NCBI GenBank assembly: GCA_963681505.1
Contig: OY811975.1
Coordinates: forward strand, 5,013,490 to 5,077,489
Source: Eunapius fragilis
Taxonomy: Eukaryota > Porifera > Demospongiae > Spongillida > Spongillidae
DNA: 64,000 nucleotides
Direction: 5' to 3'
The notes beneath the pieces are model-generated. The model worked only from the letters and a program-made list of their open reading frames with translations, did no database searches and was not told the DNA's origin. Position 1 is the stretch's first letter. Each line of letters opens with the position of its first letter. Positions 1 to 64,000 of the stretch are shown here, in pieces. The position numbers and the translations under genes were made by a program.

Positions 1-1750
1 ACCTAATTTTTTTTTTTTTGTACTTGTGTGAAGATAAAATCATTCCTTCAATTGATTAGAGGATCAAGGGGTATGCGTAGAGAAAGATCATTTTCTCAAA
101 TCATTATTCCAGTGCTGTATGCCTTTACCACAAGGGCATGGTGGCATACATATAAATGTCATGTCCTGTACTATCTGCTCGTTATATTGTTTTACTTTGC
201 TTATTGTTCCAAACATTGCCATGAGTTTAAGTAGATCAAGATTGCACAGTTCAAGTGTGTGCCCAACTCTAAGCAACTTTTCAAACTCACAGCAGGCACA
301 TGCATGTAGGCATATACAGGCACACACATATGTGGACATTCATCTACTGTAAGTACCAGAGCTATCTTGCATGCACATTTTGTTAACTGCGAGCGGAGCC
401 GGCACAATTGACAACTAGTTTCTTATATACGTGTGTCAAAGGGATTTTTAAGTCGGCCCAATTCCTAAAATTATGTTTAATGTGTCAGCTCACATATAAA
501 TCCAATTGGCAAAAAACGTTCATCTGCTGTACACGCGGGTGTTGTACCCTCTGGGATGATGTTCAGACTTGGTCAAATAAATAACTTGATGGAAAAACAA
601 AAATAACTTCTGCTTTTCACACTGGAACTCCTCAGCTGCTCGGATAATGACAAATTAAAGTTTCGGCACTCTGATATAGCCATACGTTTGAGCATTTAGA
701 AGGGATTATCGTGGCGCTCAAAGCACCGCCAATTTCAATTAGTGGTGTAGGTGACTTCTTCATTGATTGTTATCTGTAAAACTATACAAGTGCTGTACCG
801 TATTGTAACAATGCATTTCTGTTTGTTGAAAAAAAAAAACAGAAAGCTATACTGACGCACAGACCATGGAAGAGCAGTGTACCTTGTGTATTTCCAAAAT
901 CACTGGCTCAACAATAGTGTTTGTTGAATAGTGACTGCGCTTGAACAAACATGGTACCACAAAAACACTTAGTTATAACAAAGCTTACCTTGTGATGAAG
1001 CGTAGCCGTTCTTACTAACCAAAACCCCGCCAGAATTGCATCGCAGAACGACTTCCCAATATTCTTTTTTGAGATTTCCTGACTTTTAATTTAATCCAAA
1101 AGTAAATGTAAAGGTTACTCAGATCACCTGGCGCTGGTTTTGGGTAGCGCAACCACGACGATTAAAATGGTACCTCCTTTAACCAAGTAATTTTCGTTTC
1201 GCGTCGGTAAGTATAGTCAGTCTCTCACAAAATTTTAATCTCAACGATTTTCAGAATCCGACTACCACTGTGGAACAGTTACTGTAGTATGCTCATTATA
1301 ATACCAAGTTGTTTTGGAATGTTTTCCACAGTATTCTGGGTAGATAAAAGCTTGGGACTGTTTTTACCATATATGATTGTGTTTTTATTTTAGGTCTAGG
1401 TTGGGAAGCAGAATGCTTCATCATATCGAGAAATCGCCCATACATTGGCGGTCATCTTGCATTTTATTTCAAATTGAATTCTAAATAACCTCGAAAAATA
1501 CTAAAAATTGGTCTGAATTTGAATTGTAGTTTTCATTGCGTTCCAATAAAGCAATTATATACAAAAATCAAGACAAAAAACTTCATTACCATCGTAGTCT
1601 CGTTCCCGGGTCTGGGGACGAAACTAGCTGGTAATTACAATTACTGCTCAATAACTTCAAATTAATGCAATTTTAATTGCGCTTCGTTAATAAATTCCTA
1701 TACTCAAGCCCCCACCCACCAGACAAGTGGTATGCACAAATAATAAAACT
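1..1750. other. intergenic, no gene recognised
   Basis: AT-rich sequence without a convincing coding region on either strand. The short open frames are under 85 codons, have no recognisable domain and overlap one another in several frames. Confidence 0.6.
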
Positions 1751-1751
1751 C

Positions 1752-2071
1752 GGGGCGGATCCGGGGGGGGGGGGGGGTGGGGGGGGGGGGGGTAAGCGCA
1801 CTCGGGGCACGTGCCCCCCCCCCCCCCCCACCATTTATAAATTCATAACTTTCGGGCCGCATTTTATTATAATAGCTGCACGACTTATTCAGTGATATCC
1901 GCACGCATAAACTCTACTACTGTACTGTATCCCGGGCCCCCCGATACGCGATCATACCCCCCCCCCCCCCCCCCCCCCCCCCTCCGCTCTTCGTATCGGG
2001 CCAGAAACCGACAACACCCGCACACACACCCCCCCACACCCCCACTAAAACCTGTATCCGCCGCTGCGCCG
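1752..2071 (+). mobile_element. non-autonomous repeat with poly-G/poly-C blocks, copy A
   Basis: The ends carry GGATCC/GTATCC-type motifs (GGCGGATCC at the left, TATCCGCCGCTG at the right) and the interior holds three long G or C runs. The unique parts between the runs match, in reverse orientation, the segment at about 43498-43859: both contain a TTCATAACTTT-like stretch, a sequence around CTCTACTA..GTACTATATCC, and a CTTCGTATCGGGCCAGAA-like stretch. Two dispersed copies with inverted terminal motifs suggest a small DNA transposon derivative. No coding capacity is seen. Confidence 0.55.
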
Positions 2072-2328
2072 TGACATATATATTACTCGTTTATCAAGGC
2101 AGTCTGATAAACTTAAGCGGTGCCCCCTACAGCCTTGGGAATCCTTGCATTGCCGTAGTTCTCTTTCAAGATATGTCTACCGTTTTATTATTTTTTATTG
2201 CACGCTTTAAGTACTGTGACGTCACGTTGAGAACCTCATAGCAGGGCCTGTACTTTTAAAACATAACCCTTGTTGTGTGGAAGTCCTGGTAGCAATTCAT
2301 GCATGTAGTGATGTATATTCAGGGTCTG

Positions 2329-2333
<5 letters not shown>

Positions 2334-2400
<67 letters not shown>
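2334..2400. repeat. (GT)n microsatellite
   Basis: Uninterrupted GT dinucleotide run. Confidence 0.97.
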
Positions 2401-2404
<4 letters not shown>

Positions 2405-2521
2405 GTTGCATGCTGATAAGGTTTCTTGACCACATCAGCAGCGGCCATGTTGTGTAAACAGATCCCAAATTGAATTGTCACATCTACATGTAGAGCCACG
2501 ACAATGTCCCATGGATGCCAT

Positions 2522-2638
<117 letters not shown>

Positions 2639-2857
2639 TGAATCATCATGAAAGTCCCCTGCTGTGCTGAGGCATTTGCCCATTGCGACAGAAATCAGTT
2701 TATATGGAGAGAACTGAAATGTTCACACTACCAAACAAATTCTATACATAACACACATACATGAAAAGTTTGATTCATGCACATGTTAGTGACCTCTGGC
2801 TGCCTCTGTTCTCTTCTCTAGACCTTACTCCAATATGGGTTGGTAGGCATGGCTCTG

Positions 2858-2859
<2 letters not shown>

Positions 2860-2950
<91 letters not shown>

Positions 2951-2955
2951 ACACG
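2860..2955. repeat. (CA)n microsatellite
   Basis: CA dinucleotide run with one A-rich interruption near its end. Confidence 0.96.
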
Positions 2956-2959
2956 GAGG

Positions 2960-3857
2960 AGGGGCACATTAAGATGGAAATCTGATATCAGCAGTAGTCT
3001 CCTGGGCAAGTGCCTTCATGAGGTCAGCATCTATTTCAAAAATCATGTAATAATACGCATTGCCCAAAACACATTCAAGTATAAACCCAGAAGCACAGTT
3101 TTAGGATTATCAGCTCTGTCAAATTTGTGGTTAACTGGACTAAGGTAGGTTACATAGTACATGTACTGCTTCATGCTGTGGCCTCGCTTGTGGTATACAT
3201 GTATAAAAGGACTATAAACTAGCATCAACTTCAAACCCACATGTTAAAAAGTCCTTCCTATTTTCAGGACTTATAGCCACACCATACACTGTACATGTAT
3301 GTGCTGTGTTGTATGTACTCAACTGGTATGTTGTATGAGGGGGGAGGAAAGGGGGTGGGGCATTGCCCCTGCACAAAGAGGGAGGGTGGTGGTGAGAAGT
3401 ACTAGACACCAGTGTACCATCCTCAGAATTTTTAAATTTAGGTGAGATCCCTTGGAGAAGCATGGGTTTATATGAAGCCATGTGTGTGAATAGCTCAGCA
3501 TATAAACTTTCCAGTGGCCCAGTCCTTACATCTATTGAGATAGGGTTTCACTGCCACTATCAAGGCTTCCTTCCAGTAAAAAGCTACAGACCCCTAGAAA
3601 TGGACCATGTACATAACAAAAAAACGCGCGCACAAGCCCACACACAGTTTGCTATGAAGAAATGCAAAGCCTCTCATTTAAGTCATTTAGCACATGGAAT
3701 GTAGAAATATGTGAGGTGGTGGCAAGCAGATAGGCCAGCTAATAGCTAATGCCTCTGCACTGCATGTAGGACACAGGAACTAGTGAGACACACCCACCCA
3801 TAATCAGAGTACTTGGTGCCATTGTTTCTGGATCACAGTGCCACATTGCAATCCAGT
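2960..3857. other. intergenic, no gene recognised
   Basis: No supported coding region, RNA gene or repeat structure is seen here. Confidence 0.5.
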
Positions 3858-4548
3858 AGGTACATCACACATACAACATACCCGTCCAGTGCATACAACA
3901 GTACAGACAACACACTTATATTCTTATGAACACACCAGTCCAGTACATAAAACACACTTGTACAGAACTTTCTACACACCAGACCAACACACTAGTCCAG
4001 TACATACAACACATCAGTCCAGTACATACAACACACCAGTCCAGTACATACAACACACCAGTCCAGTACATACAACACACCAGTCCAGTACATACAACAC
4101 ACCAGTCCAGTACATGCAACACACCAGTCCAGTACATACGATACACCAGTCCAGTACATACAACACACCAGTCCAGTACATACAACACACCAGTCCAGTA
4201 CATACAACACACCAGTCCAGTACATACAACACACCAGTCCAGTACATGCAACACACCAATCCAGTACATATGACACACCAGTCCAGTACATGCAACACAC
4301 CAGTCCAGTACATACAACACACCAGTCCAGTACATACAACACACCAGTCCATAACATGCAACACACCAGTCCAGTACATACAACACACCAGTCCAGTACA
4401 TGCAACACACCAGTCCAGTACATACGACACACCAGTCCAGTACATGCAACACACCAGTCCAGTACATACAACACACCAGTCCAGTACATGCTTGTAACAC
4501 GCCAGTCCTGTACATTAACAACACACCAAACCAGCAAACACCAGTCCA
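3858..4548. repeat. 22-bp minisatellite
   Basis: About 25-30 head-to-tail copies of a 22-base unit, ACCAGTCCAGTACATACAAC plus AC, with a few substitutions (for example ACATGC or ACATAC variants). The copies are most regular between 4000 and 4490 and decay at both edges. Because 22 is not a multiple of three and the unit lacks stop codons in several frames, spurious long open frames appear on both strands. Confidence 0.95.
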
Positions 4549-4674
4549 GTTGATAGGAACAGGCTGTGTTTTGATATGAAAGCCTTTGCACTTTTGTGGC
4601 TGCTGTTTTATAGGACTGGTACAACTTTTTTTCCAAGTTGCTGTCATGACTTGGATGCTCCAAATGCAACCTGG

Positions 4675-5110
<436 letters not shown>

Positions 5111-5346
5111 TATTCCAGAATACAGGAGAACCAATCAAAGCAGCTCATAACAATTTAACATAGATTAGGTCAGAGGTCATCAACAATAGTGTCCAGTGCA
5201 ATTGAGAGGTCATCAAAAATAGTGTCCAGTGCAATTGCCAAGTAGCCCTTGCAGTTTAAGTTAGTGGTATCTTCTTTGGATAACCTGAATACATCTGGTA
5301 ACAGCCCGGTGCTCACCAGTGTTTCAATTGTTGTGGCACAACAGAT

Positions 5347-5856
5347 GCTCTCCTCCACTCCCCTCCCTCCCCTCTTCTCCCTCCCATCTCTTCCCTCCCC
5401 TCTCTCCCTACCCTCTACCCTCCCCCGCTTCTCCCTCCCATCCCCCTCCTCCCTGCCTCTCCCCCCACTCCTCCCTCCACTCTCATCTCCTGCACTCCCC
5501 TCCCTCCCCTCTTCTCCCTCCCATCTCCTCTCCTCCCTCCCTCCCTCTCCTCTCCTCCATCCCTCCATCCCTCCCTCTCTTCTCCTCCCTCTCTCCCTCT
5601 CCTCTTCTCCCCTCCCTCTCCTCTCCTCCCTCCCCTCTCTTCCCTCCCCTGTCCTCCCACCTCTCCCTCTCCTCCCTCCTCTCATCCTTCCCTCCCTCTC
5701 CTCCCTGCCCTACCTCCTCTCTCCCCTCCCCTTTCTCCCTCCTCTCCCCCTCGTCACTCCTCCCTCTCCTCTGCTCCTCCTCTCCTCTCTCCCTCCCTCC
5801 CTCCTCCCCTCTCCTCACTCTCCTTCTTCCTCCCCTCCCTTCTCCCTCCCCTCCTT
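5347..5856. repeat. CT-rich low-complexity tract
   Basis: About 500 bases almost wholly of C and T built from CTCCCTCC-type units, with strong strand asymmetry. The Pro/Ser/Leu-rich and Arg/Glu/Gly-rich open frames here are composition artefacts. Confidence 0.93.
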
Positions 5857-7468
5857 AATAATTCTGTTTACACTTATAACTACACTGTCAAAGTACTGCT
5901 CATACACATCACAAGTACAGTCCTATTGTGAATCAGCACCTTCATGTAATGGCACTTTGAGTGGGTGCCGTCAGGGGATGTATACTTATGGTAACTCTGA
6001 ACATTGATAGAATGCCTTCCTTTTCTTACGTATAGCCACCAGAAGGCTTCCATAGACTCTGCAACGTTTCTGGAGCTGGTCAACGTGGTGTTACATCTAG
6101 GCTATGTGACCGAACAAAGCAACAGAAGCCGCATTATGCAAAGCAAAGCCGTTTATTGTGTGATGAAAAAAAAGTATGATTGCATCTGAATAGTGTTTCT
6201 GTACAGTGTAGTTTACGATGCGGCATACCAACCCAGAGCCGGCGGAAGGTCTAAATTTCAACCCAGGCAAGAGGAGGAAGCTTTTTAAGTATGTGTCATG
6301 AAACTAGGTTGTTTTTTTAATAGTACGTATAGCCGTATATTTATTTATTTATTTAAGATTTTAAAAGATAAACCTTCATTGAGACACTAGGAGTCAATAA
6401 ACCTAGCTAGCATGGCCATGGCCCTTACATTATTTGGCTCTCTCCAGGACGATGCTGAGCCTACCGTACAGAGCCGATCGCGACACAGCCGAAGACTTGG
6501 AACGAGCCGTGCTTATTTAATTTACTTTTTAAGCCCAAAAATCTACCCAGGCAATTGCCTGGGTTGCCTGCTGCGCTCCGCCGGCCATGCTGAACCGTCT
6601 TGAGAATTTGTCTGTGCTTGGTACGATATCCGAATATAAATTGGCTACGCGTTATTAAGGGTTGCGATATGAAGAGTGCGCATATAGTCTCTACTATGAC
6701 AATACACCAGTTAAATGGGAGGGATCAACAGGTATTTGATGTTAAATGAACAAGATGCAGCTCTCTCAAAAAACACCATATTAATGAGGCCATGGCGCAT
6801 CTAGCCGCAATGGCTTACGGTATTGTCTAATTATGGACCCTTTTGTCCAGCCATATGTATACAGGGCACGATAAAAATAACTACAAGTTATTAATTTGTA
6901 TTACGATGCCCATGGATTACATCAGCTGGTAAGCGCCATTTTTTTTCTGCAGTGAATTCTATTATGGCCAACAGAGGACCTTGTTCACTTTTAAATTGTT
7001 AGGAAGGAACATATTAAGAGAAATAAATTATATTCAGCTGTCATAAAATACTAGAATGTATGAAGAGTAGTAATCCTATGGCGCAACTAGAAATATCTTT
7101 ATGTGTCAATAATTATTCTTTGTGGAATATTGTAATGAGGTCAAAAAAATAGCACATTGCATACTTGTCTATGGGAAGCACTATTTTGCTTTTTGGAAGC
7201 GAAAAGTTCAATATAAAGGGATACATTTTTTTACTGATTTGATGAACTGTGATACTGATTGAGATAGATCCGTTGGCGCAAGTGTTGTATCACCTAGGGC
7301 TGGTTAGTTATTATCAAGTATTATAATTTTCCGTACAAAATCAATAGAACAGTTCTTGAATATTACACAAAAGTAAAAAACGGAACAATCAAACAAAAAT
7401 CATATTTAAACCTTGGTAAACAATAGCAACAGCATACAATTACAAATGACCAAAATCCAGACTTTCAG
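5857..7468. other. intergenic, no gene recognised
   Basis: No supported gene. A pair of GCCGGCGGA motifs in opposite orientation near 6239 and 6585 and a CCAGGCAATTGCCTGG palindrome near 6547 hint at an old inverted-repeat element of about 350 bases, but the arms are too diverged to be sure. Confidence 0.45.
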
Positions 7469-7668
7469 NNNNNNNNNNNNNNNNNNNNNNNNNNNNNNNN
7501 NNNNNNNNNNNNNNNNNNNNNNNNNNNNNNNNNNNNNNNNNNNNNNNNNNNNNNNNNNNNNNNNNNNNNNNNNNNNNNNNNNNNNNNNNNNNNNNNNNNN
7601 NNNNNNNNNNNNNNNNNNNNNNNNNNNNNNNNNNNNNNNNNNNNNNNNNNNNNNNNNNNNNNNNNNNN
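7469..7668. other. assembly gap (200 N)
   Basis: Exactly 200 undetermined bases, so the gap length is probably a placeholder. Confidence 0.99.
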
Positions 7669-7745
7669 AACTGGTACATTCACAGCAATGCTGAGGGTGG
7701 TGGGAACCTCAGGGACTGTTTCAATGGGAAGATGTCCTATCAATG

Positions 7746-7865
7746 GTGGGGGGGGAGGGGGGGGGGGGGGGATATTGTACCCACTTGGACCTACTCACCC
7801 CCAACCCCACCTTCACACACAATTCAGATCAGGTTGTAATAGTTGCTATAGCCCCAAGTGTACAA

Positions 7866-7940
<75 letters not shown>

Positions 7941-7974
7941 CGTACTCAGCCACCAGTTCACGCATACCCACAAT

Positions 7975-8021
<47 letters not shown>
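7746..8021. repeat. poly-G run and (CA)n microsatellites
   Basis: A G-rich run at 7746-7771 is followed by (CA)n tracts at about 7867-7942 and 7978-8019, broken by a short non-repetitive stretch. Confidence 0.93.
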
Positions 8022-8023
<2 letters not shown>

Positions 8024-8144
8024 TTCAAGTGCCCTCAATTCATGATTTCTAGGGTTGTGATGGTGCCCAACCCCTTGCCCCCTCCTCCCCCTCCCTACTC
8101 CCAGAGTACTAACCCCTCTCCTCTATCTCCTCTCTGCTGGCTAC

Positions 8145-8552
8145 CTGCTTAGACCCTGTGGTTGGTTGGATGGCCTGGTTCTCATCACTGATGGCCATCA
8201 TCAGTTCCACCAGATTAAGCTTGTTGTCGCTGTTGTGTTCGGGATGAGGAGGGGGCGGAGGCTGGGAGGGAGGGGCCACACCTTCCACCTCCCCCTCATA
8301 ACACTCTTCGACCTGCTCTGCCTCTCTGCCCAACCTCCTCCCCATCCTCCCCCTGTTGTTGCTGCTCTCCTTCGTCTTCGACGTGTTCTGGTTCCTCTTC
8401 GACAGTCCCTTCAACCTCCTCCTCCACCCATCTCCTCCCTCCTCCTCTTCCTCATCCATTTTCTCCTCTTGCTCTTCTTCTTCTCGTCTTTTTCCTCCTC
8501 TCCCTCCTCCTCCTCCCCATCCCTCTTTGTCTTCAAAGTCCTCGTCATAGTC
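8145..8552 (-). CDS. candidate exon of a charged protein, possibly WDR60-like
   Basis: Read on the minus strand, an acceptor-like CATGTCAG precedes a 136-codon open stretch that ends at a donor-like CAG|GTAGCC; both edges are phase 0. It begins DYDEDFEDKEG, continues through Gly-rich and Glu-rich low complexity, and ends with a more complex segment containing LNLVELMMAISDENQAIQ. An acidic Y-x-DxFED block followed by an Ala/Met-x-x-EN helix is what I recall from the N-terminal half of the dynein-2 intermediate chain WDR60 (DYNC2I1), which acts in intraflagellar transport. That identity is tentative; no WD40 repeats are seen in the window. Other candidate exons with matching phase lie at 9763-9825 and 10934-11130. 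Confidence 0.35.
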
Positions 8553-8635
8553 CTGACATGGCACACGTACAGATGCAGGAGGTAACAAATTAATCCACCA
8601 TGATCACAGACACACCATTAAACCTTGCTAGAGGT

Positions 8636-8810
8636 ACACACACACACACACACACAAACACACACATGCACAAACACACATGCACACAAACATACACACA
8701 CAAATACACACAAACACACACAAACACATACACACATATGCACACAAACACACACACAAATGCACGCACACACAAACACACACACACACACGCACACACA
8801 TGCATAATGC
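8636..8810. repeat. imperfect (CA)n microsatellite
   Basis: CA-rich tract with frequent AAACA, ATGCA and ATACA interruptions, so it is older or less stable than the pure CA runs nearby. Confidence 0.93.
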
Positions 8811-9137
8811 AAGCGTTGCATGTTTACCAACATGCATGAGGTGCAAGCATCACTAATAGATGCAACAGCTGTATACCTCTACGGTCAGAGGACATGCTGA
8901 ATACACACTACTACAATCAGGAGAATGGCTCTGCTTGGTTGCTGGCTGCCTACACAGCTGCTTATCGAGAACTGTGGTCACATCACAACATTATAAGCCA
9001 GGGAAGGAGGGTGTGGTCATGCAGTAAGACAGGGGAGGAGGGTGTGGTCAGTGTGTGCGATGCACGTTATGCTTCTTCTGTTCTCTCTTTTTTTTTTTAA
9101 GTTCTTTTTTTTTTCTACTTTCTCTTCTTCCCCCAGT

Positions 9138-9163
9138 GAGGTAGGTGTGGTCTCACAAGGGGT
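9138..9163 (+). repeat. left copy of a 26-bp perfect inverted repeat
   Basis: The 26 bases beginning GAGGTAGGTGTGG are the exact reverse complement of 9740-9765. In the right copy the minus strand reads as a splice donor following an exon (AAAGAG|GTAGGT). The segment between the two copies holds an oppositely oriented candidate exon. Confidence 0.9.
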
Positions 9164-9289
9164 GGGTATGGTTGGGTGATATGGTGTCTGCATGATCAAA
9201 TGTTATGCTGCTCATGGTGGTCACATGTCAATGCATGCTGGTATTGATCATGTGTGTGTGACCCCATGACACAGCTGTGGCTATGCTCA

Positions 9290-9301
9290 ACACACACACA
9301 C

Positions 9302-9358
<57 letters not shown>
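9290..9358. repeat. (CA)n microsatellite
   Basis: CA run with two ACATA interruptions at its left side. Confidence 0.95.
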
Positions 9359-9360
<2 letters not shown>

Positions 9361-9371
9361 GGAGCAGTCAG

Positions 9372-9449
9372 CCAATTGTTGAAAAGATGATGGAAGTGAG
9401 AGATGGAGGCAACAGTGATGAATATGGTTATGAGGATGAGAAATTTGAA
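9372..9449 (+). CDS. candidate exon in reversed orientation
   Basis: On the plus strand an acceptor-like AGTCAG precedes 26 open codons that end at a strong donor, TTTGAA|GTGAGT; both edges are phase 0. The peptide ends NSDEYGYEDEKFE. Its orientation is opposite to the neighbouring phase-0 exons of the charged minus-strand gene. If the segment between the 26-bp inverted repeats were flipped, this exon would lie directly before the DYDEDFEDKEG exon and give an acidic Y-x-YEDxFE-DYDxDFED run of the kind expected in WDR60-like proteins. Inversion in the genome or in the assembly is inferred. Confidence 0.35.
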
Positions 9450-9483
9450 GTGAGTTATGCAGGGGTCATAGCCACTGGTCTGG

Positions 9484-9740
9484 CCAGGTAGGTACATGGT
9501 AACCTCACTGGGGTACGCGGTAACCTCACTGGGGTACGTGGTAACCTCACTGGGGTACGTGGTAACCTCACTGGGGTACGTGGTAACCTCACTGGGGTAC
9601 GTGGTAACCTCACTGGGGTACGTGGTAACCTCACTGGACCTCACTGGGGTACGTGGTAACCTCACCGGGGTCACAGGGACACATAGTAACCTCACTGGGG
9701 TACATGGTAACTTCACTGGGGTAGGTGGTAACCTCACTGA
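9484..9740. repeat. 21-bp minisatellite
   Basis: About eleven copies of a 21-base unit, ACCTCACTGGGGTACGTGGT plus A; the first eight are nearly identical and the last three are diverged. As 21 is a multiple of three, long open frames appear on both strands. Confidence 0.95.
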
Positions 9741-9765
9741 CCCCTTGTGAGACCACACCTACCTC
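9740..9765 (-). repeat. right copy of the 26-bp inverted repeat
   Basis: Exact reverse complement of 9138-9163. On the minus strand it contains the donor site of the candidate exon at 9763-9825. Confidence 0.9.
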
Positions 9766-9825
9766 TTTAAACTCCTCCTCCTCTCCTTCCCTCTCATCCT
9801 CCCTCCTCCTTGCTTCACTGTTTTC
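9763..9825 (-). CDS. candidate exon, Arg/Glu-rich
   Basis: On the minus strand a good acceptor (TTTCGCCATTGCAG) is followed by 21 open codons and a consensus donor (AAAGAG|GTAGGT), both phase 0. The peptide is ENSEARRREDEREGEEEEFKE in one-letter terms apart from its last residue context, strongly charged like the exons at 8145-8552 and 10934-11130, with which it agrees in strand and phase. Confidence 0.35.
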
Positions 9826-10109
9826 CTGCAATGGCGAAAATGGTATGATAGAGGCTCCACAAGGCCCACTGGGAGATGACCACTCCCTCACTCCCCCCTC
9901 CCTTCCTCCCCCTCCCCTCCCTCCCTCATCCCACCTTCCTTCTACTGCATCTCACCACACCCCTTACTCTCCCAGTTCTTTCTCTGCCCACCCCCACACC
10001 CCAAACTGTCGCACCATATTTCACACACCATATGGTACATGTACATGTATGTGTGCACAGGTGGGCACAGGTGGTTAACACAGGCAGATGTCACCACCAT
10101 CACTCTATC

Positions 10110-10270
10110 CACAAGCTCACCTCATCCTCAGTCCAGTACAATCAACTCATCCCCAGACCAATCAACCCATCCCCAGACCATCACAATCTCCCCGGACCAG
10201 TATAATCAACTCCAGCACATTTCTCATCCCCAGTCTGGAAAAATCACCCCATCCCCAGACCAGTACCTCT
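10110..10270. repeat. degenerate CCCCAGACCA repeats
   Basis: Several loose copies of a CATCCCCAGACCA-containing unit of about 16-20 bases; too diverged for a fixed period. Confidence 0.6.
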
Positions 10271-10317
10271 GACTGCTCAGATTTCTCATCCTTATTCTTA
10301 TCCTTTCTCTACATTGA

Positions 10318-10420
10318 GGAGAGGGAGAGAGAGAGAGAGGGAGGGAGGGAGGGAGGGAGGGAAGGAGGGAGGGAGGGAGGGAGGGAGGGAGGGAGGGAGG
10401 GAGGGAGGGAGGGAGGGAAA
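10318..10420. repeat. (GGGA)n microsatellite
   Basis: GAGA run grading into a regular GGGA tetranucleotide run. Confidence 0.95.
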
Positions 10421-10682
10421 AGGAGGAGTGAAGAGAACCAGAGAGCGAACAATAGAAATGGAATCAAGGAGACACACATAAATAGCTGGTGCTCAGGTGG
10501 CTAACATTTACACACTACTGGCATGTAATGTAACTGCATGTACATACATCTACCAGCATTAGACAAAATCATTCCCAAACCATTATGCTCCCAAGTGCCC
10601 TGTCTGTTATGGTAAATGTTCCATTAGCACTGATGGAAACTTGATAATCACAAACCACCCAATGAGGTACATGTGAAGAGCT

Positions 10683-10930
10683 CCCCCCCCCCCCCCCCCC
10701 CCCCCCCAACAAGAGGGCCATTGTTGCAATACCATCCAGGGTCCATGTCACCCACCCACCTACTCACTCACCCATCCACTCACCCACTCATTCACTAATA
10801 ACTTAACCACTCACTCACCCACTCATTCACTCACTCACACCATCACTAACTTAAGCACTCACCCACCCACTCACTCCCCACCTACTCACCCACTCACCCA
10901 CCCACTCACTCCCTCACCCACCCACCCATT
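10683..10930. repeat. poly-C run and CACYCA low-complexity tract
   Basis: A C run at 10683-10707 is followed from 10748 to 10930 by CACTCACCCA-type simple sequence. Confidence 0.9.
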
Positions 10931-10933
10931 CAC

Positions 10934-11500
10934 CTTGCTCTTCTCCACTGCCTCCTGCTGCTTCCTTCTCTCCCTCTCCATCACAGCACTGGCAATCGGG
11001 GCCCCAGGCTCATCCGACCTGAGCGAGCTGATACTAGCACTCTGCAGCTTGTCCTTAGACTTGGAACCCTCCTTCTGTAGCCTCCCCTCCTCCTTCAGAG
11101 GTCTCCTGCCCTCTTTGCTGTCCTTTCGACCCCTCCTTCAAATGCTCTTCCATCTTAGCTGCCTCGTGCTGGACTCCCCCCCTTTCTTCTTAGGCTTCTC
11201 CCCTTTCTTCCTAAACTCCTCCCCTTTCATCTTAGGCACCTCCCCTTTATTCCTAGACTCCTCCCCTTTCTTCATAGGCTCCTCTCCTTTCTTCCTAGGC
11301 TCCTCCCCTTTCTTTCTGGACTCCTCCCCTTTCCTCTTGGGCTCCTCCCCTTTCTTCCTAGACTCCTCTGCTTTTGTCTTGGGCTCCTCCCTTTTCTTTT
11401 TGGACTCCTCCTTCCTGGGCTCCTCCCCTTTCTTCCTTGGCTCCTCCTCTTTGTGCCTTGCCCCCCTCGACTCCTCTCCCTCCTGACCCCTCTGGTGGGT
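10934..11500 (-). CDS. candidate exon(s), Lys/Glu-rich repeats
   Basis: The minus strand holds about ten copies of a KKGEE(P/S)R-type block in one frame (11200-11500, period near 30 bases), then, in a different frame, a less repetitive stretch that includes LQSASISSLRSDEPGAP and MERERRKQQEAVEKSK and ends at a donor, AGCAAG|GTGAAT, in phase 0 at 10934. The frame changes between the two parts, so there is either an unseen intron, a frameshift, or a pseudogene. A charged Lys/Glu N-terminus would fit a WDR60-like gene with the exons at 9763-9825 and 8145-8552, but this remains tentative. Confidence 0.3.
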
Positions 11501-11761
11501 TTCGTTTGGTTCGCGCTGGGCACGCCCACCTCTGGTCGGCTCTGCTCCCTGGGGTGCAGGGGTCCCTCCTACCCCCTTCTTAGAGGCATGACTGCTGCTT
11601 CCCTTAGCCCCCTCTTCACCTGGTGGTGGGGGTTCAGGGCCGGCGGTGTGAGGTGGCTTTCCCCTGGCTGGTCTTCCCTCCTCTGGCCTTGAGGTGGTCT
11701 TGGAGGGCTTTGGGGAACTCTTAGCAAGGGGAGACCTGGTGAGGGGGCAGCAGTAAAAGAT

Positions 11762-12010
11762 GATAATCGACAGTTAACAGAGTAGACATAATGGATCAGG
11801 AGTATACAGAGATGTCAGGAGTATACAGAGATGTCAGGAGTATACAGAGATGTCAGGAGTATACAGAGATGTCAGGGGAGTATACAGAGATGATCAGGAG
11901 TATACGGAGATGATCCGGAATACAAAGATGATCCGGAAGGGGGGGGGGGGGTATGCCGATAAGATCAGGAGTATACAGAGATAATCAGGAGTATACAGAG
12001 ATTAGCAGGA
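11762..12010. repeat. 19-bp minisatellite
   Basis: Copies of a 19-20 base unit, GTATACAGAGATGTCAGGA, six or so well preserved at 11799-11910 and more diverged ones (with ATGATC or ATAATC) to 12010, interrupted by a G run at 11940-11951. Confidence 0.93.
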
Positions 12011-12160
12011 ATATATAGATACATTTCATCAGCAGACAAGCACAATAAAGTGATGATCGGCAGCACGCAGAGATGATCAAGAACATACGATCACCAACGT
12101 GTACGCACGACAGTACATTGGAGTGGAGAGAAAAAAGAAGACACGTCACTGCACACATAA

Positions 12161-12749
12161 TGCACCTATATCAATGGTAACTGCAACCCCCCCCCCCCCC
12201 CCCCCCCCCCAATCCGGGACATATGGGGGATTTGACATTTATTAAATCAAATGCCCCACTGTTGGGGACTAATAACTGGTCAAATGACCCCTCCTCGACC
12301 CAGTCCCGTTACATGTTTGATACCTTTTATAACCTACGGTTTCGTTCCTGCTATTCAAAACGAACGCGCGTTAGCGTTTGTAAGTATAAAGATGATTTTG
12401 TGCCGCTATAAGAGTTGTAGTTAAATGTACTTAAGTCTAGTAGTTTGGTAAAGCGCATGTTCTTGTTTCTGGTGAGGTACAGGCTAGGTATGATGTTGCG
12501 TACCTACCGTGAATGTGCCAAGGTCGTCACAAGTTTTGAGCTGCAAAACACGCCGATAGGGGGAGGTCACAAACTGTTATACGATTAAAATTCATTTTCC
12601 GCGGTCGAGGTCAAATCCCCGTGTACGGTCAAATGCGCACCGCAATAATCTGATTAGCCGGTCAAATCCCCCACTAATCCCCTACATGTATATGTACCGG
12701 AGCGGGACGGGGGGGGGGGGGGGGGTTGCAGTTACCATTGATAGGTGCA
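12161..12749. mobile_element. 589-bp MITE, TAA target duplication
   Basis: The element begins TGCACCTATATCAATGGTAA and ends with the reverse complement, TTACCATTGATAGGTGCA; the terminal inverted repeats continue through CTGCAACC into facing poly-C and poly-G runs and then GGGGGATTTGAC. It is flanked on both sides by TAA (12158-12160 and 12750-12752). A 3-base TWA duplication is typical of PIF/Harbinger DNA transposons, so it is probably a Harbinger-derived MITE; it has no transposase. Confidence 0.8.
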
Positions 12750-13028
12750 TAATTTGCTGCCCAGATAGGGTGACGTCAGGTATATTCGCCAGGGGGGAGT
12801 AGTCGCCACCCGCACTTTTAATAGCGTATAAAAACAAATATAATAAGTTTGGATCTTTCTATATGAGTTTAAACAACCCTACTAGGCTCCTTTGTTACAG
12901 TTTTACGCAAGTAACTTTGCTCTGTAGAATAAACAGGGGGGTGGCGAACACTCCTGACATTATCGCAGGTGGCGATCACTACCTACGCTACCCTATATGG
13001 GATGGCTCCATATCGTAGTGCTGAAGCG

Positions 13029-13067
13029 TACGCGTGTGTATGTGTACCGTACACATACACACGCGTA
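13029..13067. repeat. perfect 18-bp hairpin
   Basis: Arms 13029-13046 and 13050-13067 (left arm TACGCGTGTGTATGTGTA) are exact reverse complements with a 3-base loop, CCG. It lies about 290 bases upstream of the TRAF gene start. Confidence 0.9.
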
Positions 13068-13353
13068 AGCCTCAGTTCGGCTGCCATTAAGGAATGTCGA
13101 AAGTACTTACCCGTACAGGTTGGCGCCTTGCCTTTCACTGGATCCTTCTCCCCCTTGCTGACGTCTCGGTCCTCATTCTCCTGCGCGCGGGAAGGAACGC
13201 GATAGATAATACAAGCCCTACGTGAGGCATATAACTTGGAGGCGTATTTTTTTCTACGATATTACCATTACCATATTAATATACCAATAGGTATTGGTGC
13301 AATTATTAATTAACGTACAATATATATTGTCTGTTATCAATAGCCGCATGTGA

Positions 13354-14766
13354 ATGGCGAAACGAATTGTCTCATGGAACGGGGGATTCGAGGACGAATT
13401 TGTGGACCCGGCCACGCGGGACTTCGAGTGTCCGCTGTGCCTGCACGTGATGCGAGAGCCCACCGTTACCGACTGTTGCGGAGGACACTTCTGCTCTGGC
13501 TGCATCCGGGCGGTACAAAGGGGCAAGAAGGCGTGTCCTCTCTGCCGGCGGCACAAGTTCAAGACCCTCATCAACAAGGCCGTGGAACGGAAAATAGCGG
13601 ACCTCCGCGTCCGTTGTCCTATGGGGGACCGCGGATGTCGTTGGGAGGGACCCATGAGGGAGGCTGGAGCGCACCTGGAGCGGGAAACGGGGGGCTCCCC
13701 CTCCCCGCCCTGCGGGTTCGTCGCCGTCGACTGCCCGGCCAAGTGCGGCGAGCGGCCGCTCAGAGCGCACGTCTCCGACCACCTCCGCGAGCGGTGCCCT
13801 AAGCGGGAGGTCCGCTGCCCGCACTGTCGATACGCCACCCGGGCCGACCGGATGGTTGCGGAGCACTGGGTGGCCTGCCCCAACGATTGCGCCGCCGCTC
13901 CCGCCACCGCCGCGCTTTTCGAGCGGTGCCGCCTGGACGCGCACCTGAGCGAGTGTCCCAACCAGCCGGGTCCGTGCGACTTTAGTTACCTCGGGTGCGA
14001 AGAGCGCGTGAGGAAGCAGGACGCGTACGAGCACAACACGACCAAGCACCTGGTTGCCGTCTACACGCTGATGCTCAACGCGAAGAAGCGGCTCGCGATC
14101 AGAGAGGCCGCCTTCGCGGAACTGGAGGAGACCCTCGCGGAACGGGAGCGGGCACGAGAAAGGGCCGAAGCAGAGCTGAAGCGGAAGGACGCGGACGTCG
14201 CAACCCTCAGGGAAGACGTCAAACGGCTCGAGGGTCACTTGCGCGACCTGAACCCGTCCCAACTGGTGCACGTGATGCCCCGGTTCGCCGTCTACAAAAC
14301 CACCCAGGAGTGGTGGGAGGGGCACGAATTCTACACCCACCCCGAGGGTTACAAGCTCTCCCTGGGTGCCCGCGTCGGAACGGGCCTCGGCAGCTTGAGC
14401 GAGAGCTCGAGAGGCTCCGCCTACCTCAGCGTCCGGATCAGCGTGCGGGAGGGCAGGTACGATGACAGGCTGGAGTGGGGGAGAGGGTTAAAGGTGACGG
14501 TATGCCTTGTGAACCAGCTGGCCGACGGGGGGGGCCACTACCTCAAGACCCTGGAGGGGGTTCTCAGGAGACACTGCCGCGGACCCCCGGATGTCGTCGA
14601 CGACGGTGACGACAGCGGTGAGATGGGCAACACTGCAGCCACTGCTGTGTGCGAGGAGTGCTTTGTGGCGTGCAACCAACTCGAACAGGCAGGAGGAGAG
14701 ACATCTGTGGCGTTTGTGAAAGATGACTGCGTCAAGTTTAGGATATGTGCAATCGAATTTCAGTGA
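13354..14766 (+). CDS. TRAF-like RING/zf-TRAF/MATH protein
   Basis: A 470-residue single-exon protein with the TRAF family order. Residues 26-64 form a RING finger (C26, C29, C41/42, H45, C47, C50, C61, C64), normally an E3 ubiquitin ligase module. Residues 88-215 hold Cys/His TRAF-type zinc fingers (for example C145-x2-C148, C175, C201, C208). Residues 236-295 are an alanine/glutamate/arginine-rich coiled coil for oligomerisation. The MATH domain is at 309-470, with the typical FYTHPEGYKLSL strand, a receptor-peptide binding fold in known TRAFs, and a VKDDCVKFRI end. In other animals TRAFs link TNF-family or Toll-like receptors to NF-kB and MAPK signalling in the cytosol; that role here is inferred. 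The ATG is preceded in frame by no better start. The gene is GC-rich and intronless inside AT-rich surroundings. Confidence 0.93.
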   Translation: MAKRIVSWNGGFEDEFVDPATRDFECPLCLHVMREPTVTDCCGGHFCSGCIRAVQRGKKACPLCRRHKFKTLINKAVERKIADLRVRCPMGDRGCRWEGPMREAGAHLERETGGSPSPPCGFVAVDCPAKCGERPLRAHVSDHLRERCPKREVRCPHCRYATRADRMVAEHWVACPNDCAAAPATAALFERCRLDAHLSECPNQPGPCDFSYLGCEERVRKQDAYEHNTTKHLVAVYTLMLNAKKRLAIREAAFAELEETLAERERARERAEAELKRKDADVATLREDVKRLEGHLRDLNPSQLVHVMPRFAVYKTTQEWWEGHEFYTHPEGYKLSLGARVGTGLGSLSESSRGSAYLSVRISVREGRYDDRLEWGRGLKVTVCLVNQLADGGGHYLKTLEGVLRRHCRGPPDVVDDGDDSGEMGNTAATAVCEECFVACNQLEQAGGETSVAFVKDDCVKFRICAIEFQ

Positions 14767-14769
14767 CAG

Positions 14770-15218
14770 TTGAACTTTGGGTACGAAAACTCCCAGCGTC
14801 TCATGACTGGTTTTTTTGTGTGGTACTTTCAGTTTCAGCACTGCACCCTTCTACCTACCCTGTAGCTGATATAATGAAGATATATATATTTCAAAAATTG
14901 CAAGACATATTAACAAATCAAGGAGACAGAGATAAATACAATTGCTGATTGTACGGTGAAATCCCCGAACGTTAGCATCCCTCTGCTGCTCCCATGTCTG
15001 CACCCTCACACTGTCCTTATGCTAACACAGGTGCACAACAGACATCAACACTGCAAGGACAGAAGGAACACATGTGATACACACTGCTGACAACCCACAC
15101 AAAAAAACTGGCATGCTCCTGAAGCAACCAATACTTCAGTATAACTTCTTTGTTGAGTTATAAGTTTGCCTTCACATCACTTGATGTGTATTTTCATTAA
15201 TGCTGATGGTCATGCACA

Positions 15219-15270
<52 letters not shown>

Positions 15271-16700
15271 GAACCAAATGAAATACGCCATGCATTTTGC
15301 AGGCTCATCATTTCATTGGCAGAATAGGTATCTGATTGAAGCTCATTTTCATTAATTTTTGTTAGTGCAAAATTAAATACAATTTTTAAAGCATTGATTG
15401 GTAAACTCCATTTATATATTTCTTTCACATTTTGCATCTTTTCTCTTAGTGTTTTTCCGAAATAAAAACTTTGAGCTTTGAGGGACCACACCCATTCAAA
15501 TTTCATTTTTTTGAGAGCCCTACGTAGTGGTGTTACATACCAGATTAACCACTAATTATAACTCAGTAAGACTACACCCATTTAAATCTGTGTGGGCCGT
15601 TTTTTATTTTTTATTTTTGAGAGCTGTTGTTTATTAAGTTTGTAAGCGGTACTACATACGTAACTGATGGCCACTTCTATCAACACTGTGGCTCTCAAAA
15701 ATAAACAAGAGGTTTAAATGTGGTCCTCAGAAGAGTACACTATGGGCACATGTGTTGTATGGGCTAGCAAACATTGCTCAAGTCATAAGCCATAGGTGGA
15801 CAAACAAATACGTGAGAAAAATTTGATGATGTGATTTGAAACTCATGCCCGCTTGTTTTGGAATGCCCCAGATGCTTAGATAAACCACATGTTATATAGT
15901 CTGATGTTTAGCTTTGGCAAAAAGGTCACAGTGAATATACATATGCACACATATGGGTAACAGTCATGATTGAATAGAGGGCTTCACAATCTGATTTTTT
16001 TTTTTAATACTCAGGATGTGACTTCACCTAGTAGCACTTGTTTTGTACAATACAAAGACTTTATTGTGCTTATAGCGTACTTCACGTACTTGAACCAGGG
16101 CAACTGTTACAACTATGTGATGTCACATCCGGGACGCATAATAATCGGGTACTGAAGTTGTCTATTCACAATGGAGGGAAGGTGTGTGTGCGTGTGTGTG
16201 TGTGGTGGAGCCCTCGCGATTAGCAGGTGGAATTTGAGGCTTTTAAGGTATTAAAAAGCACAGATTGGTCCCCCTCCCCCCCCCCACCCTCCACCCCACC
16301 TCAGTGTATGCTGGCTCTCATCCCATTTACTAACTTATCACTTATTGATTCAGTGGCAGTTATATAAATTGCACATGGTAGTGTATAGTCCGCTAATCCA
16401 CATGGCGCTAGTACTGATTCCACCACAATTGTCACTATTCACTCATAGTGATACCAATCTGAAAACATGGCAAATATGGGCTGGGTAACGTAAACACATG
16501 AACAACAGAATACTTTTAGGTGCAGCTGGTTAGTAACAGTATAGATGTCGTTTATAAGACTGTGGACACCAGAAATGTAGAGAGGTAGGCCTTCTTGGAG
16601 ACACATCAGCTTAAAGCTCTCATGGCTTTCTAAAATAATCCCACTGGTTTTGTCAACACCTCGGTTACCAAGTGTCACTGTGGCAACTCACATGACAGAG
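14770..16700. other. intergenic, with a (CA)n tract
   Basis: No gene is supported. A (CA)n run lies at 15221-15269. Sequence near 14985-15060 (CTGTCCTTATGCTAAC and neighbours) recurs near 48250, suggesting the large duplication reaches this far. Weakly mirrored GAGAGC/AAAATAA stretches at 15600-15730 may be an old inverted-repeat element. Confidence 0.55.
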
Positions 16701-16707
16701 TGCTGTT

Positions 16708-16850
16708 GTAGCACCTGGGTGCCATTATAGCACCTCACATGCCACTGGTGCCATTAAAGCACCTCACATGCCACTGGTGCCATTATAGCACCTCACATAC
16801 CATGCCATGGGTGTCATTATTGCACCTCACATGCCAGTGGTGGCATCACA
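16708..16850. repeat. 29-bp minisatellite downstream of TM2 gene A
   Basis: About five copies of GCACCTCACATGCCACTGGT plus GCCATTATA. The same CACCTCACATG core occurs in the minisatellite arrays downstream of the second TM2 gene (48640-49210 and 49800-49935). Confidence 0.9.
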
Positions 16851-16930
16851 TTGCACTGGTACCGGTAAAAACACTGCATTTACACCATAAACCCCTTCCC
16901 CATGAGATTATGCTTACACAGTTGGTGAGG

Positions 16931-18073
16931 TCAAAGGTTAGGATTCAGTGGGCAACCATCACCTGCCAGACGCTCATTCTCAGCAAAGGCGAGGAGGTCA
17001 GACGCCCACCATAGCACCATCAGAGAGATCCAGAGGAGGAAACAGAAGAGGAGTGCCAGCCCCGCCCACTTATCCACTGAAAATGGACACGCAGTTGAAT
17101 GGGTAGGAGTCGAGGATGGATGGGGAGGAGGAAGGGGTGTGTGATGTAAAAGATGGCCATACAAACCACTATAAACCCCTCCCATCTGCTAAATACACCA
17201 GTGTGGGGTGAGCAGAGAGTGCAGTTGTGGATGGGGGGGAGGGGAGGGATGAACGTACCGATGCAAGGTGGGTGGAGCTTATATACATGTAGTGTGATTG
17301 AGTGTGAAACAAAAAACAAGAGAAGACTTACTACTTATGCAGCGATCTATGACAACCAGAGCAATAACGAAGAGGCACAGGAACAGGGGGGGCAGGAGGA
17401 TGAGGGTGGCCAGCTGGAAGCCAGCTATGAAGGGAGGGTGTGGTGAGAGTGGGAGGGTCATCTCGCATTGTACATTGGTTGACACAAATGCGCGAGGTCA
17501 TATTTGTGCCATCATGGGACAACCCAAAAATTGAGAGCTAGCCCACACACACGCACCCATGGTGTATTGTTCAATGTAGAAATTAGCGGCTCCCAGGGCA
17601 GACAGGAACAAGGAGAGAAAGAAGGCTGTCCTCTGGTCCTTCCTCAGGTCATTACAGGTCTGGGTCGTGTTGTCGTACTCCCAACATCTCTGGTAGGCAC
17701 ACGATTTGTACGAGTTTGTGGCATAGAAGCAGTCACTGCACACACATTTCTGATCGGAGCAGTTGATGTATTTGGTTGGTACGCTCGACCCGTCAAGTTC
17801 AGCAGGATAGCAGTCACTGCTGTCGGAACATTGCCCGGTTGGAACGGTTATTGCGCTGGGGGTGGGTGAGGAGGCGTAGAGTACATCAACAAGTGCTACC
17901 GGAATGAGTGTGCCACGCCCCCTCTGGAAACTCTAACTTATCGTAAAATAACCGGATCTTGCCCCCCCCCCCCCCCCCCCCCCCCCTCCCCCAACTTACG
18001 CGTTGCTTGGAGAAGCACACAGCAGCACAAAACAAAAGCAGCTACCAACAAATAAACATTTTCTTGCGGCCAT
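16931..18073 (-). CDS. TM2-family membrane protein, copy A (four exons)
   Basis: Exons on the minus strand are 18073-18000, 17855-17557, 17424-17332 and 17076-16931 (74, 299, 93 and 146 bases). All introns are GT..AG with matching phases, and join into 203 residues. Residues 1-25 are a signal peptide; 32-92 a Cys-rich extracellular segment with nine cysteines; 98-190 a TM2-type double membrane segment (AFFLSLFLSALGAANFYI, later LWWASDLLAFAENE and a GDGCPLNPNL end). TM2 proteins are two-pass membrane proteins of mostly unknown biochemical role; those studied in flies influence Notch signalling. The start ATG was chosen because it opens the signal peptide. Intron 1 contains a long poly-C run. 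A second copy with identical exon sizes lies at 49993-51119. Confidence 0.85.
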
Positions 18074-18292
18074 ACATCGATTATATACAAACATGTAAGT
18101 ACGTATGGGTGATTGCTATGACGTAATGTACTTATAAATAGAATGCGGTCAGATTTGTCTAATTTTATCTTGTGAGGTATTTCTCTCTTTCGGAATTTCT
18201 CTGTGTCCAATGCCGGTACAATCGAATGACACACAAAACACTTTTAACACATGGGGCAAGAATTGAAGGATATAAAAAGAAATTAAATAATC

Positions 18293-18314
18293 AGGACCTA
18301 CGGCAGTAGGTCCT
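18293..18314 (-). promoter_or_regulatory. 9/4/9 hairpin upstream of TM2 gene A
   Basis: Read in the gene direction, arms AGGACCTAC and GTAGGTCCT close a TGCC loop, 220 bases upstream of the ATG. The equivalent hairpins at 51326-51347 and 20195-20216 differ in sequence but remain fully paired. Whether it acts in DNA or in a 5' leader RNA, or is a transposon end, is unknown. Confidence 0.6.
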
Positions 18315-18504
18315 ATGTAGGATTGGCTCCGTAGGCGTGGTTTTCGATCGAGCGTTAGAAAACGGAATATACGCTTCGTAGCCACTTGCCAGTCGCTATA
18401 AAATCTGCCCCAAACACGCTGCATCTATAGTCCAACGAGCGATGTTCGCAACCCTGCCGCTGTCTCCAGACGGTATAGTCAATCCCTCGAATCCGCCATT
18501 TTTT

Positions 18505-18552
18505 TTCTCCTTCTTCTCCTTCTTCTTCTTCTTCTTCTTCTCCTTCTCCTTC
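18505..18552. repeat. (CTT)n low-complexity tract
   Basis: CTT/CTCCTT run. Similar purine/pyrimidine triplet runs occur near 19960, 51570 and 55230, in related flanking sequence. Confidence 0.85.
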
Positions 18553-18821
18553 CTTTCGTCAAACATAACTCAAGTTAGGAAAAGCGGGAATAAATGATAT
18601 TTGCACCAAAATGTAGCGCTCGATGCGACGTTTCATCCATTGTGAATATTGAAACTATATAATTTATATCAGTTTCGATATAAATTAATAAAGAGTGTGC
18701 GTGGGTGTATTTTTGCCGATTTATAGAAAATAAAGTATACATGCGGGTGGACAGTCGGATAAGGATCGCAACTAAATGTTTGGACCCATATGTTGTCGGG
18801 CTTTCGTCCATTCAAATTGCT

Positions 18822-19110
18822 ACAAGTAATAAAAACATTCTCTACACGAGAAGGTTGGTGGTATATAGGAATCAAAGGTGAGATGGTGGTGTAAAAAGCA
18901 AGGGAACAAGGCTTTTGATTGAAAAGGAAAAATGAAATAGACCTATATTAGCCGCATGTTGTCATATTTTAATGTGCGTGCTAATATAGGTCTATTTCAT
19001 TTTTCCTTTTCAATCAAAAGCCTTGTTCCCTTGCTTTTTACACCACCATCTCACCTTTGATTCCTATATACCACCAACCTTCTCGTGTAGAGAATGTTTT
19101 TATTACTTGT
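18822..19110. mobile_element. foldback MITE, copy FB1
   Basis: Two 131-base arms (18822-18952 and 18980-19110) are near-perfect reverse complements around a 27-base spacer. The outer 60-90 bases (ACAAGTAATAAAAACATTCTC, then GGTGGTATATAGGA and GGTGGTGTAAAAAGC) are shared with FB2-FB6; the inner part of the arm is largely private to this copy. Confidence 0.9.
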
Positions 19111-20194
19111 TTCCTAAATTTTTCTGGTGCATTTGGTATTGTACTTAGTTCTTGAAACGCATAGAATAAGGTAGCATAAACGTCAACTTGCGCGATCATG
19201 ACAGGTTTATATTAGAATATGCAATTCTGTTGAGGTGTGTACCAAATATTACACTAGTCCCCAGACTATCTCCATTGAGGAGCAAAGGATTGATAAAGGT
19301 TAAAAACGAAGCCATATAATACAAAGAATAAATGCACTCTAAGTAAACTGATCTCACGCTATAATCAGATAAACCATGCACCACAATACATGACCAAATT
19401 GACGTAAGCAACTTTGGCGTTATACACACATTTCAAACAGCGCATATTACTGTAAAACGGAGAGACGCAGTATCTCCACCGCTGTAACTAAACTATTCCT
19501 TCCATTTTAGCGATATACCATATGCATGCTTATAATTTATCGATCCAACATTTATCGATGCCGTATAAACGTACCTTTGGGTGGTCGTTTTGTTGTTCCT
19601 TTCGGTACCGCGCTTGACATACGCACGTTTGACAGATCTGGCAGCATCTGGATCTTTCCACTTTTATATGCTCGAGTGGAATCAGAATTGTCCTCATGAG
19701 ATTATATGGTAAAACCATCGAATTTGATAACACTGGTTATATTATACTGGTGCGTCATGAACATTGTGATAGCTGATGTAATGTGCTATTTGTAGATCAA
19801 CACCAAATAAGGTACTACTCGCTTCAGCCAATTGCCTGATCGGTTAGGCGTCTAACAGATACCTGAAGATAACATGCGGACACATCCTGAAGCGATTGGT
19901 ACACATGGCGTGCTTTACAAACGTTCCTGTCGTGAGTTATACTCTCCGGAAGGAAGAAGAAGAAGAAGACGACGAAGGAGAAATTTTAGGTGGGACTGGG
20001 TACGGACGATGGGGACGAGTATTTTTGTTCTCTAAAAGTACACCGTCTTATGACATATGTATGACGCAGAACTGTTCTCCTTTTTGATATTGCTCGATTG
20101 CCACTAAAAGCGAAGTGACCCGACTCTTGGCTGTCCTGCTAGACGCGAGTGACGTTTTTTTAATGACATTCATGATACTGCAGGATTCCTATAT
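19111..20194. other. intergenic, dispersed repeat flank
   Basis: No gene is supported. The stretch 19850-20240 resembles 55130-55480: both share AGATACCTGAAGAT-like, AAGCGATTGGTA, GAGTTATACTC and a GAAGAAGACGACGA run, so it is a dispersed sequence that precedes hairpin-bearing starts. Confidence 0.5.
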
Positions 20195-20216
20195 GGAACC
20201 TACTCGCGTAGGTTCC
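20195..20216 (+). promoter_or_regulatory. 9/4/9 hairpin upstream of the Helitron ORF
   Basis: Arms GGAACCTAC and GTAGGTTCC close a TCGC loop, 104 bases upstream of the ATG and on the sense strand. It is the third member of the hairpin set found upstream of the two TM2 genes. Because Helitrons carry hairpins near their 3' ends, a transposon-end origin is also possible. Confidence 0.55.
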
Positions 20217-20319
20217 GATTCGAACTATGATCAAAGTGCCGGAGGTCAATTTTGAATCAAGCACGTGATCTTGCACGTGTGTTCATTTTTTGTGTAAGCT
20301 TTTTGGCGATAGTTGAAGC

Positions 20320-23300
20320 ATGCCTTCCAGTCAACAAAAACGAAGAAAAGCTCAAAGAGATGCATACAATAAAAACAAAGACAAGATTTTGCAAGAACGT
20401 CGTTCGATGGCAACTAAAGAAAAAGCCAGAGAACGTTACCAGTCGAACTCTGAGCAGAAGCGTGCCGACGAACGACAACGTTATAGAAGAGATCCTGAAG
20501 CGAATCGGGCCAGGAAAAGGGCAAAATACGACGCAGACCCTGAATCAAAGCGAGACGCTGAACGGGCGCGCTACGATAAAGACCCTGAATCGAAGCGAGC
20601 AAAGAAAAGGGCAAAATACGACGCAGACCCTGAATCAAAGCGAGACGCTGAACGGGCGCGCTACGAAAAAGACCCTGGATCGAAGCGAGACGCTGAACGG
20701 GCGCGCTACGAAAAAGACCCTGAATCGAAGCGAGACGCTGAACGGGCGCGCTACGAAAAAGACCCTGAATCTAAGCGAGACGCTGAACGGGCGCGCTACG
20801 AAAAAGACCCTGAATCTAAGCGAGACGCTGAACGGGCGCGCTATGAGAAAGACCCTGAATCGAAGCGAGACGCTGAACGGGCGCGCTATGAAAAAGACCC
20901 TGAATCGAAGCGAGACGCTGAACGGGCGCGCTATGAAAAAGACCCTGAATCGAAGCGAGCAAAGAAAAGGGCAAAATACGACGAAGACCCTGAAACAAAG
21001 CGAGCCGCTGAAAGAGCGCGGTACCAAAAAGACCCTGAATCCAAACGGGTTGGTGAGCGCAAACGCTACCTTGTTCATGCTGAAGCAAGAAAGGCAGTTA
21101 AAAGGGCTAAATATTCAGCATGGTCTGGTCTAAACACTGCCTCCCAAATGCTGAACAATAAGAAGTCAAAGATTAATCGGTGAGTCCATGCATGTAATAC
21201 TGTATACTATAGCAAGTACTGTTGAAATAAGTTACTGAGCATTTTGTTGTATTTAAATTTAGGTGAGATAAAGTAATGTAATGTTTAATTTAATTTTTAC
21301 TCAGGTTTTGTCTCTTTGAACCAAGAGATGATCAAGGGCAGGTGTATTGCATGTTGCTTGAAAAAGCACTAAATAGCAATAAAAACTTACAAGAAAAGGT
21401 AACTGAAGAATTTAAGGAAGCACATGAATGGTTGGCTGACAAAGTATGCACTAGATCAGAGCATGCAGCAGTGTGCAAAATAAGTGCAAATAAATTGCTT
21501 GGCTTAGCGCTTAATGTTCGGAGAGAAAAAGCGGCAATGTTCCTAAAATCTGTACGCTCAATAAATGCACTAAAATTAAATCCCAGTGACATTTCAGATA
21601 GAAATGGAATTCATATGAAGAGCTCAGAGCCATACTTCTATGAAACATCATACACATATGATAAACATATGTTAGCAATCCCTGTTGACACTAATGGCTG
21701 GTGTGTTGTGGCTAAAGAAGTAAAGGAGGGTAAAAGTAAGGGTGAAAGTAGTGACCTTCCCAAAAATGACAATAGTGATAGTGACCGTCCCAAAAAGTGG
21801 CTTTGCACAGGTCAGTGTAGACTCTTGAGTGATGAAGAGGTAGATATTGTTATAAAAACAAAGTTACTTTTCACAAAGCCTGTACCAGACATTAGAGCAG
21901 CACTAGGTGACCTTGATAAATGTTGCCACATTGATCGTGACCTATGTGCAGACATTTGTGATGAGGAAAAGGGCACACAATATTCTTACCTCTTGGGACA
22001 TCCAATTTCATGCAAATATCCAACTTGTCCATCTGTAATATGGGTGATTCGGTCTGGTTCCACACACTATCCAGTCCTGCGTCAGTTCTTACGTTTGCTT
22101 TATTCTGTGCTGAAAAGCCACAAAATCATTGCTACTATTGATGAGGCACTTGGTGCTGGTGATGTGGAGAGATTGATGGATTTTATACAAAATGCAAACC
22201 TGTTCAATAAAGATGGTACTAATAGTGCTGCTTTTTGCAACGACAACTCCACACCTGGTCTTGGTCCAATTGAGAGTCATCTTAGAGTTACTTATGCAGA
22301 GCTGATAGCAGATCTTGAGTCACAATACAAAGATGACCCAGTATACCCTTGCTTGAGCTGTGAACGCTTACACCAGCGGAAGCAAGTGTCCTGTGTAAAT
22401 CTTAAGCACGATACAAAGTATCAAACTGCCATATGGTTACAACTAAAGAATCACATAGGTGTTGTTACCGATGACCTCTATGTGTGTAGTTATTGCAGAC
22501 AGTACCTAAATAAAAACACAATGCCTTCCCGGTGTATTCTAAATGGTTTGATAACTGAACCAGTACCAGATGAGTTGAAAGGGCTTGATGCATTGAGTAA
22601 GCAACTAATTCAGAGGGCAAAAGCATTTCAAACTGTAGTAAGGTTAGGCACATACAGTGGTAACCAACCTGCTCATAATTCATTACAGGCATGCAAAGGC
22701 ATTATGTTCTATTTGCCCCTTCCTCTTAATAATACATTTGAGACAGTTACTGGGGTAGAGGGAAATGCATCATTGCCTGATCCTCAGCTGTATGTTATTG
22801 TTAATGGTGTCCCAACTAAAGATAAAGTAGTTTGGCAAACTTTAGTTGATGTCGATCGCATCAAAGCAGCAATACAAAAACTCAGAAGTATAAACTGGCT
22901 GTACAGTTCTATTAATGATTTTAGTTTAAGTGAGATGGGACGTAAGGTTGTTGAGGTTTTTGACAACACGTCAAGTTGTATGATTGAAAAGCTAACATCT
23001 GATGATATAGCAGCTTTCCAGTCTTACACTATTAGATCATTAGATCAGAAGTTATCTACTGCTCTGGACACCGAGCAGTACATGATGCAAAGGGTGAAGG
23101 AGCATCCAATAGATAATAGGCAGGCACATCTTGATGTAGCATGCTTTCCAACTTTGTTTCCAAGTGGTCGATTTGGCGAGTTCCATGCACGGGCTTTGAA
23201 ACTCTCCCTCGCTGAATATGTAAAGTCCAGGCTGCTTAACAAAGATTGTCGTTTTCGTAAAGATGCTCAATATATATTCTTCCTCTTGTGGCAGCATGAA

Positions 23301-26300
23301 ATAAAGCAGCTTTCTGCAGGCATTTACAACCTTCTTAAAAGTACAAAAAGTGCAATCCCTGTTGGTGCCTTCCTCTCAAAGGTGTCCAAGTCAGATGAGG
23401 AGGTTGAAAGAAATCTTTCTACTATATTTCAATCTGTGCGTGGCACAAAGCAATACTGGTTTCTGCGCAGTTCAGAATTGAAATGCATGTTAAGGGAATT
23501 TGGACCTCCAACACTTTTTGTAACACTCTCATGTGCAGAGTATGACAATGAGCACATATCTCGCTACCTAAGGAAGGTCAATGATGTCCCAGAGAGTTAT
23601 TCTATTTCTCGACTCTGCACAGAGGATCCTATATCTGTGTCGAGGAAATTCTCTGCTAATTTTCATGCGCTTTTTAATAGTTTAGTCTTGAAAAGCGCAG
23701 TGCTTGGAATGGTAGAACATTATTTCTATAAAAAAGAATACCAAGCACGTGGAGCTCCACATTATCATATTGTGCTGTGGATTGCAGATGCTCCAGTCAT
23801 TGGTAAAAGTAGTCCTAACGATGTCATTAAGCGGATTCAGGAAAGAATCACATGTAGAATCCCAAATGCAGATCAAAATCCTGAGCTCCATAGGCTTGTA
23901 ACCAAATACCAGTTGCACAGGTGTACCAATTATTGCAAGCGCAGAACAAAAGTCAAAAATGCTTACATTACAAAGTGCAGATTTGGTTTTCCTAGAGATC
24001 CTTGTGATTGTGCTGTGCTTAACCCTGTGGAAGAATGTCTAAAATCTAGAAAGAAGATTTACAATCTTCCAAGAGCTGCTGAAGAATCACGTGTAAATGA
24101 CTTCAATCCACTGTTGCTTCTTATGTGGAAGGCCAATATGGACATCCAGTTCATATCTGAGTCTTCACTTGCTTTAGCTCACTATGTGACAGGATACGTC
24201 ACTAAAGCAGAAAAGGGTAACATGCAAGATGTGTGGCAACAAGTTAACTCCAATGCTAGTCTATATAGTAAACTGTGGAGTTTTGGGGTACGTAGTTTCA
24301 GGTCAAGGGAGTGTGGCCTGTATGAAGCCAGCGATCTATTATTGGGTGATCACTTATATGAGAAATCAGAACAGGTGAAATGGGTTGATGTTTCACTGCC
24401 ACATAAGCGTAAGCGCAGGTTGAAAGATCACAACGTACTGCTTAAGATGCAGGAGAGTGACCCCAACTCTACTGACATCTTACAAGCAAGCATGCTGGAC
24501 ACTCATTACCCTCAGAGGCCAATACAGCTTGAATCTGTATGTCTTTATGATTTCATCAAGTGGTATGAATACAGTGGTACTAGTCAGAGTGGTGAGCGTA
24601 TGTACACCAAAGTGTCCAGCCCTCGTCTTCCTAACCACAAGCTCTTTGATCCAAACAACGAAAACCAGAGAGAAGAATATTTTTATTCTCTCATGCTATT
24701 GTTTGTACCTTTCAGAAATGAAAGTGCTCTTTTAGGCGAGGGTGAGAATGCTGAGGCAGCATTCAACCGTCACATCCATTGCAACAAAGACCTGTTTGCT
24801 CACCATGACAAACTACAGGCTATGTTGCAGGCACAATCCAAGGTAAAAGAGATAAATGAGGCTAGGGATAAGGAACAAGAGCCTTGCGATCTCCCAGTAG
24901 AAGATTTGTTTGTGAAGGGTGAAGCAAAAGATGCACTAGAAGATGTATTTCTCAGAAATGAACAAGTACCAATAGAAGCCACTTTACAAAGCTGCATTGA
25001 TAAGCTAAATAGTGATCAATTTCGAGTTTTCAGCAATGTAGTAGATCTCATGAATCATTTAAGAAGGCATGAAGATGGTGCATGCTCATGCAGGCAACTC
25101 CATCCACTTCAAATGTTTCTCTCGGGTGTGGGCGGTACTGGTAAATCATTCTTAATACATACCATCCGAGCTCAAATTGCTGACATATGGAAAGACACTC
25201 CAGATACTGCAATGACATGTGCTATTGCGGCACCAACAGGTTTAGCTGCATTCAACATCAATGGTGTTACTGTACACAGGCTATTTCAGCTGCCTGTTGA
25301 ACATGAATCCAAAACATCCACTTACTGGCCCTTGCCAAAAGACTCTGTTAAAATAATGCGTGCTGGTTTTAAACACGTGAAGTTGATTATCATAGATGAG
25401 GTATCAATGCTCTCGAGCCTCAATTTAGCATACATACACTTAAGGTTAGAAGAGTTGTTCGGTGGTGACCAGTGGTTTGGTGGGGCTAATGTTCTCTTTG
25501 TGGGTGATATACTACAGTTGCCTCCTGTCAATGGGTCACATGTGTTCCAGAATGTGTGCAATAAGGTCATAGCTGCACGACTTGGCTGTTTGGCCTCTGT
25601 AAACATATGGCGTGAAACTGTGTCTTATGATGAATTGACTATTAATGAACGTCAGAAAAAAGATTCAGAGTTTGCTAACCTGCTTAATGATGTTAGGGTG
25701 AATTGTTTATCTGAGAAAACCATTGCATGCCTACAAAGAACTGTTATAAATTGCAAACCATTTGAAAAGTTTGTGGAACTTCAGGCATCTGGGCAGCAGT
25801 TTCCAGTGTGTCTGCTTGCCACACGAAAAGCATGTGACCAGTTCAACAGTACAATGCTAGATCGGGCTGGGTCGCAGGTAGTAAAAATTGCTTGCATTGA
25901 TGAATACGATGAAACTGCTGGAGTGAAATGGACAACGAAAGCCTCTGCTGCACTAGAAAAGTTAAACCATGACTGTAATAATACTGCTGGATTAGAAGCA
26001 GAGTTGACCATAGCAGTGGGGGCTCGAGTTATGTTACGCAGAAATATTGACACTGGTCGTGGATTGGTGAATGGGGCGCTTGGTTGTGTAAGCGCTATCA
26101 GTAAGGACTCAATTGAGGTGCTATTTGATCATTCCCCAACCTCACGTGTTAAAATACAGCGTGTTAAAAGTAAATTTCAGGTCATGAAGCGGTTTTATGT
26201 GCTGAGAAAACAGTTCCCCTTGATCCTAGCATATGCCATAACCATACATAAGTCACAGGGCATCTCTCTTGATTGTGCCATAGTAGATCTGTCACAAGAT

Positions 26301-26732
26301 GTGTTCGCAACAGGAATGGCATATGTAGCTCTTTCAAGGGTGAGATCTTTATCAGGCTTGTACCTTTGTAACTTTGACCCTAAATCTATCAAGGTCAGCA
26401 AAGAGTGCATTGATGAATTAAGTAGACTAAGAAAAACATTTAAACCTGACCTTCCCTGCATTGAGCATTCTGTTAAAAACATATGTAGAAAAAAACTGAC
26501 TGTAGCTACTGAATTAGATGACTTGGTTCAGCCCACAAATGTAACCAAGCAACATCATTTACCTGTGATCCATGGTGATAAGATCAAAGGTACTATCATA
26601 CCTCTAGAGCACGACACTAAGAAAAAGGGTCATGGTGTAATTACTCTGAAGCCTAACATTATGCACGAGTCTTCCAGTGATGTAATAGTTGTACCACAAG
26701 AACCTCTTACAACATGGCCTAACTTAAGGTGA
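20320..26732 (+). CDS. Helitron Rep/helicase transposase, one intron
   Basis: Exon 1 (20320-21179) and exon 2 (21305-26732) join across a 125-base GT..AG intron (G|GTGAGT, TTTTTACTCAG) in matching phase, giving about 2095 residues. Residues 1-60 are basic; 61-250 hold thirteen 15-residue repeats of RYEKDPESKRDAERA type, probably a charged helix. Exon 2 then has Cys pairs and a Helitron-like N-terminal domain, a rolling-circle HUH motif (GAPHYHIVLW, near residue 1103), a two-tyrosine motif (YVTGYVTK, near 1247) and a PIF1-like SF1 helicase: Walker A GVGGTGKS near 1561, IIIDEVSM, FVGDILQLPPV, TIHKSQG and ALSRVRS. It would nick, unwind and copy DNA in the nucleus. No stop or frameshift is seen, so the copy may be recent. 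Element termini were not located. Confidence 0.9.
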
Positions 26733-27739
26733 TAGGGTACCCTCCTGGAATTTGAAAAAAAATCATACTAGCTTGTAGCCTGAGAGCATCTTAGAGGACC
26801 GTATCATTATGACAGTTATTAGATGAGCAGTAAAAATGGTACAAATATTCTAAGAACAAAACTTTATAATTGGTTTGTTGAAAACTGTAGTGCTTAAAAA
26901 TCACCAAATTTGGAGGATAAATATGAAATAATATCTTTTTTCGTTTGGTGCATTCGTTTTGAAACGGAGCAGTAGGTTTGTGCCTAAGCTTATACTAACC
27001 ATCGTTTCAGGGTGAACTAATTAGGCTACTCATGGATTACTCATGCTGGGCATTCCAGAACAGCTACTTTATCGTAATTACACATTCTTCATTACTTAAT
27101 TGTCCTTTTGGTGCATCGATAACGTTACTACCCTTTTCCACAAATGTACAGCAATTTTTAACAAAGTTACGCATCCCTGGACGCCATATTTGTACCTTGA
27201 AATTGAAATGTTATTAATAGATAGATTTTCGGTTTTCGGCTATTTAGAAAAAAAGTAACTTATTTTGAAAACAAGGACAAGATATTTTCCTACACGTACG
27301 CTCTTCTTGGTGCTTAGCTCCTATCGTAATTATATGCTCAGCACTTGATCATAAGGTCTGTTGTCCTGAATGTGCAGGAAAAAGAGTTTTTACCGTTCGT
27401 ATTTCAAGGTGCTCGTAAAACAAGCGGTGCTAGTGTTTCTGCGCGTTATTGAAATGCTATCAAGGTGGCATATCTTAAACAATAAGGTGGATTCTCTCCG
27501 AATTATATACGGTACTTGAACAGAACTACCAATTGTTGATGACGTATTTTAATAATTCAGACCCCAAAATACATGGCGGACTCAAACTGCGCATGCGTGC
27601 GCGAATTGCAAGATGGCGGATGCCAAAGTTTAAGGCATTGCGCTCGGTTAAATACGTTACTTATCCAAATGATATCAAGGTGGCATATCTTAAACAATAA
27701 GGTGGATCTTACCAACTTTTTTTCCAAAAAAACCACGTT
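26733..27739. other. spacer with a 34-bp direct repeat
   Basis: No gene is supported between the transposase and the OTU ORF. A 34-base sequence beginning TATCAAGGTGGCATATC is repeated exactly at 27458-27491 and 27673-27706. The transposase stop sits inside a donor-like AAG|GTGATA, but the acceptor candidates tested before the OTU ORF did not keep frame. Confidence 0.6.
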
Positions 27740-28303
27740 ATGGGTACTACTACCTTAAGGTATCATCAGACAAATGAAACATGGCAGCGGGATAAATGCA
27801 GGCTTTTGGGATTAGTATTTGAATGTGCAACACAATTGCAACAAGGTGGCCCTACTGTTGTATTAAATCGCCCTAACCTGGAAACTATAGTTTCAATAAG
27901 AGGTGATGGAAATTGTTTGTTCAGGTGTTTTTCATACATTCTGACAGGGTCACAAAACCATCACTTAAGGGTACGTAAAGCTATAGTTGCTCACATGCGG
28001 TCTGTCAGTGCATTATTAGTGGGATCCCCCTTCACAGGTATAACAGCTGATATTGAAACTTACATTAGTACGACCCGAATGTGGTACTCTGGGACATGGG
28101 GAAGCACAGCAGAAATGTTAACACTTGCTCACTTAGTGCAATGTAACATATATTCCTATAATCCCACTGCCAATATATGGGATACAGTGTTCCCAAAAAC
28201 CATAGATGACAGCATGATAGATGATGTTGGGCAGCGGTCCATGTATCTATTTTGGAGGAATAATAATCATTTTGATGTTGTCACATCTCAACTAGAAAGG
28301 TGA
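27740..28303 (+). CDS. OTU-domain cysteine protease
   Basis: A 187-residue protein with the ovarian tumour (OTU) deubiquitinase fold: the catalytic Asp and Cys lie in RGDGNCLFR (D56, C59) and the catalytic His in NNNHFDVV (H177), separated by the usual 120 residues. OTU enzymes cleave ubiquitin linkages. It follows the Helitron transposase by 1 kb on the same strand, and OTU modules are a known cargo or component of animal Helitron/Helentron elements, so it is probably part of the element and not a host gene. The ATG at 27740 was kept because the frame upstream closes at 27698; 12 more in-frame codons exist, so a spliced upstream exon is possible. Confidence 0.8.
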   Translation: MGTTTLRYHQTNETWQRDKCRLLGLVFECATQLQQGGPTVVLNRPNLETIVSIRGDGNCLFRCFSYILTGSQNHHLRVRKAIVAHMRSVSALLVGSPFTGITADIETYISTTRMWYSGTWGSTAEMLTLAHLVQCNIYSYNPTANIWDTVFPKTIDDSMIDDVGQRSMYLFWRNNNHFDVVTSQLER

Positions 28304-29170
28304 CGGGTTGGTTGGTGTAGTTGAAAACAATATATCATGCTACTACACTACAATGTGAACAATGATTGTCACTGGTGCAGAGGTATACACACTGCCGACT
28401 TGTCTTTCTGGTCACTATGTATGTGCTGAATAAGATATGATGTCTTATATCAAAGTGCAATGTGATGTCAAAGCACACCAAGGCTACAATACAGCCCATG
28501 ATATGTGTATTCGTGTGTGCTATATTCTGTGTATGTGCACTATTTGGCATTCAAGACTCATTTTGTTTTGGCATTACAAGTTAGACGATTCAGGCAACTG
28601 TGAGGCATTGTGTGTGTAGCATAGCACCAAGTGAAGTGAATTGTTCTTAGTGTACTAATGTAATGACCAGTGTACTCGTGAGGTAACTTTAATGAGCACA
28701 AAGCATGTATTGTTGATGTATCTGGTTGAGTGGCCAAAAGTAGGCAACAATGAGTGAGTGTAGGGACTCATGACACCCCCGCCTTGTGCGGATAATACAT
28801 GTATTTCTGATCAAACAGATTTACATGGGGGACCTATTCCCTTGGCTATATAACAGCAGACATGTCAGAATTGTTATTGCCTGTCCCAATTGGATTTGAC
28901 ATACTAACTCCATTATGCACTGTTATAATATAGGGGATTACCAGCTACACCACATGTCACTGAGGAGTGCCTGCCTCAGCTTGCTACAGGTGTTAAATCA
29001 ACACCTGTTGCTGTTGACAATGCTTCACCTCCTCTCACTATAGCTTGCTATAGCTAGATTCTCTGACAACTTCCTGCCATGCTGGCTAGACAAATGTATT
29101 TAAAGGAAGGTTATGTATGAAAGGTCATTGTATATCCTATATAGTTAACGTGTCCATTTGCTTTAATTGG
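28304..29170. other. intergenic, one small hairpin
   Basis: No gene is supported. A 9-bp hairpin (ACAGGTGTT, 5-base loop, AACACCTGT) lies near 28986-29008. It was considered as a Helitron 3' hairpin but no CTRR end follows at the expected distance. Confidence 0.5.
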
Positions 29171-29177
29171 GCGTGTA

Positions 29178-29425
29178 CAGTAGCGGCTCGCACATAGTTA
29201 CAATTTCCATATCCCACATTTGGAAAGTATGCCATTAGAAGATGCTTTAATGTTTTATATCAGCTAACATACCCAGGTATAGCTGATATAAAACACCTTC
29301 TAATGTTCCATTGCCCCGTGAATTTTATTAGCAGTGATTGATAGAACACAAAACCTAGCCTAATATCACTATGAATGGGGCATACTTTCCAAATGCAAAT
29401 TGTAGCTATGTGCGAGCCGCTACTG
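29178..29425. mobile_element. 248-bp MITE with CAGTAGC ends, TA duplication
   Basis: Starts CAGTAGCGGCTCGCACATAG and ends with the reverse complement CTATGTGCGAGCCGCTACTG, with TA on both sides (29176-29177, 29426-29427), a Tc1/mariner-type target. Longer imperfect pairing includes AAAGTATGCC/GGCATACTTT. Related termini occur at 40529-40915 and 41443-41698. Confidence 0.85.
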
Positions 29426-29750
29426 TATGCTTAAACCTTAAAATCATGTCAATAACTGTTATGTGAAACTTAATGTATGCAAGTGCACTAGTTGGAAAAA
29501 TGAGTATCAAGCCTATATATATATCTTATCGTGTATGTGGGGCATACCAAACGCACTAGCTATTACAGATACAAATCTTGGTATAGGTTTAGTACCCGAC
29601 CTTACACAGGTACCCACCCACCCACCCACCATGTGAGAGCGTATCGTTGCAATGCAACCATAGTTAGTTAACACCTCCATAACCTCAGGTTTGGTAAGTC
29701 TTAGTTCGACCAATAAAATTATTTTTACTTTCCCGCCATTCAGGTAGCAG

Positions 29751-29760
29751 TATATTTAAA
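29751..29760 (+). promoter_or_regulatory. TATA-like box of the Pro-rich gene
   Basis: TATATTTAAA lies about 50 bases before a donor-like ACCA|GTAAGA at 29810 and 119 bases before the ATG. A short non-coding first exon and a 58-base intron (29810-29867) fit the TTTTATTACAG acceptor just before the ATG. The second Pro-rich gene has a matching arrangement. Confidence 0.5.
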
Positions 29761-29869
29761 GGACGACTAAGGTCCTCTCCGAATCATTGCTCAGTTGTAA
29801 TACTCACCAGTAAGACCATTATATTGGCTTGTGAATACGGCGTGATGTAATTTTCTTTTTATTACAGAT

Positions 29870-30574
29870 ATGGACCTCCAGGATCTGATGGGGAATATGT
29901 ACGACAGCAGCGGCGAGGAAGATGAACCCATGTCTCCTGAACCGGAGCCATTATCGCAACTCGCCGCTGCTGCTCTACTCTCTCCTCCAATCGCCGCAGG
30001 GGTCCCTCTACTTCCAATCGCCGCAGGGGTCCGTCCTCCACCTCCAATCGCCGCAGGGGTCCCTCTTCCACCTCCAATCGCCGCAGGGGTTCCTCCTCCA
30101 CCTCCAATCGCTGCAGGGGTCCCTCCTCCACCTCCAATCGCCGAAGGGGTCCCTCCTCCTCCATTCGCCGCAGGTCGCCCTCCACCTCCAATCGCCGCAG
30201 GTGTCCCTCCTCCACCTCCAATCGGCGCAGGTGTCCCTCCTCCACCTCCAATCGCCGCAGGCGTCCCTCTTCCTCCATTCGCCGCAGGTCGCCCTCCACC
30301 TCCAATCGGCGCAGGTGTCCCTCCTCCACCTCCAATCGGCGCAGGTGTCCCTCCTCCACCTCCAATCGCCGCAGGCGTCCCTCCTCCTCCATTCGCCGCA
30401 GGTCGCCCTCCACCTCCAATCGCCGCAGGTGTCCCTCCACCTCCAATCGGCGCAGGTGTCCCTCCACCTCCAATCGCCGCAGGTCGCTATCACCCCTACG
30501 GGAGGGGGCGGGGAAGGCGAGGCGGGCGAGGCGGGTTATTGTTTAATCATTGTTCATGTTACTTTTATTATTGA
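29870..30574 (+). CDS. Pro-rich repeat protein, copy 1
   Basis: A 234-residue protein of unknown function. The N-terminus is acidic ([20 protein letters not shown]), the middle (about 40-205) consists of [14 protein letters not shown] decapeptide repeats coded by 30-33 base units, and the end is an Arg/Gly-rich patch ([12 protein letters not shown]) followed by a short Cys/aromatic tail. There is no signal peptide or membrane segment. The ATG follows an apparent splice acceptor, with a TATA-like box further upstream. A relative with an acidic start and Pro-rich body lies at 53256-53525 in the second copy of the segment. RGG patches often bind RNA, but nothing more can be claimed. Confidence 0.5.
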
Positions 30575-30754
30575 TTTTTAATTAGAACGCATGTCTCGTT
30601 CGCAGAGAAACTACGTATATTTATCGCACGCGCGCGTTATTAACTTATTGAGAACTATAGTCTCATCCCCCTGACGACACGTTTTGTAAATGCATATATA
30701 AGTGTTAAAATCTACTCAGAATCTCAGTGCATGATAGGAAAAAAAAGCAAGGAA

Positions 30755-31046
30755 ACAAGTAAATAAAAAAATTTCTCTTTGAGAAATAGAGTGGGATGTA
30801 GGATTGGCATTGGTGGTGTAAAAAGCAAGGAAACAAGACCAGTTATGGTTTGGTACCAGAATACAACAAGACGGTCCTACATTTAGCAAGTTGAAATTCA
30901 TGGTTCTTGGCTAAATGAATGTAGGACCGTCTTGTTGTATTCTGGTACCAAACCATAACTGGTCTTGTTTCCTTGCTTTTTACACCACCAATGCCAATCC
31001 TACATCCCACTCTATTTCTCAAAGAGAAATTTTTTTATTTACTTGT
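30755..31046. mobile_element. foldback MITE, copy FB2
   Basis: Two arms of about 135 bases with shared outer sequence (ACAAGTAAATAAAAA, GGTGGTGTAAAAAGCAAGG) and a private inner arm beginning ACCAGTTATGGTTTGG that is mirrored almost perfectly. A 4-base indel near the centre is the main mismatch. Flanking sequence after the right arm is shared with FB3. Confidence 0.9.
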
Positions 31047-31222
31047 AGCATTGCGAGTCAACCCGGCAATTCGATCCCAGTATCAATTTTCATTGCATGT
31101 CCATATACTAGCACAGGTGAGCAGATCTCACTCACACTACGGGAATAATGGTAAATCCGTCAGGCCCATATAGGCAGGGGACGGCTTGGGGAGGTTTTAG
31201 CTCACTTTCCATCCGGCTGTTA

Positions 31223-31354
31223 CACAGAAAAAAAACGGGGTCGAACATTTTGACAGTCGCATTCCTGATACAGGATGTTGGACATCCTGTATCAGAAATG
31301 GGACTGTCAAATCAATCGCTAATCAAATTTGATTCGCCGTGTTTTTTAACTGTG
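31223..31354. mobile_element. small inverted-repeat element, CACAG ends
   Basis: Begins CACAGAAAAAAAACG and ends with a mirrored CGTGTTTTTTAACTGTG. The centre is a hairpin with 27-base arms (GACAGTC...ACAGGATGT, three mismatches, TGG loop). Related copies lie at 54103-54246 and 63654-63794. Confidence 0.7.
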
Positions 31355-31399
31355 GTTTTTGGGCTAACCCCCTTTTTTGATGCACAATGTCTATAGTTA

Positions 31400-33184
31400 T
31401 AGTACTGAACATCAACCACATTTACGCGTTATAGTATCTTCCAGAGCATGAATTATTTACGCACATGGCGTTATTCGTTTCTTGCGAGTTATAGTTGTAA
31501 AAAAAAACTGTATTTCTAAGATAGTATATATTGGTTTAGAGAACATTTTAGGTGGACTTTAACGATTTTTTTGTCAGAGAAATAAATTGATCAGTAGGGA
31601 TAAAATTTCCTACATTAAGGTTAATGGGTGTACATTTTGAGTGAAGTCTTTTAAAAATTAAATTGGATTTAGATTACTAAGTTATGGTTCGAAAAAATGA
31701 TTTTATGTGGATATTGATCTTGTGTAGTGCTTCTTAAGTGGACTAGACATAACAGGGAGTTAGCCTAACTGTTAGGGAAATAGATGTACTAGTGGCATTG
31801 GTTTAGATTGCGGTGTATTTTATCAGTGTGGGGAGATGAGTGGATGAAAATATATAGTGAGGTGTCAACTAAAGATTTGCATTCATGGTGTAAAGCATAT
31901 GTGAATTTACAAGTTATGTGAATGTAAGTGTAAATAGGATTTTAGTTGTATATATTGTATCTCTGTAGCGAGAACAAATCATGAGTGGGAAAATGTACTA
32001 TTCTAAGCATGGGTGGATATTGATTTCAAGTCGTGCCATGCTAGATTATATTTAGGACTTATGGACCTTGGTGAAGTCATAATCAATAGTAATGGAAATG
32101 CTGCATCTTTAGTATTGAAACTTGTTGCAATTAGTTGTCAAACCTCGGTTGGTACAGTTATAGGAATGGAATTCCTAGTAGTTATGGATATAGATGTGTG
32201 GTGTCTTGGAGGACATGGCATAATGGAAGTTGGTAGATAATAGATTTTTATTTCAATGCATACGTTTATCTTTCGTTTTGAGAGCAAACTAGGTGGATAT
32301 GATGGAACTTAGTATGGTGATACATTTATCGGTAGCGGAATAGGTAGGGTACTGTGAAGATCACTGGGTAAGACACTACATGACATAAGATTGGTACGAT
32401 GAAGGTGGAAGTTAAGTGTGGCGATGAGGATTGGAGCAGATGCTGATCCAGGGGAGTACTTTCGAGTGGTCTTCACCACCATTGAAATGTCATGATTTTA
32501 ACTAGGCTCTGAATGCCAATTTAGTATCTGTCAATGCATCCCCCACTCCTCCTTCAAACTTACTGGATCCGCCAATGTGGAGGGGCCTAGTTCATGATAA
32601 TCAGAACTGCAAACACTGCTTGTATAAGGACAATGAAGCGACACTGCAAAGATTCTCACAGTACTCTAATCCACCCATCACCATCAATATCATCAGTAGG
32701 TCAGGGGGGCGAGGGGTCCCATGCAACCTTCAGCCTTGTGTGTGAATATTGTGCTTTTTATGTTACTTTCAACATAGACATGGGGATGAGAAAAAATATA
32801 TGTGGGAATGACTGCTTGGAAGAAAAATGAGTGGTACTACATGCACTCAATCAAGTAATTTATATTTAAATTCCAAATACAGATAAACATCACATGCATT
32901 TAATTCCATGCTTATCAGACACTCCCCGAGAAGGATTAAATACTTCATGTGTACACGTAGTGACAATCATTTGCACCAATAATAGATGTACGGACATGTG
33001 ACTTTGTGTTAGTAAACAAATTCACTCTGCATACATTTCATGTGAATTCATGTAGATTGCATCTTGGAATGTCAGTTTCACACCTGTAAATATAAGCATA
33101 CACCACATTCTATTTGCCACAAATTATTTAAAACACTAATCAATATACAAACTGCTCCAGAACCCTCTGAAAATATTATTGCTC
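31400..33184. other. receptor-unit 3' flank, no gene
   Basis: No coding region is supported. Large parts (TTGATCAGTAGGGATAAAAT, GTTAGCCTAACTGTTAGGG, ACACTCCCCGAGAAGGATT and others) recur at 55480-56390 and in part at 58918-59580, each time just downstream of a receptor-like gene or relic on the minus strand. This marks repeated duplication of gene plus flank. Confidence 0.7.
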
Positions 33185-34765
33185 TACAATGAGCAATGGT
33201 CAGCAGGTTATTTATTCATCAATGATTCATGGTATTAGTTATTTTCAGAATACCAATGACTTCAGAATTTGTTGCATCTAAATGTGTTTGAGGTGGCAAT
33301 GTTTCAGTTCAAATGATGCTGTTCAAAACTACTGCAAGGAAACAATCTAAGGCAACACCTGCATACATAGGTGGGAATGCAACAATTTATGCCAAAACAC
33401 ATAGCTAGTGAATTAAAAATGATATTGATATGCAATAAGAGTAATCTCTACTGCACATGTACAGATGGTCCAACTTTTTAAAATAGCAAATCCAGAAAAT
33501 ACAAATGGATGACTAAGTCTGGCTGTTGGGAGAATATTTTAAGCATTATTCGATATAATAGCATTGCTCCAGTCCAGATAAAAAAATGGTGAATGGCGCT
33601 TCATTGCTATCCACTAGTGGTTTAATCAGGAGAATATTCCCCAATGAGCCGGCTTTACTAGATATGGCATCAATGGAATAAACAGCATGTAAGACACACT
33701 GAAAAGTATGGTGACCAGTAGACTGACGATAAGTAGACTTATGTGTAGTGTACTAACGAACTGCATATTTCCACCATATGAGAGAAGTGCTATTGAATGG
33801 ATCCATATGATTTTATTGCGACTGTTCTAAGATTTATGGGTAGAAGACACACCCTGGAGATTTTAGAAGATACATTTCGAATTCCAGCCAATATGATATT
33901 GAATTTTTCCCAATGCTTTCTTTGCTATTAAGGATGGTGCTGAACACTTCAGTCTTTACATTCTCTAAAAGATTAGGTTACAGTTTGTATACTGTAACCT
34001 AATCTTTTTCTGGATCCTGATCATTAAGGTAGAGGTTGCCACCTTTTAATCCACAGCTGGATCTTTCAAAATTACTGTATAAATTGCTCTTTTGTAGTGT
34101 GTTGTTGCATTTGGTTTGGTCAAATTTTTTAATGCACCTATATATCTCATTGTATCCCATGGATTAATTTTTTTTGTCTTAGTACATTAATTCTCAGCAA
34201 ACCATATCCTGTACAATTATTTGTTATAGTTAGTACATCCTGCATCAAGAGGCTGGAGAAATTAACAAGGTGGATGCTGGCATTGATTGAGGTCTGCAAT
34301 AATACACTCCACAGTTGGTAATTATAATATTTATAAAACTTAGATTTGTAACATTTAAAAGATGAGCCAGTGTAAGCAATGTTTGCTAGTGATTCCTTAC
34401 ATGTGACATGGCTGTCATCAATACATTGGTCAAAGTTGTTTGCTGCACAATCATTGGCTATGGACAACCATTTAAATCTTCCAAACTCAATGCATCTACA
34501 ACTTGAATTTCGATAATATCTTTGATGTCTAGAAAGTGGTTGCCAGGTAAAAATGTAAACATAGCATTTGACAGAAAATATTTCTGATCATTTTGAGCAC
34601 ATGTATGTTGATGTCAATACACTGTTTCCCATCATGAGGGCATGAGCTGTTTGAGGTACCTTGTGGTAATACATAATAAACCTGACCATTAGGTGTACCA
34701 GCAGCCATGGTAAACATCATGGTCATGAAGAAGCACCAACATCTTGTTCTCTGACAGTACATCAT
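33185..34765 (-). pseudogene. beta-helix receptor-like relic A
   Basis: Starting at an ATG at 34765 the minus strand encodes a copy of the first 50 or so residues of the intact receptor (CWCFFMTMMFTMAAGTPNGQVYYV), then goes out of frame; pieces up to 34147 match the next 150 residues. At 33970-34010 the sequence jumps, through an AAAAGATTAGGTTACAG inverted repeat, to diverged pieces of the C-terminal membrane region. The middle of the gene is deleted and there are many stops, so it is a pseudogene. Best comparison is 35944-39789. Confidence 0.85.
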
Positions 34766-35189
34766 TGTTACTTTGGTATATATACGTGTCAGAAAGAAAG
34801 AAATAAAGTGACACTGCAGCTGACAATTTACCCCTATTTTACATCTACATTTCCAGGAGATCTCTAATTTCATCTTGAATTGTCAGTTTATTATGATACC
34901 CTTTTAATTATCCAGCTGTGTGATGCATATGTGACTATATAATTGCACCTATCTAAATGCAGTTCTGTGTACACCCTCTTAAGAGTTGATCACTATTAGT
35001 AAATCCATCATTATGTACAACCTAATTCGTTCCACTCTATGATATATTTATATTTTGAAATATACTTTGAAGTAAATCACATTGCAATCATACATCAAAG
35101 TCACTGCAGCTGAGGTGCTCTGTGTCGGACATACTATGCATGTAAACATGTAAAGTGTTGTGCCATATGGTGGCTCGGTAGTCCGTCAA

Positions 35190-35557
35190 GCTCTTGGCTA
35201 ATTAACTTTGAAAGTGATGCAATGAGAGATGATGATAACCAATATCAGTTGTCATATTAAATTTTGCTCCTGAAAAATCGATGCATATGCTGGTGCAATC
35301 AAATGCACAGTTCTCATAATATCTCCATAGAGCACACTACCAACCTCTTCAGCATAGTTACCTTCAAAATGCATTAGAACGCTTAAATTAGCTTGAGATT
35401 AAAAGAAACATGTGCTGAGATTGCAAATATGATGAAGGAACACTACTACTTTGGATGTGCTTAATGCACCACCTTCTAAGTAAGCGTTGTTGCTGATAAA
35501 GGACACATTAGATGGAGAGAAGATAGGTATAGACAATGACAGATCAATATGAAAGCG
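35190..35557 (-). pseudogene. beta-helix receptor-like fragment A'
   Basis: Diverged minus-strand match to an internal part of the intact receptor (roughly 37760-38110, encoding the stretch around the YMQSQCFFQFQ and FISNSASLAGGAIYV segments). It is broken by indels and stops, and lies between relic A and the intact gene. Confidence 0.75.
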
Positions 35558-35943
35558 TTCCCTTACATTTCTCTCTCAGAGAACTTTACCACCAGGTGTT
35601 CAAGGCTTTTACACCTTTCTGCAGGTAAATTGTTTAAAAATTGGTTCCTATGTAGAGAAGCCTGTTGGCTATTTTTTTTTTTGCTTTTTCATTTCATAGA
35701 TGTCAGCTGTGCTATGTCTGTGCACAGGTCCCGGTAATTTCACTCCAATAATTAAGCACCAATCTCCCAAACAATGTGGTGTGCTAAAATCATTACAGCA
35801 CAATAATTTCATGCATAAATCCACAATACTGATCAGTTTAAATGTATTCAACTAGTCCTAGAACTGGTTCGGAATTATTTAACACAAGACATTAAAATTA
35901 AACACTATCACTCCGTTACAGAATATTATTTAATTCACATCAG

Positions 35944-38900
35944 TCAATCATCCATCAATAGTTCACGATACTCATTATTTCCACTTGGTAAAATTGCTGA
36001 TGCCTGCTGAATATCATTAGCTTCAGAATTTGGCTGTTTTAAATATTTCATATGACAAAGTTTCCATCCCAGTGCTGATGTTATAATATTACGTATAACA
36101 ATTGCTAGAAAGCAAACCAGGGCTGCACTCACACCTACAGAAGTGGGAACACAATAATTTCTATCAGAAGGCCAAAAATAGATAGCCAGTGAAGTAATGA
36201 TGATATTGACATGAAGGGTAGTCTCCATTGTACTGATGATCCAACTCTTATAAATCGCAAATCCAGAAAAAACTATACATGAATGAACGACAATGATCAC
36301 TAACAGCACCATGTCTGGCTGTTGGGAAAAGTATGTAGACACAATGGTGAGCGCTATCCGATAAATTAGCATTGCTCCAGTCCAGAAACGGTATCGTTCC
36401 TTAAATGGTGCCTCGTAACTATCTATTATTGGCTTAACTTTATTGATCAAGGAGAATACTCTCAAATGTGACAACTTTACCAGAAATGGCGTCAATGGAA
36501 TCAACAATGTGTAGGGCACAATTAAAAGTATGGTGACTAGAAGACCGACAATAAATAGAGCTTTGTGTTTAGCACTGAGGTATTCGACATTTCCATCATA
36601 AGACCACACAAGCAGATAAGTGCTATTGGATGCATCCATATGAGCATAAGTGAATATTATTAATACTGTTCGAACTAATTTAGAGTGTAAAAGTACCATA
36701 AGCGTTGCAATAACTGGAAATAAGTGATAGCGACACACCCTGGATATCTTAGAAGATACCATTACAGCCCCTAGGATAGTTAAAATAATTACTGACAAAT
36801 ATACTGAGAACACAAACTGTAGCCAAACATTTCCAGTGCTATCCATGTGCTTATAAAAGCAGGTTGCAATTCCAAGATCTAGGTTTAACCAAGCAATAAA
36901 TGGTGAAAGCAGATACTTCACGATTGGATTACATGACAATGGGAAAAAGATGTTTCTGTTCAGATTTATGATGAATGCATACAAGACCAAACTATTTATT
37001 GTCCCATTACTGACAGTGAAATTGAACATTACTATAAAACCCACCAATGCCACTCCCATGACAGCAAATGGGATCAGAAGTAAAAGGTAGTGGTTGGAAC
37101 ACTTTGAGCTGCACTGAGGTGATCCGAGCATCATACTTAGGTCATCTTGACACTGACCACACAGTATACCAGAGCGGTTGTATTTGCATTGCATATCAGG
37201 ATGATGCAAGCTAACAGTTGTAATATCATTGCAGTAATCACTTGGACAATTGTCTATTATTCCAATTGTATCATTTGATACTTTGCCAACCCACTTTGCA
37301 CCTGATATCCATGAAACTGACTGATCATTGATGTCGCACTTCAATCCATGGTTCTGCAATTCTTCATTACAGTTGCATATAGATGACACATTATCTGTAC
37401 AAAAACCAATGGGGCAAGGTAACAAAGTTAAGTTATAATAAAAGGACTCCATTATCTCAACAATGCTATTGAATGACGCTGCAGTTGTCACTCCTATGTA
37501 GGGGACATCATGGTTGAAAAATGGAATATCAAAAACAGCACATTGCTTTGACGTTCTAAATGCTGAGGTTATGATGACTTCATTTTCAAAATACCAAGTA
37601 TAGACAATGCCAGGAACAATCCCATCCCTTTGACCATGTGCAGTAAGTGATTTTGAAAACTTTTCTCCAGGATATCGGGACACATGCACATTCAGGTCTT
37701 TAGGATCAGAATTTGAGCATTTAAGTTCATGGCTTTGGTTGCAGTAACATAGAGTTGTAGGGTCGGATGCAATCAGAGATGTAAAATTAAGATGATAACC
37801 AACATCAGTTATCATATCAAATATTGTTCCAGATGAATTCATGCACCTATCATGATACTGATGTGGTATGTTTGTGCAATCTAAGGTACAGTTGTCAATG
37901 TTCCCTCCATACAGCACACTGCCTGCCTCCCCAGCATAGTTGCCTTCAAAATACATCACCACACTTAAATTAATAGTAGCTTGAAATTGAAAGAAACATT
38001 GTGATTGCATGTATGATGATGGAACACTACTTTGGACGTATATGGCACCACCTGCTAAGGAAGCACTGTTGCTGATAAAGGATATATTGGATGGAGAGAT
38101 GATATGCATAGACGATGACTGATCAATATAAAGTGCTCCACCGTAAGTAGCATAGTTGTAGGCAAATATCACTTCAGCTAATTCGTTAATAATTAATTTA
38201 GAAGATAAAATAAGCATTGCTCCACCATTTCTATTTGTAGAAACATTTTTGAAACAAACATTTCCGTTTAAAATAATTGACGAATTTACAGCAGTCACAC
38301 GAGATTTAAAGAAAATGCTGTTGGTAACATAAACGTCAGCTGACTCACAAAATAGTTCAGTATACATTTGATACGAGTTGTCCACCCATATGCTAGTGTC
38401 TTGATTACCCAATACAGCTAATATTCCATAATTGTTCGTAACAGGGTTTAGATTTTTAAAGTAGCAATGCAGAATATACATGGACAAGTGTCCTGCAGTA
38501 CTCGTTACCGAAATGAATCTATTAGTTAACGTTGTGTCGTCCACAAAACAGGAATTCTCAAGATAAATTTTCACATGGTGAGAAATATAACCCGGTATAT
38601 GAACATATAGTGAACCACATTCAGGAGCGTAATTACACTCGAAAGCTGAATGATTGACTATGAACAGAGATGTGTTGCTATGTACATTTGATGAACTCAT
38701 CACTGTATAGTACATGCTTCCATGAATTGACACTCCTGACTTGCTAGTAACATAATTTATATTGATAACTGAACCAGAAATAGCTTGAAAATAAAAGTTA
38801 GCACCAAAATTTCCTTGATTTCTGTAGGATATTGTGTAATTTATAATAATGTGGACGCTATATGTCTGTTGTTGCATTACCACTGCTAGACCAGTTCCTG

Positions 38901-39789
38901 GCGAAGAAGTTAGGCAATGTGGGTAGGACCCATCAACACCTAAACTTAACACAAGGTCTGTGAGCATTAATTCATTACTTTCAGAATTATTATTTACTGG
39001 ATCCTGATAATTAAGGTAGATGTTGCCACCATTTAATACACAGCTGGAACTTTCATAATTACTGTAGAAACTGCTGTTTGTTAGTATATTATTGCATTTG
39101 GATTTGACAGAATTTTTTTTAAACATGTAAATATCTTTTATTATTTGATTGTTTCCTATGAATGAGGACTTCATTATTGTTGATTGTCCTTGAACATTAA
39201 CTCCCAGCAAACCATACCCTGTACTGTTCTTTATGGTTACACCCTGCATCAAGAGGCCGGAGACATTAACAAGATGGATGCTGGCATTGAGTGAGGTCTG
39301 CAATGAATACACTCCACAGTTGGTTATTGTAATGTTTATTAAACTTAGATTTGTAACATTGAAAAAGGAGAATCCAGATGAGCCAGTGCATGTAATGTTT
39401 GCCAGTGATTCCTTATATGTGACATTGCTGTCATCATTATATTGGTCAAAGTTGTATACTGCACAATCATTGGCTATGGACGACCATTTAAAGCTTCCAT
39501 TACTGACCAAATTCAATTTATCTACAGCTTGAATTTCGATAATATCTTTGATTTCAAGAAAGTGGTTGCCAGGTAAAAATATAAACGTAGTATTTGACAG
39601 AAAATATTTCCGAACATTTTGAGCATATGTGTTGATGTCCGTACAAAGGTTTCCATCATGAGGGCATGAGCTGTTTGAGGTACCTTGTGGTAATACATAA
39701 TAAACCTGACCATTCGGTGTACCAACAGCCATGGTAAACATCATGGTCATGAAGAAGCACCAACATCTTGATCTCTGACAGTACATCAT
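35944..39789 (-). CDS. giant beta-helix / polytopic membrane receptor-like protein
   Basis: An uninterrupted 1281-residue protein. Residues 1-23 are a hydrophobic, Cys-containing signal peptide; 24-750 have many N-x-S/T sites and hydrophobic repeats such as GGAIYV and GGALYI typical of a right-handed parallel beta-helix (Pmp-like naming in databases). A Cys-rich juxtamembrane part ends CKYNRSGILCGQCQDDLSMM and CSSKCSN near 870-900. From about 902 to 1230 there are some seven to nine hydrophobic helices, with a conserved YEAPFKERYRFWTG loop. I recall this architecture as an expanded, functionally uncharacterised family in sponges and choanoflagellates. A surface receptor or sensor role is inference. 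Both ATGs at the start are possible. Four broken relatives share strand and flanks. Confidence 0.85.
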   Translation of the reverse strand: MMYCQRSRCWCFFMTMMFTMAVGTPNGQVYYVLPQGTSNSSCPHDGNLCTDINTYAQNVRKYFLSNTTFIFLPGNHFLEIKDIIEIQAVDKLNLVSNGSFKWSSIANDCAVYNFDQYNDDSNVTYKESLANITCTGSSGFSFFNVTNLSLINITITNCGVYSLQTSLNASIHLVNVSGLLMQGVTIKNSTGYGLLGVNVQGQSTIMKSSFIGNNQIIKDIYMFKKNSVKSKCNNILTNSSFYSNYESSSCVLNGGNIYLNYQDPVNNNSESNELMLTDLVLSLGVDGSYPHCLTSSPGTGLAVVMQQQTYSVHIIINYTISYRNQGNFGANFYFQAISGSVININYVTSKSGVSIHGSMYYTVMSSSNVHSNTSLFIVNHSAFECNYAPECGSLYVHIPGYISHHVKIYLENSCFVDDTTLTNRFISVTSTAGHLSMYILHCYFKNLNPVTNNYGILAVLGNQDTSIWVDNSYQMYTELFCESADVYVTNSIFFKSRVTAVNSSIILNGNVCFKNVSTNRNGGAMLILSSKLIINELAEVIFAYNYATYGGALYIDQSSSMHIISPSNISFISNSASLAGGAIYVQSSVPSSYMQSQCFFQFQATINLSVVMYFEGNYAGEAGSVLYGGNIDNCTLDCTNIPHQYHDRCMNSSGTIFDMITDVGYHLNFTSLIASDPTTLCYCNQSHELKCSNSDPKDLNVHVSRYPGEKFSKSLTAHGQRDGIVPGIVYTWYFENEVIITSAFRTSKQCAVFDIPFFNHDVPYIGVTTAASFNSIVEIMESFYYNLTLLPCPIGFCTDNVSSICNCNEELQNHGLKCDINDQSVSWISGAKWVGKVSNDTIGIIDNCPSDYCNDITTVSLHHPDMQCKYNRSGILCGQCQDDLSMMLGSPQCSSKCSNHYLLLLIPFAVMGVALVGFIVMFNFTVSNGTINSLVLYAFIINLNRNIFFPLSCNPIVKYLLSPFIAWLNLDLGIATCFYKHMDSTGNVWLQFVFSVYLSVIILTILGAVMVSSKISRVCRYHLFPVIATLMVLLHSKLVRTVLIIFTYAHMDASNSTYLLVWSYDGNVEYLSAKHKALFIVGLLVTILLIVPYTLLIPLTPFLVKLSHLRVFSLINKVKPIIDSYEAPFKERYRFWTGAMLIYRIALTIVSTYFSQQPDMVLLVIIVVHSCIVFSGFAIYKSWIISTMETTLHVNIIITSLAIYFWPSDRNYCVPTSVGVSAALVCFLAIVIRNIITSALGWKLCHMKYLKQPNSEANDIQQASAILPSGNNEYRELLMDD

Positions 39790-40232
39790 TGTTACTTGAT
39801 ATCAGTAATGAAAGAGTCAAATTATAATGCAGCATATTGTAGGAGACAATCAGCCACCCTCATGCAACCTTAATTCACAGACATTAGCAGTAATTGCAGT
39901 CCACTAGTTTAGGTTTACATGTACATTACATTTGCCAAGATATCTGTCCCAATAACTTCTTCTACTTTCAACTTGAACTGTCTGCTTACTGAAGTGACAG
40001 TTTTAATCATTCAGCTGGGTAATTGTATTTATCTAAATGCAGTTCCGCAGGTGTACACCCTCTATTAAGAAGCAAAAGAAACCATTTGTTCTAAGCCTTC
40101 CCTGTAATCGATCACGGTCGATCGGATTATGGCAAGGACAAGCTCAGTTTCGTTTGTTTATTTTATAGTGCCAGTTTTTCTAATGCGTGATTCGAGTGCC
40201 GGTCCAAAATATGAGACAATCAGCAGCACACA
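39790..40232. other. 5' flank of the intact receptor gene
   Basis: No gene. The sequence TTTAGGTTTACATGTACATT, GAACTGTCTGCTTACT and AAGCAAAAGAAACCATT recurs upstream of relic D (62105-62950), and a part of it (CTATCTAAATGCAGTT) upstream of relic A at 34900-35000, so promoters were duplicated with the genes. Confidence 0.7.
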
Positions 40233-40476
40233 AAACAACCAAAAAAAAAAAAAAATTCTCTAATGAGAAAGTTAGTGGGATATGTGAATTGGAGGCAATT
40301 AAATGTCACAGTGGTGTATATTTTGTTCTTAATTATTTTGGTTACGTTATATTTATACGTAGCCGGGATTTTTGTCCCACTTTCTTTTCCCAAAACCTTG
40401 TTGCTTTCCTTTTTTTACACCATCTTTGCCTCCATTTCTCATATCCCACCATCTTTCTCAATTTCTATACTAGTTT
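40233..40476. mobile_element. decayed foldback MITE, copy FB6
   Basis: Outer arms (TTCTCTAATGAGAAAGTTAG, GAATTGGAGGC on the left; GCCTCCATTTCTCATATCCC on the right) match the foldback family, but the centre has lost its pairing. Flanking sequence (GTGCCGGTCCAAAATATGAG) is the same as at FB5, so FB5 and FB6 descend from one insertion. Confidence 0.75.
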
Positions 40477-40528
40477 CCTCTTTAAAAAAAAAAAAACTAT
40501 CCATGGTAACGGTGACAGTTAAGTAGTA

Positions 40529-40915
40529 CAGTAGCCGCTTACTCCAGCGGTAATTATCACATTCGCAGCAGCGGAAAAATAATTATTTCACCTGGTACAG
40601 AACAAACTCTTGGTGTACTTAGCAAACCCGCCTGTGGTTGACTATGCTCCTCTAAATGAAATTCACTGTTTATATGCGGCTATGCCGTGTACATAGCGCT
40701 TCGTAATCCGCCCCTTCTCTAATAGTACATGTATTAGAGAAGGGGTGGATTATACAAAGCGCTATATATACTTTGAATTCATTTAGAGGAGCATAGTCAA
40801 CCACAGGCGGGTTTGCTAAGTACACCAACAGTTTCTTCGATCTGTATACCAGGTGAAATAATTATTTTTCCGCTGATGAGAATGTGATAATTACCGCTGG
40901 AGCAAGCGGCTACTG
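40529..40915. mobile_element. 387-bp MITE with CAGTAGC ends, TA duplication
   Basis: Begins CAGTAGCCGCTTACTCCAGC and ends GCTGGAGCAAGCGGCTACTG, flanked by TA on both sides. Arms of over 150 bases are highly similar. The matching flank upstream of relic D (near 63285-63300, GGTAACTGACAAGTGAGAG) lacks it, giving an empty site. Confidence 0.88.
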
Positions 40916-41059
40916 TATTGACAAGTGAGAGTTAGTAAAAGCAATCACGTTGAAGTTTAAATTAGAATTACGGCGCCTGTAGTCATACTAACAACCATCA
41001 GCGAGTTCATCGGCTGCCGCAACGAAAAAAACGTATTAGTTCAACGCCAAGCTAGTCTA

Positions 41060-41375
41060 CTAACGACCAGTAAAGATAAAATGCCCACACGTCTTCTGGT
41101 ACAAACGGCATCATTTGAAATTGATTCTATCATGCGAAAATAAGGGAACGGCCGCGGGAAGAACCACTTACCCCCGCCTCGCTGATCTGCCCCTGCATAC
41201 GTTATCGTTGGAGTCCGACTAGCACGAAAGGATTTGTCGTTCGATTTTACTTTTATTTACGCTGTCGGGAGCGTCACTTGTCACTGTTCACGCGCGGATC
41301 AGTTCCTATTTAGGAACCCACGCTCCAGTAACAATCTGATTAGCTGCGGGCGTGTGTGATGATTCGCACCTAAAG
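41060..41375. repeat. duplicated receptor upstream flank
   Basis: GATAAAATGCCCACACGTC, TTCTGGTACAAA, CATCATTTGAAATTGATTC and an imperfect GTTCCTATTTAGGAAC hairpin match 63440-63990. No gene. Confidence 0.75.
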
Positions 41376-41442
41376 AATGTGCTTGTTTATTCATACATGT
41401 ATCTCCTCCGCATTATCTGTACTACATACATGGAGGTGTTTT

Positions 41443-41698
41443 CAGTAGCTCTCGCACATCAGCACTTTCACACATTCGCATCTCGGCACACTGAAATTAT
41501 TACTTCACAGTAGAAACTTTGGCTTTTCTTTGCAAACGCTATGATCGATCGCATTTACAGTAGGTAGTGATCAGTGAAATCATTACATGACTTAGCTAAG
41601 AAAGCTAACCGCAGCTTCTACTACCATTTTGTGAATGTAATTATTTGTGCTGATATACGAATGCATGTGTGAAAGTGCAGATGAGCTAGCCGCTACTG
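41443..41698. mobile_element. diverged MITE with CAGTAGC ends
   Basis: Left end CAGTAGCTCTCGCACATCAG with CACTTTCACACAT; right end ATGTGTGAAAGTGCAG with GAGCTAGCCGCTACTG. Arms of about 45 bases are imperfect and only the right side shows TA, so this is an older copy of the family at 29178 and 40529. Confidence 0.7.
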
Positions 41699-42584
41699 TA
41701 TTTAATTCCATAACATGTTGCTCACTTTAATATCAAACTACACGCAACCAAGTTTTTAAGAGTCAATTTCTGAAAATTATGCACCCCAGTCAGCCGTCTC
41801 TAGAGAGGGTCACAGCGCCATCTCGGGACTACCCGCCATGTTTTTGATCTCATGCATGGCAGCAAAACTCCCTGGATGACGCTGCAACCATGCACTGTGT
41901 AGTAAAGACAATATCTACTGATCGAGGGCATGAAATGTGCAGGTGCTTATAATTACGCAAGCAACGAAGGTCATGAGCTGTCGGTGCTTTGGAGGAGTTA
42001 GAGCGGCTTCACAATCATAATTTTATAATTGGCACGCATTATAGCAGTAACGCCAACGTGTGCAGTTTTTTGCAGTAAGTTTTCATAACAGAAACCGCGC
42101 CCACGTCTGGCATACCATCCCTCAAAATTAAAAAAAAAACGACTTCAACACACATGCACACCATCAAGCCTGCCGGAATACCCAGCCTGCGTGGTGGCGT
42201 CAGCGCGCTAGCTTACCTCTTTGAAATTACAAGTCAGCTTGATCGATATGTTTCTCAGTTTGCCTAGCTCGTTTCCAATTATGTAACTACCGTGGGTGAG
42301 ATTACACGTGCGTATAATCTCGTGAACGTTTCTGCATACGGCCGCATACTCTTTTAAAATTACTGAAATAATGAGTTAGCGCCAGCGGAATGGTTACGTT
42401 GGTAGTCGTTAAATAAACATGAGCCATATATGGAGGCGGACTTATAACTTTACTCATGAAGGATCCGGACTGTTTATTCTTGTTTAAAGTCCTGTCCCAT
42501 CTGCCATGTCTAATGCACTCTTCCATTCAATACCTGAGGAACTTAATTGGTAGGTCTGGTGATGGCAGATGTTAAATTAGCCTG
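41699..42584. other. intergenic, no gene recognised
   Basis: No supported coding region or repeat structure. Confidence 0.5.
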
Positions 42585-43303
42585 CACTGTTAAAAAAAAA
42601 GGCCCGAGGGGTGTTAGGTCTGAGGGGTGTTACAGCCCATGGGGTGCTATGATAACACACTAGGGTGTTCAGCTTACACCTATGGGTGTTGGCAGACTAC
42701 GCGAGAGTGTTAGCACCGTATCCCACCAATAATGGAGTGTTAAGACATTTAAAAGGTGTGTTGTCATAGCACTGATTTACCGCATTACACCCCAGTGAAC
42801 GCGTTCCCAGCCTTGTTTGTTTGACGGATTGAGGGCGTGGTTGGCAAGATGCTATGGCAGCTGTGACAGACTTCGTAGTTGGATTGAACTTTAAAGCCGA
42901 ACGTTATCTTTAAGGTATGTACGCACGCACACGACTTACAGTACTAAACGCTGGCCTTGGCGGGCGTTCGTCGGTGTGGGTAGTGCGTTTGTACACGTTA
43001 GCGTCGCTTTTACAACGTGCAATAACGGTATACAACAAAGCTGTGTTTAAGAAGGCTTGCGTGCAGTGGTTCATGTATGCGCACCACGTCACAGTGTTAA
43101 AACTCCATCTGGATTCTAGTTAGACCACACCCTAATAGTAAAATTACATGGGAACATATATATATTGTTGAACACAAGTTTTTCATATGTTATCACATGT
43201 AGCTCAAGGAGGAGCATAGTAATCATCTGGTACCAACACAATATAATCATGTCTATCACCTGTTACAGTCAATACAGTTCATACAGGATAGTATATGTAC
43301 GCT

Positions 43304-44204
43304 TTAACTTTGAACTGTTCCAGATATATGGTGCTTCATTACCACCAATCTGTCGCCATTTGGACATCTTCTAGCATGGAGTGGAAAAGGACTGTACAAT
43401 GTTTTGAGAGATATTACCCTGGTAGAGGCCCATTGAGAGCGGCACGGAGGCCCGGGGTATTTAAGTTAATAAGGCCCCTCACCCATGCCAAGCATAGCCG
43501 CGGATCCAGGTTATAGGGGGGGTGGGGCACGGATGGTGGGTGTGGCTGGGGAGGGGGGTGCTTTTGGCTTCTGGCCCGATACGAAAAGCGGGGGGGGGGG
43601 GGGGGGGTGGTGGGTGCTGCCGGTTTCTAGCCCAATATAAAAAGTGGGGGAAGGGGGGTATGATCGCATATCAGGGGGCCCAGGATATAGTACACTAGTA
43701 GAGTTAATGCGTACGGGTATCAATAGGTGGCGCAAGCATGCGGCTATTATTATAAAATGCAGCCCAAAAAGTTATGAATTTATATTTGGAAGGGGGGGGG
43801 GGGGGGGGAGACACGTGCACTGAGTTACCCCCCCCCCCCCCCCCTCCGGATCCGCCGCTGAAGCATCACATTTGATGATGATTCCTTCAACCCCCCAATT
43901 GTAGGAATAATATTTTCTGGACCCGGAGGCCCCTTTACACCCTGAGGCCCGGGGTAACATACCCTGCTTACCCCCCCCTCTCTACGGCCCTGCCCTGGTA
44001 GAGGTTGAATAACTCAATGTATAGCCATGGTAGTGCTCGTTGAATGCAAGCGTTGACATTACAGTCACAATTGCCATAGGTTTTGTGGTATCAATCATGT
44101 ACAGTTCCTTAACTTGCCCAAACATAGGGTAGTCTTCATCCACTCCTAGAATAACAATACACATAGTTTGATACTTCTGACCAGCAAAGGTGACCCATTT
44201 AGCC
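43304..44204 (-). pseudogene. CACTA transposase C-terminal exon, split by an insertion
   Basis: On the minus strand an acceptor (TTTTTAATTGCAG, ending 44205) opens an exon with AKWVTFAGQKYQTMCIVILG, DEDYPMFGQVKELY and FNEHYHGYTL, a pattern I know from the C-terminus of animal CACTA/EnSpm transposases. At 43992 it runs into a 564-base insertion. Skipping from 43993 to 43428 restores the same frame, which then continues for 40 codons to a stop at 43304-43306 and ends with a MKHHI-like motif typical of such proteins. Upstream exons were not found. The copy is non-functional. Confidence 0.65.
43429..43992 (-). mobile_element. 564-bp insertion carrying poly-G element copy B
   Basis: Flanked by an exact 12-base target duplication, CCCTGGTAGAGG (43417-43428 and 43993-44004). 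Its core at about 43498-43859 is the reverse-oriented relative of 1752-2071, with G runs at 43590-43607 and 43793-43808 and a C run at 43830-43845, and GGATCC-containing ends. The outer parts (GAGGCCCGGGGTA present twice) may be a second element. Confidence 0.75.
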
Positions 44205-44689
44205 CTGCAATTAAAAATATATGTGTTTATATAACGATGACATCGTTTTTTTTTTTTCACTCATGAAAAACACGTCTCATTAACTCAATTGGGGTTACCT
44301 AGTTTTGTTGTGTAAGCAGGGGGAGGACAAGAGAGCGTGTACTATAAGGATGATGGAGATGCTTGTGAGGATGATACAGGAAGTGTAAGGGGGAGGAGGC
44401 TGGGGGAAGGAGGGTGAGGAGGATGATAGTTTTGATTAGGGAGGTACAGTGTAGGAGAATTGGATTGGGGAGGTGTAAGAAAATTGGGAGGGGGGGGGTA
44501 TGGTAATCAAAGGTGGGAGAGGATCCTCCCTTCACAATCTGATTAGGAAGATGCGGACCGGGTGATAGTAGTAATGAATTTACAAATATTTTATGTTCAT
44601 GCACATACATGTATTTGTCATTCAAAACGAGTTCTGAACATGCATTAAATATTAATGATGGACAGTCTTTAGCTTCATTTAGTGTTTTG

Positions 44690-45246
44690 TACCCTTCAGC
44701 TTTGGAGGGAACTGGTGGCTATAGTTGGCACTGACAATGAGGAAGTGGCTAGTGAGAGATGGAAAATGATGATTCCTAAAGTGTACAGACTGTCAAAGAA
44801 GGAAGCTGAAAGTCGGGAGAATATTTCTGCTATACTTAAAGCTCAGCTCGGTGAGATACAGAATTGCACAAATGAGGAAGGTAATTGTAAAGAGGCTATT
44901 TTTACATGTTTATACAGATAATCTTTGCTGTGAATAATGACTGTGAAAAGGGGTAGTTGTAGTTATGTACAGATACGAAAAGATATTATGGCTTTGACAC
45001 ATTTCATTTTATTAAAGTTAGATAGCTCTGGTATATTGGCATATAATAAACACCATCTTTAAAATTATATAGGGTCTTGATAAAATGATTTAGAATTTTT
45101 CTAAATGCCAGCTAAACTTTTCAGTATAAATAACAATGCATGCACATAAACACTTGTGATTTACAAGTAGTGACTGTTTCTGTTTGTTTACACATGTTCA
45201 AATTTGTGTGTGTGTGCGCACATGTGTGTGTGCATGTGTGTGTGTA

Positions 45247-45298
<52 letters not shown>

Positions 45299-45810
45299 TT
45301 TGGACAGCAAATACACTGAGCGAACTGCACTCTTTGGAGCTACTCAATGCCTTACTTACGCCCAAGAAATATGCGAGCAAAAGTATCAACGTTGTGCTCT
45401 GAATGTCTGTGAGTTTTCTAAATACTGAGGGGCTTAGAGGTGGAGGAGGAGGGGAGTGAGCAAACATCTGTAGGTGTTAAAAAACATTTTCCTGACAGAT
45501 TTGTACCCAACTGGAACAGGCTGTACAAACTGTGGGACAAAACTGGCCCTACATACTTATAGTGAATCATGACTCTACTGCCCCACAAATCTTTGTTGTT
45601 ACCGAACAAGAGATCCTGGTAGAGAAGCCAACTTGCTGGGAGGCTATCAAGTCTCTGTATGGAGCATACTTTGCCTTTAATATAGAGTATCCAAAATCCA
45701 GTCTAGCATTCCTTACATTTGGACAATTCTATATTCTAGACATCCAGGATAGTCAGAAAATACCTACCCTAGCTGTTTGTGTCAAGTCAACACTGGATCG
45801 ACTATTGTAA
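44690..45810 (+). CDS. accessory ORF exons in the CACTA-like element
   Basis: Three plus-strand pieces look coding. The first (about 44690-44880) reads LWRELVAIVGTDNEEVASER and a charged helix to a GAAGG|TAATTG-type donor. The second (45307-45409) lies between GTTTGGACAG and TGTCT|GTGAGT and reads KYTERTALFGATQCLTYAQE onward. The third (about 45500-45810) follows TTTCCTGACAG and reads ICTQLEQAVQTVGQNWPYIL, later CWEAIKSLYGAYFAFNIEYP, to a TAA. The third resembles the C-terminal segment of SAMD3-like proteins that often accompany animal CACTA elements. A (GT)n tract occupies the second intron. Start and exact joints are unresolved. Confidence 0.5.
45206..45296. repeat. (GT)n microsatellite
   Basis: GT-rich run with interruptions at its left side, within an intron-like stretch of the accessory ORF region. 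Confidence 0.93.
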
Positions 45811-45829
45811 CTGATCATTTTTGCTGTAT

Positions 45830-47224
45830 GCCTGGATTGACTATAGTAACTAATCATTTTTTTCTGTACTCTGACTAAGTGCTTATTCCTTTTTGTCATT
45901 TTGATTCATGTTACTATTGTAACTGCTGAACAAATACATGTGTATCAAACTTTGAGGTTATACCACACTGCCAAAAGCTTTTTGAGTCGTGGTAATGTGA
46001 AAGTATGTACACAGATTGATTGCATATGTTGGTCGTTAGTGCGTAGTTGCTAGCCACTTCTTTATCTGCTCTTCCTTGTAACTCTTATAAAAGCGCATCT
46101 GGGTTGCCCTTAGTTTTCTGTTGCTCCATCTATTGTTTATTTTTATGGATGAGAATATAATTATTATCGATGTGTAGCACTACATAGCGTGTTGACAAGT
46201 AGGGAGAGGCAATTAAGTAACTATAGTGAGAGGCAAGTAGTCTGAGGTATACATGTAGGATGAACTGAGGGTAAGGAAGACATGTTTGTAAAGGAAGAGA
46301 CAACTGAGAAGACTCCTGATGCAGACAAGGTTTTAGCGAGTGAGGAGGAAATGGCTGTGGGGACCATTACCAAAGGTTGCCATAGAGGGGATCATGTGAC
46401 TTGGACCAGACTGGTTGCCATGAAGATCATGTGATGGGTCAGTCAATAGCAGGGTAGCATTTTGATTCCACATGTGCCATATTGTATGAATATCTGAAAT
46501 GGTGCCACATTTGGCATATCATGCATGCTTAAGCATGATGTCATAATTGGATCAACTTTTTATCAGTATTAATATGTACCCATGTTTTGTGTTCATGTTG
46601 ATAAAAACATTGAACTTCTAGTGAGTAAATGGGGTCGTGGCAGCAAAAAGGGACCTAGAGCATATTATAAAAATTTCCAGGAAGGAGCATCAAAGTCCAC
46701 ATGTGTAATAAAAATGTACGCGTAATTAAAAATTCGGGACCCTGTAACCCCATGATGGACAGGCTAATTTCCAGTGTGTATGAAAGAAGTTGTAGAGGAC
46801 ATAGGTGCCTCTCTGAATATGAAATATTTTGAAAACTTGAAAAAATATGCGCTAGGTCCCTTTTCGCTGCCTCGACCCCAGGGTATTTTTCATTGCGCAT
46901 GCGTGACCCTTAATAGCACGTTCTCCGTGACCTTTAATATAAAGTGTTCGTGAAAGGTAATAGGCATGGTGATGTTTTGCTTGGTTTAAACCCAGTTGTT
47001 TTCTTCAAACATTTAGCGATGCGTCGTTCAATTAACAACAGTTGGGTGCCTTGAAGAGAGTGCATCGAGTTGTTCTTGGTAGGGATACTAGTACAGCAGT
47101 TCGGAATGCCTGTACAAATCCACTTCTCGGCTATATACGCTAAGGAAAATTCTACTACCGTGCTACCCAGCTACTACAGCGCACGCTACCTCACTATACG
47201 CGTGAGGAATCGAGGTACATGTAA
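45830..47224. other. interior of the CACTA-like element, no gene seen
   Basis: No convincing coding segment. A short diverged tandem (CTGATCATTTTTGCTGTA and CTAATCATTTTTTTCTGTA) follows the accessory stop. Confidence 0.45.
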
Positions 47225-47420
47225 GTTCCTTTTCACGCGTTCAAATACGCCCTATTTTATTTTACAAAGTCCGCAAGACTAAAAGGACATGCCTTACCAA
47301 GCTATCGGGGTAAGCCATACACGTCAGTTCCCTTTCACGCGTTCAAATACGCCCTATTTTATTTTACAAAGTTCGCAAGACTAAAAGGACACGCCCTACC
47401 AAGCTATCGAGGTAAGCCAG
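47225..47420. repeat. 102-bp tandem duplication
   Basis: Two copies, 47225-47326 and 47327-47420, with more than 90 percent identity over TTTCACGCGTTCAAATACGC and AAGCTATCG.GGTAAGCC. Confidence 0.92.
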
Positions 47421-48640
47421 AACAATGTATTTCGCTGTCAGTGCGGTCGACGGCGTTGTTACAGTATACTCCTTCGCGAAGGCCAAGATTTAAGGTCAGA
47501 CATGTCTTGTACTGTAACCTGACCTTTATGTGTTCTCTTATTTTGTTTAGTGTCTGAACCAGAGAAATAACCTGCTCGAGCGTCATGGCGTGCAAAGACT
47601 TCTAACTTTCGTATATATATGTGTTCTTCATGTTGTATTTATTTATCATCATTTTATTAAAATCAATTGGACCTGTTGTATAGTTTATTAATATCAATTT
47701 ATGTTGGGATCATCAATTTACGGTAAATATACGAGATATTGTTACCTCTGTCAACACCCAATAGAGTGTACTGGCTACACTTCAGGGGTGTTAGCTGTAA
47801 CACTCCTAAGCGGTTACCACTACACCCCAGGGGGTGTCATTTTTAAATATCCATACGAACACCCCGAAGTGTGTTGCGGTAACACCTTTTTTTTAACAGT
47901 GTGCTGTCATCCCATCACCTCTCCATAAGACTTCTCCCAAGTCATGCAAATGTGATGCTTAAAATAGTATGTTGCTTCATGTTCCAAGGCACCATCAACT
48001 TACATCATAAATGGCGTAAATGAGCTGAAGACAAGGACAACTGTTATGAATATGAGATGGTGGATTTGTGTCCATAATACATAAAACGCGTCAGAGTCTG
48101 ATTCACATGCCTCTTTCCGGATAATTTTCTCATTGCAATCAATAAGTGCATACATGTAGACTGACAGACAAACGTATGGATATAAAATAATTAAATTGCT
48201 GATGATGCTACCCCTGAACGTCATTATCCCCAGCTGCAGCATCTTTGCACTGTCCTTATGCTAACTCTGGTGTACAACAGGTGTGCAGATTTCTTTCACA
48301 CTGCGTAGGATGGAAGGGAAAGTCGTAGGAATGACAAAACACACAGAGTAAAATATGAGCCATGATATTATATTTACCCTACTAAGTGTTCATATGGGGT
48401 AGAGAAAACCGGTATCAAAATTACATAGCAGATTTGATGATGCACACACCAGGACCTGAAAAGATTCAAGTATTACTCCTCTGCCTCCTTGGCTGATATG
48501 ATGTTGGGTCTATTCAGACCCTCCCCTTATCTTGGCTGGTATGACACATTCCTTGTAATCACATATCTGGATACCATAGTATTCTAATTGTGTGAGTAAC
48601 ACCTACAATATACAGTACTAAATGGATCTGATGAGAACAT
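47421..48640. other. element right end and intergenic, no gene
   Basis: No coding region is supported. 48190-48330 resembles 14985-15060. The stretch 48360-48620 (GGGGTAGAGAAAACCGGTAT and following) is repeated at 49500-49800, a local tandem duplication spaced by about 1.1 kb. Confidence 0.6.
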
Positions 48641-49210
48641 GCCATGGGTGCTATTGGAACACCTCACATGCAACCAGAACACTTAATATGACATGGGTGC
48701 TACTGGAACACCTCACATGCTTCCAGAACACTTAAATGACATGGGTACTATCGAAACACCTCACGTGCTACGAGAACACTTAATTGACATGGGTGCTACT
48801 GGAACACCTCATGTGTTGCCAGAACACTTATATGACATGGGTGCTACTGGAACACCTCATGTGTTGCCAGAACACTTATATGACATGGGTGCTACTGGAA
48901 CACCTCACATGCTTCCAGACACTTAATATGAAATGGGTATCACTGGAACACCTCACTTGCTACAAGAGCACTTAATATGACATGGGTACTAATGGAACAC
49001 CTCACATGCAACCAGACACTTAATATGACATGGGTATCACTGGAACACCTCACTTGCTACGAGAGCACTTAATATGACATGGGTGCTAATGGAACACCTC
49101 ACATGCAACCAGACACTTAATATGACATGGGTATCACTGGAACACCTCACTTGCTACGAGAGCACTTAATATGACATGGGTGCTAATGGAACACCTCACA
49201 TGCTTAATAC
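48640..49210. repeat. about 48-bp minisatellite downstream of TM2 gene B
   Basis: About twelve copies of a 46-48 base unit with cores GACATGGGTGCTA, TGGAACACCTCACATGC and CAGAACACTTAA. The core is shared with the 29-bp array next to TM2 gene A, so the arrays are homologous but differ in period. Confidence 0.92.
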
Positions 49211-49267
49211 ACATGGGAAGAAAAATACAAACAACCAAATGAGGCATGGTGGGAAAGCATGCATGAC

Positions 49268-49269
49268 CA

Positions 49270-49300
<31 letters not shown>

Positions 49301-49360
49301 CATGTGTGGATGCGTGTGCGCGTGTGTACACGTGTGCACATGTGCATGTGTGTGTGCAGT
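49268..49360. repeat. (GT)n microsatellite
   Basis: GT run grading into GTGCATGTG-type imperfect repeats. Confidence 0.92.
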
Positions 49361-49799
49361 GGTGGATCCAGGGAGTGGCAGCCGATTGAACACATTTGAT
49401 CAGAGTTATTAGCATGTCAGTAAGTCAAACATTGGGCCCAACACACAGAAGAATGAAATGTAAGCCAAGATATACATGTACATGTGTTACATTTACCCTA
49501 TTAAGTATTCATACTTACTGCATGGGGTAGAGAAAACCGGTATCAAAATTACATAGTGGATTTGAAGATTCACACAACAAGATTTGGTCAAGTATTACTC
49601 CTCCTCCCCCCCCCCCCCTTCCTCCTTTGGCTGATATGATGATGGGTCATTTCAGACCCTCCCTCTTATCTTGGCTGGTGTAGTGTAACACTTCCCCTCA
49701 TCTTGGCTGGTATGATGCATTCCTCGTAATCACATATCTGGATACCATGTATTCTAATTGTGTGAGTAACACCTACAGTACGCACTAATGGATCTGATG

Positions 49800-49935
49800 T
49801 GAACATGCCATGGGTGCTACTGGAACACCTCACATCCTCACATGCTACCGGAGCACTTAACATGACATAGGTGTTAATGGAACACCTCACATGCTACCAG
49901 AACACTTTTATGACATGGGTGCTACTGGAACACCA
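49800..49935. repeat. second block of the CACCTCACATG minisatellite
   Basis: Three diverged copies of the same unit as 48640-49210, just 3' of TM2 gene B, part of the local tandem duplication. Confidence 0.88.
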
Positions 49936-49992
49936 AATTCATATCTTCCCTTCCCATCGATTCATCAGATTATGCTTACACAATTGGTGAGG

Positions 49993-50261
49993 TCAAAGGT
50001 TAGGATTCAGTGGGCAGCCATCACCTGCCAGACGCTCATTCTCAGCAAAGGCGAGGAGGTCAGACGCCCACCATAGCACCATCAGAGAGATCCAGAGGAG
50101 GAAACAGAAGAGGAGCATTGCACCTAGCCATCGCTCAACTAGAATGAGACACAGTGGAGTGGTGATATGGTGTGTAGAGAATGAATGGATGAAAGGAAGA
50201 AGGCATGGCCGCATGGATCACCTCCCCTTCCACCTCTGCTAACACACGAAATGTTTGCAAC

Positions 50262-50318
<57 letters not shown>

Positions 50319-51119
50319 TGTGTGTGTGTGTGTTTTGGCTTTGGGAATGGACTTTTGAGGAAAAGTGTGTGGAACTAAGAAATGAGCAACTCACAGGGTA
50401 GCCAGCGGTCCAAGGCCGCCCCAGCACAACAGGCGATGCAGAGAATCAGGGGAGGCAGGAGGATGAGGGTGGCCAGCTGGAAGCCAGCTATGATGGGTGG
50501 GTGTGGTTATGGAGGTGCCACTGATTGTCACACAATGCATGCAGGTGGTAAACTAGGACTTCATGGGACAACAACAAAAGAGACAAGCCATACACACGCA
50601 CCCATAGTGTATTGTTCAATGTAGAAATTAGCGGCTCCCAGGACAGACAGGAACAAGGAGAGAAAGAAGGCTGTCCTTTGGTCCTTCCTCAGGTCACTAC
50701 AGGTCTGGGTCGTGTTGTCGTACTCCCAACATCTCTGGTAGGCACACGATTTGTACGAGTTTGTGGCATAGAAGCAGTCACTGCACACACATTTCTGATC
50801 GGAGCAGTTGATGTATTTGGTTGGTACGCTCGACCCGTCAAGTTCAGCAGGATAGCAGTCACTGCTGTCGGAACATTGCCCGGTTGGAACGGTTATTGCG
50901 CTGGGGGTGGGTGAGAAGGCGTAGGGTACATCAACAAGTGCTACCGGAAAGAGTGTGCCACGCCCCCTCTGGAAACTCTAACTTATCGTAAAATAAGGGT
51001 AACAGATCTTGCCCCCCCCCTCCCCCCCCCCCTCCCCCAACTTACGCGTTGCTTGGAGAAGCACACAGCAGCACAAAACAAAAGCAGCTACCAACAAATA
51101 AACATTTTCTTGCGGCCAT
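49993..51119 (-). CDS. TM2-family membrane protein, copy B (four exons)
   Basis: Minus-strand exons 51119-51046, 50900-50602, 50487-50395 and 50138-49993 have exactly the sizes of copy A (74, 299, 93, 146), the same phases, and give 203 residues. Signal peptide, Cys-rich ectodomain and both ends of the TM2 region are nearly identical to copy A (two conservative changes in exon 2). Residues about 138-162 differ strongly: copy B reads LILCIACCAGAALDRWLPFE where copy A has FLCLFVIALVVIDRCISMD. Reading frame is kept throughout, so both copies look functional. Intron 3 carries a (GT)n tract and is unrelated to that of copy A. Promoter-side sequence and a poly-C run in intron 1 are shared. Confidence 0.85.
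50262..50334. repeat. (GT)n microsatellite in intron 3 of TM2 gene B
   Basis: GT run with one TATG interruption. Confidence 0.95.
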
Positions 51120-51325
51120 ACATCGATTGTATACAAACATGTACGTATGAATGATTGCTATGACGTAATGTACTTATAAATAGAATGGCGAAACTTCTCC
51201 CTCTTCTTGTGAGGTATTCCTCTCTTTCGTTCTCTGTGTCTAATGGCAGTACAATCGAACGACACACAAAAAGATTTTAACACACGGGGCAAGAATTGAA
51301 GGATATAAAAAGAAATTAAATAATC

Positions 51326-51347
51326 TGAACCTGCGGCAGCAGGTTCA
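51326..51347 (-). promoter_or_regulatory. 9/4/9 hairpin upstream of TM2 gene B
   Basis: In gene direction, arms TGAACCTGC and GCAGGTTCA close a TGCC loop, 207 bases upstream of the ATG. Relative to copy A, three pairs have changed on both sides (A-T to T-A, G-C to A-T, A-T to G-C). Confidence 0.6.
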
Positions 51348-51829
51348 ATATAGGATTGATTGAGGGTTGATGAATGTCATTAATAAATCTTCACTAGCGT
51401 CTGGAGGGACAACGGAGAAACGGATCGCTTATCTCTTTATCGCGATGGAATGAGAGCACAACGATCTACAGTTCTACGTTTGTTCCGTGTCATAAAACGG
51501 TGTGGTTATAGAGAAACAAACAATTTCCTGTTTCTCGTGCCCAGTCCCAAAATAATTCTCCATCGTCGTCGTCGTCTTCTTCTTCTTCTTAGGAAGGTAT
51601 AACTCGAGCTAGGAACGGTTTTGGAGGACGGGAATAGTACCAATCGCTTCGAAATTTACCGGCACGTTATCCTTACATGTCATATAGACATACATATGTC
51701 AAGTTCTATTTATTAATAATTTTAGGCAGTTATAAATACTCTAACCTGCACTAAATTTATCCAGTTTAATATATTAGTTGTTACGTTGGCTAATAGTGAA
51801 GTTCTTTTTCTAAGAAGAGATCTAAAGCA

Positions 51830-52260
51830 ACGAGCGGAATACCTCCAAAGCAATACGAGAACAAAGCTAAAGCCCGAGCGCTCTACAAGGCCAATCCCAA
51901 AAAAAAGAAGGCCTCTGTACGCGACAGCTACAAGGCCGATCCCGAAATGAAGAAGGCCTCTGTACGCGACAGCTACAAGGCCGATATTGAATCTAAGCGA
52001 TCTGCTAAAAGGTGGCGATACGAAGAGGACCCCAAGGAGAACCGTGCTGCTCTAAGGCGGCGATATGAAGAACCTCGAGGAGAACCGTGCTGCTAAAACT
52101 AAAGGCGGCGATATGAAGAGGACCTCGAGGGAAATCGCGCTGCTAATAGGGAGAAATATCAGCTACCATTAAAGCATCTGAAAGGAGACGGTATTGAAAT
52201 GATCCCGCTGTCTGATTGGCTAAATGTGCTGCCGAGAGGACGCGGTATCGCAGGGGTCAC
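51830..52260 (+). pseudogene. relic of the DPE-repeat domain (Helitron N-terminus relative)
   Basis: The plus strand is open from about 51826 to a TAA near 52097 and encodes six units of a 15-residue repeat such as YKADPEMKKASVRDS and YEEDPKENRAALRRR, the same period and pattern as the RYEKDPESKRDAERA repeats at the start of the Helitron protein. After 52070 it loses frame in further repeats, and no Rep or helicase part follows. It lies at the same place relative to TM2 gene B as the Helitron does to TM2 gene A. Confidence 0.75.
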
Positions 52261-52334
52261 AGAACTACCACTACCACCCAAAGGTATGTTATGGCATGTT
52301 GTATTAACATTAAAAAGCTGTGCATGCAGCATTT

Positions 52335-52421
52335 GTACAGCATAGTCGGGCGGCCCTACTACCGCGTTTGGTCGGGTTTGTCACCCTACTACCTGTGGGT
52401 AGTAGGGCCCGCCCGACTATG
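52335..52421. repeat. inverted repeat
   Basis: CATAGTCGGGCGGCCCTACT and its mirrored form AGTAGGGCCCGCCCGACTATG flank about 33 bases; arms are 23-25 bases with one indel. Confidence 0.85.
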
Positions 52422-52429
52422 TACAGCAC

Positions 52430-53120
52430 GGATCTGCACAAAACCATTCACTTTACATGTAAAGCATGCATGGTGACTCAACTGTGTGTACAGTAGTGTC
52501 TATTGTTTTAATCTGATAAAGCTTCCTTATCTGAAGACTGCCTTGTCTAGCCGTGAATGTTGCAACTGTATGAATATAGTTACAGTTGCAAGGGCTGAGA
52601 ACTAAATAGCTGCAACTGTATCCTTTTCCCATATAGCTACTCCTTGTATAAACCCAAATCTCATGCACCAATGGAGTATAATGGTGGTCTTGAAAAAGCT
52701 ATTCTTAGGGGTAGTGATCTGCCTGTGCAGCAGTAAGTAAGATAAGCCACCATCAGTTACTTCTAGCAGCACACTCACATTTATGTAGTGAAATAAAAAC
52801 AGACCTTCTGCCCACACTTATAAAGCTGCAGACCCTGTCCACAGATAGGACCTCACCTGAGAACATATCCTTATCGATCGATCTACATGCTGCCATGTAC
52901 TGCCATGTAGTTCACTTCCTTAGTTCCCACACTACCCATCTATACAACTTAACTGCATGTAGGCTACACCTCCATGTTTAGATGGGACCATTTTTACTGG
53001 ATCAAATTTGACCAATAGAATTTTAGCACAACTGACACGCATACACCCCTTCCCTCCCTGTCATTAATATGATGGAATTGGACTAATATAATTATAGCAC
53101 AGTCTGTACACGTGTAAGGC
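52430..53120. other. intergenic, no gene recognised
   Basis: No supported coding region or repeat structure. Confidence 0.5.
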
Positions 53121-53128
53121 TTTGCAGG

Positions 53129-53136
53129 TATAAAAG
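53129..53136 (+). promoter_or_regulatory. TATA box of Pro-rich gene 2
   Basis: TATAAAAG lies 25-30 bases before a GCAAAAAGAG|GTAAAA donor-like site at 53161; with the acceptor TATATGTAG at 53255 this makes a short 5' non-coding exon and a 95-base intron, ending immediately before the ATG. Confidence 0.55.
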
Positions 53137-53255
53137 CCACTCATCCGCTAGCAAAAAGAGGTAAAAATTTAATAATACTCTATGTAGATGTGTAAAGGCT
53201 CTGCACTAAATAAAGAAGTAAAAATTTAATCATACTCTCTGTTACGTATATGTAG

Positions 53256-53525
53256 ATGGCTGACGACCTTCGCGGGTTTTTCACCAATGAGGGGTCGGAG
53301 GAGGAAGAGTACATTCATCCTCCAACTCCTCTCCCCTTCACCCCACCACCTCCAGAAGCCCCGCTTCTGCCACCACCACCAGCAGCACTGCCCACACCAC
53401 TACCAGCAGCTACTCCCGCCGGCACTACCAGCGCTGCCCCCACCGGCACTCCTGCCTGCACCATCAGTGCTGCCCCCACCACCAGCAGTACTATTAAAGT
53501 TATTTGTTCTTGCATTAAGAGATAA
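53256..53525 (+). CDS. Pro-rich protein, copy 2
   Basis: An 89-residue protein of unknown function: acidic N-terminus (MADDLRGFFTNEGSEEEEY), Pro-rich middle (PPPPEAPLLPPPPAALP), then a Thr/Ala/Ser-rich part and a short Cys-containing basic tail. It sits before foldback copy FB3 exactly as the Pro-rich gene at 29870 sits before FB2, and has the same TATA, short leader intron and ATG-at-acceptor design. Protein similarity between the two is limited to composition and the acidic start, so common origin is inferred from position and structure. Confidence 0.45.
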   Translation: MADDLRGFFTNEGSEEEEYIHPPTPLPFTPPPPEAPLLPPPPAALPTPLPAATPAGTTSAAPTGTPACTISAAPTTSSTIKVICSCIKR

Positions 53526-53603
53526 AGGGGATCATCCATCCTCTTCCTACATTTGATTATTGACTATGATACTGCTATGACAGGGTGAAAAAAAACTTAT
53601 GAA

Positions 53604-53894
53604 ACAAGTAAATAAAAACATTCTCTAACGAGAGAGTTGTTGGTATATAGGATTGACCAATGGTGGTGTAAAAAGCATGGAAACAAGAGTGACAGAAATA
53701 TTATTGGAAAATTGAAATAGGCCTATATTTAGCACACAATACAACACACATGCCTGAATAATGGGCTAAATATAGGCCTATTTCAATTTCCAATAATATT
53801 TCTGTCACTCTTGTTTTCCATGCTTTTTACACCACCATTGGTCAATCCTATATACCAACAACTCTCTCGTTAGAGAATGTTTTTATTTACTTGT
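53604..53894. mobile_element. foldback MITE, copy FB3
   Basis: Arms of about 130 bases; outer part shared with the family, inner part (AGTGACAGAAATATTATTGG) private but mirrored almost perfectly. The innermost ATAGGCCTATATTTAGC resembles that of FB1. The 150 bases after the right arm (TAGCATTGCGAGTCAACCCG onward) match those after FB2. Confidence 0.9.
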
Positions 53895-54036
53895 AGCATT
53901 GCGAGTCAACCCGGCAATTCGATCCCAGTAACAATTTTCATTGCATGTCCATATACTAGCACAGGTGAGCAGATCTCTCTCACACTACGGGGATAATGGA
54001 AAAGCCGTCAGGCCCATATAGGCAGGGGACGGGCTT

Positions 54037-54064
54037 GGGGGGGGGGGGGGGGGGGGGGGGGGGG
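54037..54064. repeat. poly-G run (28 G)
   Basis: Uninterrupted G run in sequence whose counterpart near 31183-31190 has only a short GGGG, so it expanded after duplication or is an assembly effect. Confidence 0.95.
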
Positions 54065-54102
54065 CATAAGGCCTTTAGCTCACTTTCCATCCGGCCGTTA
54101 TA

Positions 54103-54246
54103 CACAGCAAAAAAAGGGGGTCGAACATTAGAACATATGCCATTGATTTGACAGTCACATTCCTGATACCGGATGTTGAACATCCTGTATCGGGAATGGG
54201 ACTGTCAAATCAATCGCAAATCAAAATTTGGCGTTTTTTTGCTGTG
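54103..54246. mobile_element. small inverted-repeat element, CACAG ends
   Basis: Begins CACAGCAAAAAAAGG and ends GCGTTTTTTTGCTGTG; the centre is a GACAGTC..ACATCCTG hairpin. It corresponds to 31223-31354 in the other copy of the segment. Confidence 0.75.
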
Positions 54247-54422
54247 TGTAGTATTTTTGGGCTAATCCCTTTTTTGATGCACAATGCCTATAGTTTTAGT
54301 ACTGCACATCAACCACATTCATGCACTACAGTATCTTCCAGAGCATGAATTTTTTACGCACATGGCGTTATTCGTTTCTTGCGAGTTGTAGTTGTAGAAA
54401 AAAACTACATTTCTAAGATAGT

Positions 54423-54846
54423 ACAAGTAAAGAAAAACATTCTCTAACAAGAAAGTTGTTGGTATATAGGAATTGGAGGCAATGGTGGTGTAAAAAGGAA
54501 GGGAACAAGATTTTGAGAAAAGGGTAATGAGACAAAAANNNNNNNNNNNNNNNNNNNNNNNNNNNNNNNNNNNNNNNNNNNNNNNNNNNNNNNNNNNNNN
54601 NNNNNNNNNNNNNNNNNNNNNNNNNNNNNNNNNNNNNNNNNNNNNNNNNNNNNNNNNNNNNNNNNNNNNNNNNNNNNNNNNNNNNNNNNNNNNNNNNNNN
54701 NNNNNNNNNNNNNNNNNNNNNNNNNNNNNNNNNNNNNNTAATTACCCTTTTCTCAAAATCTTGTTCCCTTCCTTTTTACACCACCATTGCCTCCAATTCC
54801 TATATACCACCAACTTTCTCGTTAGAGAATGTTTTTCTTTACTTGT
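54423..54846. mobile_element. foldback MITE, copy FB4, with a gap at its centre
   Basis: Left arm 54423-54538 and right arm 54739-54846 are mirrored (outer family sequence, then ATTTTGAGAAAAGGGTAAT and its reverse complement). The 200 N at 54539-54738 fall exactly at the loop. Confidence 0.88.
54539..54738. other. assembly gap (200 N)
   Basis: Exactly 200 undetermined bases in the loop of foldback copy FB4. Confidence 0.99.
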
Positions 54847-54898
54847 TTCCTCTATTTTTTTTATTATCATTTTTATCGATTATTAAGACTGGCAAGTG

Positions 54899-54925
<27 letters not shown>
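54899..54925. repeat. poly-C run (27 C)
   Basis: Uninterrupted C run. Confidence 0.95.
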
Positions 54926-54929
<4 letters not shown>

Positions 54930-55129
54930 CTTCAATTACCGTCACGAGCAGATGCCCGCTTTTGTTTGGGATCACTGTAAGGAACGCGGGAAAATTCTAA
55001 CTCGTCGTTTCGTTGTTTAGCTTTCCTCTTTATTTGCACAGTTCCAAATATACGTAAATGTCGCCATGGGAACGCTTCTATTTAACACTACGCATTACGT
55101 AATGATTACGTATGTCAGTTTTATGCTTT

Positions 55130-55480
55130 ATTCATGCATCTGATACTTGAAGATGTCCTTCCAGGAGATTCTAAAGCGATTGGTATAATTGGCGCTCTTT
55201 AAAACCATTCCTATCCGGAGTTATACTCACCCGAGAAGAAGACGACGACGACGACGGAGATGATTTGGCCTGGGGACGAGTTAAAACACGAACTTTTTTG
55301 TTCTCTTAAAGCAAACAGTTCGAAGACTGGAATAAAACATTTAAATGACCGTCTTTGCCTTCTGGTTCGATAGCAACAAAGAGCAACACTGTCCGTTTCT
55401 CGGTACGAGAGTTATGCGTTTTTAAAATGATATTCATGACCCGGGTCAATTCCTATACAGGAACTACTCTGATATATTGG
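55130..55480. repeat. dispersed flank, related to 19850-20240
   Basis: Shares AAGCGATTGGTATA-like, GAGTTATACTC and GAAGAAGACGACGACGACG features, and a shortened TTCCTATACAGGAA hairpin at its end. No gene. Confidence 0.6.
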
Positions 55481-56389
55481 TTGAGAGAGGATTTTAGGTA
55501 GACTTAAACGATTTTTTCTCAGAGAAATGAATTGATCAGTAGGGATAAAATTTCCTACACTAAGGTTTATGGTGTACATTTTGAGTGAAGTCTCTAATAA
55601 ATTGGATTTAATAATTACTAAGTACATAATAATTTTGGTTGGGAAAAATGATTTTGTGTGGATATTGATCTTGTGTGATGCTTCGTAAGTGGACTAGACA
55701 TAACAGGGAGTTAGCCTAACTGTTAGGGAAATAGATGTACTGGTGGGATTGGTTTAGATTGCAAATGCAGGTCTATTTTATCAGTGGATGAAAATTTAGT
55801 GAGGTGTCATTTAAGATTTGCATTGATGGTGTTGGCATAGTCGTAATTTTACCAGTAGGGGAGAAGGTGTATTGTGCATCAAAAACGGGGTTAGCCCAAA
55901 AAAAACCACAGCAAAAAAATGCGTCGAATCAAAATTTGAGAGGGGCCTAGTTCATGAATGATCGGAACTGCTAACACTGCTCGTACAAGGACAATGAAGC
56001 GACGTCGCAAGGATTCCCCACTGTAATTCAAGCTGTAATCCACTCCATCACCATCAATATCACCAGTAGACCTGGGGGGCATCAGTGGGAGTGAGGGGTC
56101 CCATGTAACCTTCAGCCTTATGTGCGAATATTGTGCTGTTTAGCTTTTTATGTTACTTTCACCATAGAGACGGGATGAAAAAAAAGTGGGAATGACTGCT
56201 TGGCAGAAAAAAATGTATGTTAGTCCATGATCTCACTCGATCAAATAGTTTATATAAAAATTCAAATACAGATATACATAACATGCATTTTAATTCCATG
56301 CTTATCAGACACTCCCCGAGAAGGATTGAATGCTTCATGTTTAGTGACAATCCTTAATTCCACCAGTAATAGATGACAGAACAGTATTA
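55481..56389. other. receptor-unit 3' flank, no gene
   Basis: Matches 31520-33180 in several blocks (TTGATCAGTAGGGATAAAAT, GACTAGACATAACAGGGAGT, ACACTCCCCGAGAAGGATT). A fragment of a CACAG-ended element lies near 55895-55930. Confidence 0.7.
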
Positions 56390-57500
56390 AAAGCAGTAAT
56401 CAATATACAAACTGCTCCAGAGCCGCCCTGAAAATATTATTGTTCTACAATGAGCAATGATCAGCCAGTTTTATTCATCAACGATTTCATGAGTATTAGC
56501 TATTTTCTGAATGCCAAGGACTTCAGAATCTGCTGGATTTGAATGTTTGAGGTGGCAAAGTTTCAGTTCAAATGATACTGTTCTTAACTACTGCAAGGAA
56601 ATAAGCTAACACATATATATAGGTGGGAATGCAATCATTTATATGCCAAAATACATAGATTGTGAATTAATAATGATATTGACATTCATGAAGAGTAATC
56701 TCTACTGCACTGATGGTCCAATGTTTATAATAGCAAATTGAGAAAATACAGATGAATGACAATGATAACTAGCACTCCGGCTGTTGGGAGAATATTTTAG
56801 ACATAATGATAAGCATTATTCGATAAATAAGCATAGCTCCAGCATTTTTGGGTAGATAGTGTTGCAATGAATGGGAATAGGTGATACCGACACACCCTCT
56901 TCCAGCCAATATGATACGGTACCTCCTATATGCAGAGTATACAAACTGTAACCTAATCTATTCAGAGCTATTCATGGTTCATAAATTTTAAAAAGTAACA
57001 ATAGAGAATGTAATAACTGAAGTGTTCAGCACCATAAAGCATTAAGAAAAATTGATGTTATGTCATCTGTAATGTTGGACCTCTCAAAGTAAATGTGAAC
57101 ATGATGAAATTATCTGGAATGTGAATATACACAGAGTAAAAATGTGAATATACAAGAATGAGCACAACACCGTCACAAGTAACACATCTGTATTCATAAT
57201 TTACAGTTCTGTTTGGGAGTGTAACTATGCTGACAAACAGAACTGTTAATTATGAATACAGATGGTTACTTTGTGACGGTGTTGTGCACATTCTTGCATA
57301 GTAGTATGTATTTCCATAACTTGAAACTTTGGATTTGTTATAAGAATTATTCATTGTAATGTTTGAACCAGAAATGGCTTAAAAACAAAGTTTGCGCCAA
57401 ATTTTCCTTGATTTCTTAGGAAGAGGTTGCCACCATTTAATCCACAAGCTGGATCTTTCATAATTACTGTAGAAACTGCTTTTTTAGTGTGTTGTTGCAT
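56390..57500 (-). pseudogene. beta-helix receptor-like relic C
   Basis: Minus-strand fragments match the C-terminal end (56430-56900) and, near 57355-57500, an N-terminal part of the intact receptor (bases around ACCAGAAATGGCTTAAAA and GGTTGCCACCATTTAATCCAC). The rest is deleted or eroded, with an inverted-repeat element inserted at 57152-57297. Confidence 0.8.
57152..57297. mobile_element. inverted-repeat element in relic C
   Basis: Arms of about 60 bases (CAAGAATG..CACAACACCGTCAC and ATGAATACAGATGGTTAC with their mirrors) around a spacer of about 25 bases; two small indels. Confidence 0.85.
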
Positions 57501-57504
57501 CTGG

Positions 57505-57912
57505 TTTGGACAAATTTTAGAAACACATATTAAGCTCCGAGACATTGTCCTTGAATCATCTCATTGTGCAGGCATCAGTGCTATGGTTGAAGCAGGCAGT
57601 TGCCTAGGACACAATCTCTGTCGACAACGCCCTGCAGACATCCTTGCTTCAAACTGGCAAACCTGCTGCCTTCGATCTCACTGTGACCTGTCCGCTAAAC
57701 CCTTCCATTATTTTGGAAGTGAGTCAGGATCAGCAGCAGCTGGTACTGAGCTTAGGAAGCACTCTGCCAATGAGGGTAAATGCATCGGAGCTGGGGTGAG
57801 CCTGTATTCCCTTGGTGGTAGAATCTTATGGAGCTTGGGGCACAGACGCCCAAGAGGCTTTCTCTCATGCCTGGCCTCTCGCCTTGCCACCACCAAAATT
57901 ATCATTTTTATT
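57505..57912 (+). pseudogene. retroelement C-terminal fragment, subfamily 1
   Basis: In plus-strand frames the text reads RPADILASNW, then GKPAAFDLTVTCPLNPSII, then ACIPLVVESYGAWGTDAQEA and FSHAWPLALPP. This ordered set (KPAD.L..NW, G.P.A.D.TVT.PL, .C.PL.VE.YG.WG.EAQ) is the tail that follows the reverse transcriptase in many non-LTR-like ORFs of invertebrates. Frame changes and an in-frame stop show decay. No reverse transcriptase core is present. Confidence 0.7.
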
Positions 57913-58083
57913 CTCTTTGTAATAAGCACTATATTGCCGAATTAGGACTTACCGATTTTGGTAGACTTATCTGGTGGATTTTAAGCATTAGAGTATTTTA
58001 GTTTTATTGACCAAACTAATTAGATTTAAATAGTACATAAAAATTAGGGGAAAATGAATCTTGGATATGGGAGGACTGGTGAT

Positions 58084-58800
58084 CATGTGTCATGCTCTGC
58101 TGATGCCTGCTGATATCTGTGAGCAAACTGAGAGCATCAGGGCCAAGGGCACCTGAGGTCTCAATGGCAATTGGTACAAAATGGTGGGATTTGGACAGCA
58201 GAGCATAATTATCTTCTTCCTGGCTTCAGCAGCTGTGGCTACAGCTCTAGCTTCCCTTGTGGCATCAGATTTGTATGAGGCTGCAAAGGTGTCCACACAA
58301 TTAAAGTCCCAAACAAGACACTGGCCAGACTTCCATGGGGCAATGGAACAACCATCAGGTCGCTTGCGATCTGATCTGCATAGGTCGATGGGCTCTAGTG
58401 TTGATGGTACATTTATTGCTGCTAGTGACCTATGTATGATGGCATTGATAGCAGCATGGCTCGAAATACGATCTTGGCTTTTAATACAGCTGAGCCCATG
58501 AGTAGCAAGGGCATCAACATAACCTCCACAGTGATGGCAGATGTGGGGTTGACAGAGTGGTGTACCCAGACGGAGACCAACAGCTATCCTGGTTGTGTGA
58601 TCATCCATTCGCAGGCCTAGGGAAGAGACAGGAAGGGCATGCAACCAGGCCCCAGACTCTTCAGTGGCTGCTGCCAGTAACGTGGCATGAGACCTGCAGT
58701 CAGAGGCACCCTGCAGGAGTGATCATATGTCCCTTTCATGTGAGGGAGGTCCCATGTCTTTTGTCTGGAAGATGAAGGAGAGACAGGAGCAGAGAGTGTC
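58084..58800 (-). pseudogene. retroelement C-terminal fragment, subfamily 2
   Basis: The minus strand encodes RQKTWDLPHMKGTYDHSC, a frameshift near 58640, then LHALPVSSLGLRMDDHTTRI, VGLRLGTPLCQPHICHHCGG, THGLSC, AAINAIIHRSL and KRPDGCSIAPWKSGQCLVWD. The CHHCGG..THGLSC zinc-knuckle and the R(S)D.KRPDG..PW..G..LVWD motif are typical of the region after the reverse transcriptase in invertebrate retroelement ORFs. The core polymerase is absent. Confidence 0.75.
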
Positions 58801-58917
58801 CATTGCACTACAGCACGGCAATTAGCTGCCTCTGTATTGGGCACCTCAAGTAGCATATAATTTATATAGTGTAACCCTGTGTATCCAGTACCATTTATAT
58901 ATTTAATTTGCTGTATC

Positions 58918-59589
58918 TTGGATATTGGATCTTGTGGGGTGCTTCTTAAGTGGACTAGGCACAAAAGGGAATTAATCTAACTGGTAGGGAACTGATGGTT
59001 TAGAACGCAACTGCATGAATTGGGTTAATTGTATCAGTGTGGGGAGGATCTGTAGGGATATACAGAACGTTTCCTGCCTAAGGAAAATTTAGTGAATTTG
59101 CCCTAAAATTTGCATTGATGGGCATTGGCATAGTTTTAATATTGTAATATTACCAGTAGTGTATCACTAAGCATATGTGAATGTAAATGATGTGAATGTA
59201 AGTAAATGTAAATAGAATTCTAGTTGCATATGCAATATTGTCATGTTGCATACACATGACATAATTTATGCATTTAAATTCAATGCTTATTGGACACTCC
59301 CTGGTTAAGAGACAATCGTTTGCACCAGTACTATATAGATGTATGTACTGACATGTACATATGAACATACTTTGTGTTAGTAAACAAATTAACTCAGCAC
59401 CTACGCTATACATTTCTTGGGAATTTATGCAGACTACGGCTTGAAATATCAATTTAATATCTGAAAATATATACATGCATGCATCACATTCTATTTGCCA
59501 CAAATATAATTTATGACAGAATAGAATTAACAACATTAATCAATATAAAAACCCGCCAGAGATATTATTCTACAATGAGCAATGATTAG
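58918..59589. other. receptor-unit 3' flank, no gene
   Basis: GGATATTGGATCTTGTGGGG, TGCTTCTTAAGTGGACTAGG and CAATGCTTATTGGACACTCC match the flanks of relics A and C. No coding region is supported. Confidence 0.65.
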
Positions 59590-62040
59590 TCAGTTATCCA
59601 TCAATGGTTCACGGTATTCGCTATTTTCTGATGACTGGTGAATCACAATGACTTCAGAATATGCTGGATTTAAGTGTTTGAGATGGGAAAGTTTCAATCC
59701 AAATAATGCTGTTATAGCATTGCTCAAAACTACTGCAAGGAAACAAGCTAAGGCCACACCTACACCTACATAGGTGGGAATGCAATCGTTTTTTGCCAAA
59801 ATGGATAGCTAGTGAATTAGTAATGATATTGACATGAAGTGTAGCACTGATGGTCCAACTTTTGTAAATAGCAAATCCAGAAAAAATGATACAGGAATGA
59901 ATGACTATGATAACTAGCAGTATCATTTCTGGCTGCTGGGAGAATATTGTTGATGTAATGGTAATAATCATTCGGTATATGAGCATTGCTCCAGTCCAGA
60001 AACGATAACGGTCCTTGAATGGTGCTTCATAGCTATCTACTAGAGGCTTGATTGATCAAGGAGAATATTCTCCAATGAGACAGCTTTACTAGATATGGTG
60101 TCAATGGAACCAACAGTGTATAAGGCACAATGAAAAGTATGGCGACCATTAGACCGAATATAAATAGACTTATGTGTTGTGGTCCAAGGAACTGCACATT
60201 TCCATCATAAGACCACACCAGTAGAGAAGTGCTATTGGATGTAGCCATACGAGAAAAAGTGAATATTATTGAGACTGTCCTAAGCATTTTTGAGTAGATA
60301 AGTGCAATAAGTGTTGCAATGACTGGGAATAGGCGATAACGACACACCCTGGAGATTTTAGATGATACCCTTCCTGCCAGTATGATGGCTCCAATAATTG
60401 CTGACACATATGCAGAGAATACAAACTGTAACCAAATCTTTCCAGTGCTATCCATGTGTTCATAAAAGCATGTTTCAATTCCAAAGTCTAGGTTTAACCA
60501 AGCAATGAATGGTGAAAGCAAATATGCCTTGCAGGTGAAAGGGAAAAAAATGTTTCTATTCATATTGATGACGAATGCATACAAGACAAAACAATTGATT
60601 GTTCCATTACTGACAGTGAAATTAAATGTTAATAAGAAAACCACCAATGCCACTCCCATGAGGGCAAATGGGATCAGAAGTAAAATGTAGTGGTTGGAAC
60701 ACTTTGAACTGCACTGAGGTGATCCGAGCATCATACTTAGGTCATCTTGACACTGACCACATAGTATACCAGAGCGGTTGTATTTGCATTGCATATCAGG
60801 ATGATGCAAGCTAATTGTCATTGAACCATTGCAATAATCAGCTGGACAGTCATTCAATATTCCAATGGCATTATTTGAGATAATACCAATCCACTTTGCA
60901 CCTGATGTCCATGAAATGTACTGATCATTGATGTCACACTTCAAGCCATTGTTTTTAAACTGTTCATTACAATCACATGCAGATGATGTATTGTCTATTG
61001 AAAATCCAATTGGACATGGTACCAGTAATAGAGTTAAATTAAAACTAAATGACTCCATGATATCAAATATATTATTGAACTTTGTGTCTGGTGCCATATA
61101 TATAATGTTATTGGGATTTTGCTTCTTAGAGGGAAGATTGTATGCATGACAATATTTGGCAGTTCTAAATGCAGAGTTAATGATGATTCCATTTTCATAA
61201 TACCATGTGTAGACAATATCAGGCACAATCCCACCTCTTTGGCCACGAGCAATAAGTGATTTTGAAAATATTTCTCCAGGATACCGCTTGTACAATTGCT
61301 CAGTGTAATTCTTATCTGAGCATTTGATTACATGACTTTCGTTGCAGTAACACAGAGTTGTAGGGTCTGATGCAAGTGTTGAATTGCCATATTGTATTAT
61401 ATCAGTTATCATATCAAATATTGCTCCTGATGAATTCATGCACCTATCATGATACTGATGTGGTATGCTAGTACAATCCAAGGTACAGCTGTCAATGTTC
61501 CCTCCATACAGCACACTGCCTGCCTCCCCAGCATAGTTGCCTTCAAAATGCATCACCACACTTAAATTAATAGTAGCTTGAAATTGAAAGAAACATTGTG
61601 ATTGCATGTATGGTGATGGAACACCAGTTTGGACATATATGGCACCACCTTTCAAGGAAGCAGTGTTATTAATAAACAATACATTGGATGGAGAGAAGAT
61701 AAGCATGGAGGATGTCCGATCAATATAAAGTGCTCCACCATAAGTCGCATTGTTGTTTGCAAATAGCACGACTGCAAATTCTTTAATAACTAGTTTAGAA
61801 CTCGAATTGCCCCCCCCCCCCCCCCCCCCCCCCACCTCTATTTGAAATGGTACTTGAAAAATTAATGTTGCCACTTAAAATAAGAAGCGAATTTATGGCA
61901 GTGACAAGACTATGGAAGAATTTACTATTGGTGACATTAATTTCAGCTGGCTCACAATACAGTTCAGCATACATAAAATACGAGTTTTCCACCCATACAT
62001 GAGTGTATTGTTTACTGAGCACATCAAATCTCTCATTATG
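59590..62040 (-). pseudogene. beta-helix receptor-like gene, 5'-truncated copy D
   Basis: Aligns to residues of about 480 to the C-terminus of the intact receptor, with high similarity (CKYNRSGILCGQCQDDLSMM and SYDGNV are unchanged). It is broken three times: a 24-C run at 61810-61833 replaces a Gly-Gly coding stretch, a 5-base deletion near 60050 falls in the loop before SYEAPFK, and a frameshift near 59800 precedes the last helix. The N-terminal 480 residues are missing, and the receptor upstream flank joins directly at about 62100. Between the breaks the frame is long and open (613 codons), so decay is recent. N-glycosylation-type sites and helices are as in the intact gene. Confidence 0.85.
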
Positions 62041-62099
62041 ATCAAAAACTGATTGAAAATATATTTACCACCCTCAGAGGAACCATGCAAAGACATGCA

Positions 62100-62992
62100 G
62101 TCCATTATAATGGTTTAGGTTTACATGTACATTTGACAAGAGATCTTCCCAAACTTATTTCAACTTGAATTGTCTGCTTACTAATTAAGCGATAGTTTGA
62201 ATTATCCAGCTGTGTGGTGCATATGTGCCTATCGCCTGGGGACCCCGACTGATATTATACAACCAGACTAATATGCATATGCATCTATCTAAATGCAGTT
62301 ATGAATGTGAAAGAGTTGATCCGTTTTATAAATCAATGTACGAAACGAGTTAACGAGGCCATTGGCCTCATTCATGCCGTCCTATGATTTTAATTATATC
62401 TCAGTACTACTTATAATATTAACTCTATGTCGGTCACTGTATATGCATCACGTGTGGAATTTTGTAAGCTGTCACTCACGCTGATTGACGTAGCGGCGCT
62501 CGGTAATTCTATGATACGCCAGGCCAGATAAGGCGACAGTCGCTGGATACCACCCAAATGCGGCATTATTAATAACTCTTTAAATTGATTTTACTGACGA
62601 CGCATTACAGATGAAATAATAATTTGAGAGTGCTTTTATGGCATAGCATGTTTTTACTATTAGGGTGCAAGTCTGCGGTCTTGCATGTAATAATCTTTCA
62701 AGCAACTGATGCAATTGTATCTCGAATTTTTTTAATACAAGTGATCGCATTCTCTGTATCCGGCAGTATTTTCTTTATGGCGAAATACGGGTACATGCGT
62801 GTACCTTAATTTAAGTTATATACATGCCTCAGGCTCCTGTTATACTAATACAGTAGGGACTCTTGCACGTATCAGCACCTGTAGGTAAAATAATAACTTC
62901 ATCTGGAAGCAAAAGAAACCATTATGTTCTTAGCCTGATACGTGCCGGTCCAAAATATGAGCCTATCCGCAGCTACATAACACCCCTCATAA
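62100..62992. other. duplicated receptor 5' flank with an insertion, no gene
   Basis: 62105-62330 and 62905-62992 match 39895-40230. About 580 bases between them have no counterpart there and no recognised coding content; a CAGTAGGGACTCTTGCAC-like motif near 62851 may be an old MITE end. Confidence 0.55.
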
Positions 62993-63254
62993 ACAAGCGA
63001 AGAAAAACATTCTCTAATGCGAAAGTTAGTGGGATATAGGCAAAGTTGATGTAAAAAGGAGGGAACAAGATTTTGGGAAAAGAAAATGAGACAAAAAACT
63101 ATATTTGGTTCCGTTACATTTACTCGTGCTAAAAAATTTATATCTCATTTTCATTTCTCAAAACCTTAGTTGTTCCCATCCATTTAAAACCACCTTCGCC
63201 TCCAATTCCTAATCCCACCAACTTTCTCGTTAGAGAATGTTTTTCTTTACTTGT
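62993..63254. mobile_element. foldback MITE, copy FB5
   Basis: Outer arms (GAAGAAAAACATTCTCTAAT and GAGAATGTTTTTCTTTAC) match the family; inner arms (TTTTGGGAAAAGAAAATGAG) still pair imperfectly. It shares its flank with FB6. Confidence 0.82.
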
Positions 63255-63653
63255 TTCCTCTATCAAGAATTTATCCATGCATGGTAACTGACAAGTGAGA
63301 GTTAGTTATAACTTAGCTTCTTTGAAGTTTAAATAGAATCACAGCGTCGGAGTCATAGTAACAACCATCAATAAGATTATCATACATGTACAGCTGCCAC
63401 AACGAAAAAAGGTTAAGTTAGCTCAATGCCTCGCGCACTGTCGACCAGTGAAGATAAAATGCACACACGTCTTCTGGTACAATTGCAAACAGCATCATTT
63501 GAAATTGATTCTATCGCGAGTAGTTATACGAGATAAAGGAGGGAGAAGAACTTGGAGAACGATATACTAGCTCGCTTGTTTTAGTTCTCTAAAACCATAC
63601 GTTTTCGCGGAGTCCTACTAGCGCTAAACGATCCATCTTTAACTCGCAATCGT
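63255..63653. repeat. duplicated receptor upstream flank
   Basis: Matches 40920-41270 (GACAAGTGAGAGTTAGT, CACGTCTTCTGGTACAA, CATCATTTGAAATTGATTCT). No gene. Confidence 0.75.
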
Positions 63654-63794
63654 CACAGCAAAATAACGCGTCGAATCAATTCTTGATTTTCAATTGATTT
63701 GTCGCTTCAAAATGTTTACATACCTGGTACAAGCTGTTAACAGAATGTAAGTGACAAATCAATTGAAAATCAAGAATTGCGTTTTTTTGCTGTG
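63654..63794. mobile_element. 141-bp inverted-repeat element, CGT duplication
   Basis: Begins CACAGCAAAATAACGCGTCG and ends GCGTTTTTTTGCTGTG, with a mirrored CAATTCTTGATTTTCAATTG core arm. CGT flanks both sides (63651-63653, 63795-63797), and the matching flank near 41240 lacks the element. Confidence 0.8.
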
Positions 63795-64000
63795 CGTCGT
63801 TCGATTTCTATACAGTTATTTACGCTTACTGTTCGTCTGGAGCGTCCTAGTTTTCATTATCCTGTCAATTCCTATAACTACTCACGTATAGTTCCTGATA
63901 CCAGACTAAGAGGATACTATGTAAATGTAATTTTTAAAAACATGTTAGTGTTGTGCTGCCGCGCTCCGGTGTGAAATTGATTGGCTGCGATGATTTCATT

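Follow-up and report, generated by a model that had tools for sequence, protein, structure and literature searches.

How did one stretch of the Eunapius fragilis genome (64,000 nucleotides, here called the window) come to hold what reads as the same multi-gene segment twice, and what can the repeated order of its parts say about common descent? The initial annotation described two diverged copies in one order and orientation, and argued from nine repeated items that independent insertions could not have produced them. The duplicated segment is strongly supported: two diverged, collinear, same-strand copies are real. The nine-item argument stands only in part, as four of the items (the hairpin, the DPE ORF, the Pro-rich 'gene' and the foldback) belong in each unit to a single Helitron-type element, and for these the order does not rule out independent insertion. 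The duplication most likely began with the mispairing of two small membrane-protein genes, leaving a hybrid between the copies; later, a different mobile element came to occupy exactly the same base in each copy.

Layout of the array

With mobile elements masked, BLAST comparison of the two units (Table 1) gave 26 plus-strand and 3 minus-strand matches, from which a host-only chain of 16 same-strand matches was drawn, in one order and covering 6,568 aligned bp. This is a shared diagonal, and the copy bounds, earlier placed at about 15–41 kb and 48.2–64 kb, can be refined to 16,901–42,586 and 49,963–64,864, the latter past the window end. With E1 and the MITE masked, unit 1 matched unit 2 in 27 plus-strand (7,409 bits) and 5 minus-strand alignments, compared with 2 (107 bits), 0, 0, 0, 0 and 0 matches to six control blocks in the outer flanks on either side (one 5.3 kb long, the others about 15 kb), none to one shuffled unit 2 and 4 (379 bits) to the block at 67.6–84.1 kb.

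The array is larger than first described, running T1, unit 1, T2, unit 2, T3, with all of the TM2-like genes on the same strand; where two TM2 genes had been reported there are three, T3 lying just beyond the window. The best Pfam match for each is the TM2 domain family (PF05154; E values 8e-5 to 1.5e-4, 1.3e-4 for T1), but their scores of 22.3–23.1 bits fall under the curated gathering cut-off of 27.9, and we therefore name them TM2-like only. Common descent holds for the TM2-like gene, the CACAG-ended MITE (which was in place before the duplication), the receptor 3′ flank, R1, R2 and the right flank. Among the 83 matches listed for 31050–33600 (40 of 70 candidates scored), all that lay outside the array were confined to the MITE stretch. 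The 5.3-kb insertion at the end of unit 1 has no counterpart between unit 2 and T3. For the C-terminal 502 aa of R2, structure prediction from 6 sequences gave a mean pLDDT of 45.

Table 1. Features of the array, in window coordinates (positions above 64000 lie outside the window)
Feature	Position	Strand	Remarks
Unit 1	16901..42586	+	host sequence, interrupted by E1
T1, intact four-exon TM2-like gene, 203 aa	16931..18073	-	gene model from sequence
T1 exons	18073-18000, 17855-17557, 17424-17332, 17076-16931	-	
E1, autonomous-looking Helitron-type element	18291..31045	+	11.4 kb when nested insertion is left out; includes 5′ hairpin
E3, shorter Helitron-type element	18823..20217	-	nested in E1
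DPE ORF of E1	20320-21183		
Rep-helicase ORF of E1	21342-26732		
OTU ORF of E1	27740-28303		
Pro-rich ORF of E1	29870-30574		
3′ foldback of E1	30745-31045		
CACAG-ended MITE, unit 1	31225..31355		partner 54103..54252 in unit 2
R1, receptor relic	33364..34765	-	N-terminal (aa 1-264) and C-terminal pieces only; tblastn
Receptor fragment (aa 553-666)	35232..35554	-	between R1 and R2
R2, intact membrane-protein ORF ('receptor'), 1281 aa	35944..39789	-	
Old foldback relic	40237..40489		same place in both units; partner 62991-63259
Insertion, 5.3 kb	42587..47912		CACTGTTAAAAAAAAAGG/CCTTTTTTTTAACAGTG ends; between unit 1 and T2 left flank
T2 left flank	47913..49962		with 48-bp minisatellite; partner is T3 left flank
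Unit 2	49963..64864	+	past window end (64000); then T3 left flank, T3
T2, intact fusion, 203 aa	49993..51119	-	
T2 switch interval	50606..50711	-	within exon 2; MaxChi
E2, Helitron-type element, 2.57 kb	51324..53893	+	no room for Rep-helicase ORF
E4, Helitron-type element, unit 2	54424..55472	-	assembly gap 54539-54738 inside its foldback
R1′, partner relic of R1	56571..57518	-	
R2′, partner of R2	59593..62022	-	without 5′ part, frame-broken
T3 left flank	64863-66084		outside window
T3, third TM2-like gene	66143-67551		outside window

A hybrid TM2-like gene and the origin of the duplication

T2 combines exon 1, most of exon 2 and the 5′ flank of T1 with exons 3–4, introns 2–3 and the 3′ flank of T3. 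At informative sites left of the switch it agrees with T3 in 188 of 201 cases (188:13), and right of it with T1 in all 19 (0:19); for this single switch point, none of 10,000 shuffles reached the observed MaxChi value. The hybrid character carries on into non-coding DNA, with K of 0.067 between the introns of T2 and T3 and 0.109 between T1 and T2 across an intron and the 5′ flank, whereas the introns of T1 and T3 align at 41–65% only. The outer flanks differ in the same manner, that of T2 on the left pairing with its counterpart at T3 and that on the right with its counterpart at T1. The minisatellite beside T1, previously taken as the partner of the one beside T2, is distant kin only (over a 38-bp core it scores 41, whereas 200 shuffles reached 22 at most), and the left flanks of T1 and T2 share one 33-bp match at 91%.

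Non-allelic homologous recombination (NAHR) between paralogues is a familiar source of tandem segmental duplications that leave a hybrid gene, as in the Lepore/anti-Lepore type. The present array resembles that type in that direct repeats flank each unit, the repeats outnumber the units by one (T1, T2 and T3 around two units), the middle repeat joins parts of both outer ones at one switch point, and its flanks change partner as NAHR predicts. It differs in that small TM2-like genes serve as the repeats, with an exchange that fell in exon 2, and in that the copied segment holds a large membrane-protein gene as well as the exchanged genes. The partner switch of T2 is the mark left when two TM2-like genes in direct repeat cross over unequally, and we consider it probable, with good confidence, that NAHR between T1 and T3 generated the tandem duplication. 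Passages of PMC3449122 on chimeric gene duplicates likewise describe an open-frame fusion gene at a duplication junction; here, by comparison, the parents are mutually paralogous and are joined at matching codons.

In the course of events that we envision, T1 and T3, an older pair of TM2-like genes in direct repeat, would have mispaired and exchanged within exon 2, giving T1, the segment, a T3/T1 hybrid (T2), the segment again and T3, so that a single crossover would have produced both the hybrid and the duplication. The units would then have decayed apart, with R2′ breaking, Helitron-type elements inserting and the 5.3-kb element landing at the end of unit 1 after the duplication. The locus would offer a base-level case in which a TM2-like family copied its neighbours, including a large membrane-protein gene, with a fusion protein as by-product.

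Divergence along the segment fits this scenario less well. A single event leads one to expect uniform divergence (not a strictly defining feature, as later exchange alters it), yet three stretches near the TM2-like gene differ at 91 of 932 sites and two distant ones at 228 of 1,401 (p = 1e-5; the groups were picked after the values were known, and the MITE stretch, 15 of 125, was excluded), and Ks between R2 and R2′ over the open block is 0.495; both observations count against the single-event reading. Further exchange around the TM2-like genes may have held divergence there below that at the receptor end. An age for the duplication based on the receptor Ks was set aside, the gene family being large (36 of 352 first-look candidates scored) and R2′ broken, but we retain the value as a contrary result. 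Nor do the TM2-like genes provide a date: the synonymous divergence of the two genes originally described can be calculated (Ks 0.026 in exons 1–2, 0.247 in exons 3–4) but is confounded because T2 is a fusion, and an age based on it was rejected. The Ks values of T2 itself (0.026 and 0.051) lie below its non-coding differences, on few sites, which is a further point against a single event.

A conversion tract in an already duplicated array could likewise yield a hybrid gene, and the same uneven divergence (minimal beside the TM2-like genes, K of 0.17–0.21 in distant flanks, receptor Ks of 0.5) would suit an older tandem duplication by another route, with T2 made hybrid later when gene conversion supplied its 5′ half from T1 or its 3′ half from T3. 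This we judge unlikely, as the TM2-like genes adjoin the unit ends on both sides and as the outer flanks of T2 switch too: the left one resembles that of T3 for about 2 kb, the right one that of T1 over the whole of unit 2, a pattern that a short conversion tract would not produce. Much less probable still is that alleles or haplotypes were joined wrongly in tandem by the assembler, a misgiving raised at the outset, in favour of which stands the N gap (54539–54738) inside unit 2: no gap interrupts the sequence from T1 through unit 1 and T2 into the first part of unit 2 (7,669–54,538), the N gap is the sole one in the array and sits between 98%-identical arms of one foldback that matches other foldbacks in the window at only 75–88%, the host sequences on its two sides adjoin each other in unit 1, non-coding K between the units is 0.09–0.21, and T2 has sequence of both parents. 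As for independent repeats and paralogues aligned by chance, that account holds for the Helitron parts (many scattered copies exist of the DPE ORF, Pro-rich ORF, hairpin and foldback) but is refuted for the host sequence, where the masked chain and its anchors are, among the matches listed, confined to the two units; as an explanation of the whole it deserves almost no credence. NAHR between T1 and T3 is thus the reading that we prefer.

Different Helitron-type elements at one host site

The hairpin, DPE ORF, Pro-rich ORF and foldback make up one Helitron-type element in each unit. The DPE and Pro-rich ORFs were considered as host genes and rejected, both occurring together elsewhere, at C1, C3, C6 and C11, with the Pro-rich part and 5′ hairpin at C13 and the DPE part and hairpin at C21. 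According to passages of PMC5148889, Helitron1 and Helitron2 have Rep-like and PIF1 domains, a 5′ TC, A/T insertion and a 5′ terminal hairpin, and Helitron1 ends 3′ in CTRR with a short hairpin 10–12 nt inside. E1 is similar in having Helitron_like_N (1.3e-25) and PIF1 (3.8e-21) in one ORF as well as the hairpin, and both E1 and E2 have a 5′ TC and lie between A and T with no target duplication. Both A/T ends were present in 10 of 10 E2 copies examined, out of at least 32 others, and for E1 at 3 left and 2 right ends, the ones that could be picked out by pattern from 6 left and 4 right pieces. Unlike the elements in those passages, E1 and E2 end 3′ in CTTG rather than CTRR and have, instead of the short hairpin, a foldback some 300 bp long, and OTU, DPE-repeat and Pro-rich ORFs appear as cargo.

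E1 and E2 are young and come from different subfamilies: the nearest relatives of E1 are 98–99% identical over 681–806 bp at its 3′ end (other relatives are lower), and E2 is 94–99% identical to at least 32 other near-full-length copies. Because they are of different subfamilies with close copies elsewhere in the genome, they stand outside the duplicated order despite occupying the same spot, namely the same host A/T, which lies 218 bp upstream of the start codon in T1 and 205 bp upstream of that in T2. As an event the duplication is unremarkable in kind and clearly worked out; what surprises is that different elements came to occupy one A/T.

For this shared site, we regard independent insertion at one preferred point and replacement of an ancestral element by end recombination as evenly balanced. 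E1 and E2 sit at precisely the same base, and no empty copy of the site turned up when the joined flanks were used as a query, both as replacement would have it; but the likeness of E1 and E2 is limited to about 30 bp of 5′ end (83%), short inner bits and foldback arms of about 100 bp (80%), homology so limited that replacement has little to work with, and the junctions showed no remnant of an older element. Independent insertion, which agrees with this limited likeness and with the youth of both elements, must in turn contend with the 1,074 AT sites offered by the unit 2 host sequence and with the flanks of 10 E2 copies and five E1 ends, which by eye have only A/T in common. The idea that Helitrons favour the region upstream of TM2 paralogues as a hot spot found no support: Helitron pieces occur at 2 of 5 paralogue loci, by eye not above their abundance in the 164-kb region.

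That Helitron-type elements of different subfamilies were swapped at an already occupied site in both copies, through terminal-homology exchange or re-use of the A/T, is a tentative suggestion that we rather doubt. Among the matches listed in the literature on Helitrons sharing or replacing sites, titles and the beginnings of abstracts do not describe two subfamilies at one paralogous site. Were replacement true, old insertion sites would be refilled, and a shared insertion site would not equal the same insertion. In any case the locus cautions against treating transposon order or a common insertion point as demonstrating shared ancestry: the two units have the point in common but not the elements.

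Two further insertions complete the picture. E3, nested in E1, is missing from relatives at C21, C3 and C6. The empty site of E4 in unit 1 lies at the 31526/31527 boundary and also supports A/T insertion without target duplication.

Two collinear units in an array of TM2-like genes

The window (5013490-5077489 of contig C5 in assembly G000, 219 Mb in 24 contigs) was analysed with 50 kb on either side, 164 kb in total. Self-comparison gives a long plus-strand match series between 17-43 kb and 50-64 kb (window coordinates; values above 64,000 lie beyond the window). With mobile elements masked in both units, 26 plus and 3 minus matches were obtained, of which 16 chain in a single order over 6,568 aligned bp; when masking was confined to unit 1, 27 plus and 5 minus matches were found with unit 2, as against 2, 0, 0, 0, 0 and 0 for six control blocks from the flanks, 4 for the 67.6-84.1 kb block and none for a shuffled unit 2 (n = 1). 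The initial annotation's proposal of two copies of one segment sharing a dot-plot diagonal is borne out by the series and the masked chain, with controls near zero. Its repeated order holds for the chain of host sequence, whereas the hairpin, DPE ORF, Pro-rich ORF and foldback do not stand as separate items, as those of unit 1 are parts of E1, a Helitron-type element. A genome search with 31050-33600 matched both units and, elsewhere, only the stretch of the MITE (the CACAG-ended element common to both units) among the matches listed (best 40 of 70 candidates).

A search with the TM2-like gene T1 located a third such gene, T3, from C5:5079602 onward (66143-67551). The unit ends at 42586 and 64864 are partners: the left flank of T3 directly abuts unit 2 at 64863, whereas after unit 1 come a 5.3-kb insertion and, from 47913, the left flank of T2, giving the order T1, unit 1, T2, unit 2, T3. 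Unit 1, T2 and the element E2 lie on one gap-free stretch. Two N gaps occur in the 164 kb (7469-7668 and 54539-54738), the latter inside E4, a Helitron-type element of unit 2 whose arms on either side are 98% identical and whose host flanks join at 31526|31527 in unit 1.

Features of the array region
Feature	Position	Remarks
E1	18291-31045	unit 1; holds hairpin, DPE ORF, Rep-helicase ORF, OTU ORF, Pro-rich ORF and foldback of unit 1
E3	18823-20217	nested within E1; lacking in E1 relatives at C21, C3 and C6
Receptor fragment, additional	35232-35554	
5.3-kb insertion	42587-47912	inverted ends CACTGTTAAAAAAAAAGG
E2	51324-53893	unit 2

The hybrid gene T2 and the divergence of the units

T1, T2 and T3 are each predicted to have four exons, with open frames of 203, 203 and 205 aa. 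T2 tracks T3, introns included, from the 3' end as far as exon 2, and tracks T1 from within exon 2 out to the 5' flank, with informative sites dividing 188:13 versus 0:19 on either side of the interval matching 50606-50711 of T2. Over exons 1-2, Ks is 0.026 between T1 and T2 (2 differences in 78 sites) and 0.185 between T2 and T3; over exons 3-4 the values are 0.247 and 0.051, respectively. T1 and T3 have an overall Ks of 0.22. T2 is a fusion. As the genes lie on the minus strand, a T1 x T3 crossover is expected to leave a left (3') half from T3 and a right (5') half from T1, with which the halves of T2 agree. Separately, T1 and the T3 type (16931-17424 versus 49993-50487) differ strongly at the end of exon 3 and start of exon 4 and are ~97-98% alike in the remainder of exon 4, a block-like pattern.

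The duplication is real, a tandem duplication of an ordinary kind whose mechanism is unusually clear. A single event with a single clock does not fit well. Non-coding divergence (K) is 0.109 on the T1-T2 side, 0.089 near the Helitron site, 0.116 after E4, 0.131 in the MITE stretch, 0.168 in the flank of the receptor relic R1 and 0.210 at the far end; between T2 and T3 it is 0.067 in introns and 0.108 in the left flank. Near and far stretches differ at 91/932 versus 228/1401 sites (p = 1e-5, for groups picked after the values were seen, MITE excluded), and the open block of R2 and its unit 2 partner R2' gives Ks 0.495 and Ka 0.161. A likely explanation is either later exchange in the neighbourhood of these TM2-like genes or an older duplication with recurrent exchange.

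Two Helitron-type elements at one site

E1 and E2 are each inserted between ...AAATTAAATAA and TAGCATTGCGAGTC; both are young, and these different subfamilies occupy one host A|T across the two units, a strange observation. The joined flanks of an empty site were not found in the genome search, which returned the flank halves at the two units only. With 1,074 AT dinucleotides in the host sequence of unit 2, the chance that an insertion repeats the site would be roughly 1 in 1,000, were all AT equal; a hypothetical local preference for promoter-proximal sites would raise this chance.

E2 has at least 32 further near-full-length copies at 94-99% (best 40 of 2,399 candidates; query 293 bases short of the end); the 10 of 32 whose ends were inspected all lie between A and T, with no further common motif at their ends seen by eye. 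Certain copies (C11:2908589-2911387, C13:1614713-1616961 and C7:4224195-4228074 of G000) seemingly have the first ~400 bases inverted, or a nested copy. The relatives of E1 fetched are not all complete: its exact left end was found by pattern in three of six left pieces, with the BLAST match beginning there in a fourth (C3), and its right end in two of four right pieces. The nearest reach 98-99% identity at the 3' end (C13 and C1) and, for C13, 97.7% over 259 bp of the 5' end, where the remainder are lower (C21, 94.8%; C3, 92%; C6, 91%). Besides the foldback arms, E1 and E2 have ~30 bp at the 5' end and two internal pieces (35 and 45 bp) in common. Their 5' terminal 9/4/9 hairpins (18293-18314 versus 51326-51347) differ at three stem positions, each altered on both arms, so that the stem is kept.

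Receptor-like and other reading frames

R2, the membrane-protein ORF of unit 1 (1281 aa), for which 'receptor' is the initial annotation's putative label, has no Pfam match at 0.001; hydropathy predicts six helices in its C-terminal third, and a genome search gave at least 45 match rows (best 36 of 352 first-look candidates). R2' is without the 5' part and frame-broken, and R1 and its partner R1' are relics. At 83.3-83.4 kb there are also small receptor-like pieces, suggestive of more decayed material. A 184-aa ORF in unit 2 (58090-58644, minus strand), without a Pfam match, presumably resembles the tail of a non-LTR retrotransposon ORF, and an intact 470-aa ORF at 13354-14766 has RING, TRAF-type zinc finger and MATH domains.
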